Source: Asterochloris sp. CNOR1
Taxonomy: Eukaryota; Chlorophyta; Trebouxiophyceae; Trebouxiales; Trebouxiaceae
Assembly: GCA_963969365.1 (NCBI GenBank)
Contig: OZ017746.1
Location: 2,294,001-2,358,000, forward strand
Direction of reading: 5' to 3'
Length of the DNA stretch: 64,000 nt
Part shown: positions 1-64,000 of the stretch, one piece after another
Numbering within the stretch: the first letter of the stretch is position 1
Layout of the letters: each line of letters starts with the position of its first letter
Notes under the pieces: model-generated
Seen by the model: only the letters and a program-made list of their open reading frames with translations
Told to the model about the DNA's origin: nothing
Database searches by the model: none
Translations under genes and position numbers: made by a program

Positions 1-3000
1 GACCGAGGTGCCTGTCAGCAACACACCAGGCAGCATGGCTCCATCTGCCCCTCATCACACAAGCAGGTCCCTTGCAGCATCCCCACAGCGGCTGGCGACG
101 GCTCACCTCAGGAAGGCGCCAACCTCGCCGCTCAGGCCGCAATCGTTACTGCCGCCGGTGAGGCTGTCACAGATATGGGTGCAGTCCGGGCTGAGGTCCT
201 GGCAGCCACCGCTGGGCCCAGGCACAGAGGCAGGATAGGTGGTGCTGAGCGGGCCAGGCGCGGGGGCTGAGGCAGACGGCACGGCATTGCTGGTGCCAGT
301 GGCAGGCGAGCTGGGAGTCCCTTCTGTGAGGGGGGGCAAGCTTAGCAGTGGCAGCTGCGGCTCAGGCTCAGCTGTCTGCCCAGGAGGTGGCGGGGAGACG
401 CCGGCCGCAGTGGGGACCGCAGGCGGGGAGACGATCCCGGCTGTCAGAACCTGGAAGGGCGTTGGGCATCGGTTGCAGGTGATGTTGCAGAAGGCGGTCA
501 TGGATGGCTGTGTGCACGCCCCCATGGCCAACTGCAGCAACGACAGGCAGTTCCTTTCAGGCAGTGCAGACGACGAGACTGGTTGGACGAAGCCTTCTGA
601 GCTGCTCAATGCAATTGGGCAGCCTGCATGCTGGGGGCGGCAAGGCAGGATTGGTCAATAGTGCACTGCAGGGCTGCCAAGGACCCCTGCTCAAGCAGCT
701 CACTGCACTGCTCTTACCTGCTTGGCACAGCTGTAGTCTGAGCCTGGTGGTGGGACGTCAACGCAGTCATTGCTTGGGGATGGGCTTCTTTGTGGGCCTG
801 GAGACTGTGAAGTTGCCATTGGGCTGCCTGGGGGAGAAGGAGTTGGCGCTGCTGTCACAGGAGTGACAGCTGGGCTGCTGCGAGTGGGAATAGAAGCAGC
901 AGGAGTGCCTGATGGGCTGCTGGTCAGCAGCGGCCTTGGAGGCCCCGCCTGTGTACCAGCAGGGGAGCCTGCTGGGATACTGGTGATGGCAGGCGAGGCT
1001 GGTGCTGCTGTGAGGGGGTTGGCACCTGTTGAGTTGCTGCTTGGCAGTGGGCTTGGCACCTTTGTGACAGCAGGGTTGCCTGCTGGGCTCTCAGTGAGGG
1101 CAGGCGAGGTTGGTGATCCTGTGACGGGTGGGGCGCTACCTGGCAGGAGGCTTGGAGCCTTTGTGGCAGCAGGGGTGCCTACTGGACTGCCGTTGATGGG
1201 TGAGCTCGGGGATGTTTTGCTCTGAGTGCCTGCGGTGATGGGAGGTGAGCCTGACGCTGGGCTGCTGGGGACTGTGGGGGAGCTTGATGCTGGTGTCACA
1301 GGAGTGGCCCCTGCTGGGCTGCTGCTTGGTGGCAAGGTTGGAGCTAATATGGCAGCAGTGGTGCTTGCTGGGCTGCCTGTAAAGGCAGGCAAGCCTGGCG
1401 CTGGTGTGACAGGCATGCCAGCTGGGCTGCTGCTGGTGGAAGGTGAGCCTGGTGCACTGGTGGTGCCTGCAGGGGTGCCTGCTTGGCTGCCACTGTTGGC
1501 AGGTGCGCCTGGCGCTGGTGTCACAGACGTGCCTGGTGCGGAAGTGATGGCAGCAGGCGTGCCTGCTGGGCTGCTGGTGACTGCAGGTGAGCCTGGTGCT
1601 GTTGTCACAGGAACGCCAGCTGGGCTGCCACTGCCAGTGGTGGGCGGACCGGGCAAAGATGTGGGACTGCCTGGCAGTGGGCTGGTTGCTGTGGCAGCAG
1701 GAGTGCCTGCTGGGCTGCTAGTGGAGGACACGGGCGCTGCTGGGCTGCTGCTGGTGGCAGCAGGCAAGCCTGGTGTTGCTGTGGTGGTGGATGTTGCTGC
1801 TGTGCTGGTGGCCAGTGAGGGGGCAGCTGTGGTGGATGGAGCAGCGAAGGATGTGATGGGTGCAGCTGATGTGGTTGTTGGGGCGGTTGTGGTGGTGGAT
1901 GGTGCTGCCGTGCTGGTGGCCAGTGAGGGGGCAGCTGTGGTGGATGGAGCAGCGAAGGATGTGATGGGTGCCGTTGATGTAGTTGTTGGGGCGGTTGTGG
2001 TGGTGGATGGTGCTGCCGTGCTGGTGGCCAGTGAGGGGGCAGCTGTGGTGGACGGAGCAGCGAAGGATGTGATGGGTGCCGCTGATGTGGTTGTTGGGGT
2101 GGCTGTGGTGGCAGATGGTGCTGCTGTGCTGGTGGCCTGTGAGGGAGCAGCTGTGGTGGTTGGAGCAGCGATGGATGTGATGGGTGCTGCTGACGTGGAG
2201 GTTGGAGCGGCTGTGGTGGTGGATGGTGCTGCTGCGGCGGTGGCTGGAGCGGCCGTTGATGTGATGGGTGCGGCTGTGGTTGTTGCTGGGAGCTGTGTGC
2301 CCTGGACGGATGCTGGGGCTACTAACCCCGGTGCCCTGGTAGAAAGGCTGGGTGCGTGCACCGTTGAGCCAGGAGCAGTTGGAGATGGTGGTGGCATGAT
2401 GCCGCCAGGCGTGAAGATGGGCATGCTGCCAGAAGAGAGGGGGCAGCGGCCGCAAGTCACATTGCAGAAGCCTTGCATGAAGCCGGCATTGCACTGCCCA
2501 AAGTCCCTCTGCAGCTCAATTTCTGGGGTCACCAGGAAGTGCACACTGTGTCACTGTACATTGGGGTGGAGGCGTCCCCAGAGTAGAACCTGGCCAGGAG
2601 GATCACGGCGTATTTCCTGAATCTTGTGAGCAGCACCCATTGGAGAGACAAAGCGTGCACAGGGCAGCACTGCTGCCCAGATCAGCTGATGCATTACACG
2701 AAACAGACGGTGCAGTGCTTTGTGTGCAAATTCTTTGAGGGGCAGCAACACAGGACAGCTGCGCACCTGTTGAGCGCAGGTGTAGGCACTGCCAGCGGGC
2801 GGGGCATCAGCACAGCCGCCAGGTGCAGAAGGTGCAGTAGGTAGTGCATAGGGTGCTGGCACTGGAGCCCTCGGTGATGGTAATGGCAGCTGAGGCAGCG
2901 CAGGGCCACACAGGCCACAGGTGGCTCGGCAGTACGATCTGAAGCCAGGGCAGGCAAGTTTGAAGGAATCTCAGGCAGGCTGGGGCAGGCAGAGCAACAT

Positions 3001-3494
3001 GGTGCCAGGTGGCTGAGCCAGTGGGGGCCAGAAGTGCTGCAGGTGATCTTGCTACACAGAGTGCAGCCAGTGCTGGCGGGAGGCATGGCTCCGGGGATCC
3101 CAGGTAGGCTGGGGTCATGCAAAACATGGCGGCAAGGCGCTGAGGTTTTCAAGGCAGGATGAGGTCAGACAGGCTGCAGGTGGCCCAGCAGGACGATCTG
3201 CAGCCAGGTTAGGCCATAGGATTGATGCCTGTGAGGATCCCAGGCAGTCTGATCAGGCGCAAGTGAGGCATGGCGGCGGATTTGGCGCCAAAACGCAGCA
3301 TCTCACCGGAGATAGGTACCAAGCCAGCCATTGTCGCTACACTCCTTGGTGGGGTTGCTGCACAGGTCCTGGCAGTCGGCAGCATCGTCTTGACAGACAA
3401 GGGCGCTGGAGGGGCCAGGAGCCGTTGCAGGGAAAGGTTGAGCCAGTGCAGGGGCAAGCAGGCACAGCCAGAGGACAGAGGCACGTTGCCTCAT
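1..3494 (-). CDS. Secreted Ser/Thr/Pro-rich protein with ShKT-like six-cysteine modules (3' part outside window)
   Basis: Exons in order: 3494-3307, 2938-2767, 2508-718, 531-107, then a GTGAG donor leading off the window. All visible junction phases agree. The start ATG opens a signal peptide (MRQRASVLWLCLLAPALAQ). Four cysteine modules follow. Two have the form C-x-D-x-PP-x-G-x-x-Y-[TS]-C-A-[QK]-Q ... C-N-x-T-C-x-R-C, like the ShKT-type modules of algal extracellular proteins. The first and the last (cut by the window edge) are a variant beginning CQD and containing x-Y-C-x-x-T-C-G-L-C. Every module is split by an intron after its first half. Exon 3 is an enormous Ala/Ser/Thr/Pro mucin-like linker, including a 108-bp tandem repeat. 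It is probably a heavily O-glycosylated wall or matrix protein; no catalytic domain is visible in this window, but one could lie in the missing part. Confidence 0.8.
1790..2230. repeat. 108-bp tandem repeat inside the mucin-like exon
   Basis: The segment beginning gccagtgagggggcagctgt recurs at 1811, 1919 and 2027, a period of 108 bp (36 codons), with more diverged units at both ends. On the minus strand each unit encodes an Ala/Ser/Thr/Pro block of the type ITSFAAPSTTAAPS. The period is a multiple of three, so copy-number change keeps the frame. Confidence 0.9.
3168..3214 (-). repeat. Intronic copy of the start of exon 2 of the ShKT-module gene
   Basis: This lies in the first intron. It matches the exon 2 acceptor region at about 2913-2955. 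Both read, on the minus strand, CCTGGCT(T/G)CAG followed by ATCGT(A/C)CTGC and then GCCACCTG. The copy keeps a TGCAG acceptor and the same phase. Weaker copies of flanking sequence (ggatcccaggtaggctgg type) lie at about 2963, 3083 and 3232, so the intron seems built from repeated duplications. Confidence 0.65.
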
Positions 3495-5701
3495 CCCTGC
3501 AGGCAGTGCAGGGCAGATCTGAGAGGCTCAGGCGCAGGTCAAGCAACCCCAGGCAGGCGATCGGGGCTGGTGCTGCAGGCAGTCAGGGCCTTGCGCAGAT
3601 CGCGGGGCGGTGCGAGGCAGGCAATCACCTGTAGGCCCTCCGATCCTGAGGATGGGTGCGGGGAACAAGGCTCAGCAGTCGGCCGACAAGAGGAATCCAA
3701 GCGGTGCGATGCGGACGTGCGTAGATTGCTGAAATGAGGGATTGCCGCTTGGCCCGTTTTATAGCCAGACTTTCCATACTCGCTTTTGCTTCTTGGGTGT
3801 TGGGAGCCTGACCTCCATCTGTCTGCATGAAGCTCAGGCAGAGCAAAATCTGTGTCAGCTTCTAATCACGTTGAAGGAGACTGCAGCAGATCACATTGGC
3901 ATTGCCGGCCCAAAGTCATGCATGAGCTCCTTCTCCCTGCTCAGACAATCACTGCATCAGCCATGAAGAGAACAAGACCCTGAGCGCAAGATGCAATAAC
4001 ATACACAAGGGTGGGCTTAGCAAGGGTGCATGCAGTATCTCGGGTCCATGTTATGATGTATGATTTGGTGCCCAATCTGCATCCACCGTTCTGCTGGCTA
4101 TGCTGCACGTTGCCTGCGCTTCCAGTGTTGCTCCAGGCCACCCTTGCAGGCAGATCATTTGTGGCAACTAAAAGATCGGCGAAGGCAGAAGGCATCGCCA
4201 CTACGTAGTGGCGGTATGCAGTGGCGGTATGTATACACTGCTGATGCTGGGGCAAGCCCTAGTTGCGCCAAACACAATGCTGCACGGTTTGTGCCCTTCC
4301 TTGCGGGTGAGTTGATCAGCCCTGAGGCACTGGGGGTGTCTCATGGGTGAGGCTTGCCAGCCACTGGCGCACAGAAGCTGCCCGTTTGTTACATATCTCT
4401 TCCAGTGTTGTATGGTGACAGGTTTGTTGTGCTCAAATGCGCAAGATGTCGCTGGGTGGTCTGACAAAAGATGTAATACTGCTGTGTACCGCTTACAGCT
4501 ACTTGAAGAGCGTCCAAACTTTCACACTGCTGCTTGACTCCGTGCTTCCACTGCCTGTCCACATGCAGGTGCCTCAGTCACCAGCATGAACTCATGCAGC
4601 ACTTGGTCCCAGATCATGACGGAGCTGCATGTAGGCAACTCTCGCGTTCTCCCAGATCAGTGCTCCTCATCAGCCTCAAGCAGCACGGTCTGCGCACATC
4701 CTTGTGGGCCTGCACCAGGGTACTCGGTTCCAGGCTGCCGCAGGCAGGGTAGGGACCGAACCAGGCTTCATGTCGCCCACCACTGTCCATGGTCTGGCTG
4801 CCAAGCCTGAAGCTTCCTGACAGCATCTTAGGAGTTGGGCCATAAGCTATAGCGTGTGCCTTCCGCAGCACCTCCTGTCTGTGTCTGTTGCATTGCAGGT
4901 AAACCACAAGCTGCACTCAGCAATGCATGCTGTGCAGCTACATGGCAGGTGGCAAGGTGCACCCTGGCCCCCTGTCTGAGACTAGGACTGGTGCGCTCCT
5001 GATGGTTTTTGTGTGGCTCAGATGAGTACTTTGCTTGTGTTTTGTGTGCCCCTGGAACAGCATTGCCTCTGGGTGGCATATTGTGTAGATGTAGCTGAAT
5101 TCGAATGTTTGCAGGCAAAGGTATACGTTTGCTTGCCTGGCATGGTGCAGCCTACATGGTTTGCTGCTCTGCTGACGCTGTGCAGCGGTTTCCTGACCCT
5201 TCCTGAACCAACATGCATTCTTACAAGGAGTACAGCCTTTCAGGCTTGGTTTGCCTTCTTATATCCTGTCATTTTGTGTCAAAATCTCAGACTCTCATGT
5301 TAGCAAAACCTGCAGTGCTGCTGTGGTCAAAAGATTTCGGCCACCGTGCAATTGCTTTCCTTTGTCTTGGTCTTGGATGGTGGCGTCCATCACCTTGCAA
5401 TATTGCACACATCAGAGCATTGTGGAGCATCTGGTTCCAGTCCAGCACCTGAAGTCCGACACAATCAGAAAAGGATCATCATTCTAGTCCCAAGCTCTGA
5501 CTTCTGAAAGGCCTTGCAATGCCCTGTAAGCAATGATTCCCACAGAGTACATAGTTCAAGTCTTGGTAATCCTGAGGCAATGTTCTGGACTCAGGGGTCT
5601 CAGAGCTGCCTATTGTCAAGCCTGGAAGACATGACAGTGCTCTGAAAAGTGGATCAGGGGGCCAGCGTCATTGGAGCACTCTCAATGGTCACTGGCATTG
5701 C
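3495..5701. other. Intergenic stretch without a recognisable gene
   Basis: This 2.2 kb lies between the start of the ShKT-module gene and the stop codon of PSB33, both on the minus strand. It should hold the promoter and 5' leader of the former and the 3' UTR of the latter. Open frames here are short and show no protein family, and the base composition is visibly less GC-rich than in the neighbouring genes. A TTACA at 5221-5225 (TGTAA, the usual chlorophyte polyadenylation signal, on the minus strand) is one candidate end for PSB33 transcripts. Confidence 0.6.
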
Positions 5702-7818
5702 TTATTCATCTTCTCTCTTGCTCGCTTTGGGGATCCTCTCAGTCTGATCATTCTTGTACTGTACCACAAACGCTGCGGAGGTGGCAAACAGAGCCACCCA
5801 GAAGATGCCCAGTCCAATAAAACTCTGCAAGACACAGCACAGTGGCATCGAGCACAGCAGTATCAAGCATGAAGAACGCCTGTCCAGGTGTATCTGCTCA
5901 CCTCCTTGTACAAAAAGAAGGCTGTGCCAGCCACAGCAGATCCACCAACAGCCAGGATTGCCACTGTAAGAGTGGCCACCTGAGACACTGTCTCAGAGGT
6001 GGGGGACTCAATCTGTCCGCCTGCACATGCAAGACAAGACAATTCAACCATCGGCGCTGCCGCTTGAAGTTGACAGTGCCGGGCAGCCTCGCAACCTGGC
6101 TGAGAGTAGTGAGGCATGTCGCCACAGCCAGGCTGCCTCAGCGCTTCGACTCGGCTGCAGAGGGCAACCTGCACGTGCTCTGCAGTCCGCCAGAGACCGT
6201 CATGCATCCATGCCGCACAGCTCTCTGGTGAACAGAGCACCCAGCAGGCCATCCTCGGTCCACGCAAGGGCAGATGCTCAGACGGTCCCCGCATTGATCA
6301 CCAATATGCAGGCGGGCGCCCAGGGCCAGCAGCTGGCGTACCTGGGGCCTCTGTGCCCTGCAGGTAGGACTTGGGCTGCAGAGCGTAGACGTTGTTCTTG
6401 TCTATGGAGGTGTCTGAGCCACCCCGGGTGCTGGCATAGGAGCGCGTGGTGGAGGCATCTGCGATGTCCACCTGGATGGCGTCCTGTGTCATCTTTACAG
6501 GGTAGATGTCCAGGGGTCTGCAGGTGTCACTGGGGGTCAGCACCCGCAGGACTGGGTTGTTTGGGTACCTGCAGGCAGGGCAGCGGATGTCTGCAATTTG
6601 CAGGAGGTGCTAGTGATCCACTTCTGCAAGAGGGGCTGCTGGGGCTGCCTGGGCTGAAGTCCCAGCCTCAAGGGGGCGCTGCTGAAGCCATCCCAGCAGC
6701 ATGCACTGCATGCAACATTGGCGGCAGCAAACCCCAGCATGAAAGATGCTGCTGAGCCTGATTTGGTATTGTGTAGACTTGGCAGCACCTGGTGCATGCA
6801 CAGATGGCAGCAGCATTCATGAGCTTCATCACATGCTGCTCAGGCTTGGCAGCGCCTGACATTTGCAGCCGCTCACCAGTCTATAATCTCGCCAGTCTTA
6901 AGGCTGAACACAGACTTGGTGGATGGACACTCAATCCCATAGTCCTGCAGGGGAAAGCGATGGTTGTGGCAAAGTTGGCAGGCATAGCCATCCTGTGGGG
7001 TCGCCACAGGCTCACCTGAGTGAACTTGGCATTGGCAAAGCCTTCACTGTAGGCGCCCTCTGCTGGGGACCTGCAGACCGCAAGCTCGAGGTTCAAGAAA
7101 GTGCCCAGACCTCTGCTGCCTGGCTTCTGTCCTCAGCCAGAGCTTGCTGCATCCAGCCGTACCTGTTCTCAATTGCGTACAACTGATTTCTGTACCAGAA
7201 GATGAGCACGCCAATGCCTTGCACCGTGACCTCTTTCCGAATTCCTGCATGCACACATGGATTGCATTGCACAAGTTGGTGTGTAGCAGCAGCAAGGCGT
7301 GCAGCTGCAGGTGCCACAACAAAGCTAGCAGCACAAGCAGCTCCGTCCCCACCGAGAAGAAGACATGCCCTGCCTCTGAGTCAACTGCAGCAGATGGCTT
7401 CCTGGCAGCAGCCAGCTTTGCCTGACAGCAGCAGTCAATGGTTCTGGCTGCACATGTCTCGATGGTCCCCTGCTAGGGCCGCTGCCGCGCCGCACCTTTA
7501 GGGAGGTCCTCTGGCTTCATGACGGGCACCCACTCCTCCTGCTCTGGAGGTGGGCTGCTCTGTGCATTTGTGGTGGATGCTGCACGGCACCAGCAACCTC
7601 AAGCGTTTACTAAGTTTGCTCCAGATTGCAAAAATTTCACAGCAGCACTCACTTTCTGCAGCTGCCCTGGCAGTCACTTGCCCCCTGCAGTCTCTGCATG
7701 TGGCAAGCCTCGAAAGCACACATCTTGGTGCATGTGGGAGCGAGAAAGGATTGTGTGACCGAAAGACAAGACCTCGCCCATGGCCTGCCTGGATCGAGGC
7801 AGGCAATGTTACGACCAT
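5702..7818 (-). CDS. PSB33: PSB33/TEF5, plastid Rieske-fold protein associated with photosystem II
   Basis: Eight exons: 7818-7653, 7579-7496, 7244-7163, 7070-7016, 6944-6877, 6568-6342, 6020-5902, 5824-5702, giving 307 residues with all phases consistent. Residues 1 to about 50 look like a chloroplast transit peptide ending ..VTARAAAE. The core contains WVPVMKPEDLPKGIRKE, LIFWYRNQLYAIENRSPAEG, AYSEGFANAKFTQDYGIECP and LKTGEI, the signature of the PSB33/TEF5 family. As in that family, the Cys-x-His pairs that bind a 2Fe-2S cluster in true Rieske proteins are missing, so no cluster is expected. Two hydrophobic segments near the C-terminus (TLTVAILAVGGSAVAGTAFF and IGLGIFWVALFATSAAFVV) anchor it in the thylakoid. 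Plant homologues support photosystem II and light-harvesting stability. Confidence 0.93.
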
Positions 7819-8169
7819 CTGACCTGCTGAAATGCCAGGCTGTGCACAGGATTGTAGAAGACGAGCAGAAGACAAGTAGCACAGGTCTCTTTTTGGATTG
7901 TCTCTGTTCAACATCTCTATTCACCACGCTCACATATCTCTGCACATCATTTGTCAGCGCTTCCGGAGTTAGCCAAGATTGGCCCTGTCAGAAAGCTGCT
8001 CGATCAGCTCAGCTGCTGCCAGAGCATCTGAACTCTCACCTCCTGTTGAAAGAGAACCTGCCAACATTCAGTGAGGGGTCACTCTTTGACACACTTAGAA
8101 GCTGCTCTCAGCTGGGAGGTCAGGGGCCCTGATGGCTGGTGCCTGGCTGTCTACTACCTGACCTGGAGG
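7819..8169. promoter_or_regulatory. Divergent intergenic region PSB33 / ACR
   Basis: These 351 bp separate the PSB33 ATG (minus) from the ATG chosen for the ACT-repeat protein (plus). It must carry both 5' leaders and both core promoters. No TATA box or other site could be assigned with confidence. Confidence 0.5.
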
Positions 8170-11100
8170 ATGGTTGCATCTCCAACTGCCCAGAACAGTG
8201 GCAACCTGGATGTCCCAAGCGATTCTGATGAGGAGACTGTGCTCATCAGGTGTGGTGATCTCTTAACTGTGAGGCACACATCAGCACATGCAGGCAGGCT
8301 TTTTAGGCTTCAGAACCTTGCCCTGTGAAAACTTGCTCAGTGGGCTGCATCCAGTTAGCGCCCTGCACCTGCAGGCCAATCTTTGGCATCGATGATGAGG
8401 CTCAGCGTGAGGTGCGAATCAGCTGCCCTGATGCCACTGGTCTGGGCTGCGATGTCACACGCATGCTGCTGGACTTTGGCCTCAAGGTGCTGCACGGCGA
8501 CATGACCACAGATGGGCGCTGGTGCTTCCTCATCTTTAAGGCAGGCCCTTCTGCCTGGTGCCTGCCCTGCGTCAGCAATTGCTGCAACTCCTGTCAGCCT
8601 TCCACATGCATGCCTGCTCCAGGTCTCTGAAGCAGGATCTGAGCCCTGGCATCCTCAAGCATGCCTGGTGCCTGCCTCTGGCCAGCACCATTGCTGTCAT
8701 GCATCCATGGTCTGCACCTTGAGATGCCCATCTCAGCCTCCCTCTGTGTTCCTTGTCTGGCTAGCTTGTCCATGACTTCGCCATTTCTGGCGGGCAATCA
8801 GTGTGGACCCCTGGCCTCTCCATGCATGCCCACTGCCCTGCCTTAGCAGGCACACTGCACTGCCTGTGGTCATCGTGGCCCACATGATGCAGGTGGTCTT
8901 GTGCCCTGGCATCCCTGCCCACTGGGCGCTGCTGAAAGCCCGGCTTGAAAAGATCTGCCCTTCTGGGCAGGCGGCCACATCCCTGTGGCGCTGGACCTCA
9001 GACAGGGTGGAGGTGCAGCATCCCTTTCTCTTGCAGGTGAATGAGCAACAGGCAACAGGCCCCACCTTGCTGTTGGCCAGGGCTGAGTGGGCCATGTGCG
9101 TGTGTCTGCTGCTTGCGTGCCTGGGGCGCTGCCCTAGTCATCTACTGCACTCCTGATCTTTGTCACACAGGTGAACACTGACCTGTGCAGCATGCATATG
9201 CCACCTTCCCTGCTGAATGACTGTGGCCCACACATCTGAAAGGCTGCACCCTCTGCAGGTCACGTCTTATGACAGAGCTGGCGTGCTCCATGGTGAGCTG
9301 GCGGGGCTGCAGGCCTGCTGTCCCAGCCAAGCACTGCCTGCCTGCCATCTGCACTCTGCTGCAGACACAATCAACACGGCAAGGTGTGCCATGCAGATCT
9401 GATGCACACCCTTTGGGAGAGCAATGTGGCGGTCTTTAAGGCTCACATCACAACTGGTCCCAGCAACAAAGTCCTGGATCTCTTTTGGCTGTATGACAAC
9501 AAAGGCAAGGCCGCACCCGTGCCTCAATTGCCGATCTGCCGGGCTGGGGTGCAGCCCCTCACCTGCTGACCTGGACTGTCCTTTCTCTGCAGGCGAACTG
9601 CCGGAGAACCACAGGTGGGTGTTGGCATTGTCCAGCTTTTGCAGGCATCCACCATCTCAGCTTGCTGCCATGGTTGCACACACCACACACATCTTTTGTA
9701 TGCCAACATGCTTCTGACTGCCACATCCCAGCCCTGTCACGCATCAGGAGCTCCGTCCGTTTACCGCATAGCACCTCCACCTGCCTGCACAGAGGTGAAA
9801 GTTTCTACTCCCCGCGCAGCACATTCGCCAGCACAACGCCCTACTGTGCAGTCAAGGATGAGGGGCTTGCCACGTGCCTCTTTTCCCCTTTTCATCCTGC
9901 AGGGTGCTCCAGATTTCAGACCTGGTGCGCGAGTGCCTAGGCCAGCCGGATGCAGCCTGCACCATCTCGCCCGCCCCACCCGATTCCTGTGAGGAGGACT
10001 CTACCTCCACCATCATCCAGCGCTGCGCTTGCAAGGTGATTCACAAAACCCATGGCTGCAAGTCCCTGTTACACGTTGACAACTTGGGGTGCAAAGCCCT
10101 GACCTGGCTGAGAGGCTGGCAGCACATTGGGCGCCCAGCCCCTTGTGTCAGCCACCAGCATGCTTGCCCGCCAAGGTTGAGGTGCTGGTCTCAGCTTGAG
10201 GACCTCAGCCACTCAACGTCAGTTGTCGTCACCTTCATGCATGTCGCTAGCCCACTTACTTCTGCCAACCCCTGTCCTGTCATCAAGGACCTCACCTGAT
10301 GTCTGTGCCTGCCAGGATGCACGCCCAGCCAGCTCCCTGCGCAAGATCATGGACGTCAAGCGCAACAGCCGAGGCAGCCTGGACAGCCTAGCGGCAGCCT
10401 CGCCCCCTGTAGTCATTGCCAGCAACGAGCGCGACGAGTATGGGGAGCGAGAGGCTGTGCAGGTGGGCAGGAATGCAGGAGGGTGCACCTGCCTGCGCTT
10501 TTCTGTGCAGGCTGTGCCCGTTGGAGCAGGGTGCCTGAATGGTGTGCACTGGGCAGGGAGCCGGAAAGGTGCCCAAACGGCATCAGGTGTGTCGCCCAGG
10601 CAATACCAGCACGTGCAGACTAGGAGGAGGCAGCGCAGGTGGTAGGAAGGGCATTCTGTGCAGCCCTAGAGCTTCGTGGGCCTGTCTGCCTGCCGGCCTC
10701 ACTGTTGGCAAACTCTGCTGTTGCTGGCTTGACTGTTGGCTCCAGGGCGCAGGCAGCCCTACAGGCTGTGCTATGCACTGCACCTTTCTGGCTGAGGCCT
10801 GTTGCTTCCTATGAGCCCAGTCCCCCAGCAAAGGCATGCTTCCGAAATGCTCGGCCTGTGAGAGGCGTTCACTGTTGGGTCAACTTTAATTCCAGCATCT
10901 CAGGCTGCATGTTCAGCCATTTGCTGGTCTGGCACTGCATCACCTCTGATACTCCAGTGCAGCTCTGTGCCTCTGAGCCTGCCCAGGCTGGCACCTGAGC
11001 CTACTGCTGGCACCTGAGCCTACTGCTGATCCTGAGCCCTGCTGCAGATCACAACCGACAACTGCACCACAGCTGTTGCTGAGCCTGAGCCCCGCTGCAG

Positions 11101-13128
11101 ATCACGATCGACAACAGCACCACAGCTGCCTACTCCCTTGTGGGCATTGTGTGCCTGGACCGCAAGGGCCTCGCTTTTGACCTGATGCGAACTCTGAAGG
11201 ACATGAACGTACGAGTGGCCTTTGGCAGCATCAACACCCGCGCGCGCAGCTGCGAGGCTGACCTCTTCGTCCAAGAAGTGGATGGCAGTCGGATAGAAGC
11301 CCCGTGAGTCACTGGTGCTATGAGGGCCGCACTGCAGCATGAGTGACCTTGAAGGCTTTGTTCAGGGCAGGACGTGCAAGCACCGCAGCATGGAGGACCC
11401 GTGAGTCATTGCTGCAAATGTGTGGAGCTGCCAGGAAGGTTCTGCCTGGTCTCATAGCCTGCTCTGTACGTTACTCATGCCTCTGTGATGAGGACCTTTT
11501 GTAGTCGTTGGAACATTGCTCACGGCGGCATATAGCACCTGCACGTCTTTGGTGCTTTGTACAGGGCAGCAATGCGCAACAGCAAGTGGATGGCACCGCA
11601 TAGCGGCCCCTGGTGCCTCTTTCAGGGCAGTGGTCTTGCGTCCTCATGCGCAATCCACAGCATCAAAATGGGTGGCCACAGGCGGTTGAAGCGTCTTGCC
11701 CCAGCATTATGCACAGCCTCTTGAGCATGGCGGCCGCTTTTGGAGCAGGCGTCAAGGCCTGCAGTGGCATGCAGGTGGCTGGCCCAGGTGAGCCTGAAGT
11801 GCCAGTGTGCAGCACCTGAGGCTTGGTGCCTGCCGCAGGGTTGTAGCCAGGGCCTGCAGAAATGCACGAGCAGCTGCCGCAGGTGTTCTGGTGAAACAGA
11901 GGTACCGGTGCGCATCGCCTCAGGGTTAGAGCCTGCTTGCAGGGACTCACAGCAAGAGCTGAAGGACCGCATCAGGCAGGCTGTGGCCCTGCCCGTCCGT
12001 ATTGCAATCAAAGGTGACTGTCTTGAAACAGCTCATGCCTGGGGCCCTGTGACTCAAACGGCTCAAGTCTGCTGGCTGAAACAATGGTACACTCAAATGT
12101 CAGCTTGAAGCAGCATGACAGCAAACAGCTCGTCGCCACATACTACCTCAACCATACGGGAGCTCATGCAGGACAACTCAGGGGTGCAGTCCTGTCGTAG
12201 GCTGCTGCCAATGTGCTGCCAAGATTGCCAAACCATTGCCCTGCAGATGTCTATGACGAGACCTGCACAGAGCTGCTCGTCACTGCCAACCTCGACAGTG
12301 GTGGCCGGGGCCGGCCAAGAGTGACGTATGATGTTACCGCTGCTCTGAACGCCATGCACCTGTGAGTGCAAGTGCATTGTGTGGGCTGGAATATTCTGCT
12401 TCTGCGGTGCACCTGTACTTGCACTGCTGTGACCGACCAGAGCAGTGTGCTGCCCTGATGTCCGCCCCGACCGCAACTCACATTTACGCTACCCGCAGCT
12501 ATCTGCCAGACTGCCCTGCTCCTGTCACCTGTTGCCCTTGCTTTGTGTTCATGGTCTTGCTGCCAGCCTGCACACTTCCTGCCTCCTTGGGTCCTTGGGT
12601 CCCGGCCTTCCCTGCCTTTGCCCTGCATGAAGCCCCGGCCTCTGCTGCCAGCCTGCACAGCTTCCTGCCTGGGCCTGCACGGAGCCTGGGCGGTTGCTAC
12701 CACCTTGGTTTCCCCAGCCTGAGAGGGGAGCAGCATGAGTCTAAGAGCAACAGGCACCCTGGGTCACTGCAGTCTCAGTCCAGGCCCTGCCCTCCTGCAG
12801 GTGCGTATTCATGGCAGACGTGTACATTGAGGCTGTCAGCGACGCAGACAAGCGGCCTGAGGAGATCCACCGCTTCCTCATTCACACTGCAGATGGATGC
12901 AGGCTCCAGACAGTGGAGGAGAAGAGGTACACTCGAGGCATTGCACACTGGGTTCAGCATTGTGACCTGATGGCAGCTTGCCTGGGCGGGCTGTTGCTCG
13001 CATGTCATTTGCCCCCTCTGCGCAGGCGACTGGCAATGCAGGGCAGCTCTACCTGCATGTCAGGACAGTCTTGTTCATCGGCAATGACTGCCATCCCTGG
13101 TGGATGCTCAGCAGTCCTTCTGAAGTGA
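8170..13128 (+). CDS. ACT-domain-repeat protein, ACR9/ACR10 type
   Basis: Exons: 8170-8249, 8375-8540, 8893-9081 (or to 9099), 9259-9292, 9397-9504, 9593-9614, 9903-10035, 10316-10462, 11101-11303, 11943-12013, 12247-12361, 12801-12926, 13026-13128; about 498 residues. ACT repeats are recognisable around VRISCPDATGLGCDVTRML, VTSYDRAGVLHDLMHTLWE, LVGIVCLDRKGLAFDLMRTL and GRGRPRVTYDVTAALNAMHL, spaced as in plant ACR9/ACR10. These proteins carry ACT folds like the bacterial uridylyltransferase GlnD but no catalytic domain, and are thought to sense amino acids; the ligand here is unknown. Two introns start with GC (after 8540 and 9504). The end of exon 3 is ambiguous: AGG|GCTGAG keeps family spacing, while TGC|GTGTGT adds six residues. 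An in-frame codon upstream leaves the exact start slightly open. Confidence 0.88.
11024..11129 (+). repeat. 53-bp tandem duplication over the acceptor of ACR exon 9
   Basis: gctgcagatcac followed by cgacaac and gcaccacagctg occurs at 11041 and again at 11094, the second being the true intron end and exon start (11101). Over the central 34 bp I count three mismatches. Both copies carry CTGCAG|ATCAC. Using the upstream acceptor would add 53 nt and shift the frame, so it is either dead or yields a non-productive transcript. Confidence 0.85.
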
Positions 13129-13687
13129 ATGCAACACAGTGTGCTTCTCTGAGGACATGTTGCGCTGATGCAGGGCAGTATATGAGTGTGTGAGAGCCGC
13201 CTTGACAGGCAGGCTTCTGCACGGCCCTATGAACAGTAGGCCTCAGGAAGCAATCCAACCACACCCTGCTGCACATGCCAGCCGCCATGGGCCTGCAGCT
13301 GCTGGCCACAAATCTCTACTCAAGCAACTCACTGGCTGGAAATGGTCCCACTGAAATTGCAGAATCGATTTGGCTTGCAACGGTGTGAACGCATGCTGCC
13401 CCCGACTTTGCCGATTCACTTGTAACGCATGGGGAGAGGGGACTCCGGCGATCTACCATGCCGACACAAGCGCACAAGCAGGCCGCATTGGTCATCACCG
13501 TATGCACGTAGAAGGCCCTGTGCGTCAAGGCAGCCCCCCCAGACCCCTTCAGGCAGCAGTGTCGATTGCAGTCTGGAGCAGGCAAAACCCTCATTGATCA
13601 ATTGCGGCAGAAATGCAAATGCGGCCGGGTTCTCGACAGACTGGGCATGTTGTCATCACCGCAGCGCCATGTTGAGTAAGATGTGAC
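13129..13687. other. Intergenic region between ACR and the Pro-rich membrane protein
   Basis: These 559 bp hold the ACR 3' end and the promoter of the next gene, both plus strand. TGTAA at 13421-13425 is a plausible polyadenylation signal for ACR. The last 20 bp form part of the inverted repeat listed separately. No gene seen. Confidence 0.5.
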
Positions 13688-13706
13688 ATGTCACCCCTCA
13701 ACATGG
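13667..13706 (+). promoter_or_regulatory. Nested inverted repeats around the start codon
   Basis: CCATGTTGAG (13667-13676) is the exact inverse of CTCAACATGG (13697-13706). Between them lies a perfect 12-bp palindrome, GTGACATGTCAC (13683-13694), which contains the first in-frame ATG (13688). The second in-frame ATG (13703) lies in the right outer arm. In RNA the outer arms could pair and enclose the first AUG; in DNA the inner palindrome contains TGACATGTCA, which resembles a bZIP-type site. Function is inference. Confidence 0.6.
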
Positions 13707-16700
13707 CCGTGACTGCCCACAGGCTGCACTCAGCTGTGCTGTTGCTCTGTCTGGCAGCAGCACTGGATGCAGAAGAGCTAAGCCGTAAGGTGAGCAAGCA
13801 AGCCTGGGTTAGGTCCTGTGCTGCTGATCTGATCCATACTGCCCTGCTGCAGGCTCTTGACAACAAGGGGTCTCATGCAGCCCCACACCTAGAGCAGATG
13901 CACCCTCTGAGCCCCGCAAGCTTGAAGATGAGCCGTGGCCTGCTGCAGACAACAGCGCCACCAACCACCAATGCCTGCACTGGCCAAAGAACATGTGACA
14001 CAGGTTAGGGGCCTGCTCCTGCCTCCTTCAATCCCCTGCTCAGGAGTGCAGGCCAGGACAGAGGGTGGAGGCTGCAATCCGCAGTCTGTCACCCCTATGG
14101 TGCACACTCTGCCCCTGCCAAGACGGGAGTGCTGGGCGCCATGCCAGCGCACAACAACTGTACGACGATGCATGCACACTGCAACCTGCTACTGCAGGGT
14201 GCACCGCCGTCCAAGCGCCTGATGGAAACTGCGTCTGTTCGTGTCCAGCGCCGCCACCTTCTCCACCCTCGCCGCCGCCACCACCGCCCTCCCCTCCAGC
14301 GCCGCCCAGGTGAGCAGCACGGCTAGGAAGAGGAAGTCTCAAGCCAGGGCAGAGTGCGTTTTGCAAAGCAACCCAGGGACTGTCTTACCGTGGAGAAGGT
14401 GGGGCAAACAGCCCTGCACAGTAGAGCTTTGCACCACCATGCAACTGCAGCAAGATGGTTTGAGCCCCCCAGCGAAAGAACCAACATGCAACAAAGTTCT
14501 GACTTGCTCCTGCCATTTTATGATGTTTGAAAACTTCCCAGAGTGCCAGGCAGTAAGCACATGCAGGGACAATCCCTGCCAGCAAGCTTGCCAATGTGAA
14601 ATGATCTGCTGAGCCCCCAAGGTGCTCTCCCTGGTGAGCAGTCACAGAGTAAGCGTGGAACTGCTTGTCCAAGTCTCCACATCCAAGCACCTTGCTCAGC
14701 GCTGTGCCACAAGTAGCAGGTTTGCATGATAGAGGAGGTGGCCCCTTGCCAGCCAGCCCAGAGTGGTGCAGTCATTGCGCAACGCCACACTGTTGATGAG
14801 TTACAAGGGCCATGGCTGGCCACACCTGTATGTGAGCACTGCAGGGTGCTGCAGCCCTCACACGTGTGCTCTGCACACTCTGCCTTGGGCACCATGGTGC
14901 TACGGTTCCAGGTTGCTTGTAACCTGCAGCCTGCCGCCAAGGTCCACCTCTTATTGGCCTCTGTATGAATGGCTGCGCATGGGCTGCTGCGCCCAGAACC
15001 CCTGTGCTCTGAGGTCTACTTCACCTACAGCTGTGACCCTTAGGTGCAGATGTGGCATTCAGATGCATTAGAGTCTGCCAGTACTCTGACTGCTCACTTC
15101 ATGCGATCCACCTGGTCCCTGTTGCTGCCTGCTGCTGATGCTGATGCTCTGATTGTGTGGTATTGTTGCTCCCTGTGACGCTGGGATCCATCTGACTGGT
15201 CACTCTTGTTGATATATTGCTGATCTGCCGCCTGCAGCCTGCCGCCTAGTACACCTCCAAGTGAGGGAACTAGCCTTGTCATTAGACTGCATAGCTTCTG
15301 TGATTCAGCATGTCCGACTTGTTGCCTGCAGCCCACCGCCGAGTCCGCCCCCAAGTCCGCCGCCACCAATACCTCCGCCGCCACCTATACCTCCGCCGCC
15401 ACCGCCAAGGTATGCACCGCACTGCAGCTGCTCACTCACATCTGCAGTCCACTACCCTGACAAGCAGCGGCTCAGGTATGAGCGGCAATGCAGCAAGGGT
15501 GTGCGATGCCTGCTGCAGCCTCGGATGTGTTCAGCGCTGGCTGCACCCCAGGACTGTCAGCCAGGCACTGCAGGGCTAGCTGCTCATGCCTGCTGCTGCA
15601 TTTGGAGTCACAGCAATCACTGGGGCAGACAGCATCCTTCAGTATAAATGTTGAAGAACATGTCGGCGCCCAGGCTCTCTGCCAGCTGTTCACGTGCCCA
15701 GTCTGTCAAGCATCGCCCAGAGCGCAGGCTTTCAAGACTGCCCCTACCCGTGCCCTGCTTTAAACTAGCTGTGTTCTCCAGGCCGGGAGCAAGACCTCTG
15801 TCCTGGCACCACCAGCGTCCACTGCATGCATGCAAGAAGCACAGCATGGGCCCTGTGCCTCTGCGCCGCAGTCCTTAGCCAGCAGCACTGATGTCCGCGT
15901 ACCCGGAGGAGTGGGGTCATTGCTGTGTGTGTCGCCCTGATGAAAACTCACCCTGGACTGAGGCCGGCCACGTATTTGTTGTGCCCTGCAGTCCGCCGCC
16001 ACCTTCGCCGCCCCCGCCGCCGCCGTCGCCCCCACATCCCCCGCCACCACCCTCCCCTCCCCCAGCCAAGGGGGCCTCAAGCCCGCCGCCCCCCAGGCGG
16101 CCGCCGCCGCCACCTGCCACCACCACAGCGGCGCCAACAATGGCTCCTGCCAGCCCTCCTCCCTCGCCAGAGACCAGCCTGCCACCGCCTGCTGCCAGCC
16201 CGCCACCGCCTGCTGCCAGTCCGCCACCGCCTGCTGCCAGCCCGCCACCGCCTGCTGCCGCCAGTCCGCCTCCGCCAGAAACCAGCCCGCCACCGCCTGC
16301 TGCCAGCCCGCCACCGCCTGAAGCCAGCCCACCACCGCCTGCTGCCCACCCGCCACCGCCTGCTGCCAGCCCGCCTCCGCCGGAAACCAGTCCGCCACCG
16401 CCTGCTACCAGCCCGCCACCGCCTGCTGCCAGTCCGCCTCCGCCTGAAGCCAGTCCGCCCCCGCCTGCCGAGAGTCCGCCGCCTCCAGAGAGCAGCCCGC
16501 CTCCACCAGGGGCGGGTCCACCTCCTCCGGCCAGCAGTCCGCCACTTCCAGAGAGCAGCCCACCTCCACCAGGTGCGGGTCCACCTCCTCCGGCCAGCAG
16601 TCCGCCACCTCCTGCAGCCAGTCCGCCGCCACCGGACATCAGCCCGCCGCCGCCTGCAGTAGCAAGTCCACCACCTCCAGCGCTCAGCCTTGATACACCC

Positions 16701-19700
16701 ACCACCAGCACTGCGCCCACCACAAGCACAGCGCCAGCTGCTACTACTTCAGGCACACCGAGCAGCACAGCTGTGGCCACCCCCTCAGATGCTCTAACCA
16801 CCAGCAGCGCACCAGGCAGCACTGCCTCTGAGACGCCTGCGCCTTCAGCAACAGAATTGACAAGTGTCCCTGCTGCAAGCTCCCCTGAAGCCTCTGCTGC
16901 AGACGCTGGCACGCCAGCAACAGCACCTAGTACCTCTGTGCCCACAGCTGCAGGTGCGCTGCAGTAGCTGGTGCACATGCCCTCCAGCACACCTGCAGTT
17001 GTGGGCAATCTCTGCGCTGTGTTCTGTGTCTGCATGCAGCCTGCACATGGCCAGGCCGTCCACACCTTCCTGCATGCCATGTCGCCTGTGTTACAGCCCC
17101 CAAACATTTACCAAACCAAAAAGGCATACTTCTGACCCACCTGTACCTTTCTGCAGGGATGAGCTCCACTCCAGCTGCCCCAACGACTGAATCGCCAGCA
17201 GGTGAGAAGCTCCCTTCCTCAGGCCCAACTGTGCAAAGGGCCCTTTAGTGAGGGCCTCCTCTTTTACAAGAAGACACCGACACGAAAACAATTTGCTTGA
17301 GCACTCAAAAGGAGAGAAGTCAATGGCAGCAGGACCTTTGGAGCACCAGAGCTCATCGCTGCTGCATGCTCTTCCTACAAGAAGATGGTGCTCAGGAGTT
17401 GTGCAGGCAGACAGATGCAGCCGCCTTAGTGGAGACCATTTTGTGTAGCAGTACTACTGATATGCACTGAAGTGCGCCTGTCCCTGCAGACGTCTTTGTG
17501 GAGTTTGTGCCGCCGCCTCCAGCAGAGCCGCCCCCGCCGCAGGCGCCAGCAGCACGGCCCCCGCCAGTCACCACAGCCCGCCCTGGGCCCCCACCCGCGC
17601 CTGGCGCCACTGCAGCCAGCACCACTGCAGCGCCGGCCTCCCACCAGCCCCCACCGCCTGCCAACCTGGCCCCTCTGGCTACCGCCAGCGCAGGCAGCAC
17701 GCAGCAGCCCAGCGTGTCCTTTGATGCTGTCATCACCCATGTGGACGTCAGCACGGTGCAGGTGAGCCCCCCCCCTGAGGCAGTGTGTGCGTCGAGGCAG
17801 CATGTGGGGAGCACAGTGTGGCATTTGATGCTATGGTCCAACGCTACATGTTGGGACTGTGCAGGCAAGGGCTACCTCAACCCCTTTTGCTGTGCTCAGC
17901 ACAAGCATTCGTGACCAGCATGACAGCATTGTCCATGGGTGCTGACTGGCTTGCAGGCATGTGACACAAGGTGGACCAAGCAGCATCGGCGCTGCTTGCA
18001 ATCACAACAAGCCTGCAGCAGCGCTCTGCCCTGTGCTGGCTGTCAGCAATGCTGTGGGGCATCTGTTGCTGGCCGTCAGCACAGTGGCAGAGCCCAGCCC
18101 TGTGCACAAGATGCATCACGCTTTTGCAGGAGAAGCGCTGCCCTGTGCAGGCTACCAACAATGCCATGGGGAACCTGTCGCTGGCCATCAGCACTGCGGC
18201 AGAGCCCATCCCAGTGGATGTGCTCATTGTCCAGCTGAATGGGGTGCAGCAGCAGGCGCAGCAGCTGGGCTACTCCCGGCGCGGCCTCCGGCAGGATAAC
18301 AGCCTGCAGCTGACCATCAATGTGACCTTTCCCCCAGTCAGCTACCAGGTGAAGCACAAAAAGCACCCCGGGCTGTGCACCTGGCTGTCTCAAGGGTGTA
18401 AGGGCTGCTCGGCAGAGCCACCACTGGGTGGTGTTGCCCCATACACGAATGCAGCGAGGGCTGATAATTGCGGTTTGCACTTTTGCAACGTGCACCACCA
18501 CAGTAAGGCAGTCCGCACAGCAATTGGTGCGCACTGCATCCGGCTCTGCAAGTGACAGGTGATGCGGCGCCTGGTGCCTGTGTGCACCATGCACTTGACT
18601 CTGAGATTGGGACACGTCCTGCTCCTTGTCTCTGCAGGTGGACACAGTGTCCGCAGCTAACACGCTGGCAAATCTTGTTCAGAATTCCCCCGCTCAGATC
18701 ATCTCAAATGCCAAGGGACCTCTCTCCACCGCCACCACTGTCCTCAGCAACCCCGCTGTGGCAGTGGCAATCATCTCTCTGGCCAGCGCTGCCACTGCAC
18801 CCCCTGCTACCGGAGAGGCACCTGTCGTCTTCCTGATTGCTGCCAGTGCTGAGGCGGAAGTGGGTGTGCACCGTCTCTGTTGCCTGGCATGCAATGCTTG
18901 CCGGGAGCACCAGGGCCTCCTGTGCCTCTGCACAGCCAGTGGGCAGGCCTGGCCCTTCCGCCCCACCGGTGTCTGCTGCCACCCTGCACTGTACTGCACT
19001 TGAGCCCAACCACAGGGCCGTGGAGCTCTTGGTCGGCTGTGTGGCCCATGGCGGCAGCAAGACAACAGGGGCAGCCTCTGCTGTGGGTGCAGTGTATCAA
19101 CTCCCTGATGTCCTGCAGGGATCAGCCACGGTGCGCAGCGTCAACAGCAGCAGCCCTGCTGCTGCCGCAAGCCCATCGGCAAGATCTGGCACTGCAAAGA
19201 CAGGCATCATCATTGGAATAGCTGCAGCGGCAGGTGTTCTACTCATGGGTGAGCAGTGCCTCAGAACTTCACATGGCTGCTTCTATCGGTGACTGCGAGA
19301 GCTTCGCCTGGTAGAGTCATGCATGGGCGCCATCCTGCAGTGACTGGCATGGCCACTGCTGAGAGCTGACTGATGCCAGGCAGGCTGCAGGCGCCTGCCT
19401 GGTATGCAGTGTTGTGTCTGTGGTGCACTCTGTGTGTGAATGCCCCTGCGGTGAGGGCATGATGGCTTGTGACTGGCCCCAAGCAGGCTGCAGCAGCTTA
19501 CATGCGCTGGCGCTGCAGACTGCATCATGTGCATGCAGGGGCTCCTGCCGGCGTGTTGCAGACGATGACTGCTGGTGCGCTGCAGTGACGGCTGCAGCGT
19601 GCTGGCGATGGCAGTGGTACCGGATGGTGGCGGCCTGGTGCACTCGCAGGCAGAAGGCTGACACGGTCAAAGAGGTGCGCTGGCAGCATGAGGTGCCATG

Positions 19701-22700
19701 CTGGCTGGGTGTCAGTAGCAGCAGTGGGACAGCCTCTCCAAGGCCATGCCTTCTTGCTGCTTGTGAACTCCGCCTTGCTCTAAAACATCACGACTCAGTC
19801 CCGGTGCCTGCAGAGCTTCGAAAATTCTCCCAGATACGGCAGCACAGCATCCGGGGATCATATGGGAGATGGGGATGCTGCCAATGGTGAGCCGTCATCA
19901 CTGCCAGTCCTGGGCTTGCTGCAGGTATGGGCACTCAGCACCAACCTCTCCTTGAGCTCAATCTGGCAGATCTCAACCTGCAGAGCTTGCTGCGCACCTG
20001 TCCGCGCAATGCTGGCCCAGCACTCGACCAGGGTTCCCCTGCAGTGCTGACCTTGAGCTGCATGGGCGCAGGCACCAAGCGGCAGCAGGTGACAGAGGGG
20101 CGCCTGCTGTCTTACATGACCACCCCGGCCGGGAGTGCAGACCCCCTGCTGAGCGGCAAGTCAGGCCCGCAGGCGTCCATGTTTCAGCTGGACCTCCCTG
20201 CCAAGCACCCCAAGTCTGTCGCCAGCAGCATGCCACAGGGTCTGCAGTGGCCAGGGCACGTAAATGGTGCGGCCGAGGACGGCAAGGCTCCAGAGGGGCT
20301 CAAGGTTCCCAGGTTTGCTTGTGCTGCGTTTCAGGGATGATCACGTCATCATTCCAGGTCGCTGTACGGTCATGCTGCAGCAGACTTGCCCCTATGAGAC
20401 ATGGACACATGGATGGACAGGCTTGGCCTTCAGTACCACCTGGCCAGGTCTGCCAAGGTCTGATAGTGAGCCATGCATTAGCCCTGGCTTCCGGTAAGCA
20501 GCGAGCAGCAAGGCAAGGCAAGCAGGCAGTCTCACAACATGTAAGGGAGTCCCCGTCAGCACTGGTAGCCTTGCTTGCAGTGCAAACACACCGCCAGCCC
20601 TAAGCACTTTGACACTTTGTGATGCATTGCATCTCAACGAGAATTGGTTACCCTGCCTACATCGACTCCATCTCAGGGAGCACCTTGCCCCTCTCAGCTG
20701 CTTGCAGCCCTCCTTACATTGCAACAGCCCCTCACGGCAACCCTCCTGCCTGTAGGGTCACCTTCTCAGGGATGTTGCCCCGACCAGCTCCTTGCAGCCT
20801 GGATTCCTCTGTGGGGCACTGCTGCATCTCACCAGCATGGTCTCTGCTGCCTGCAGGGACTCCTTTGCAGGGAACACCTTGGAGCTCAATGACGATGGGC
20901 GGCCTGTGCACCGCAACCTCCTGCACTGCCCCAGGCGGTCGTCAGGCAACAGGGTGTCAGCCTTTGTTGCCGGCGTTCGCAAGCGCATGTCCCCCCCGAC
21001 TATCCCCAAGGCTGCCAGCCACAGCAAGGTGCGCAGCATGCTGACGCAGTGGAGGTACAAGCACCACAGTCAGCAGGCCTTGCTCTGGGGTGCACCCCTG
21101 ACCAGCGCAAAAGTGTACAACGCGGCAGCCAGCAGACCTCAGCACAGCAGCAGAGGTGCACAGACATTTGTTTGGCTGGGCTTGCTGTTGCAAGCTGACG
21201 GAACTACACGAAATAGCTTCACGCTTGCACCAGGCAACATTCATGATGCCCGCACCAAGCGGCATCCTGTCTGCATACAGATGTGTACCACACACCAACT
21301 TGCACTCGCAGCTCCTCAAATTTCAACGCAGGAGATGCCGTGATGTTGCTGTGCATGCAGGAGCTGGAATCTGGCAGTTCAGCTGTGGATGCTGCAGACG
21401 CTGAGGCCTTAATTGGTGCACCACAGCCTGAGGAGCCAGCGCAGGACTGTGAGCTCATCCCAGGTGGGCACCAGCCTCAGTGAGATGGCTCCTACAGCAA
21501 AAATCGATGCACCTTGGGGCTACTCACCTCACACTGGTGGCTGCCATGATGTGCACAGCCTTGTCTAGACTTACACTGATCAAGCGTGCTGTTCATGCAA
21601 CCTATATGCAGCCTAAGTTTGAAAGTTGCAGCCTAGCATAGCTTTTTTGGCGCTGTCTTCAGCTGCTGTGGAGGTGGGAGCTTCAGCAGATCAGCCTGCA
21701 GCTCTCTCAAGAAGTCCTCCTGCTGCTTGGCTTCCTTCCCTCAAGTCCTTGCAGCTGGTGGACTTCACAGTGCTGATGCTTTCAAGTTGTTGCATGCAGC
21801 CCTTGCTGCTGCCTGATGCCAGTCTGCAACAGCCAGCCGCTGTCAAGCCTGCAGCTGAGCAAGCCTGCAGCGCCGCGCGAACAAGCTCCATAGCTGCCAT
21901 GACAACAAGACACCGCTGCCTGTGGGCCCCCACCCTGGCAGGCCTTGCAGCTTTTTCACATGGGCTCCCTGCTGCCTGCAGCCGTCAAAGAGGTGGACTT
22001 GAAGCAGAGGAAGGCTGTGGCACCCCCAAAGAAGCCCATGCAGCTGCCCGACGTGAAAGCACCGGTGGTGGAGCAGATTGTGGCGCCCCAGCTCAGCGCA
22101 GTGCAGACTGAGGGGGTGCTCCAAAACTACATGAACACCTTGCGAGCCCACAAGGAGCACGTTGCCAGGCTGCAGGCAGCTGCCACCACAGGTCAGCCTG
22201 TCTCTGCCACCCACAACCTTGAAGACCAGCAAGGGGCCTCTCAGGTGCTAGATGGGCCCTCCGTCAGGGGTCCAGGAGATAGCCAGCCTGGGCTGCAGCC
22301 AAGTCTGTCGCTCCAGGGGCAGCCCAAGTCCTCCAAGCAATCGTCTGGTGGGTGCTGCACCACCCAGCTTGCTTGCTGTTTGTTGTTGCTGGGTCCCTGC
22401 TTCCTCCTGCAGGATGCTGTGCCACACACATCCAGGTCTCTCTGGCGCCAGCCAGGCCATCAATTGCCTGCGACTGCGACACCCACTTTGTCTCGCAGCA
22501 TACTGTGACAAGCTGCACCATGGCTGCATTCTGGTTCGGGGTCGATCCTGCTGGATGGTGAGACGTGTGGGTGCCCCCTGCCACTGCAGCTGTGACCCTC
22601 AATCCTCTGTACCGAACTGCCGGGGAGCAGCGCCAGTCAGTCCTGTCCCAGGCTGCTGACACTGCAGAGCCCCCAGCCCAGCCTGAGGGCAGCAGCATGC

Positions 22701-24184
22701 AGGGCCACCACCAGGGGCACCCACCACAGCAGCAACAGCCCGACCTGCGCCCTGGTCCTGTTGCTGCTGCTGGGACCCACCTTGGGCGCCTCAAGGGCCA
22801 GGGCCAGCGTGCACAGGCAGAGGCTGCCGCTCCTGCAGCGGGCCCACCTGCGGCACATCCGGCACCAAAGCCCCAGGGGATTCTGGCAGAGCACATGGCC
22901 CGGCTGGAGGCTGCCAAGCGCAAGGCAGTGGCACTCAGGAGTGAGGCAGTTCCCCCCGCTGCAGGGGGTACCAGCAGCGATGCCTCCTCTGCCCCAGCGC
23001 CAGGCAGTGCTGCTCCAGGGCCTGGCTCTGCAGCAGGTCCCCTTGGTCAGTCTCCCCGGCCTGCTGCTGCTTTGCCACGGGGGCAGGCAAGGATGGTGGC
23101 GCTGCCCCATCTGCAAGGGAAGCCAGCAGACCAGAAGGCGATAGCGATGGCCGCGGGATCGACTCCATCAGGGCCAACCCCGCCCACCCCTGAACAGCAG
23201 GCCCCTGCTCCGAGCCCAGCAGCCCAGGGCGTCATGGGGAACTACATGGCCACATTGGAGGCGGCCAGGCGCCTGCAGGCGCAGCCCTTGCAGGATGCAG
23301 GGGCTGTGCCCCTGAAAATCACACCACGCTCTGCAGCAGCCTCCCCTGTACCGGAGGAGCCAGCAAAACCAGACTCAGGCACCCCAGAGGGGCCTGCGGT
23401 GGCCACAGAGGGCAAGGGCAGACGCAGGCTGGGGGCAGCCATGTCCAGCCAGCTGGCCAACCTGGCGCGGGTGGCAGCCAACCTGAAGGAGCTGGCGGGA
23501 AGAGTGGAGGAAAGCCCTGCAGCCTCTGCAGCTGGGGGCGCCAGCGGTGCCCCTGGGGGTCACCTGACGGCAGCCACAGCAGGTGCAGACACTGGCAATG
23601 GTGCTCAACTGAGCCACGCCGGGTCTGCTGCCCCTGGCGTGAGGGCGACATCTGCTGGCACCCAGAGGAGTGTCAGCCCTTCAGCTATGCTGAACAGAGT
23701 TGCCAGCGAGGGGGTGCTGGCAAGGGGACTCAGCACTCTCGCACCAGGCAAGCCCTCCGCAGCCGCTGACTCCACTGTCCGCCAGCAGCTGCTGTCAGTG
23801 CCCGCCGCAGAGCTCAGCCGCGTCTCAGCCCAGGACAACAACTGGGTTGGCGGATCCCTGACTCCACCTGAATACTGGTCAGCTGGGGCACAGGAGAAAC
23901 GGCTGGGTCTGCCAGTGGTGCCAGCAGATGACGAGCCCCAGTCGCGGGCCAGCTCCATCACAGGCGCTGTCAGGCCGCGACGGCGCAGACTGCAGCCAGA
24001 CACTGCTGCCCCAGGCAGCCCAGCAGCAGCCCAGCAGGACATGTGCATAGACCAGAGCTCTGTATCCAACCTCTCCCCCCGCCTCATGACCGTGCTGCCT
24101 GACAGCCTGCAACCCTACATGAGCAGCCACCAGAGCAGCCTCTCAACCTCCCTCAAGCGAGCGTCCAGCCAGACAAAGACATAG
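13688..24184 (+). CDS. Large single-pass membrane protein with hydroxyproline-rich ectodomain and long cytoplasmic tail
   Basis: Seventeen exons with matching phases: 13688-13789, 13853-14003, 14198-14309, 15332-15409, 15992-16953, 17157-17201, 17490-17761, 18130-18348, 18638-18859, 19119-19248, 19598-19674, 19814-19886, 19925-20312, 20857-21028, 21361-21463, 21982-22347, 22590-24184 (about 1,688 residues). A signal peptide (HSAVLLLCLAAALDA) is followed by a small Cys-rich patch (CDTGCTAVQAPDGNCVCSC), about 250 residues of PPSPP and AASPPPP repeats, Thr/Ser/Ala linkers, and a folded domain around VITHVDVSTVQ, LQLTINVTFPPVSYQ and LVQNSPAQIISNAKG. One helix (TGIIIGIAAAAGVLLM, about residues 750-765) and a basic stop (ACWRWQWYRM ... 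CTRRQK) follow. The roughly 900-residue tail has SFENSPRYGS and an NPLY motif and four related helical motifs. This looks like a wall-anchored receptor or linker. No kinase domain. ATG 13703 is an equally good start. Confidence 0.82.
17810..18110 (+). repeat. Decayed copies of exon 7 end and exon 8 start inside the intervening intron
   Basis: In intron 17762-18129, 17810-17866 resembles the end of exon 7 (TTTGATGCTNT ... GTGCAGG), and 18013-18110 resembles the start of exon 8, roughly 80% by eye from ggctgtcagcaatgctgtgg onward. The second relic translates as LAVSTVAEPSPV against the exon's LAISTAAEPIPV. A 2-nt difference near the relic's TGCAG breaks frame, so it cannot replace exon 8. The order suggests one tandem duplication of exon 7 end, intron and exon 8 start. 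Confidence 0.75.
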
Positions 24185-24271
24185 CCCCTCTGCAAACGAC
24201 TTGCTCTGTCAGAACTGATGTGCCCTTCATGGTTATGCGACACTGAAGTGATTCTATTCTGGAGCAGCATG

Positions 24272-26151
24272 TCACTCATCATCTGATTCAAATTTGTATG
24301 AATTGATCTGAGTGTCAATGAGTCCGCCCCGGTAGGAGCCGCGCTTCTTCTTGGTCTTCTCGTGCCGGAAGTCCTTGCCGCGCACCTGCAGCAGGCAGGC
24401 CTTGGATGCGGGGTGTGAGAGGTGCTGCCACCGCTTTCTAGCTGGGCAGGAAACCAGCATGCCGCCATTCTCAACCAATTTTGTTGCCCCACAAAGACAC
24501 AGGCCGCCAAGTACAGACTTGTGCCAAGAGGTGCACCCTGCTGCAGCATGGCATCAACGTTGGTGCTCAGCCCTGCCTTGCCGAGGTGTCAACAGTTTGG
24601 ACTGCTGAAGCAATCCAGGCCGACAGGCTCTCCTGCTGCAGCAGACGCCTTGATGTGCACACAGCCTCCCCACTGGCATCTTTCATTCACTGAGGAGGAG
24701 TACAGCACAGTCCATTACACAGGCGGGCCAGGCTCACCTGCTGCAGCGTGGCCGACGCCTTTGCACCCCACCCAGCCTCCCCGAAGGTGTCAGCATACGA
24801 GTTGCTCCAGGACCCACGCTTGCCCAGCCACTCGTCGTCTTTGACGCGCTGGAAGGCCTTGGCCCCAGTGCCGCCGCTGCCGTTGGGCTGCAGGCTGCTC
24901 AAGCCTCTGTGCCCGCTCTGCGCAACCTGAGGGGAGGCGGTGTCTGCTGCAGCCTGGTCAGGGGTGGCGTCCGGGCCTGCAAAGGGGGTGGCGGCATCTG
25001 CATCCTCTTTGTGCTGCTCTGCTGCCGCCTGCAACCAGGGTTGGCACTTGCTTGGAAAGGTGCTGAGCAAGGGTGTGTAGGCAATGATGACCGCAGGCTG
25101 GTGCACACCGAGGGGTTAGCCAAGGGTGCCAGACAGCGGAGTCACATGCTGGCTCGCACACAGGTACACAGCTCCCGACGAATGCTGAGTAAGCATGTTT
25201 ATTGCAGCAGGCAACCGCAATCATAGGGCTGGCTCAATAAAGGGAACAGCGCCTCTAAAGAGGGGTGTGAAACTCAATGACCAGTGATTATGGGGCAGTG
25301 AAGCCCTGAAGAGAGCTGAACAGGGTCCTTCTTGCAACAGCCAGCAGCGACCTGACACTGTTGCAAGCATGCAGACATGGAAGCACACCTTCTGTTTCTT
25401 CCTTTTGAGCTTTAACTCTGGCACGCCGTTGGCTGCCTCTGCCTCTAGAGCTGGAGCAGCATTGCTGTCGCCCTCAGCCTTCTTCCTCCTCTTCATGACC
25501 TTCTTTTCAGCACCATCTGCCACAGCAGCAGCAGGCACAGCAGCCTCTGGCACGCTAGCAGGCTGGGCACCAGCAGCCCTGGACCTCTTCATTCCCTTCT
25601 TGTCCTTCGCAGGTGCAGTCCCTGGTGCTGTCAGTGCAGCCAGGAGCAGTGTGCTGGTCTCAGGCACCTGCTTGCTGGGCTTCTGCTTCTTCTTCTGCTT
25701 CTGCCTGCTGGGCTCTGCAGTGTCTGCCATTGGCTCAGCAGGAGGCTCTGCTGCAAGGCTGTTCTGCTTCTTCCTTTTGAGCTTTGCACGCTTTGCGGCC
25801 ACTGCATCTGCCGGCTGCTCAACGCCATCGGTGGCAGGTGCACCAGCTCCAGCGTCAGCCTGCCTCTTCTTGCTTTTGGTCTTCTTGGCTGGCTGCTCTG
25901 CCTCAGTGGTCACTTGGGTGGGCTGCTCCTGCAGCCAGCTGTGCAGGTGAGCACAATGCGCAGACTGTGCACCTTGTGCACCATCAAAAGGCACGAATGG
26001 CAGCCAGGCTGTGCAAATTGACCTGTAGCATGATTGCCCTGGGCACCAGGGCCTCTGCCCCTGCTGCTTTGCCATCTCCTGTGGCGGCCTGCTCTGCACC
26101 CTTCTTTGCCTTATGAGCCTTCTTGCGCGTCTTTGGCTCCACGGATGCCAT
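24272..26151 (-). CDS. Nopp140/SRP40-type nucleolar phosphoprotein
   Basis: Four exons, all phase 0: 26151-26023, 25928-25389, 25028-24738, 24385-24272; 357 residues. The centre alternates Lys/Arg-rich blocks ([37 protein letters not shown]) with Ala/Glu/Pro-rich acidic stretches. The C-terminus is the conserved SRP40 domain: [50 protein letters not shown], then a final YKFESDDE. Nopp140 proteins chaperone box H/ACA and C/D snoRNPs between nucleolus and Cajal bodies. The protein is shorter than animal Nopp140 (about 700 residues), and the N-terminal LisH-like domain is not obvious. It is convergent with the preceding gene (87 bp between stop codons) and divergent from the next. Confidence 0.9.
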
Positions 26152-26296
26152 TGCAAGCCCGAGAGGTCTGCTGTCTGCTGACTCTCAGAGTTGAGGCCTA
26201 TGTCACACTGCACTTTTTCATCCTGCAGCCCACCTCTCCTCCACAAAACAGCTGTTTGTTCCTGCCCTCTGGCAGCCCCTCTGCTGAGGTCCTGTG
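26152..26296. promoter_or_regulatory. 145-bp bidirectional promoter, Nopp140 / J-GPALPP protein
   Basis: Only 145 bp separate the two divergent start codons (26151 minus, 26297 plus). Both transcripts must begin in or overlap this segment. Both products are nuclear RNA-processing proteins, so co-expression is plausible but is inference. Confidence 0.55.
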
Positions 26297-29200
26297 ATGC
26301 CTGCCCATGGCAGTTTCGAGGGGGCACTGGCCTCCATCAATGCTTTGGATGAGGCAGAAAGAGAGGAAGCTGCCCAAAGTAAAAGCAGCAGCCTCAAGAA
26401 ACAAGCAAACGGGACGCATGCCAAGCAGTCCAACAAGAGAAAGCACGGTGAAAAGGTGCCCTCTCACACACTTCAAGAGCTGCACTGCACAGCCTCTGAA
26501 TGTGTGTTCACCCAAGCCAAGTGCAGCATGGCATCTGCCAATGATATCTGCAGGAGGGCAGGCACAGCAAGAAGAAGAGCCGGAAGCGCAGCCGCAGGGA
26601 CATGCCAGCCAGCAGCAGCGGTGGTGAGGGGTCTGAGCCTGAGGTGGACCTGCACGAGAGCCTGCGCAGGGGCCAGGCCGCCGTGCGCATCGTCCGGGAG
26701 CTGCTGGCATGCCAGCCTGAGCTCGCAGGGGAACTGCGGGAGGTGAGGCTCCGTCCCTGCAGGCCCCCACTTTGGATGGTGTCTGCACCACGTGGGAGCT
26801 GCATGCCAGCCTGAGCTTGGAGGGACCTGCTGGAGGTCAGGTCCTGCAAAGGCAGGCCCCTACTGGGGCCCGGTACTCAATTGGAGCTGGTGGCCAGCTA
26901 GCCTGAGCTTGCAGGGGACCCTGCGGGAGGCATGACACTTACAGCACGCATTGGCAGACGAGTGGTTGTGAGTGATGGCCACACCGCAAACACCGGCACG
27001 AGCCCCTGGCGTGCCACTGATGGCAGCAGGAGTGTCCAGTGCACAAGCAGCATACAGGCAGCCAGCTTGCGGGGCACCTGCAATGACAGGGCAAGGCTCT
27101 GTCGCAAGCTGAGGCCCTCATCTGGCATCCCTCTTGCAACTCTCCAGTCCCAGAGCAAACCACTGATCTCACCCTGTCACGCGGCCTGGACCCCCTCAAA
27201 GCAGCCTCTTCGTGTATCTACTCTAAGCAGGCTGTGTGCAGGAGGCAGGCAGCTGCTTGTCCTGATGCCTTCCATCGCTTTTCTCCCTCTCTGCAGCCAG
27301 CCCTGGGCCTAGTTGTGTGTTGGCTGCCAGGCACTCATCTGCACCTGCTGCAACCTCTCGACTTTGGGATCAGGCAGATGCAGGAGACAGGCAGCTGCTG
27401 ATAGCGACGCCGCCATGTGTGCCCTTACGTGCAGCTGCTGCACCGCCTGGACTCAGGGGAGGCTGTGGACATTGGGGGCATCCCAAGCGTAAGCCTGAAG
27501 GCTCAGCTGGCAGGTCTTTTCACCAACCTCATGCTCAAAAGCCTGCGCCAGGTGAGCAGGCCCTCTGTCCCCCTGCCGGTGCGTGCGCTGTGCCCTCTGC
27601 TCCTGGTCACTTCACAGGTTCCTCTTGGGGCTGCCTCTGGCACCGCAAAATCCACACTTTGCCAAGGCTGAGAGTTGACCTGTGCTGCAGGACCTGTACA
27701 CTCGGGGCCGGCATGCAGAGTCCTGCCTGAGCTTCCTTGGGCCTGTGATTGCTGAGGCGCGCGCACAGCCTGCCTCAGGTATTTACGCATGATTCCTTGC
27801 ACATCATCGCGGTGTGCAGGTTTGTCCTGCTGTGGTCCGAGGTCTTGCCTGAAGGGCTCCCACTGGCACCAGTCCAAACATTGCTGTGCCTGCTGCAGGT
27901 GCCCCACCAGATGCAGGACCACCTGCTGCCCAACCAGCAGCCACAGTGGGGCCCAGCCCAGCTCCCAGGAGGCACCCAGCCCCATGTGTCGCACAGGAGC
28001 AGGCGGACCCAGGGCCACGGCCTGCGGGGCCACCTGCAGACACCGAGCCTGCGGCAGACATTGGGCCTGCCCTGCCACCTGGTCTGGCCAATGGGCATGC
28101 CACCAGCACAAAGCATAGGCCGTCGGCAGGTGGTGAAGTGGACGGTCAAAATGACGATCTGCCAGAGGAAGAAGCGTCAGGCCCTGCTGTGCGCAGGGCA
28201 GGGCCTGCAATGCCTCCTGTGGAGCTGCTGGTGGCGGCTGCACAGGTGTGGCGGTATCTGTAGCTCTGCTGCGCTGCGTCGCAAGGTGCTCAAGACGCTG
28301 CCTGCTTTGCGCATAGCAGGGCCTGCAATGCCCCCTGTGGAGCTGCTGGTGGCGGCTGCACAGGTATAGCTCTGCTGTGCTGTGTCAGAAGGGCAGCTCA
28401 AGGCAAAGCTGCTCTGCCTCAGGATTGTGTCAGCACATAGCAGCCATGTTGTGCCTTTTAGGCATGCTCTGTTGCACAGCCGTTCCAGTGTCCCTCCTGT
28501 AAGCCTCCAGACTTCACTGCCTGCTTGTGTCCATGAGATGTAGATGGCACCCTGCACAGCCAAGCTGATCTTGGCTGCTCACAGTGCACCGAGGCACACT
28601 TGTTGTGCAGCAGATGCAAATCAGCTCATGCCTTGTCCAGCCCATCTGTCCTGGCTGCAAGGTGGCAGCTTGCACATAATCAATCTGCACAAAGCTTGAT
28701 GACCTCATCAAAAGCGGCTTCCGTGGCTGCAGATGTCATGCCAGGAGGTTGAACAGGCCAGCATTGACCCTTTTTCAACTTTTGCACATGACTCACTGTG
28801 CCTGCAGATGTCATGGCATGAGGATGAGGAGGATTTGGAGGACCTCATTGGGCCAGCTCCCCCTGAGCTGGCAGGGGAGCTGGAAAGTGTGGGTGGTGAC
28901 GAGCGCTCCGCAGAGGTTGTGCGCGTGCTGCGGTGAGCGCCTACTGCAGAGGAACGGAGTCTCTGTTCAGGAGGTTGCACACGCGGGGGGGGGGGGGGGG
29001 GGGACGGGGTTCACCCTGTGGTGCTGGGGAATAGGAAGGCTGTCGCGCTCTGCCTGAATGGACTGCAATGGAGGAGAGGACCTGCCTACAGCATGGCAGT
29101 GTTTGGCCCTGGCAGCCAACGCACTGCTGCAAAGCCCATGCAAGCCAAGACTGTCCTGTCCTCTGTCCAGTCAACACGCACAGCCTGGCAGACGTGAGTG

Positions 29201-31606
29201 GCGGCTTGCTGTGCTGCTTGAGCATCGCCCCGGGCACCTGCAGCACAGCCTGCATGCATGGCCATGCCCTGGCAGTGGCCTGCGAGCCGCAGGCTGCTGG
29301 AACGCTCTCTTGGCCCTCTTGGGCACCAATGGACCATTGCCGTGTTGACTCTGCAGGCTGCTGGAACGGCCTGAGGACAGCGCAGCTGATGCCTACGAGG
29401 TTGTCGGCCTGGAGCCATCGGCCAAGGCAGCGGAGATTAAGAAGCGCTATTGGCGCCTCTCCCTGCTCATTCACCCAGACAAGTGCCCCCACCCGCGGGC
29501 CCATGATGCGTTTCAGGCCGTCAGCAAGGCCGCCAAGCAGCTGCAGGTCAGTGTTGGAGATCTGAGTCATGTGGGAACAGGGCAGCCACAGCCTTGCCGT
29601 TTCGTCCTGCCTCCCTAGCTTCCTGGCTGGTCTCTGCAGACACAAGGGTTCAACCAGTTGCTCTGGCAGGCCTGTCAGAGTCTAGCAACACGAACTTTTG
29701 CCTATTGGCCCAAGACACAGTGCCACTCCCAGTCTTCTTCATCCTGGCCTGGCCTCCCCAAGCTCCCGCCGCAGGCTCACCGAGCCAGGCCTGCCATGCT
29801 TGCTGCAGGAACTTTGGCGGGGCATGTGGATGGTGATCTGGAGGGATGCCCGCCTGCACTGAGCGACTTGGGCTGCTGCATGCTTGCCATGACGGCAGAG
29901 TGGGAACAGGGCCCCTCAACGCTGTGGTGGCTGCTGCAGGATGCAACTGGGCGCCGCGAGGTGGACCAGGGGCTGGAGGATGCCCGCCTGCGGCGCATTG
30001 CAGAGGAGCTGGCAAAAGGGGAGGAGACGCAGCGCCAGTGGCGTGTGGCCCGGGGGCAGGTGGGTGACCCCTTGATGTGTTGAAGCAATGCTGCGCAAGT
30101 GGTGCCAGACCTGCTGTGCTGTCCGGGTGCCGAAGCGCATGGGCACTCAGCATGTGGGGTACCCCACGGCGCTAGCGGGTGGGTGGCAGTCGAGGTGGCC
30201 AGGTGAGGTGCCACAGTTGCACCGGCCTGGGGAAAGGGTTTTGGCCAGCTGCATGTCTGTGGAGTGCCAAGGGAGCTGTGCACAGGCTGGTGAGGCGATT
30301 GGCGGGGCACTGATGCCCAATGGGTGTAGTGGGTTGCCGTCTGTTGCGCATGTGCGAAGCATGTGGGTTGGCAAGAAGTGTCATGTGTAAGCTGATGGGC
30401 GGCAGTTGCACATGACATGTGGGGTGCCACCAATGTGCTGCAGGAGCAGGTGGGTCGCCAAAGCAGGGTGCAAGGGCGCAGCATGTGGGGTGAGAGGATG
30501 CGTGCGCAGACGGAGTTGGCATGTATATATCGACTGGCCTGCTGACTCTCTCTGGCCCTGCTGTGAGGTCCTCAAATGTGTGGGTCATGAGGTTTGCTAG
30601 GTGGGTTTTTGTTTGGAAACAAGTCTGCTGACGCCTGCGCCTGGCCTGCAGGCTACTGCTGAGGATCTGGCTGGCCCTCGTGGCCCCCAGCAGCGTGATG
30701 GCTGGATGACAGAGCTGCCAGCAGCCAGGCGGGCCTCTGCCACTGCAATGATGGCCCAGAAGAGCCAGGTAGGCTCAGCCTGCCCTCTCCCAAGGACCCA
30801 GCCTGCATTTGCCTGTCATCCATCCCACATGCCAATGTCTCAGAGTTCTCATCAACAAGCCAAGTTATCAGCGCCTCAGTCACCATGGGCGGCCTGATGT
30901 GTAGCCTGGATGATGGGTGCGACATCTGTTGCTTTTGTACACGCAGACAGCCTTCAGCGCGCAGGGCATCAGCGAGAGGGGGGACACATCTGGGTGGACT
31001 TCCACCCCACAGCAGCGCGCCCAGATGCAGCTGCAGGGGGCCAGCGCCAGTGGCCTGGCCCTGCTGGGGACTCAGGCCTATGCAGACCCCACTCAGTCTG
31101 GGAAGCCTGTTGCTCCTGTGGGAGCAGGGCCTGCACGCAAGACGCTGGTGCAGCAGCACACAGAGCGCCTGGAGGTGGGCTGCTGCACCTGCTGTGGGGC
31201 CACCTCATAGCAAGAGCAATGCTGCCCTGGCTCTTCATCAGCTGCATTGCTAGCAGGTTAGCTGGTGGCAGCTCATTTAGACCTGCCTGTGAGAGCATGG
31301 GGCATGAGCTGTACCATTTGTGCATTGCAGCACTGCTATCATGAAATGCTTCCATGCATCTGTCTGCAGAAGCAGAAGAAGCAAGCCAGGAATGAGAAGG
31401 CTGCCAAGCAGAAGCAGCCAGCCACGGCTGCTCAGGAGGACACCTCCTGGGTGGGTCAGCATCCCTGGCGCCCCTTTGACAGGGAGCGGGATCTGGGAAT
31501 TGCGCCAAAGCCTGTTGGCAAGGAGGAGCTGCTGAAAAGCGCAGGCAGCCTGAGTGGGCGCTTTGGTGGAGGCGGCGCCTCCGGAGCACAGCGCAGCTTC
31601 CTTTGA
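26297..31606 (+). CDS. J-domain protein with GPALPP motifs and C-terminal DUF3752
   Basis: Exons: 26297-26455, 26554-26742, 27435-27551, 27691-27778, 27899-28245, 28808-28932 (or from 28733), 29357-29546, 29940-30059, 30652-30768, 30947-31174, 31370-31606; about 638 residues. The N-terminus is Lys/Arg/Ser-rich. GPALPP-type motifs occur as IGPALPP and AGPAMPP in exon 5 and IGPAPPE in exon 6. A J domain (YEVVGLEPSAKAAEIKKRYW, HPD in LLIHPDKCPHP) follows, then the DUF3752 tail with RDGWMTELP, SERGDTSGWTSTP, SWVGQHPWRPFDRERDLG and a final QRSFL. The same domain order is found in Arabidopsis At1g65280. DUF3752/GPALPP1 proteins are linked to splicing; the J domain should recruit an Hsp70. The 692-nt second intron could hide another exon. 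Confidence 0.92.
28305..28388 (+). repeat. Near-identical intronic copy of the end of exon 5 (GPALPP motif)
   Basis: gcagggcctgcaatgcc, gtggagctgctggtgg and cggctgcacaggt at 28316-28363 repeat 28197-28246 with a single difference, and the homology runs on into the intron (tagctctgctg). The copy keeps a GT donor (CACAG|GTATAG) and a CATAGCAG upstream that resembles an acceptor, but the phases do not fit in-frame insertion. It looks young. Confidence 0.85.
28985..29004 (+). repeat. Run of 20 consecutive G
   Basis: An uninterrupted G20 tract lies 52 bp downstream of the donor of exon 6 of the J-domain gene, on the sense strand of the intron. Such tracts can form G-quadruplexes and are prone to length errors in sequencing. 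Confidence 0.95.
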
Positions 31607-31794
31607 CATTTCAATCAATTCAAATGGACTCGCAGCTGTCCTGGCCACCAGTGTTTGCAGCCGATTGAGACCTGACAGCCATTTCATCTGCTTTGAAGTG
31701 TAGGCATGCATGCAAGCCGCTGCACAAGTCACAAGCCACTTGAGCGTTCTGTTGAAATGGGTGACATGTCATTTCAAGCAATGGGAGGCAAGGT

Positions 31795-34110
31795 CTATTG
31801 CCGCACAAACACAAGGCCGCGACTGCCAGGTCTAGCTCGCAACCGCCTGAAGCGCCTGGAGGGCGAGATGACTTCAGCAAGGCACTGAACCTGCATCTCT
31901 GTCTCTGTGCTTCGGCCAGCAGCAGCGGCCATGCTGCCCGGACCATCAGGTGCCGCTGCCTCTGCAGAATCTTGCTTCCCTCCAAGCACGGCTGATGTCC
32001 TGCTGACCTGAGGCACAGCTTCTCCCAGGGATTCCATGCCCTGGGCATCGCTTGTCTGGCTGCTGACGTCCAGGCCTGCATGGCCGTGGTGCCCAGGACT
32101 GCCTGACCGTAAGGACACAGACTTGACTGGCGGGGCAGCCGCTGCGGCCTGGCTGCTGGCATCTTGCGCAGCGCAGATTGTGCCTGCCTGTGCGCCTGGC
32201 TGCAAGCTGCCAGGCTGGTCTGCAGCCGGGTTGGCTTGTGCATGTGCATGTGCCTCAGCACGCAGCATCATGCCGCTGCTGATGCTGGCAGGGCTTGCAT
32301 CCAAAGCAGCCAGAGCTGCAGCCCAGTGTCCCACCCACCGCTCCTCTGGATCTGGCTCTTCTGCCTGTGCAGGCCTGGGCTGGCTGCCCGTGCTCCACTC
32401 CTCAGACATCAGTGCCTCAGCCACTCTGGCACCTGCAGCAGCCACTGCTACAGCGCAAGGGCTGCCCTGTGCCTCTGATGTCTGCTGCAGGTGCTTTGGG
32501 GAGCCTGCAGCACTCCCCGGGGATCCATGCGCCGCCGGCAGGCTGCTCAGCGACGCCAGGTCTTGCAGCTGCCTGGGGGAGAGCTCCGCGGGCTGCAGCG
32601 AGCTCATGATGACCTGGGGCTCCCGCACGTGGCTTGTGGCAACCGTGGAGAACTTCACACGCCGTGCTGGCAGCGCAGCCATGCTGCTGCAGGGTGATGC
32701 TGCCGACAGTGTGCTCTGAGCTGCTTGCATGGGGCTGCCCACGCCCTTGGCTATCGGGCTGGACGCCAGCCTGGCTCGCTTGAGGGGTGGCAGCTGCCCC
32801 TTTGTGTGCCTGTCTCTGCTGCCAGGCGGTGTGCCAAAGCCAAGGAAGCCCAGCAACCGCTTGAGTGGCGTGGTCTGCGGTCTCTCATGAGTCTGCCCTT
32901 GGTGGCATTCTGGCTGAGCAGCCAGGGTGCCTGGCGCAGGGCCAGCAGCGCAGGTGTCCTGGCCCTGACACTGCCTCGCTGCGGCTGCCGACCGTGCGCG
33001 GCCAGCTGGCGGCAGGCTGCAGCAGGCCTGAGCACCCAGACACTGCCTCTGTGCTCTGGTGTGGTCCTGTGGAGTTGCCTGGGGACTTGGGCCCAGCCTG
33101 CCAGGTAACAGGCTGGCAGGCAGGGCAGAGGCGCCTGGGGACGTCAGTGGGAGGGCCTTGCCATTCAGGCTATGTGCACTCCTCAGCTGTGGCGCCAGCT
33201 GCTTGTTGGGCGAACTGAGGCTGGCTCGCACAGCAGCAGGTGGAGCGGACCCTTCAGCGACACCTGGACAGCACAGGCTAAAGTAGAGCAGATCAGGATG
33301 GGTTTGGTGTGCCACCGCCATGCCAGCATTGCAGGCCTTTGTCTGCTCTGCTCTGCACAGGGTGATGAAGGGCAGGTCTCACATGCTGCTAGCACTGCGC
33401 AAATAGAAGCCCATGCAGCGGCAGTATGAGCCAGTCTGCACCTGCTGTGCATTGCTGCTGTGTGTCTGATGAGCTTGATTGAGCAGTACTTGGCCATGGC
33501 AGCTTATGAGACCCCCTGGAGTGCCTGCATGGGAACACTTTGATCCAGGACTTGCTGCAGGAGGACACGTGCACAGCTATGTTGTGGAGAAGCATCATGT
33601 GTCCTGGACGCCATAGCGGTCCTGCTGTTGCACTCACGTGCACATCAGGTAGGGGTGCTGTTTGGCCACAGAATTGAGGTTGAAGCTCAAGCCTATAGGA
33701 GAAGATGATGCAAATCCAGTGCTCGGCCCTGCACTGCTCTGGCCTGCAGCATTGTCTTTGCCTAAGGAGCCCTGCATGCTGCCACGCTGAGAAGGCGATC
33801 CTGGTGCTGGGGTCTCCTGCTTATGGCTTGTCCAGTCTGCAGAAGAACCTCTCATAACAATCAATACGTATACACTTCAGGCTGTACACACAGCTGCATG
33901 AGCGCCAGTTGATCATGACAGCTTTCCCACCAGGGGCAGACAAGGGCCAGCTGGTCTCTTAAGCTCTTTGCAGGCATTCTTACCGCGGAAGGTGACTGAG
34001 CTGGCCTGGGAGCCTAGCACGTTTCCAAAGCTGCTGCTGCTGCTGCTCGACAACACGGCATGCTGGAAGTTGCAGGGACTGGCCTTGAACTGAGGTGAAC
34101 GCAGCTGCAT
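31795..34110 (-). CDS. Unrecognised Ser/Ala/Pro-rich protein, probably nuclear
   Basis: Three exons with consistent phases: 34110-33984, 33836-33638, 33277-31795; 602 residues. The start is the first ATG and opens MQLRSPQFKASPCNFQ, followed by a short Ser run. The protein is mostly low-complexity Ser/Ala/Gly/Pro with short basic patches (TPLKRLLGFLGFG, LPPLKRARLASSP, ARRVKFSTVATSH) and a basic end (PSRRFRRLRARPGSRG). The LKR and KRAR patches could act as nuclear localisation signals. Ordered-looking segments are QPAELSPRQLQDLASLSSLP and WVGHWAAALAALDASPAS. I recognise no family; the splicing model and uninterrupted 493-codon last exon support a real gene. It is convergent with the J-domain gene (188 bp between stops). 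Confidence 0.62.
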
Positions 34111-35245
34111 GATGCAACCAGATAGGATGGAACAACTTCGGGGGAAAAGTGCAATGTTTTATCTGAGAGATCTTCTGAATCTTCCCCCATTGGAGCTCTT
34201 GCTGCCCACATCAGCGTCCAGCGATAGGAGCAGGACTGACGGAGCTCCTCTGAAGACCCCAAGGGCACAGCAGCAAAGCCGAGGTGCGCATGAAGCTTGC
34301 GCATGACTATCCAGAATGGATCACCCAGCATGGGGCTCTCGACAGAGACACAGTGGCATCATGCAGACCTTGATCAGCTGCATCAGGGCACCAAGGCACG
34401 CTGCCAAGTCTTTGATGGGGCCACCCCATTATGTCATGAGGGGCAGGGCTTCCCCAACCCAGCATTCTGTATTGCCTGAGCTCCACGCTGTGCATTGATC
34501 CGAGGCGTATCAAACACCCAACATGGCAGCACTCTGCTTGCAGGAAGCTCTCAGGTGCTGCATTTGCCTCTGCGTGGGGCAGCCTCACTCAGCAGTTGCA
34601 AGGGCTGCTGGAGCTGGCCAGCTCGCAGCCCTTCCAGTGATCACGCCTCAAGACCAGCACGGCGTGTTAGGGCACGCCACAGTGCTATTGAGGCTTGGTG
34701 AGTGTTGGTCACGCACAGGGGCCCCACCAAACATGGCCTTCGCAATCTCTTCAGCATATAGCTGCCGTTGCAGACACACTATTATCAGCAGCTTCCACTG
34801 CTGCGTTCTGGCCTGCAGCCAGCAGCTGACAGGTTCTCGACAGGCTTAGCAGGCTTTGCGTGCATGAAGAGCCAGCAGGACTTGCTCGTGGGGATGCGTC
34901 GCCTCCTCTGCAAGGACCACACAGCGGCCAGCCGGGCCCAAGAACCCGTCCTGCTGCATGGATCTGGCAGTTCAGCCGCTGCCACCGTCCTGCGGGCCCC
35001 ACATGAGGGCTGGCCACCAGATGGCTACCTTGGCGCCTTCAGATGCCAATTGCACCTGCCTTGATGACCGACATGTTACGCTGCAGTCCCCTGCAGAGCC
35101 TATGCAGGCCGGGCACCAGCAGGCTAGTGTGGCTTGCCCATGAGCCTTGTTGTGTGTGCCTGCTGCCACCAGCGCTGCTGTGCTTGTCAACTGCTGTCGT
35201 GTACCTGCAGGGCCCTTCAAGGAGGCTGGCCACCAGTACTTCATC
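34111..35245. other. Divergent intergenic region upstream of the HPt gene
   Basis: About 1.1 kb between the start of the unrecognised minus-strand gene and the HPt start codon. I see only short unsupported open frames. A 5' untranslated exon of the HPt gene may lie here. Confidence 0.45.
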
Positions 35246-35992
35246 ATGGCGGCCCAGACGACGCAGCAGATCAACGCAGTACTGCACCAGCTGGAGAGCG
35301 ATGGCCTGCTGGACGACCAGTTCACGCAGCTGCAGCAGCTGCAGGACGAGTCCAATCCTGACTTTGTGAAGGAGGTTGTGGAGCTTTACTTTGAGGACAG
35401 TGCCAGCAAGCTGCAGAACCTTGCAGCGCGGCTGCAAGTGAGTGTGTTGCTGTACTGTTTAGGACAAAATGCAGCTTGTCATGCTTACCTGATGGGGACA
35501 CAGCGCTTGTCATGCTCTGTGTGATGTGACTTGGGTGCTTACGCCTCTACTCACGAGCAGCACTGTGAATGGCAATTATGGAGGCAGATGCAAGGCAAGC
35601 TTTGTTTGCTTCCTGCCAGAGGGAGCATTGTCGACAAGTGTAAAGGCGAACACCAGGCTTTTGCTTGGCCTGTACAGCAACGACAGCACTGTCAGAATCA
35701 GCTTTGGTGGCAGAGCTGTACGCCATGCTTGCAGGAGCCTGCCCCTGACTTCAACCAGATCGACCAGCTCGTCCACCAGTTCAAGGGCAGCAGCGCCAGC
35801 TTTGGGGCGAGGGCCATTGCCCAGCTCTGCATGGGCTTGCGCAACGCAGCGCACCAGCAGGATGCGGCAACCTGTCGCGGGCTGCTGCACCAGCTGGACT
35901 CGGTGTTCATCACACTCAAGGGGCGCCTTGAGCAGTTCTTGCAGCTGGAAGCTCTTCGCAAGCAAGAGGCCATGAGCACCTTTGGCGACTAA
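35246..35992 (+). CDS. Histidine-containing phosphotransfer protein (AHP/HPt)
   Basis: Two exons, phase 0 (35246-35437, 35735-35992), give 149 residues, the usual AHP length. The protein begins MAAQTTQQINAVLHQLESDG and continues with helix-rich sequence FVKEVVELYFEDSASKLQNL. The phosphorylated His is His-78 in VHQFKGSSASFGA, which matches the H-Q-x-K-G-S-S-x-S-x-G-A core of plant AHPs. Such proteins relay phosphate between hybrid histidine kinases and response regulators. A four-helix fold with a C-terminal ..RLEQFLQLEALRKQE helix is expected. AATAAA occurs at 36138-36143, about 145 bp past the stop. Confidence 0.95.
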
Positions 35993-36317
35993 TAGCCCTG
36001 CACGAGCCAAGAGCACATCTGCAACTGATATGAGCACCAGCGTGCTAACCCGCCAAACCTCCCCTCTACCATTTTACCTCATGTTGTATGCCGCCTGGCT
36101 GCAGTTCTGACCTCCGCACAGCCAGCAGCGCATTTTGAATAAAGCATGTCGTTGCCATCTCGGCTGTCAGATCATTCACGGCATCACTTTCTAGACATGA
36201 GTTTGATGTGCCACCAGGATGCAACAGCTGCTCTTGAATGCTGGCAACCCTCCTGTACAACTCAGTCATGGCCCATGTGTGCTTCCGCAGTGGAGAAGGG
36301 TTCAGGTCAGACTCAAA
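35993..36317. other. Convergent 3' region HPt / CTU2
   Basis: These 325 bp lie between the two stop codons and hold both 3' UTRs, with AATAAA at 36138-36143 on the plus strand. No gene seen. Confidence 0.5.
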
Positions 36318-38240
36318 TCAGCCTGTCACATGTGCATGCCAGAAGTCGGCCTGCCGCGCTGAGTTTCTGGTCATAATTGAAGGAGGCAAGAAATCTGAAG
36401 GATCTGGCCCACCGGCCTGCACCTTCATGATCTGATGGGCACAGCTGGGGCACACTGGGACCTTAGAAGCGCATGTATTGCCATTGGGGAGCATAGGATC
36501 CTCGCATACACTGCAGAGCCTGCTGCTGTCGAGGAAGCTGGTGCCATTATGTGACATCTGACCTGTTGCTGAGCTCGGCTGCTGGGTGAATGCAAAGGTC
36601 TGCAGTTCTGAATCGCACTGTGAGAAAAGCCTGCTGCTGGCACCCTGGATGTGACAACATACATCAAAGGCAGTGAATGACAGTGGACACCCACCTGCAG
36701 CTTGCTGGCGGTGCCGTTCATGCTGCTGACAGAAGAGGGCACATTTGTGAGCAGGCCCGCGACAAAGTTTTCAGATAGACTCTGAATGGTGCCCTTCCCA
36801 GAAGGCGGCAGCACGGCAGGCGTTGGCAGAGTCCACCGCTGGAAGTGGCAGAGCAGGGCCAGGTCACGCGCACCGAACTCCCGCAGGGGCTGTGTGACAA
36901 CTGGTGCCTTTAGGCCATGCCTGCACACACCAGCAAAGGTCCTCAGGCAGGTGCTGGCCTGCTGCTCAAGGTGGCAGCATGCTTGCATGAGAGGGGTAGC
37001 AAAAGAGAAGCCACAGGAGCGACCACCTGGTGCATGGCCTGCAAGCTGGACAGCAGAGCTGCAGCATCAAGGGCGGCCACCTGGCATCAAGGTAATGGAT
37101 GCGGCCAGGGATTCCATGGCCTGCGCCCTGGGCAGTGAGTGAGATGATGCTGGCTGCCATCCTAGTCGCATTGGTGCCCAGGGCCACCTTGCTGCACCCC
37201 TGCTGGGCAGCCCAGCGCTGAATGAGTGCTCCACGCAGGGCTTCCAGCAGCGCCTGCCTACCTGTGGGGTCCTGCACAGCCTGCACAAACACATATCATA
37301 CGACATCAGCATGGCACAACTGGGTGTGCTGCTCTTTAGAAGTCTGGTTCTCAAATGGAAGGTGCATAGCGACTTCAGCCGCAAAGTGCATGCACCCCTC
37401 CTTGCAAATCAGCTCCAGCGCCAACACGACGCACATACAGGGGGTGCAAAGCATGGACAAGCTAGGCTTCTGCTGCTATGATGGGTTGGCATGTTGAAGT
37501 CCACCTGAAGGAGGGACACAAGTTGTCCATGTTGCCGCAGCGATGCAGGACTGAGAGACTTCTCGCCCCCCTTTGCCTGGCACGGCTCCAGCCTGCCATC
37601 CAACTCAGTGAAGACTGCAGCCAGAGGCAGAAGCGCAACATGCAGGCTGCTGCTGCTGGCAGCTGACTGCTGCAGCTGACAGGCTGCCTCAAGGTGGCTG
37701 TCCCAGGCTTGCCCTGCCGCTGGGCCTTGCATGATGTGGACAGCCTCCAGATCGCAAACAACCTGACCCCTTGCCTGTCGGGCCTTGCTGGGATTGCTGA
37801 GGCTGCAGTAGACGTGGAGCATGGCAACTGAGGATGGTCCTGCGGCAAGCACATGGTCTTGCACACCAATGCAGCAGCGGTCAGCTGCAAGTGCTCATTG
37901 CTTAAAGTCTATTCCCACACCTGCAGCCAGTGCCAGCATGACCTTGTCTCCTGGCTGCAGGCAGCCCCGCAAGCGCACAGCAGACTTCATCTGCAGCCAG
38001 GTGCAGGCATCAGGGCAGGTTTGGCGGCTCATGCTGCGCAACTGCGCAAATGGCCACGCACCTTGGTCATCAGACTCTCAGACAGACAGTCCTTGCACAG
38101 TGGCTCTGCCTGTCGAATGATGGCCTGCAGAGGCAATGCCGAGGAGGTTGCTTCTGCCCTGACTTCATGCTGCACAGAAAGCAGGGTACCTGAGCCTGCT
38201 TTGTGCACTTCGCACATGGCTTTACTACTCCTGCTTTCAT
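36318..38240 (-). CDS. CTU2: CTU2/NCS2, cytoplasmic tRNA 2-thiolation protein 2
   Basis: Seven exons with matching phases: 38240-38190, 38124-38062, 37990-37921, 37839-37505, 37280-37081, 36920-36695, 36599-36318; 408 residues. It starts MKAGVVKPCAKCTKQAQ; CAKC and CKDC, 14 residues apart, match the paired N-terminal CxxC of CTU2. The degenerate PP-loop reads LALAAGPSSVAML (family SGGPSS), then QDPTGRQALLEALRGAL, GCSKVALGTNATRMAASIIS and IHYLDAR. The C-terminus has LCSVCEDP and VCPSC, the family's second Cys cluster. CTU1 with CTU2 thiolates U34 of tRNA-Lys, -Glu and -Gln; CTU2 has lost the catalytic Cys and ATP site and is structural. The C-terminal 25 residues after CAHQIM look unconserved. 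Confidence 0.9.
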
Positions 38241-38381
38241 GCTGGTTCACTGACAGCCTCGTCGGTAAGACAGCAGTGGCTGCGGGGTGTGGCAAATTAG
38301 TAAGACCTGTTGTTGGTGGCCTCATGCCCAACCTCAGTATAACCACTTCTTACGTTCAAGAGTGTTTCATGGGGAGTTCTC

Positions 38382-41300
38382 TCACGTCCGCAGCTCTTCA
38401 GCTGGCAACAGATCATATGCAGATCCTGTGCCATCCTGCGCCGCAGAATGCAAGCTGAGCACACGCTGGTGATAGGCCTTCAGTGTAGGTCTGTGCCCCA
38501 CGCTGACAAATGTAGTGCCAGATGCTGCCAGCTCCTTGTATAGCAGCTCCTCATTGGTGGTGTCAAGTGCGCTCGTGCTTTCATCCATCAGTACCAGGGA
38601 GGGCTTGGACAACAAGACCCTGCAGCACCGCAATGGAGAGTCCAACACCTGAGCATGTGCCTCTCCATTTGCACTGCATCCTGGTGCAACAGTAATGCCA
38701 TGACCACGCCCCACCTGGCAAAAGCTAATCTCTGCTGCTCGCCCAAGGAGAGGGTGCTGGACCAGTCTGCAACAGCGTCCAGGCCAGTCGCCCCGCTAGC
38801 ACCCCCGTCACCAATCCTGTTGACCAGTTGCCCAAGCTGGACCCGCTTCAAAGCACTGGACAAGTCTGCGTCAGAAGGTGGCCTGCAAGGGCATCCAGCA
38901 ATGGCTTGTCAGCTTGCTTCATGGTTAGGTACAACTGGCAGCTTGGACAGCATTTGACAACTGTCCCAGATTCAGTCCCAAGTGTCGACTGCACAAGAGC
39001 TCACCTGCTCGCACTGGTTTCCTCAGGTGAAGACCCAGAGGCCTCAGCCCAGGTGGGGTAAAGCAGCTGGTCTCGCAGCGTCCCCAGCACGACATAGGGC
39101 CGCTGTGGGATGAAGAATATGTCGCCGTCCTGCCCTGCTCCCACTGGCCTGCCAAATCTGCACAGCAATTTAGTGGGCTGTCAGTGCCGCACGGCCAGCA
39201 GGCTGGATCAAGCCTGAGGCGCACGACTGGGCTGGCTGCCCACCTGACAATCTTGCCGCTACCAGTGGACCACAGGCCCGCCACTGCTCTCAGGATGGAC
39301 GTCTTGCCTGTTCCACTGGGGCCGACAATGAGCAGAGACTCGCCCTGTGTTACCTGCACACGTCAGGTGGCTAATGTGCCTCAGCAACAGAAGGTCTGGC
39401 AGGCATGAACAGGTGCTGTAGACAGGCAATGTAAAGTGCGGTGCAACAAAAGCAAAGGTGGCTTACCTGGAAGCTTAGGTCTTGCACCAAGGTAGCTGCC
39501 CTGTTGGGGGTGCACAAAGTTACACCTTGCACATCGAGCAGAAGGCGCGCCCCATTGCTGCTAGCACCTGCAAGGCAGCCCAGGCTGCTCAGCCTTTGGC
39601 TCCAGCTGCACTTCCGCATGCCAGGGCACCACGATGAGGGGGCAAGTGGCTGGCAGCATGAGGTGCCTACCCTTGCCAAGACGGTCAATGATGCGGATCA
39701 GCCCCCCCTCAACTGCATGTGCAGGGGCATCTGCAGCCACCCTAGCGCCACTGCCGCCGGTGGCAGGTGCCCCCCAAGCGCCAGCAGGCATGCTGATGGC
39801 TGCCGCACCAGCGCCATCCTCTGCGCTAGACACCTGCATGTGCTCCGTTGTGGGCCTTGCCATGGCGGATGACTCCAGAACCTCTTGAAACTCGCCCAAA
39901 CGGTCGATGACAGCGCTGAAGGAGGCCAGATTCTCAAACTGCAGAGGCAAAATTCCTCCAGTTGTTGAGATTTGCACGCAGCTTGATAATCAGCTGCGCC
40001 ACAGGCACACAGGCCTGCACAGAGAGTGTAGGCCTGTGATCATACAGCATTGCTGCCACAAGCATTGAGCAGGGCAGCTCTTGCTGATTGTTGGAGGTCT
40101 GGCTCAGCACTCGCTGTGAGGTCACTGCAATGCGAGCAGTTTGCCGCAGCAGCTGGCCTACCTGATACACAATCAGAGAGACATCTGAAAGAATGTGATT
40201 GAATGCTGAAGAGCTCTGGTTGATGACACCAAAACCAATCTTGCCTTGGAAGTACAGAGGGGCCACAACTGAGGCTGGCAGGATCTGGATAAGAAACCTG
40301 GCAGCATCAGGACCACGATCAGAAAGCTGATCACCACAAAAAGAGCAGGCAATGATGATGGGTCTCATCAAAGGAGGGAGGCTCGAGCAGCCGAGGCCCC
40401 ATGACAGCACACGAGTTGCGAAACCCATGCGTCTCGCCTGTAGAAACTTGTGAAGAACTCCAGGTTCCGGCTAGTTTTCAGCAGATCGGCGTAATTGTCC
40501 ACCACAGCTTTCAGGCGATCAAACAGCAGACGCTGCTCGCTTGCCTCGCCCCCATAGAAGGCAATACTTTCTGCATTCTCGCGGACACGCACCAAGCCAT
40601 ACCTGCAGAACCAGCAGCTCATACAAGTTTGCGAGCCGGCTGCTAGCAACATGGCATATCTGATAGGTGCACCTCTGTGATTTGTTGAGAGGCGCTCATC
40701 ACGGGGACGAAACGTGTCAGACCTGACATGCAGGACCCCAACACTTGCAGCACGAACTGCACCATGCGCAGGGGCTTCATAGAGTCCAAGGCAGAGCAAC
40801 ATTACCGAAAGTTGGCTTCCTGGGCCTCCTGCTGGAAATTGAGGCCCACCAGCTTCCTCCCCAGCGCAATGGAGATGCCAGTCCCCCCAATGGAGTACAC
40901 CAGCAGTGCCACAAAAAGAGGTGGGTAGATAGAATACAGTATCTCAGAAAAAGAGATCAGGTCAATTATTGAGTTCAGGATGGTCATGCTGACACTCAGA
41001 GCTGTGTCAGTGAACTGCCTGCAGAGGTACAATGGGGATGCAGATTGCGCTCTAGACTGGGCAAAGCACACTTTGCCCACCTAACATCTGAGGAGATACG
41101 CTGGTCAGGGTTATCAACAAGGGCGCCTGCTTGCACCTGCAATGTCCCACAGGCAGACGGTCGGGTCAGGCATCGTCCCACAAGCTTTGCGGTACAGAGC
41201 TCAATCAAGCGGGGCAGCTGGTCATGTGATCGAAATGCTCGATGCTTCATGCAGGCTCAGTAACCTGCCTGATAGAAGGTGCGATCCTCAAAGTACTCTG

Positions 41301-42204
41301 AGGTGAACTGCTCAGTCATCCACTGGCGCCACTCCAGCGCGAGCACAGACAGGTAGTAGTCGCGAAACACAAAGACAGGAATCCCCAGGCAGAAGGCACA
41401 CAGGTACTTGATCAGCATCTGGGTGAAGCGCTCTGCGTCCTTGTCCGAGATGGCATTGAAGAAGTCTCTGCCCAAGAAGTTGAAGAGCACGCTGCAGCAG
41501 GCAAAACAAAGGTGGCTGATCACATCAGCATCTGATCAGCAATTGCTGGCCAGAAGCCCGCAGAGTGCGCTGGTCAGTAGCCCGAGTCCAACTGCCTGAT
41601 GTATGCATGGCATCGCGCCCAAATGAAGACACGCACTTGCCGGGGTGGTGGCGTGCCACACTACGGGCTGCACTGACCTGACACCAGTGGTGCCCACTGT
41701 GAGTGCTACAACTGCTGCCAGACGCCACCTGGCCCGCCCCTTCTGCTCTGGATCTGTCCAGTAAGGCAGCGCAAGCTGCAAGGCAGCACAGCAACATTTC
41801 TGGCAGGTTGAAGGCTGCTGCCATACGGGCTAGTGCTGCCAGGAAGGAGGAGAGCACCTGGCACTGTATTGGTGCATGAAGCTCGGGCAAAAACTATGCA
41901 GCAGTACCTTCCACAGCCGGCTCCAGATGACTTTGATGTTGGCGCTGGGGCCCTCCTGCTTTGCCTTGCTGGCTCCTGTGAGTGGTTTCAGCTGCACAGG
42001 ATCGGAGGGAGGCCCACTGCCATTGCCACCGGCGGCTGTTTGCACCTGACGCCTGAACAGGTGGTTGTGGCGCCTTGCTGTCAGGCGACTGGCCCTGCTG
42101 GGAGGCATTGGCTGGACAGACCTCTGCTTTCTCTGCCTGAGGCTGCTGCCAGCAGGTGGGGGACCGCCCTCGCATGAGTGCGCTGTGTGGCTCACATGTG
42201 GCAT
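38382..42204 (-). CDS. ABC transporter, ABCD2 type (plastid-predicted; SbmA/BacA-like membrane domain)
   Basis: Thirteen exons with matching phases: 42204-41908, 41775-41678, 41491-41265, 41126-41081, 41018-40806, 40602-40438, 40297-40162, 39938-39671, 39567-39467, 39353-39244, 39157-39005, 38855-38715, 38619-38382; 730 residues. The N-terminus is Arg/Ser-rich, as expected for an organelle transit peptide (ATG at 42108 is an alternative start). The membrane domain includes [47 protein letters not shown] and [12 protein letters not shown]. The ATPase domain has Walker [11 protein letters not shown]-loop FFIPQRPYV, signature [13 protein letters not shown], Walker [13 protein letters not shown] and H-loop SVGHR, all intact. 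Homologues are Arabidopsis ABCD2 and cyanobacterial half-transporters; the substrate is unknown. The intron after 40438 begins with GC. The stop lies 142 bp from the CTU2 start. Confidence 0.93.
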
Positions 42205-42746
42205 GCTAGATGAGTAGGCAGGAAGTGCTTGCAGGACACAGCAGATCTTGGGAGACACTCTCCTAGCATGCCATGCTAGCACTGCTGAGCTATTGGTGTT
42301 GTTTGTGCGCAGTTGCTGGAATGGCTGCACGCAGGTGCTTGCTGAGCTGGCAAAGCAGACCGCCAATCTACAGAATATGTGTGAGATCAGGGGCTAGGTT
42401 GACCATGATGGTTAAGCACATGTTGACCATTTGATTAAGCTAACAGGGGTGGATGCCCTGCGTACCCAGTCTCAGGTCCAGATCGACAGTTCATTTCATC
42501 ATATCACCACCCCGTACGTCGGCCGCATCAGCAACAAGAGTGCCGTTTAGAGGCCCCAAACCTGCTGTGCCAAAGCTATTGTCAGTGGTCAGAACGCGAG
42601 ACATGCAGACTTTGCAATCTGCCGTGGAGAGCTTGACTACCAAAGGAACCAGCAAGTCGTCGGTAAGCTCAGCAGCTGCAGGACATTCCTTCAACCCCTC
42701 AAAACGTTGCTGAGCAGGGCCATGCTGCCTGCTGCAGATCGGCAGC
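42205..42746. promoter_or_regulatory. Divergent intergenic region ABCD2 / UMPS
   Basis: These 542 bp lie between the two divergent start codons. An open frame from 42453 to 42713 exists but joins neither gene in phase and shows no family. No specific site assigned. Confidence 0.45.
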
Positions 42747-45700
42747 ATGTCTGAGAAAGACGTTGAGAGCTTGGTGCTGAGGTTGCATGAAATCCAGGTG
42801 AGCTTGGGTTAACGCTTCTGCAGGGTGATCTGTCCAAGCAGATATGTGAGGCACTTTCTTGCTGGGTGCAGGCCGTCAAGTTCGGGGAGTTCAAGCTCAA
42901 GAGCGGGCTGATGTCTCCAATCTATGTGGACCTGCGCGTCATTGTTTCTTACCCAGATGTCCTCCACCAGGTGAGGCGCCTCTGCCTGCTGCATGGCCAC
43001 AAGCCCTCTTTTGCCGGGCATACAAGCACATGAGCAGCCTGCAACGCAGCAAAGGTCCCTGAGTAGCATCCCTGGCAGCCATGGGGGCTGATCAGGAGAA
43101 CGCTGGTCACCACAGGCATCTTGTTGGGGCCTATGCGTTGGCGCCTTAGCTACCCTTGCCAGCGGGAATGCTACGCAAGCACTCTCAAGTGGGCAGCACA
43201 TTGTGGGTGGCCGAGGCGCCATCCTGCATCACCGGCCTGCTGCATCCCACAAGCCGGCGCATCACACACGAGGCATCCTGCACCACCTTGCAGGTGGCCG
43301 CAAAGTCATTCTGCATCCCAACACATGCTGCCCTTATGAGCTGCACTGCCCTGCAGGTGGCCGAGGTCATGTGGCTGAATGTTCAGGCAGCTAGCTTTGA
43401 GGTCATGTGTGGGGTGCCCTACACCGCGCTGCCCATTGCAACCTGCATGTCCCTCCTGCATGGCACCCCTATGCTGATGCGGCGCAAGGAGGTCAAGGAC
43501 TATGGCACCAAGAAGGCCATCGAGGGCGCCTTCCAGAAGGGGCAAACCTGCCTCATTGTGGAAGACCTGGTGACCAGCGGCGCCTCTGTGATGGAGACTG
43601 TGGAGCCATTGGAGGTGAGCCTGCTGGCAAAGCAGCCCCTGAGGCACTGGGGCGGTGTGACGTTCCAGGTGCCAGCTGTGGACCATGGCGCCTCTGAGAA
43701 GGGGCAGACCTGCCTGATAATTCAGCAGGGTGAGGGTGAGCACAGTGTCATGTCGCCTTCTCCCTTTCCATACCTGGTCTGGGATCAGCACGACAGTGAT
43801 GCGCTGCGGTGATGCAACACAGCTGTTGCTGGACAGGCAGTTGCAGCAGGCTGAAAATGGGCAGGCTGCATGGGCAGCGTACATGCGTCTTACGCTGCCA
43901 TTCAGCCAACAAATTCACTGCTGCTGTGTCAGACTGATTGTCACTTGGAATGGCTGAGCTTGTTTGCAGCGCATCTGACCATAGTTTGACCTGGGGCCTG
44001 GTTGCCCAGGGATCCAGATGTGCAGCACTGATTGAAGCTTGGCAGCTGCTCCCCATGCAGTGTCTCCTTGCCAGGCAGCCATGCCCAAAGTTGTGGGCAC
44101 AGAGTGCACCAGGCAGGCCAGCACCCTCATCTCTGCACCTGCAGGCTGAGGGCCTGAAGGTCACGGACGTGGTGGTGCTCATCGACCGAGAGCAGGGGGG
44201 CGCCCAGCGCATGGCCTCCAACAACCTACGCCTGCACAGCGCCTTCACGCTCAGCTTCATTCTGGACGTCCTCCAGAAGCATGGTCTGGTCCAGGACAGC
44301 GTGGCGCAGGCTGTCAAGACCTTCATTGCTGCCAATCAGACCTTTGGCCAGCAGAAGGCTGCCCCCGGAAGTGCAGCCGATGCTGCTCTCGGCCTCTCGG
44401 GGGCCACAGCGGTGCAGGCTGTTGTGCAGTCAGTCAGCACACCTGGCCACTTCGAAAGGTGTGCCTGCTTGCTGTGTGTGTGCCTAGAGCCCGCCTTGCT
44501 GCTTTGGGCCTGCCAGGCGCTGCGGCTCTGCAGTTGGTTGCCCTATGCCAGCACACCTGGCCAGTTCACTATCTGCCTGCTTGCTGAGTGTGTGCCTTGA
44601 AGCCATATACTGCGGCAGTCTGTGAAAGTTCATGTAGGCCCAGCACTGTCTGCCAGATTTCTCGGCAGACCTCCCCAGATTGTCAGGCTGCGTCTCCAGC
44701 TGGCTCACGAGATGCCCTGCGCCATACACTGCACTGTCGGGGCAGTCATGCCTGAAGCTTCTGCTGCCGGGCATGCAGACTTCCGTTTGATGAGCGGGCG
44801 CAACTCTCACAGAATGCCTTGAGCCGGCGGCTGCTGCAACTCATGCTCAAGAAGAAGAGCAACCTGGCTGTTGCAGCAGATGTGGCCACTGCTGAGGAGA
44901 TGCTGCAGATAGCAGAGCAGGCAAGAGGACACCCAAGGCTGCTGTGTTTGTCCGGCTGGACCTGTCTTGCCCCCTGAAGGTGCAGCCACCCACCCCACTT
45001 TCAGCGCGTTGCTGAAGCTGCCTGTGGCACGCTGCTGGCTGTCCTCAGCTTCTGGAGCATGTAGCTGAGCCTGCAGAGCGTTGAATTTGCAGCACCGTGC
45101 AGCTCTGTGCTGCAGGTGGGTCCACACATATGTGTCTTCAAGACGCATGTGGACATCTTTGACCAGTGGGACGAGTCCATTGCCGAGAAGCTCAAACGGG
45201 TAGCAGAGAAGCACGGCAAGGGGCTGCCTACTTGTGCACAGAGCAGTCTTCAGCATATGAACTCAAAGCCAACTGCTGCATCCATTGAGTCCCCCTGTGA
45301 CAGGTGCTGAGGGAGAGCCCCCGGGCGGCATTGTTGCATTCAGGCTGAGGCTGAGGGGGCCATACTGAGCATTCTGCATGCTACAGGTTGCCGTGTTTCA
45401 TTCAAGCCTCCTGCTGGCTGGCCTCATGCATGCTAGATGCTGCCTGGCCTCATGCCGCAGCCTTGTTGCACACTGGATAGTTGAGCCAAGCTGTCTTGAT
45501 GCTGCCTGCAGACTTCCTCATCTTTGAGGACCGCAAGTTTGCTGACATTGGCAACACTGTGATGAGCCAGTACCAGAGCGGTGTGTACAAGATTGCCAAC
45601 TGGGCAGACATCACAAATGCCCACCTCATCCCGGGGCCAGGCATCATCGAGGGCCTCAAATCAGTGGGGTTGCCCAAGGGCCGTGGCCTGCTGCTGCTGG

Positions 45701-46639
45701 CAGAGATGAGCACCAAGGGGGCCCTGGCCACAGGTGGGCAGGCACTTCTGGCTTGCCAGTCCACGAATCTGCCTGCGTGATGTGCTGTCATGCAGGCTTC
45801 AGGGTCCTTTGGCTGCCTACCAGTCAAGCGCTTCTGTCAAGCAAGCCAGTGCTGCATGTGCTGTCTCTCTCTGTAGATGAATGCACTATGTTGCACTTGC
45901 TGCACTACATCTGCCCTGTGGATGGCACAGGCTGCACCATGCTGCAAGCAATTTGCCAGCTTGCAACTGCACAGTGCATGGCAGGGGCTCCACGCCATCA
46001 CAATATCTGTGCTGCGTGGAGGCTGCAGCTGCAAGGCGCTGCACATGCGGGCTGCAATGTGAGCAATTCCCCATTCCGATACGGTGCTTCTCTACAGGGG
46101 CATACACAGAGGCCAATGCCAAGGCTGCCGAGGCGCACCAGGACTTTGTGATGGGCTTCATCTCTCAAGGCCCTGCCAAGTGGTCCTGGGGCCCATCCTC
46201 TCCAGGTCAGCAGGCAGTCGTCCCAACTCAGAATGCTCGTGCTGCCACACTGTCTGCCTGCCTGCCTGCAAACAAAAGAAGGCATTGGGCGACCGGCTCA
46301 GGCTGCACCTCTGCTGTGCTGCCCCAAACAGCCTGCCTGCAAACCTCAAAGGCATGCAGCGCTTTCCCTGAAAGATGGGCAAGCTTGGAGTGCACCACTC
46401 AGCTAAGTCAGGGCTCGCACCATGTAGGTCTGCTGCACATGACCCCTGGCGTTCAGCTGTCAGCTGGTGGCGACGCACTGGGCCAGCAGTACAACACTCC
46501 CACCTCTGTGATTGGCACTGGCGGCAGCGACATCATCATTGTCGGCAGGGGCATCATCAAGGCTTCTGACCCAGCCGCTGCAGCAGCAGAGTACCAGACT
46601 GCAGGCTGGAAGGCATACCTAGACAGTCTCAGCAAGTAG
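42747..46639 (+). CDS. UMPS: UMP synthase (orotate phosphoribosyltransferase plus OMP decarboxylase)
   Basis: Nine exons, phases consistent: 42747-42797, 42872-42970, 43357-43614, 44145-44458, 44779-44920, 45116-45215, 45512-45733, 46098-46205, 46428-46639; 501 residues. The OPRT half shows [51 protein letters not shown] and the PRPP loop [14 protein letters not shown]. The OMPDC half shows [15 protein letters not shown], the catalytic [13 protein letters not shown] (Asp-x-Lys-x-x-x-Asp), [24 protein letters not shown] and phosphate-binding [11 protein letters not shown]. It makes UMP from orotate and PRPP, the last two steps of pyrimidine synthesis. It starts [17 protein letters not shown], like plant UMPS, with no evident transit peptide. 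Introns after 44920 and 45215 begin with GC. Two introns carry exon-derived copies. Confidence 0.97.
43280..43320 (+). repeat. Decoy copy of the UMPS exon 3 acceptor
   Basis: ttgcaggtggccgcaaagtc near 43290-43310 resembles the true border ctgcaggtggccgaggtcat (43351-43370). A third gtggccgaggcg lies at 43206. Offset is about 62 bp. It is short, so moderate weight only. Confidence 0.45.
43689..43725 (+). repeat. Decayed intronic copy of part of UMPS exon 3
   Basis: GGCGCCTCTGAGAAGGGGCA followed by GACCTGCCTGAT, just after the exon 3 donor, resembles GGCGCCTTCCAGAAGGGGCA and AACCTGCCTCAT inside exon 3 (about 43527-43557). The exon segment encodes the KGQTCLI part of the PRPP site. Confidence 0.7.
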
Positions 46640-46844
46640 CTGCCAGGGAAGTGATCAACGCACAGTCCCACGCTTCCCAAACGAATGAGTGTTTGAGCTC
46701 TCATTTTGGGCATATGTTCGATCCAATTGACCAGTCAGCCAATCGTCCAGGGAATCTGGCGCCGCAAGTCCTCACCCGCCCATTGCGCGGAGCATCACGC
46801 CTCAATGCCTGTGTTGCTCAGCTGTCAGGAGTATGCTTTACCGT

Positions 46845-46849
46845 TGTAA
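46845..46849 (+). terminator. TGTAA polyadenylation signal, probably of UMPS
   Basis: TGTAA lies 206 bp after the UMPS stop and 31 bp before the AMY3 start codon, both plus strand. TGTAA is the standard chlorophyte signal. If used, UMPS cleavage would fall at or beside the AMY3 start, leaving almost no room for the AMY3 5' leader. Confidence 0.4.
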
Positions 46850-46880
46850 ACTTTGATCAGACGGCTCTCTGCGCTTTCAG

Positions 46881-49800
46881 ATGCCCCTGCCATTGCACAC
46901 TCAGCTGCCTTCAGCACAGTTCCGACTGATTTGGGCAGCCAGCCACCTGCAGGCATCAGGCAGGCACCCGCCAAAACAAAGACGGGCAGTGCAGATTTGT
47001 GCACAGCAGGCCTCAAATCAGCAGCAGCAAGCGCCTCAGCAATCAGACCACGCCGCTGCAGCAAAGGTGTAGCCACGCCTGCCTGGCCATTGCTCCTCCT
47101 GGCGACAGGGCTTGATAGACAGCACATCATTGTGCGCTGCTCATGTTACCCACCTTGTGCTGCAGAAGGCTAGCAGCCTGCGAGCGCAACTGGTTGCATT
47201 GAAGCAGGAGATTGAGACTGCAGACAAGGCAGCCTTCTTGGCAGCCTTCGAGGCAGATCAGGACAGCCTGGGGACTGCGCTGGAGGGCATTGCTCAGCAG
47301 CCCTCGGAGCAGGCGGCCGGGGCTGGCCCAGCCCAGGAGCAGCAGCAGAGCACACAGGCTGAGGAGCCTGCACAGGCGCAAGCCCCTGTCCAAGGACGGG
47401 AGCAGCAACTGGAGGCTGGTGCGGCTGGGCAGGCCTCGCCCAAACAGAAGCTGAGCAGGGAGGAGCGCCGGAAGCAGGCTGATGCCTGGCGCCACTCCAA
47501 GCGGCACCATCAGCCAGAGCCCACCCAGCCGTCTTACCCCCAGCAGGAGGTGGTCATGCAGCAGCCGCCCCAGCTGCTAGACCCGCCGGAGGGGCCCCCG
47601 CCTGGCATCGGAGAGGAGGCCCTGGCAGCTGAGGGCTCAGGCTATGAGGTTCTGCTCCAGGTGGGTGGCCTGCGCGGCAACAGTGGCTGCAGCCTGGTGC
47701 CTGCCTTGCCTGCCAGCATCATCAGCAGCGCCCTGCCCGCTTCCGCTGCCCGCCCGACAGGGCTGCGCAGGGCCCTTGGCCTGGGCCTCCCAGGCCACTC
47801 GAGAGCACCCTTTGCCCGTCGTTGCTTGCGGGCTGTTGCGCGTCTGCAGGGCCGCTGAGCCTGCTAGCCTTTGCTGCTCGAGAGGGCACCTCCACTGCAG
47901 CTGGGCACGGTGTGCCTGCTGGCGGGCTGGTGTGCCGCTGACCCCAGCTGCCCCTGCAGGGCTTCAACTGGGAGTCCCATCACCAGGGCTGGTATCGCAA
48001 GCTGATGGAGCAGGCAGACACCATTGCAGCAGCAGGCGTGACCACCATCTGGCTGCCGCCTCCAACGGACAGCGTGTCGCAGCAGGGCTACATGCCCACA
48101 GACCTCTACAACCTCAACAGCCGCTATGGCAGCGAGGACGAGCTGCGCAGGTGGGGCATGAGATGCGGCGAAGGCATGCTGCTGGCTGCGTGCACGCAAC
48201 ACAACCATCTGCATGGCCCCTGCTGTCGCTGCTGGCAGGCCAAGGTCTGGTGCACGCAAATGCTGTCAGACAGGCAGCGGCATGTTGAGAGGTAGCTGGG
48301 GCACTGGCCATGTGCCCCAAGAATTGTGTATCCCACGTGCGGTGGCTTTGCCACCTGCGGCAGCATGTGTGCTGACCATCTGCCTATCATCCTGCTGCTT
48401 GCCCGATGGCTGGCGGTAGACGCTTACAGCATCCCTGCAATCCACTGCTGCCGCTGTTGAACTGCCACTCCTGCAGTGTGCCAACTGCAAGGATGCTGGC
48501 CAGACCAGCTGAGCAGCACAGTGCTGCAGGTGCGTGGTCAAACTGCAGCAGGCTGGGCTCAAGGTGCTGGCAGATGTCGTCATCAACCACCGATGCGCGC
48601 AGGGGCAGGACAGCAAGGGCATCTGGAACCAGTTTGGAGGTAGGCTGCATGCTCAACTGCCTGGCATCTCATGGCACATCAGCCTATGGGGCTGATGTGC
48701 GCTGTCACTGGGCTCTATGCTGGTTCCCAGCAGAAGATGGTGCTGCTGGACACATCCTCAGAGATGCCTGGCACCTCGTGGCCCAACTCCATGTGCAGCT
48801 GCTCAGAGTGACTTGTTGGAGAGCCTGCGCCTCTGCAGAAGGTAGCTGCCAGCAGCAACCTGTGCTGCAGATGTCACAGCCTGGCAGCTGACGCGGGGGA
48901 GGGTGTGCTGCAGGGCGGATGGACTGGGACGCCCGAGCCATCGTGCGGGATGACAAGAAGTTTGGGGGCAGGGGGAACCGCAGCAGTGGTGACTCCTGGC
49001 CCGGTGCCCCCAACCTGGACCACAGCCAGGACTTTGTGCGCAGTGACCTCACCGAGTGGCTCCAGTGGATGAGAAACGAGATTGGGTTTGATGGGTGGAG
49101 GTGAGCTGCTCGAAGCTGTCCTGCTGTGCTGCTCACGCGCGCCGAGCTTTTGCTGCAGCGGCAGCCAAGGGAGCCCCTCATAGTGCTGGGTGGCCTTCTG
49201 GCAGGGTTGCGCACCTGCTGGAGCAGGACGACGCTGGTGGTGGGTCCCTGGCTCATCCAGCACAGCAGCCAATTGTGCCTGCAGGCCTAGACTCATGTGG
49301 AGCTCCAGGCAGATTGCCGCGTGCAGGCACCCCAGGGGAAGTGGCCTGCTTCACAGGGCACCCTGCACCTCAGCGCTGACCACCACCCTTGCCTGCAGGT
49401 TTGACTTTGTGCGTGGCTACGGCGGGTGCTATGTGCAGCACTATGTGCAGAGCACCATGCCCTCCTTTGCGGTGGCCGAGTTCTGGGACACCCTGGACTA
49501 TGAGGGGAGCATCCCCAAGGTCAACCAGGATCGCCATCGCCAGCAGATGATCGACTGGATCAATGATGGCAAGGGCACGGCCCTGTGCTTCGATTTCACC
49601 CTGAAGGGCATCCTGCATGCAGCCTTTGAGGTGGGTATCACGCCCAGCGGGCTTCCAGTCCAGTGCAAAAGCCTGGAGCGCCTTATCAACACCTGTGGGG
49701 GGCGTGACAAGCACCAATGCAACTAACTCCTTGCAGCCCTGATGGGCAACCAGTTGCAGGTGAAGCCTGTCCCAGACTTGTTTGACTTTGCTTCCTGCTG

Positions 49801-50823
49801 CCAGCAATATAGGGGAAGCAGGGCCACCATCCTTCTGGGGCCCTTGTCCATTTGCAGACTGTGGTGGTCTGCTCTCCGACAGTAGACGCCTGCCTGCAGA
49901 GGAATGAGTTTGGGCGTCTGCGGGACAGGGAGGGCAGGCCGCCGGGCCTGACGGGGTGGTGGCCAGCACGCAGCAGCCCCTTCCTCTGCAATCACGACTG
50001 TGGTGAGCACACAGCAGCGCTGACACCACCAGCCTGAGGCAGCATAGCTGCAGTGGATTTCTCTGCTAAGCCGCCTCTTCCCTGCTAATGGCGCCGTCGT
50101 GGCTGAGCACAGCAGCTATTTTGGCCATACTGATCTCAAATGCTTCGCGGCGAACAATGCATTGCCTGCTCCTATTGACCTGTGATCGCTGCTTCACAGG
50201 TTCATTTACTCGTGCACTGCAGACTCGACCCAGGGGCACTGGCGCTTCCCCAGGCATGGCCTGGAGCAGGGCTACGCCTACCTGCTGACGCACCCTGGCA
50301 CCCCCTGCCTGTTCTGGGACGACCTGATGGAGCCCAGACTGCAGCAGTCTATACGCACTCTAATTGGTGTGCGGCAGCGCAATGGCATACACTGCCGCAG
50401 CGAGGTGCGGTGCTGGGTGCTGTTTGACCTCTAATGTCGTGTGGCAGGCTCTGATTACATTGCTAGCAGTAGCTCTGGTCATACAACAGGGCTGTGGCTG
50501 CTTGTCAGCAGCGTGTGGGTCAGATGGCTTTGGTTGATACACGTGTAAGTCAGCAGCTTGTCCCTGAAATAAGGGCAAACTGTGCCGAAGACATTCTGGA
50601 AAAGTCTGCACCTGACAGATCGGCATCACATGTACAAGTGGATGTTGCCTGTGCATTGCAGGTCTGGATCAAGCATGCAGAGCGCAGCATCTATGTGGCG
50701 GAGATTGATGGGTGTATGCTTATGAAGATGGGGCCTGCCAAGTATCAGCCGGAGGAGGCTCACTGGCGCTCTGTGGCTTCAGGGCACCACTGGGAGATCT
50801 GGGAAAAGGTTCAGCAGCATTGA
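46881..50823 (+). CDS. AMY3: Plastid alpha-amylase, AMY3 type (GH13)
   Basis: Nine exons, phases consistent: 46881-47066, 47166-47660, 47960-48150, 48530-48639, 48914-49100, 49399-49630, 49900-50002, 50223-50404, 50662-50823; 615 residues. The start opens a transit-like peptide (MPLPLHTQLPSAQFRLIWA ... RRAVQICAQQ). Then come about 190 residues rich in Gln/Ala/Glu/Pro, probably coiled coil or linker. The GH13 barrel has region I DVVINHR, region II GFDGWRFDFVRG (Asp nucleophile), region III FAVAEFWD (Glu acid/base) and region IV FLCNHDCD (Asp stabiliser). Plant AMY3 has two N-terminal CBM45 starch-binding domains; I do not see their Trp motifs. It hydrolyses internal alpha-1,4 bonds in plastid starch. 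The C-terminal beta domain (ERSIYVAEIDGCMLMKMGP) is present. Confidence 0.93.
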
Positions 50824-50894
50824 GAGGTCACCCAGCAGGAACTCCACCTTCATCATTTAATGAATTGAGGTTATCTTGGGACAAAACGCTTTAG

Positions 50895-51981
50895 CTATGA
50901 AGAGTAATGTATCACGGGCCCGTCTCGCAGGCCATGCGCGCGCATGTGATCAGTGCCTGGCCTTTCTTCCCCTCTCAGAACCCATGGCTCAAACTGCTGA
51001 ACACGGTCCCAATACTCTGATGTCTGGCCTGTTGCACTCAAAGAGGGCTGCTCGGAAACTGGCAGTGATTGCTCTACCTCTGAAGCTGATCCCTGTGATA
51101 TGAGACCTGCCAACGCAGCCAAGAAGGCACCTGCATTACACAGTGTGCAACTCATGGGCCTGGCAACAGACACATACATGCACATCGGCCCTGCTTACCG
51201 CCAAGGAAAAGCAGTGTGCGCTGCAACCGTGCTATGATTGGCCTGACTGAGTAGCTTGCCATCAGTCTGTCTCTGGTGAGCACGCTGGCAGGCTTGGTCC
51301 AGACCTGTTTGCAAGGAATGGTGCATGGCTCAGATCCAAGGGAGGACTACAGGCTTCAAGCTGCAGATCAGGATCCTACCTGCCCATCATACCAGCCAGA
51401 CTCTTCATAGGGCACAACTGCACTTGACAGCCGTCCACAAATGTATTGGAATCCCTTGCAGCATGCACGAACGAGTCTGGGATGTGCAGAGAAGGGCCTG
51501 CCTTCTCTAGGAGTTGCAGGAGAGCAGTGCAACAGCAGACCCTCACCAGCCAGAGTCTGGCGACAACTCCTATCACGACAAGCAGGCCGCCAATGCTGCT
51601 TGAAAGGAGGCACTGAGCAAGTTGATGCTCATGTGGGAAGCTTGAGCGGGAAATGGGGAGTCCCAGCAGAATGGCAGAGGCCAGCCAGACCAGCCCTATC
51701 TGCCACAACCATTGGTCCACAGGGCGAGTGGCCCAGGCAAAAACGGGGACCTGTTGCAGCTGTTGTAATTGATGAGCTGGCTGTTGTGCAAGGGGGACTG
51801 GACATGTGCTCTCATCCCCATACAAGGGGTCCAGGTCATCAGCTGACGGCCTGGCCGCTGTGCAGAAGAGATGCCATCTTGCAGGGTGATGATTGCAGAT
51901 CTGTGGAAGCCTCACTGCAGCATGCCTGTGGGCAAAGCCGCTGCTGCATGCAGCACTGGGGCAGATGCTGGTCGCATGCAT
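50895..51981 (-). CDS. DUF1230 / Ycf36-like plastid membrane protein (CGLD22 type)
   Basis: Four exons, phases consistent: 51981-51547, 51454-51380, 51304-51199, 51130-50895; 283 residues. The N-terminus is transit-like (MHATSICPSAACSSGFAHR). The family signature follows: CPVPLAQQPAHQLQQLQQ, FAWATRPVDQWLWQIGLVWL, a first membrane span, then LLSSSIGGLLVVIGVVARLWL, GRLSSAVVPYEESGWYDGQVW, LTRDRLMASYSVRPIIARLQR and a third hydrophobic segment LLFLGGAFLAALAGL. The protein is conserved in cyanobacteria, algal plastids (ycf36) and plants; its function is unknown. The last 50 residues after the third span are not family-like. It is convergent with AMY3, 71 bp between stop codons. Confidence 0.9.
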
Positions 51982-53144
51982 GAGCGTCAGAGACTTTAGG
52001 TGTGATTTTATCAACCATTGATGTTGAGTCGATTCCATGGTCCGAAGCTGACAGTCATGCCATTGCCACTGGCTCAGAGACTGCTTGTTAGCTGCACTGC
52101 AATGCCTTGCGCTTGCAGCGGGCTCAGCAGAACTGGCACCAGGCTCAGCAAACATGGCACCAGGCTCAGCAGGGCAGCAGCGGTAGCCATGAAGCCCCAT
52201 CAGCAGGGGTACCCGCAGGGGGCCACATCATGTTGGGTGGCACATACACCTGAACGTGCAGCGGACTGGCATTGGCTGCCCGGCACCAGTGGCCTTACAC
52301 TGCTGATCACTCAACAGTGAGGGCCACGAGGCATCTGCTGCCCAGCTCTGCTGAGGCTGCCCAGGCGCACAGCAGAGACTCCTGCCAGTGGCAGTAGCTG
52401 TGACTGTCTGTACAAGGATGCTTCAGCTATTGTCTTGCTCATGTGGCCCATTGCATCTCAGCTTGCTGGCACTGTGTGTAGGCTGCACGGCCCTAGTGAC
52501 TGAATCTGTGAGACATTGCTGCATGCAGCTTGGATCAGCTGCAACCACCTCCAAATTCATGCCGGCGAAACAGCTTGCTAGCTGCCATGCTGAGGTGGCA
52601 GCGCAGGCACAACATTGGCTGAGGATTTCATATCACATTGCAGATAGCTGCCTGCAGGATCTCAGAGGACATGCGTAGCCTGTATCTCACTCTTGTTGCA
52701 GATGGCACTCTGGATCTGCAGCAGGTTTGTGGGGCTGCTGCTACCCGCCCCAAGGCTGCCTTTGAACTTGAGCTCAAACTTGCCCGACCGAGATCTTGCA
52801 AGGAGCACCAAGTGTGGCGCCTCGCACAACTCTAACACTTTGTCAACGACAATCCAATGGCCATGACAATGTGCAGCAAGCCTGACTACTGTTGCGACAA
52901 GTTCTAAAGGGTTTAGAAGCTCCTTGCAACCATGAACGTAGTACAATCTCAGGTGAGAGATTTTCAAGGACTGGAGAGGTATCGGATGCAGGCGGGCCAA
53001 AGACATGACATTTCACTGCTCAAATTGGGACTCAGAGGCACTGGATGGGAACTGTAGTAGATGGAAGGCAGCGAGAGGAGAGGCGATTCATTGAGTTACT
53101 CACCCCATGAACTGGACGACATTGTCTAATGTGTTGATTGACTG
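51982..53144. other. Intergenic region between the DUF1230 gene and the CBP60-like gene
   Basis: These 1.16 kb hold the promoter of the DUF1230 gene and the 3' UTR of the CBP60-like gene. No supported coding sequence. It contains the 21-bp repeat listed next. Confidence 0.5.
52121..52172. repeat. 21-bp direct repeat, about 2.5 units, upstream of the DUF1230 gene
   Basis: ggctcagca followed by four or five variable bases and tggcacca occurs at 52121-52141 and 52142-52162, with a partial third unit. It lies about 140-190 bp upstream of the DUF1230 start, so it could be in the promoter or leader. Confidence 0.7.
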
Positions 53145-56100
53145 TCACAAAATTTCTTCCTTGACACTAGAGGACTTGCTGGGTGGCGGGGCGTGGGCTG
53201 ACATCAGAAATTCATGCGTGGCTTGGTCCATTGCGCTCTGATCTGTGACATTGCCCAGCGCCTGCTCCACGCTCTGCATGCTTTCAAGGCCGCTGTTGTG
53301 GCGCTGCACATGCAGCTGCTGCTGGTCCAGGGGCATGTCGTGCAGCATAGCTGCCACCTGCAGCAGCCCAGGAAGCAGGGGCCTCAGGAAGCAGGCATTG
53401 ACCCATCAGGGTCCCAGGGCATGTCGTGCAGCTCAGCTGCCGTCTGTAGACAAGCAGGGACCCCAGGAAAATGCAGTGACATGGCGGCAGCACAGAGCAT
53501 GTTGGCGGCCCCCAGGACATACCAGCAGTGGAGCTGGGCAGCACAGGATTCAGTCATGACAGCAGGTGCGAGGCACTGGCTGCAGCCTGCATACCCAAGG
53601 CATCAAAGCGCTCTTACACTTACTGTCCTGATGTCTGAGACATCACACGCAAGATGAGGCACCTACCTGCTCCCCAGGCAGCTCCATGGACTCCAGCTTG
53701 CCAATGCCCAGGCTGCCAAACCTGCTCATCCCCGAGAAGGGGCTGGTGCCCATGGTGGGCTGGGTGAGCATGTCCCCCTGGTGCGCAGCCAGCAGCTGCT
53801 CCAGGTCTGCGCTCTGCATGGGGGCAGGGATGGAGGGGAAGCCTGCAGGCAGCCAGCCAACCACAATCGCGTGAGGGTTGCTGCCCAGTGTCCCTGGCAG
53901 AGGCATACCAAACCTCCAGGGCCAGCAGGCTGGGGCAGGCTCCCACTGGCAGCCAACATTGCTCAGGGCAGCACGCCTGCCGACAGGGTGGGATTTAAGC
54001 AGGAAGACTGAGGCTGAGATGGCTTGGCTGAGGCAGGGTTCCTCATAGTGCGAAATCTTCACCAGACATGCAGCCCAGGTCTTGAAACAGAGCAGTGACA
54101 GCAGACAACCCTTCACAGAACATCCCAGTTCAAGCTTTGCCAACCTGTGCTGCAGAGACAAAGCATGCATTGCCCTGTAGATCAGGCACCACCTTGGCAG
54201 AGGGTTTCAGCCCACCTGCCAAGGAGAGGGCACCAGCCCCTGTGCTGGAGAGACGGCTTAGGTCAGCCGCTGAGAGGGGCCCCGTGAACATGGAGTGCAT
54301 GTAGGGCGCAAGGTCCGCCGGCATGGGGCGGCTCATCCCCGGCATGCACTGCGAGAAGGCATTGGCCTGCGGGTCTCCAGGAGCCTCCTGGGGAATCTGC
54401 TGGCGGTCGCTGCTGCCGCTGCTGCTGCTGCCGGCGGGGCCGTTCGTGGGGATGCCCCGCCCGGGGCCCTGCTGCTCATGCGCCTGCTGCGCTGCGCTGC
54501 GGCGGGTGTGCGGCGCCTGCTGCCCCGGCGCGATCTGGGGCTCGGCTGGCAGCCCTGCAAAGGGCGAAGTGGTGGGCATGCCTGCAGGGCAGTGGCGGCC
54601 TGGTGGGTACCAAGCAGCGGCAAAGTCAGCATCACAGCCACATGCTGCTCGCCACATGGCAGCAGGGGCACGAGGCAGGCGCAAGCTCGGCGCTGCCCCC
54701 ACATGCACAGCAGGGACACATCAGCGCTGCAGCCATACTTACTGCAGACAGAGCAGGGCACAGCAGTGCAGAGCGCCTGCTGCGCCCATCCCGGAGCAGG
54801 CAATGAGGCAAGAAGAGCAGAGACGCCAACTCATTGCAGGCACCACCACATTTTCACACCAAGTCGTGCCGGCAGCTACTGGTGCTGGTGCTGCCTGCGA
54901 TGAAACTATGGCGGCGCCTGCACTGGGACTGACACCTCTCCTGGCAGGGGCTGGGCCGCCCCTCTCACCTTGCAAGCTGCTGCCGGGCTGCAGGTGCTGC
55001 ATGGGATGGGTCATCTGGTGCGGCCCATCCGGCTGCATGAATCCTGGCCCACACCCAGGCGGCAAGCCCTTCTGCATGGGGTACCCCTGCAGGGGCTGGT
55101 AGGACGACATGCCTGCAGGCAGACAGAGCACCCATCACCACCTGAGCCAGCTTCAGTGCCTGTAAGGAGATCACCCTGCGGGACCCAGCACGCTGCCTGC
55201 ATCAACCAGTAGCGTGGTGCACCAAGGGCAGGGCAGGTGCAAGGTGTTCCGGGCGACCCTCCTGCACGCAGATGCAGTGCACCTCCCAGGGGCGTCCAGC
55301 ATCGGCGAAGCTGGCAGCTTCTCAGGCTTACCCATGCTGGATGGCACGGGCGCTGTAACCCGTGTCTGATCACTCTGCTGGGTACTCTCCAGCGTCCCTG
55401 TGTTCACGAAGGACTCGCTGTCCACTGGGTAGATGGCCCACCCCGAGTGCCCAGGCTGCCACCAGCAGGCCACTCCCTGAGGCTGCAGCTGCCGCACCTG
55501 CGACACGAGAGACGTCTGTCTCACATGCATCTCACTGGAGTGCTGATGGACGCAGGCCCTCTGTCCAGTGACCTGTCTATGCAGCCCCTGCAGGCACTGA
55601 ATCAGTCAGCAGGGGCCAAGCAGGGGTTGCACAGGCCTGAAGCAGACCTGCGGGCACCACAGCGATTGCACAGGCCTGAAGCAGACCTGCGGGCACCACA
55701 GCGATTGCACAGGCCTGAAGCAGACCTGCGGGCACCACAGCGATTGCACAAGCCTGAAGCAGACCTGCGGGCACCACAGCGACTGGAAACAAAGCAATGC
55801 ATGCGGCTTCCCAGTCAGCAGCATTTGGCAGGGTCGTAAGCACGCGGCCAACAAGCTGAAACTCAAGTATCTCGGTGTCAGTTTGCTGAGCGCTGCTGTG
55901 CTGCATCATGGGTGTGCAGGTTCTGCTGCAGCCATTGCTTGATGGCTTGCCTGCTCTCGCTGTGCAGGCGTCTGCTGCGCCATGAGGGTGGCCTCCATCG
56001 TGGTCTGGCTGCCATCCTGGCTTTTCTTCTGCAGGAGGCCTGCAGGCAGCAGCCTCCCTCAGTGAGTGGATTTGTGTCACCTTCCTTTGCAATACCCAGG

Positions 56101-59100
56101 GGCCCTGCAGGTTCAACATGCCCTCACCAGGCAGGCGCGCGTGGGGTGCAGGGGAGGGGGGCCAGGGACACCAGTAAGGTCCTCTAGCTCATAATGCAGC
56201 TTCAGCCGCCTCAATGGCTGCCGCAGCAGGCTTCAAGGCAAGTCACCACACGATCAAATCCTTTGTAACCTCAACCATGGGACATTCAGGTCATCCCCCA
56301 GGCATCAAATGAGTGCCAATACCCCGTCCCTTTCAAGACAACACTTTCTAACTCGTCTTGTCCAAGCACCCAGCCACTGAGTCACACAGCACTCCCAGCA
56401 GGGCATGCACCCATCCCCCCCGTCCAGCTCAGTTCTGCCTTCACCGCTGACTGCCCTGGATCTGGGCTGCCCCAGCAGCGCCACCTGGAGTTGAGGACAG
56501 CCGGCTGAGACTCACCCACAGGGCGGTCCAGGTCCACATTCCCTAAGCGGCAGATGAAGAGCAGCCCCAGCTCCATGTTCGCCTTGTCCGCATACCAGAT
56601 GCGCATGCGGTTGTCAGCCACCACCGCACGCATCGCGTGGTCCCGCGCATCATCCCACTTCTCCTTGCTCAGCTTGAGTACCTGCTGCAGTTTCTGGCGG
56701 AGGTGCCCATCTGCCTCCGCCATCTGGGCCAGCTTGCGGAACTCGCCCACTGCAAGGGATGGCATCGGCGCGTGAGTCAGATGTAGTCCTCAGCTCGCCA
56801 AGGTGCCACATGGTGTGGCTGTCCACGTACCACCACCAGCTTGCACAAGTCCCCCAGCGCAATGCATGTGCAAGGGCATGCGTGGCCCACCCATCGCCTA
56901 TGCAAGCCACAATGTCTGCTTCCGCCCTGGCGGGCGTGCACTCAGACCGATTGCAGGAGGCCAGCTTTGCTGCTGTTGGCAACTGTGTCCCTCAAGCATG
57001 TGGCCTGTAGGGAGGCCAGGGCAGGCGGCAGCCTTCCTGATGCTGCAGTCAGCCAACCAATGCTGGCCCCAGCCTGCCACGAGATGCAAGCCAGGCACCA
57101 GCAGCTAACTTCAGGACCACAGCAACAGCTGCTGTGCAGGCTATTTCTGTAGGCAGGCACCAAAGGAACAGCAGGAAGGAAGAGGGAGCGTTCCACTCCA
57201 GACAGGGGTGGCCTCTTTTGCATGCAGGCTGCTGGCTGCCAAAGAAGTTTGTGTGGGCAAGGCACAGCAAGGCTGCCAGAAGTCGTGGTGTCCCCCAAGT
57301 CCTGAGCAGTGCGCACCCCGGGTGATGGTGTTCATGGGCACGCTGATGTCCACCCCCGTCTGGATGGCTGCCCCCTTTATGTCCTGCAGCTTCTTCACCG
57401 TCTCCTTGCCCATGTGCTCCAGCTTGCTCACATGGTCATCCACATTGGGGATCTCCACCTTACCAGCTGTGCGCGTTCGCCGCGTTGCCACCTGCAGGCA
57501 ACGGTGCAGAAGGGTGAGGGCATGGCAGGTGAGAGGCTTCTTAGGGCTTACCCAGTGTGCCGCATGGTCACCTGTAGGCATTGTGCAGGCATGTTCAGTG
57601 TACAGGCGATGCAGGCCTCCTTTGCGCTGAACACATGTGCCAGGTGGCCCACTGCAGCGTGCACAAGTGGCCAGCACATGGAAGAGGCCTGCCTCTGTGG
57701 CAGCTTGCTCATTGTGCGCATGCGCAAGAGGCCACCTGCTGGCGGCATGCAGGGCAGGTGGTAACGCTTTGCATGTAGGAGCCTTCGATGTGCTCTACCC
57801 ACCAGCTCCCCTGACATGCAGGGCCTGACATCCATGGCAACCAAGATGAGCAGGCTGGACTGGTAAGAGCAGCAGATGTGGTTGTGTTGCAGCATGCGAG
57901 GCATCATCGGCATGGAGGGTACACCATTGGCAGAGCAGCCACGATACACCGTCAGTGCTGTGCAAAGTTGATTGAGATCCCATACAGCTGGCAGCAGCAC
58001 ACTGTGTGTGCCTTCACAGATCTGGTCCAGCCAGTCAGGATTATCTGAGCTGTAGCTCACCACAAAGCCTTCCGACACAGCGTGCCGGATGTTCAGCTTG
58101 CGCCCCTTGCGGTGCACCGCTTGCACCAGCAGCCTGAAGGGCGGCTTGCGTCCCGACAGCATGGCCTCAGAGCTGTCTGACACATGCAGCTCCGGCAATG
58201 CTGCCATTCCTCTCTGCAGCGAGACGCACCAGCCTGAGGGAATGTATACTAGCTCAGTGCAACACTGGCCCAATGCCTGCCAACAGGCAGGCAACATGGT
58301 GTGTCTCATGCATACTGCTTTGCAGGGTGCAATGCTGCGCATGCCAGACAGGCGAGAGAGTTTGCAGGGCTTACGCTGAGGCCCACCACAACCTTCGATT
58401 CGCCATTGTGGCTGGCGCTGGGCCCCGGCATCAGCAGCGGACTGGTTTGCTGCAGCTCAGAGAGGCTTGGTAAGGTGTTGGGACAAGGCATAGGTGGCAA
58501 GCACATCAGCACAGGCAGCAGTCCAGGCAGCTGGCAGCAGCAGACCCTGCAGGATACAGCAGGAGCCCACATAATCATCACCAGCAACCCTTGCAAATCA
58601 TAGCATCAGCCAGCAACGACCAGCGCAGACTGCCTGGCTGCCCCACCTTGTTGTTTAGCAGGAGGGAGCAGGCATCCAAGTCCTCATCGCGCTCCAAGCC
58701 AGCTTCCAAGCATTTGACATCATAGGCGTTGCCGTCCAGAATGCACATCTGCACAATGGTAGGTGCCACAGGGTGGAGATGATGTATCATGACTGCCTGC
58801 CAGGCAAAGGCCACCTCCAGCCAGGGTGTGCCTGGCTTGGCTGCAGTGCTGTGCAAAGACCAATGCCTGCTGCGGCCGCAGGCAGAGGCAGCAGTGACAC
58901 AAAAGGCAGCAGCTGATACCACACGCATGTTGCTTTGCAGGCATGGCCTCAATCAAGCTCTTGTTATCTACTCCTCTACGCTCATGCAGGGACAGGCGCC
59001 ACAGTTCTGCCAGATGCTGCCAGGCCCTACCACACCGCCAGCGCACATCCTTGATGTCCTCCCTGAGGGAATGCATGTGGCAATTGCTCACAGTACTCTG

Positions 59101-60222
59101 TGCCAGGCCCTGCCTCACCTCCAGCTGCACTTTGTTGGCTCAATGCAGAGAGCACTACCTGCACAGCAATCGCGGCACGCCGCCCAAGCCTCTGCCTCAC
59201 CTCCAGCTGCACATCCTTGATGTCCTCCCCAAGGGGGATGCCAGTGGCCCTGTCGATGATCTCCACTCTGATGGGGGCATCGCACTTGGCCTTGAGGATG
59301 TCATTCACCAGGTATTTGGGAGCAAAGTTCACATTGCACCTGCGATGGGGGTTGTGCTCGCACAGCACACACTGCGGGTCCAAGCATCCCAACGACCTGC
59401 AGCAAGAGGAGTGGCAGCTCAGGGCAGGGCTGAGATGCGGCACCAGCACAGGCAGGATGCCTGTGGGTCCCAGCAGCCTGCAGCAGCAGGATTGTTAGCC
59501 TCAGACAAGATGACGTGCATCCACTGCACAGGCAGGACACGCTGCGGCATTCAACAACCCAATGACCACCTATGATGAAAAGGTGGGAGCCTCAGGCAGT
59601 CACAACTGGTGCATGAGCAGCAGATGCTGAGCCTGAGAGCTCCCTTCAGCCTGCAGTCAGAAAGGTCTTGGAGCAGCATGTACACGACAGCGCAGTGCGT
59701 GGTACCCACATCATCCTGAAGGCCCTGAAAGGCAAAAGCAATGCAAGTCCCTTGGCTGCTGCAGATGCAGGAGGAAGCAGCACAGCTCTAGGTGACTCAC
59801 AAGCAGTCGTGTCTGAAAACCAGCTGGAGATCCCGGCTCTCCACTGGCACGCTGGCCGGCCCTGGCAGGCTGGCAATGGCCTCTGCGGTCGCATGTTGCA
59901 GCACCCGCTGGTCCACTGTGAGGTGCATCCGTCTTGCAAGTGCTCCAGAAAATTGGAATATACGTGTACGAACATACTCCTGCAGGGCATGAAAGGTTTG
60001 GAGGTCGTGTTATGCACTCTCTCTGGAGTCGACGTAGTCCTGGCAGGCGGGACAGATTTGCGCTGGCCATTGGTGGGCAAGCCTTGTGGCAGCCCTGCAC
60101 CCGGCTGGCTCATCAGGCTCATCATGGCAACGCAGAAGCTGGTCAGGTCAGGGGCGGACCTCCAAGACATATGGGGGCACCCCTTGCAGCTCAGGCGGCA
60201 AGGGAATGCCCTGCTCCTCCAT
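53145..60222 (-). CDS. CBP60-like calmodulin-binding transcription factor
   Basis: Exons: 60222-60160, 59979-59801, 59396-59201, 58748-58647, 58449-58375, 58213-58061, 57491-57317, 56749-56485, 56230-56128, 56028-55951, 55497-55332, 55112-54969, 54581-54216, 53842-53667, 53357-53145; about 817 residues, phases consistent (exon 9 borders least sure). The order follows CBP60: VDQRVLQHATAEAIASLPG with RDLQLVF; NFAPKYLVNDILKAKCDAPI with VEIIDRATG; LEMCILDGNAYD; CSLLLNNK; LHVSDSSEAMLSGRKPPFRL; VSEGFVVATRRTRTA; DDHVSKLEHMGKETVKKLQD; VGEFRKLAQMAEADGHLRQK; then WDDARDHAMRAVVADNRMRIW. An extra Cys-rich insert, CVLCEHNPHRRC, precedes the DNA-binding core. The tail is Gln/Pro/Met-rich, like an activation region. 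In plants CBP60g/SARD1 control immune genes. The intron after 55951 starts with GC. Confidence 0.8.
53411..53444 (-). repeat. Intronic copy of the start of the last CBP60-like exon
   Basis: gtcccagggcatgtcgtgca with gctcagctgcc repeats the true exon start at 53323-53357 (ggtccaggggcatgtcgtgc, agcatagctgcc), about 88 bp away, in the preceding intron. Confidence 0.75.
55627..55782. repeat. 39-bp minisatellite, four units
   Basis: Four head-to-tail 39-bp units starting ttgcacaggcctgaagcaga (55627, 55666, 55705, 55744), nearly identical; the last differs by one base. It lies in an intron of the CBP60-like gene. The period is a multiple of three, so it stays open in several frames, but neither strand shows a start, splice site or family that would make it coding. 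Confidence 0.95.
59041..59137 (-). repeat. Two intronic relics of the end of CBP60-like exon 3
   Basis: In the intron after 59201, GTGCAGCTGGAGGTGAGGCA (minus strand, about 59132-59112) repeats the exon 3 end with its donor, and GAGGACATCAAGGATGTGCG (about 59062-59042) repeats the segment just before it. The true copies lie at about 59201-59225. The first relic keeps an intact GAG|GTGAGG donor. Confidence 0.8.
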
Positions 60223-60500
60223 TGAGCCCAGGCAGCCTTGCTCCTGAGGCTTTAAAGCGTCCCCTGTGCTGCGTGCTGCTGAGGGAGGTGGCCCACGAGA
60301 AATTGTCCTACTTCACGCACTGCTTGCCAAGACCAAGCGAGCTTGGGGGTTGCAGCGCGTTTCCGGAGGCTAATCGCGAGAGATCTGGGCAAGCTCGGGA
60401 CAGAGCAGCCTGGGCACGAGGTCAGACCCAGGTTTCCGTTCTGAGGCTCTCGCTTCTGTTGATTGGCCACCCGAAAGAGTTCCAGTCAGCCTCCCGCTTG
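60223..60500. promoter_or_regulatory. 278-bp divergent promoter region, CBP60-like / GID8
   Basis: The segment between the two divergent start codons must contain both promoters. No element could be named with confidence. Confidence 0.45.
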
Positions 60501-62380
60501 ATGGGCGCTCAAGAGCTGCAGCAGCTCTGTTCACCAGACAGCATGCGTCAGAGGTGAGGACGGCTACCTCATCAGCATGGAGCAGGCCAGGAGAAGCCCC
60601 ATGGTTGGTCGCAAGGTCTCTGCAAGCAGGCCCAGCACGGTGAGTGCAGGAACTCCAGACAGGCTGGACATCCAATCCTTCACCCCCAATGCTTGAGCCT
60701 GCAGAGATCTGTTAGCAAGCAGGAATGGGAGAAAAAGATGAGCAACGTCCGACTCAAGAAGGAGGATATGAACGCACTGATCATGAACTTCCTAGTCACT
60801 GAGGTGCGTTTTGCCCTTGCACGTGCAAGCATCATGCCAGTCCCTGGCAGGGTCAGGCAATGCTGTATGCTCAGCGAATGAGCTCATAGTTCATCAGTGG
60901 GCGCCTTAGGCTAGGGGCCACAGCATAGCAGGTTGGCTGGACATCCACTTGTCTGCTGCCTTGCTGCTGGGTTGCAGCGCTCTGCCAAAGTCTTGGTCTG
61001 CCACCAGCTAGGCTGCCATTGTCTGCAACCTGGCCACCACAGAGGAAGTCAGTGTCTGCCTGTCACAGATCGTCCGAGTTGGTCTTGTGCTGCTGTGTCC
61101 TCAATTGCTGTTCACCGTCTGCTGCAGGGCTATGTGGACGCTGCCAAATTGTTTCAGCAGGAGTCTGGCACTCATCCAGGGGTAGATCTAGACACCATCA
61201 CAGACAGGATGCACATTCGCAAAGCAGTCCAGGGCGGTGACATTGAGGAGGCCATTGACCTGGTCAATGATTTTAATCCTGAGGTGGGGCCTGCAAAGTG
61301 AATTTGCGTCGAGCTGCCGCAGCCTAGGCAGCACAGTGTCATTGAGCAGAGCTGGACGGTGGTCCTGACGCTTGCGCACAGCACACGCCGCCTTCGCGCC
61401 AAAGCTGGCAGGCCAATGCCCACTGCATGCCTGCAGATCCTGGAGCTGCAGCCTCAGCTGTCCTTCCATCTCCAGCAGCAGCGCCTGATAGAGTTGGTGC
61501 GCCAGGGCAAGGTGGAGGAGGCGCTGGACTTTGCTCAGGAATACCTTGCACCGCAGGGCGAGGGCAACCCTGCCTTCCTCCAGGAGCTGGGTGAGCACAT
61601 GGCATCACTTCATTGACAAAGGCTTTGCTGAAATTATGCCGCTTGGCAGAGTGTTGTGGGAATGGTGGGGATCATGCTTTCCTCCTATAGTGTGAGCAGG
61701 GCTGCTTCGCAGAGCCCTACCAAGAACGAGGCCTACCAGGAAAGAGGGTGGTCCAGAAAAAGTTCCAGGAGGTGGCTGAGCCACTCTGCATGCTGCCAGG
61801 GAGAAGGCCTCTGCTGCACATTGCACAACAGAAAGTGCTGCGCTGCACAGAGTCCTGTTTGGGAGGGGGCTCTGCTGCACGGGCGGGGCAGTTTGCCGCC
61901 TGGAGAGCCTTGGTACACAGGCAAACGTTCTCGTCACAGATTCGCAGGCACATGTCTGCGCTGAAGGGGCAGTGTCCAGGAACAGGACTGTTCTATGTCA
62001 CTTGTAATGCAGTGCGCTTGCCGATTCGTGCTGCAGAGCGCACTGTGGCTTTGCTAGCCTTTGAGAACGCTGCCAGCAGCCCTGTGGCCGACCTCATGGA
62101 TGCTGCACAGCGCCAGAAAACGGCCAGCGAGGTCAACGCCGCCATCCTGAAGAGCCAGCATCAGGTGGGACCAGCACATGGCCCGTCATCATTCATTGAT
62201 GAGCAGGTTCCGTCATGGGCACTCCTTCTGGCTGATCTGCAGGAATGTGAGGCGAGGCTGCCAGGCCTGCTGAAAATGATGCTGTGGGCCCAGAGCCAGC
62301 TAGATGGCCACTGCACCTTTCCTCACATCACAGACCTAATGTCAGGGACGCTGTCTGACCCAGCTGCTGCATCAGAGTAG
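60501..62380 (+). CDS. GID8: GID8 homologue, LisH-CTLH-CRA subunit of the GID/CTLH ubiquitin ligase
   Basis: Six exons, phases consistent: 60501-60553, 60707-60803, 61128-61283, 61437-61590, 62037-62164, 62243-62380; 241 residues. SVSKQEWEKKMSNVRLKKED and MNALIMNFLVTE begin the LisH part, continued by GYVDAAKLFQQESGTHPGVD. CTLH: ITDRMHIRKAVQGGDIEEAI, FHLQQQRLIELVRQGKVEEA and FAQEYLAPQGEGNPAFLQEL. CRA: TVALLAFENAASSPVADLMD, KTASEVNAAILKSQ and LPGLLKMMLWAQSQLDG. It closely follows plant and yeast GID8 (Gid8/TWA1), a scaffold of the CTLH E3 complex. The first exon (MGAQELQQLCSPDSMRQ) is inferred from phase and is the least certain part. Confidence 0.93.
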
Positions 62381-62690
62381 AGGGCCCCTCCCCAGCTGCT
62401 GAACCTGAACCACCATCAGAAGTGTAGTCCTGTGCCACCACTTTCAGCCCGCCAGCACATGTCAAGCTTCGGCTTTGCCTGGTCTCAACTTGGGTGACAT
62501 GAAAGTCAATCTGTACTTCCTGTGCATGACTCCATCGAGTCATATGAATTGCAAGTCAGGGCCTTTAGAAGGCAGGCAAGGTCACCTGCGTTCAGCACAC
62601 CATTGGGCTTGCTCCGAGTGGCCCAGCTTTCCGTTCCGGACGGTCTTCTTCTATTTTCTCGTGTTTCTATCCAAATTACTATTGCCGCAG
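62381..62690. other. Region downstream of GID8
   Basis: These 310 bp presumably hold the GID8 3' UTR and the start of the next plus-strand gene. A short open frame (MKVNLYFLCMTPSSHMNC) and another in the next frame are present, but neither could be supported. Confidence 0.35.
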
Positions 62691-62823
62691 GCAAGTCACG
62701 CAGGGGGCCTTGGTGAACAGCACTGCCGAGCAGCAGCAGTATGAGGAGGGTGCGAAGCAACTCAGACTGCGAGCGGCTGCATCTGACCGCATCACGGGAG
62801 GGACCTGGGGCACTCTGTACGAG
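62691..62823 (+). CDS. Probable internal exon of an unidentified gene
   Basis: A 133-bp segment bounded by GCCGCAG and GAG|GTGAGC reads in one frame QVTQGALVNSTAEQQQYEEG, AKQLRLRAAASDRITGG and TWGTLYE. No family recognised. The upstream exon and the join to any downstream exon are not settled; an acceptor at 63150 in matching phase would give a short ending (ISAEAELPHHSKARGSSAGS then stop). Confidence 0.3.
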
Positions 62824-63151
62824 GTGAGCTGCCGACCAGACGCTGCCTCAGCATTTCGGGCAGCAACACAATGCCACACTGCACATGAGAGCTGAAACAC
62901 CACAGCCTTCAATGCCAAGGTAATGGGGTTTACTTCAAGATCAACTGGCCCAGGAAAGGCCAGAGGAAAAAGCAGCTGAGTCAGGTCTTCCACATAAGGT
63001 GTGCTTGTGTGCACACAAACAGCAGCCAGGCTGGGGCACCAAAAGGGTTTGAGTGCACCAACTACTGCCCCTTCCAAGCCTCTTACAACCCAGCACATCA
63101 CAAGTAGAGCCGCATCTTGCGCAAAATCAATGCCTGCCTCATGCCTGCAGA

Positions 63152-64000
63152 TCTCAGCTGAAGCAGAGCTGCCCCACCATTCCAAGGCCCGGGGAAGCTC
63201 AGCTGGCAGCTAGTGGGGCCTTGAAGGCAGCTCTGCCAATCGCCTGCCAGGGACAGCCCTCGGGGGCAGCAATGATTGCAGGCCTCAGCAGCCGCAGCAG
63301 TTCCAATGCTTCCCTCCTGTCCCCAGATCACGAGCCGCTCACTTCACTGGGCAGCGGGGGCAGCCTCAGCACGCATCCGGCGACAGCTGTGCACAATGCC
63401 GGGGAGTGGCCTTTCACAGAGGCTGCCACCCTGCACTGCGGCTCCCCAGGTGACTGCACAGGCTGTGCGAGAGTCAGCAACATTGACTTGGCCGGGTCTG
63501 CACGTCCAAACTGCACAGCTCCCAATACTGCACTGCAGCTGCACCCACTGTCACCTGGACGCCCAGTTGAGGTGACTGGGCTGCATCCACAGTCAGGAGT
63601 GGCCGCCGAGTCCCCCTTTTCCTGGCTCTGCAGTCCACTATTGCTAAGTCCTGCTCAGGCTCAACACTAGCCTTCACAAACTGCAGGGGTCCGATTTGAC
63701 ATTTGTGCGCAGCCCAGCTGCCGGGTCAATGGCACAGTGCCCCTGATCACGATACTGAAACACAGCAGCTTCCCATCCAGTGCAACTGCAAGACCAGAAG
63801 CCGGCAGCAGGGAGGAGGCAGGCCTTGTGCGAGAGAGCACACATGCAGCCCATCCTGCAGCTGACTCAGCAGCCCAGGCTGCACCTGACCATGAAGCACA
63901 GGTGCGACATGGTGCCGCTTCAGCACGTCTTGGGGGGGAACGGAATGCAGCATGTGGCAGCATGGCGGGCTGCACCGCCCTGGCGCCTCCACCCAGCCAG
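63152..64000 (+). CDS. Possible coding exons continuing past the window end
   Basis: After a CCTGCAG acceptor at 63150 one plus-strand frame (from SQLKQSCPTIPRP) stays open to a stop at 63670, about 173 codons, Ser/Ala/Gly-rich. A second frame, from about 63690 (VRFDICAQPSCRVNGTVPLI) to base 64000, is also free of stops and runs off the edge. No family is visible, and I could not join the two in phase, so the call is weak. Confidence 0.25.

Follow-up and report, generated by a model that had tools for sequence, protein, structure and literature searches.

The window analyzed here, a 64,000-nucleotide stretch of the Asterochloris sp. CNOR1 genome, contains 13 gene models predicted by a self-trained gene finder that was run without RNA. 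A Pfam search covered 10 of these models. One model combines UMPS with an alpha-amylase and is likely a fusion, and one model on the minus strand is likely false. The scan covered 314 kb with 545 modeled introns, made up of the window and another 250 kb from this 56-Mb genome. A sequence-only reading of the window had described partial copies of exon borders in the introns of six genes, namely, an ShKT-module gene, ACR, a gene for a Pro-rich membrane protein, a J-GPALPP gene, UMPS, and a CBP60-like gene. By direct alignment, we found that all six contain a copied exon edge, located in an intron or upstream.

In the ShKT-module gene (minus strand), the functional acceptor edge (2904-2955; modeled exon 2767-2938) is identical at 42 of 52 positions to an acceptor-edge copy that lies 259 bp upstream (3163-3214), in which TGCAG is present. 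The alignment score of 30.0 compares with a maximum of 14.5 among 5,000 controls. In ACR (plus strand), an intronic acceptor-edge copy (11024-11075; 47/52 identical) retains CTGCAG and abuts the functional edge (11077-11128; modeled exon start at 11101) as a 53-bp tandem unit. The Pfam match to ACT_ACR9_3rd starts at residue 242, which is the start of this exon. The Pro-rich membrane protein gene (plus strand) has an intronic copy of an exon start (18014-18104; 74 of 92 alignment columns identical), with the functional acceptor edge at 18125-18216 according to the gene model (exon 18130-18348) and the alignment. A second intronic copy in this gene (20653-20687; 28/35) corresponds to the acceptor edge at 20857, and its AG has changed to AT.

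Three edges are involved in the J-GPALPP gene (plus strand). The donor edge at 26697-26743 (donor at 26742; 41/48 identical) is similar to the intronic stretches 26801-26824 and 26883-26929. The functional donor edge at 28183-28252, placed by the gene model (exon 27899-28245) and the alignment, has an intronic copy 118 bp away (28301-28370; 83/104 in a gapped alignment) that retains GT. As had been claimed, this edge and its copy differ by a single mismatch over the 48 bp that end at the splice site, and their similarity resumes beyond a 12-bp gap. The third is an intronic copy (28723-28757; 29/35) of the acceptor edge at 28808. In UMPS (plus strand), the exon segment 43525-43556 has a copy 162 bp downstream (43687-43718; 27/32) that the finder kept as coding, and the donor edge at 44435-44488 (donor at 44458) has an intronic copy (44549-44600; 45/54) that has lost GT. 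The CBP60-like gene (minus strand) contains intronic copies of an acceptor edge (53410-53449, copied from 53324-53363 with the acceptor at 53357; 33/40) and of a donor edge (59105-59137, copied from 59187-59219 with the donor at 59201; 31/36, gapped), the latter with GTGAGG retained.

Whole-length identity of the alignments in these genes is 80 to 90%, and the reported copy-to-source distances of 53 to about 260 bp are correct. We tested 11 alignments against 407 introns, all from outside the window, with 5,000 comparisons per alignment, and no comparison reached the observed score; the closest control was for the CBP60-like acceptor (23.7, compared with 24.6 observed). The proportion of six in fifteen genes given by the sequence-only reading was near the mark: the six genes were recovered by direct alignment, but the finder gives 13 models rather than 15. 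A strict automatic rule flagged 4 of the 13 models in the window. This rule misses two of the genes: in the ShKT-module gene, the first exon is doubtful and the copy is located upstream of it, and in UMPS, the copy is gapped.

Across the 314 kb, we found 155 direct matches at distances of 20-319 bp. By comparison, eight bands of far offsets gave 1.0 (sd 0.9), local dinucleotide shuffling gave 0.2, and the inverted orientation gave 5 local matches. For introns of at least 100 bp (475 of 545), a copy was found for 42 of 475 donor windows (0.8 expected) and 39 of 475 acceptor windows (0.9 expected). Tandem arrays (period of 12 or less, or at least 2.6 copies; 1,535 bases) were masked before counting, and 168 local hits (offsets of 20-400) were merged into 122 events. 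The earlier idea of a steady process of short local direct duplication, with a spread of identities, is well supported. The idea that absorbed copies lengthen introns also holds. Of the 545 introns, 69 carry a local duplication, with the exon-edge type present in 47. The CTGCAG-like words frequent in introns here would be compatible with an origin by chance, low-complexity similarity, or shared splice consensus alone, but none of the controls (far offsets, shuffled sequence, other introns, and inverted orientation) yielded the pattern. These four controls rule out chance, consensus, or composition as the cause, and we assign this origin practically no probability. A dispersed element was also rejected, as each of the three cases searched in the 56-Mb genome, using a search that skips common words, was found at a single genomic place.

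The long young copies abut their sources. In ACR, the unit is 53 bp with 52 bp matched, and the same arrangement was found in events L013 (unit 119 bp, 121 matched) and L004 (unit 65 bp, 60 matched). In the alignment used, 9 of 33 events with the border inside the match and 14 of 35 intron events abut within 10 bp. A tandem arrangement is well supported in the young long cases, and we read the unmatched spacers between the remaining copies as decay. Tandem duplication followed by decay explains poorly a few widely spaced pairs of high identity (matches of 25, 22, and 56 bp at distances of 322, 200, and 231 bp, respectively). Insertions mediated by repair are expected in either orientation, and the rarity of inverted copies argues against repair-mediated proximal duplication, in which the copy is placed apart from its source. 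The abutment of the long young copies also argues against it, whereas several well-matched copies are separated from their sources by unmatched DNA, and such proximal duplications have been published for vertebrates, with one inverted example described (PMC2671141). We consider this explanation quite unlikely.

The sequence-only reading held that the redundant splice site is lost to the intron. If this means mutated, it is mostly not the case, as the splice dinucleotide is intact in 28 of 39 copies with the border inside the match. This retention is close to the expectation from a per-base identity of 83%, the class median of matches. In addition, 17 of these 39 have scores that exceed the lower quartile of modeled sites. 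Both figures would be consistent with selection maintaining the copies as exons that are alternative or mutually exclusive, or as alternative splice sites under regulation. However, splicing at the copy would introduce a frame shift or a stop in 41 of 49 cases, with the remaining 8 in frame without a stop, and the distance is divisible by three for 9 of the 33 matches with the border inside, 8 of the 16 exon-intron matches, and 23 of the 58 spans over one border. The mismatches (17.5, 14.1, and 20.8% by codon position) are also spread too evenly for two coding copies. We regard alternative splicing under selection as very unlikely, and coding or alternative exons are unsupported by these data. 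The suggestions that such copies slide splice sites and supply raw material for new exons are unsupported here: no case of sliding emerged, and the copies gave no sign of coding. The creation of new introns by tandem duplication (Rogers-type), which would leave an intron with two ends that are in-register copies of a single exonic AGGT segment, was tested over all 545 introns and is unsupported: one intron had clearly matching ends (score of at least 13), compared with 0.1 expected, and a duplication of the acceptor accounts for it better.

A frame filter acts inside exons. Among duplications located wholly within exons, two counts gave 17 of 18 and 14 of 14 that preserve the reading frame, compared with the 23 of 58 among one-border spans. 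Along introns, matched bases have a flat density (3-7%). Next to the borders, on the intron side, it is 3-5% in the first 40 bp compared with 4-7% deeper, with no peak at the borders. On the exon side, it is 7% at 0-20 bp, fades over 60-100 bp, and is 0-1% past 80 bp.

These densities bear on the earlier proposal that exon-intron borders are the target of duplication. Such a border-directed process would start duplications preferentially at exon edges through splice sites or transcription, e.g., by DNA-RNA hybrids or by slippage between repeated CTGCAG and CAGGTG motifs. The share of edge-type events among those that touch an intron (49/84, 58%) is above that in all 18 settings of a simulation without preference (42-55%), with odds ratios of 1.2-1.9 and one-sided P values of 0.002-0.28 (below 0.05 in 9 of 18 settings); another run without preference gave about 38-49%. 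In a span test, the observed edge share was 0.682 compared with 0.578 after relocation (P = 0.038), and 33 border-inside matches were observed compared with 15.8 under simple relocation, a count that none of 1,000 relocations reached. Compared with windows inside introns of at least 200 bp (n = 363), border windows had a copy 1.4-1.5 times as often at a score of 14 and 2.4-2.7 times as often at a score of 18, a comparison in which the search target for borders is one-sided. Intergenic events are also depleted (8 compared with 16.5 expected). However, the intron side of the borders lacks a density peak, slower decay of exon sequences without any preference reproduces much of the excess, and border-crossing pairs overall fit relocation (50 compared with 46.4). 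Furthermore, the border mostly lies within the matched segment rather than at its end. The borders as a target are thus not supported, given the flat intronic density and an edge share that is largely reproduced without preference. A modest preference for exon edges is possible. Judging from density and simulations, most of the pattern can be explained without a border-specific origin as the main cause; we retain such an origin as a rival and find it doubtful. A related version, in which transcribed exon-intron borders moderately attract duplication (e.g., via DNA breaks linked to splicing or transcription) and introns lengthen mainly through repeated copying of their own edges, keeping a stock of spare near-functional splice sites, appears unlikely.

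We consider it probable that the edge copies stem from a general process that duplicates sequence locally and in direct orientation and favors exon edges modestly at most. A mutational process would generate short local direct duplications, with units of about 20-300 bp, throughout these genes; slippage or repair may be the molecular step that produces the tandem copies. When a unit lies in an intron or over just one border, splicing could stay with the original edge and leave the protein the same, and the extra copy would join the intron and then decay, possibly in a neutral manner. A unit inside an exon would survive only if the reading frame is kept. Because duplications covering one border would be tolerated, edge copies may mainly represent the share that happens to span one border, and they would stay visible longer because of the constraint on their functional half. 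Decay of the redundant splice site would proceed at about the ordinary rate, so that many introns would hold a spare site that looks usable.

The underlying process is of a known kind. Messer and Arndt (2007) described short insertions that arise by tandem duplication, and, by the title of that work, the duplications are local, direct, and tandem in both cases; here, units of 20-300 bp are traced across the exon-intron borders of a single algal-like genome. Small duplications within genes are also a feature of internal gene duplication (Gao and Lynch, 2009, as cited in PMC4974935). The Drosophila cases of Rogers-type intron gain described in PMC2891723 also involve within-gene tandem duplication with copied splice signals, but they make a new intron, whereas an existing intron is lengthened here. 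Repair capture of proximal DNA likewise yields nearby copies, and four donors in Table 2 of PMC2671141 consist of a partial exon plus intron; that set excludes copies lying within 50 bp of one another, was recognized by insertion into transposable elements, and has an inverted exon as its example. Introner elements (see PMC9860276) also change intron content, but they copy themselves into many genes, unlike the three searched cases here with one genomic place each. No paper listed in our literature search counts exon-edge copies in green-algal introns.

For gene annotation, these findings are a caution because edge copies can be called exons, as the finder did in UMPS. An edge-type copy is present in about one in 12 introns (47/545), and a spare site that scores like a real one is present in 17 of 39 events with the border inside the match. 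For such sites, RNA-seq would be predicted to reveal low-level splicing at the known copies, mostly prone to nonsense-mediated decay. As a rough estimate, local duplication may add 0.08-0.31 bases to intron DNA per neutral substitution per site, and the edge copies provide a readable record of this intron lengthening.

Local copying was assessed in 314 kb, comprising the window and 250 kb from elsewhere in the same genome (56.4 Mb in 21 contigs; the source contig is 4.47 Mb). In an ungapped self-comparison (offsets 20-319 bp, score of at least 18), with eight far bands, dinucleotide shuffles, and inverted matches as controls, we found 155 direct local matches, compared with a mean of 1.0 across the far bands and five inverted local matches. 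Only one match arose from the local dinucleotide shuffles, summed over five sets. In all six genes for which the sequence-only reading reported copies of exon borders in introns (ShKT-module, ACR, Pro-rich membrane protein, J-GPALPP, UMPS, and CBP60-like), every case aligns, and 11 of 11 alignments outscore all 5,000 of their own controls. At score 14, a copy deeper in the intron was found for 42 donor and 39 acceptor windows out of 475 of each type (0.8 and 0.9 when other genes' introns were used), and 22 of 363 random intron windows had a copy (2.0 with other genes' introns); at score 18, the counts were 25, 22, and 7, respectively. Duplications occur in 69 of the 545 modelled introns, are of the edge type (linking an exon or its edge to the adjoining intron) in 47, and involve 29 of 68 genes. 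Given this excess over all controls, exon-edge copying is a sound and general observation.

Genes were modelled with a purpose-built, unsupervised finder trained on the 314 kb, which yielded 68 genes with 613 exons and 545 introns (median 261 bp), a donor consensus of CAG/GTGAGC, and an acceptor consensus of CTGCAG/G. This acceptor is very strict (T 0.91, G 0.92, and C 0.98 over all modelled introns). GC donors make up ~8% of modelled donors, some perhaps due to finder error. The window genes are rich in short introns. A Pfam scan of 10 of the 13 window models identified an ACR9/10-type ACT protein, Hpt, an ABC transporter, UMPS (the OMP decarboxylase part), alpha-amylase, LisH-CTLH, and, in the J-GPALPP gene, DnaJ and DUF3752. 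Together with the abundance of short introns, this gene set is suggestive of a green alga. The labels ShKT, CBP60, and GPALPP derive from the sequence-only reading; the shortened ShKT protein and the CBP60-like protein had no Pfam match at 0.001. Finder errors include a doubtful minus-strand model (window 15305-17035), a copied UMPS segment retained as coding, and a fusion of UMPS with alpha-amylase (window 42747-50823), which is probably two adjacent genes merged.

Clean tandem units characterize the young, long cases, at 53 bp in ACR and at 119 and 65 bp in the sampled loci L013 and L004. Copies abut within 10 bp in 9 of 33 events with the border inside the match and in 14 of 35 intron-internal events. 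Non-abutting copies are read as decayed tandem units, but a few short copies of high identity yet wide spacing are poorly explained by decay. Inverted copies are nearly absent, which speaks against templated insertion. Larger or repeated units were also observed. At locus L017, a tandem duplication (local 6467-6600, with a copy 387 bp on; 91% over 134 bp) has a unit of 387 bp, a multiple of three, that takes in an exon end and its donor, and is intermediate between an edge copy and a whole-exon copy. Locus L012 has a 100% identical inverted duplication of 1,208 bp (local 7057-8264 and 8793-10000) reaching the end of the sampled stretch; one modelled intron recurs on both strands. Four nearly identical 39-bp repeats (window 55627-55782) form a young tandem array within an intron modelled for the CBP60-like gene.

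Merging local hits (168 at offsets of 20-400 bp) gave 122 events. Compared with random relocation, border-inside matches with an intronic copy were doubled (33 vs. 15.8); the remaining classes were exon-intron pairs (16 vs. 22.6), intron-internal events (35 vs. 35.9), exon-internal events (18 vs. 12.0), events with borders in both copies (8 vs. 2.9), intergenic events (8 vs. 16.9), and four events of other types. Border-crossing pairs overall were not doubled (33 + 16 + 1 vs. 46.4). At the span level, one-border spans numbered 58 vs. 39.1 and intron-only spans 27 vs. 28.5, a one-border share of 0.682 vs. 0.578 (P = 0.038). Base coverage is even along introns (about 3-7%), and in exons it is 7% in the first 20 bp and 0-1% past 80 bp. 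When units were placed without preference in simulations (18 settings; functional exon rate 0.15-0.5 of neutral), the edge share was 42-55%, compared with 58% observed (49/84; odds ratio 1.16-1.93; one-sided P 0.002-0.28, <0.05 in nine settings). In a smaller first simulation, the share was 43-49% when exons were constrained and 38-39% when they were not. We concluded that a large part of the edge excess is due to slower decay of the exon half; a modest border preference is possible. Intergenic local duplications were scarcer than under random placement (8 vs. 16.5 at the span level in the 314 kb), which may be an artefact of modelling or reflect a genuine link with transcription.

Divisibility by three held for 17/18 and 14/14 exon-internal duplications (two counts), compared with 9/33 border-inside events, 8/16 exon-intron pairs, 16/35 intron events, and 23/58 one-border spans; exon-internal outcomes are therefore filtered by reading-frame selection. 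Pro/Thr-rich coding stretches (window 1663-2310 and 16102-16674) are tandemly repetitive, with units of 108 bp and 21 bp. A modelled border lies between the exon copy and the intron copy in all 49 edge events. If the proposed loss of the redundant site means mutation, the site is mostly not lost: the functional dinucleotide is retained in 28 of 39 copies from border-inside matches (13 GT, 13 AG, and 2 GC), with GT changed to GC in four more. Since chance retention is ~69% at the class median of ~83% per-base identity, faster loss of the spare site is not indicated. Individual losses are found in the UMPS copy of the donor at 44458 (GT gone) and the membrane protein copy of the acceptor at 20857 (AG to AT). 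Of the 39 copies, 17 (10/21 donors and 7/18 acceptors) outscore the lower quartile for modelled sites. Splicing at the copy would give a frameshift in 32 of 49 events, an in-frame stop in nine, and an open frame in eight. The copies do not show coding behavior, since mismatch rates are similar over the codon positions of the functional exon (92/526, 74/524, and 109/524).

Introns with edge events have a median length of 508 bp (49 events), compared with 247 bp for introns without any event; long introns give more room for copies, but subtracting the offset still leaves 370 bp. The rough gain is 0.08-0.31 bases per neutral substitution per site (events of at least 85% identity). Among the edge events in the 314 kb, we found no evidence of the sliding splice sites or new exons that had been suggested. 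Clearly matching ends, as expected of intron creation, were found in only 1 of 545 introns, and that sequence is better read as a duplicated acceptor. Tandem duplication is described as an intron source in potato (PMC4974935, citing Rogers, 1989; Gao and Lynch, 2009) and Drosophila (PMC2891723), and nearby duplications, including partial exon-intron pieces, are described in vertebrates (PMC2671141). The Asterochloris copies resemble these in their mode of working; the potato and Drosophila outcome is intron gain, whereas that in Asterochloris is a longer intron with a spare splice site.
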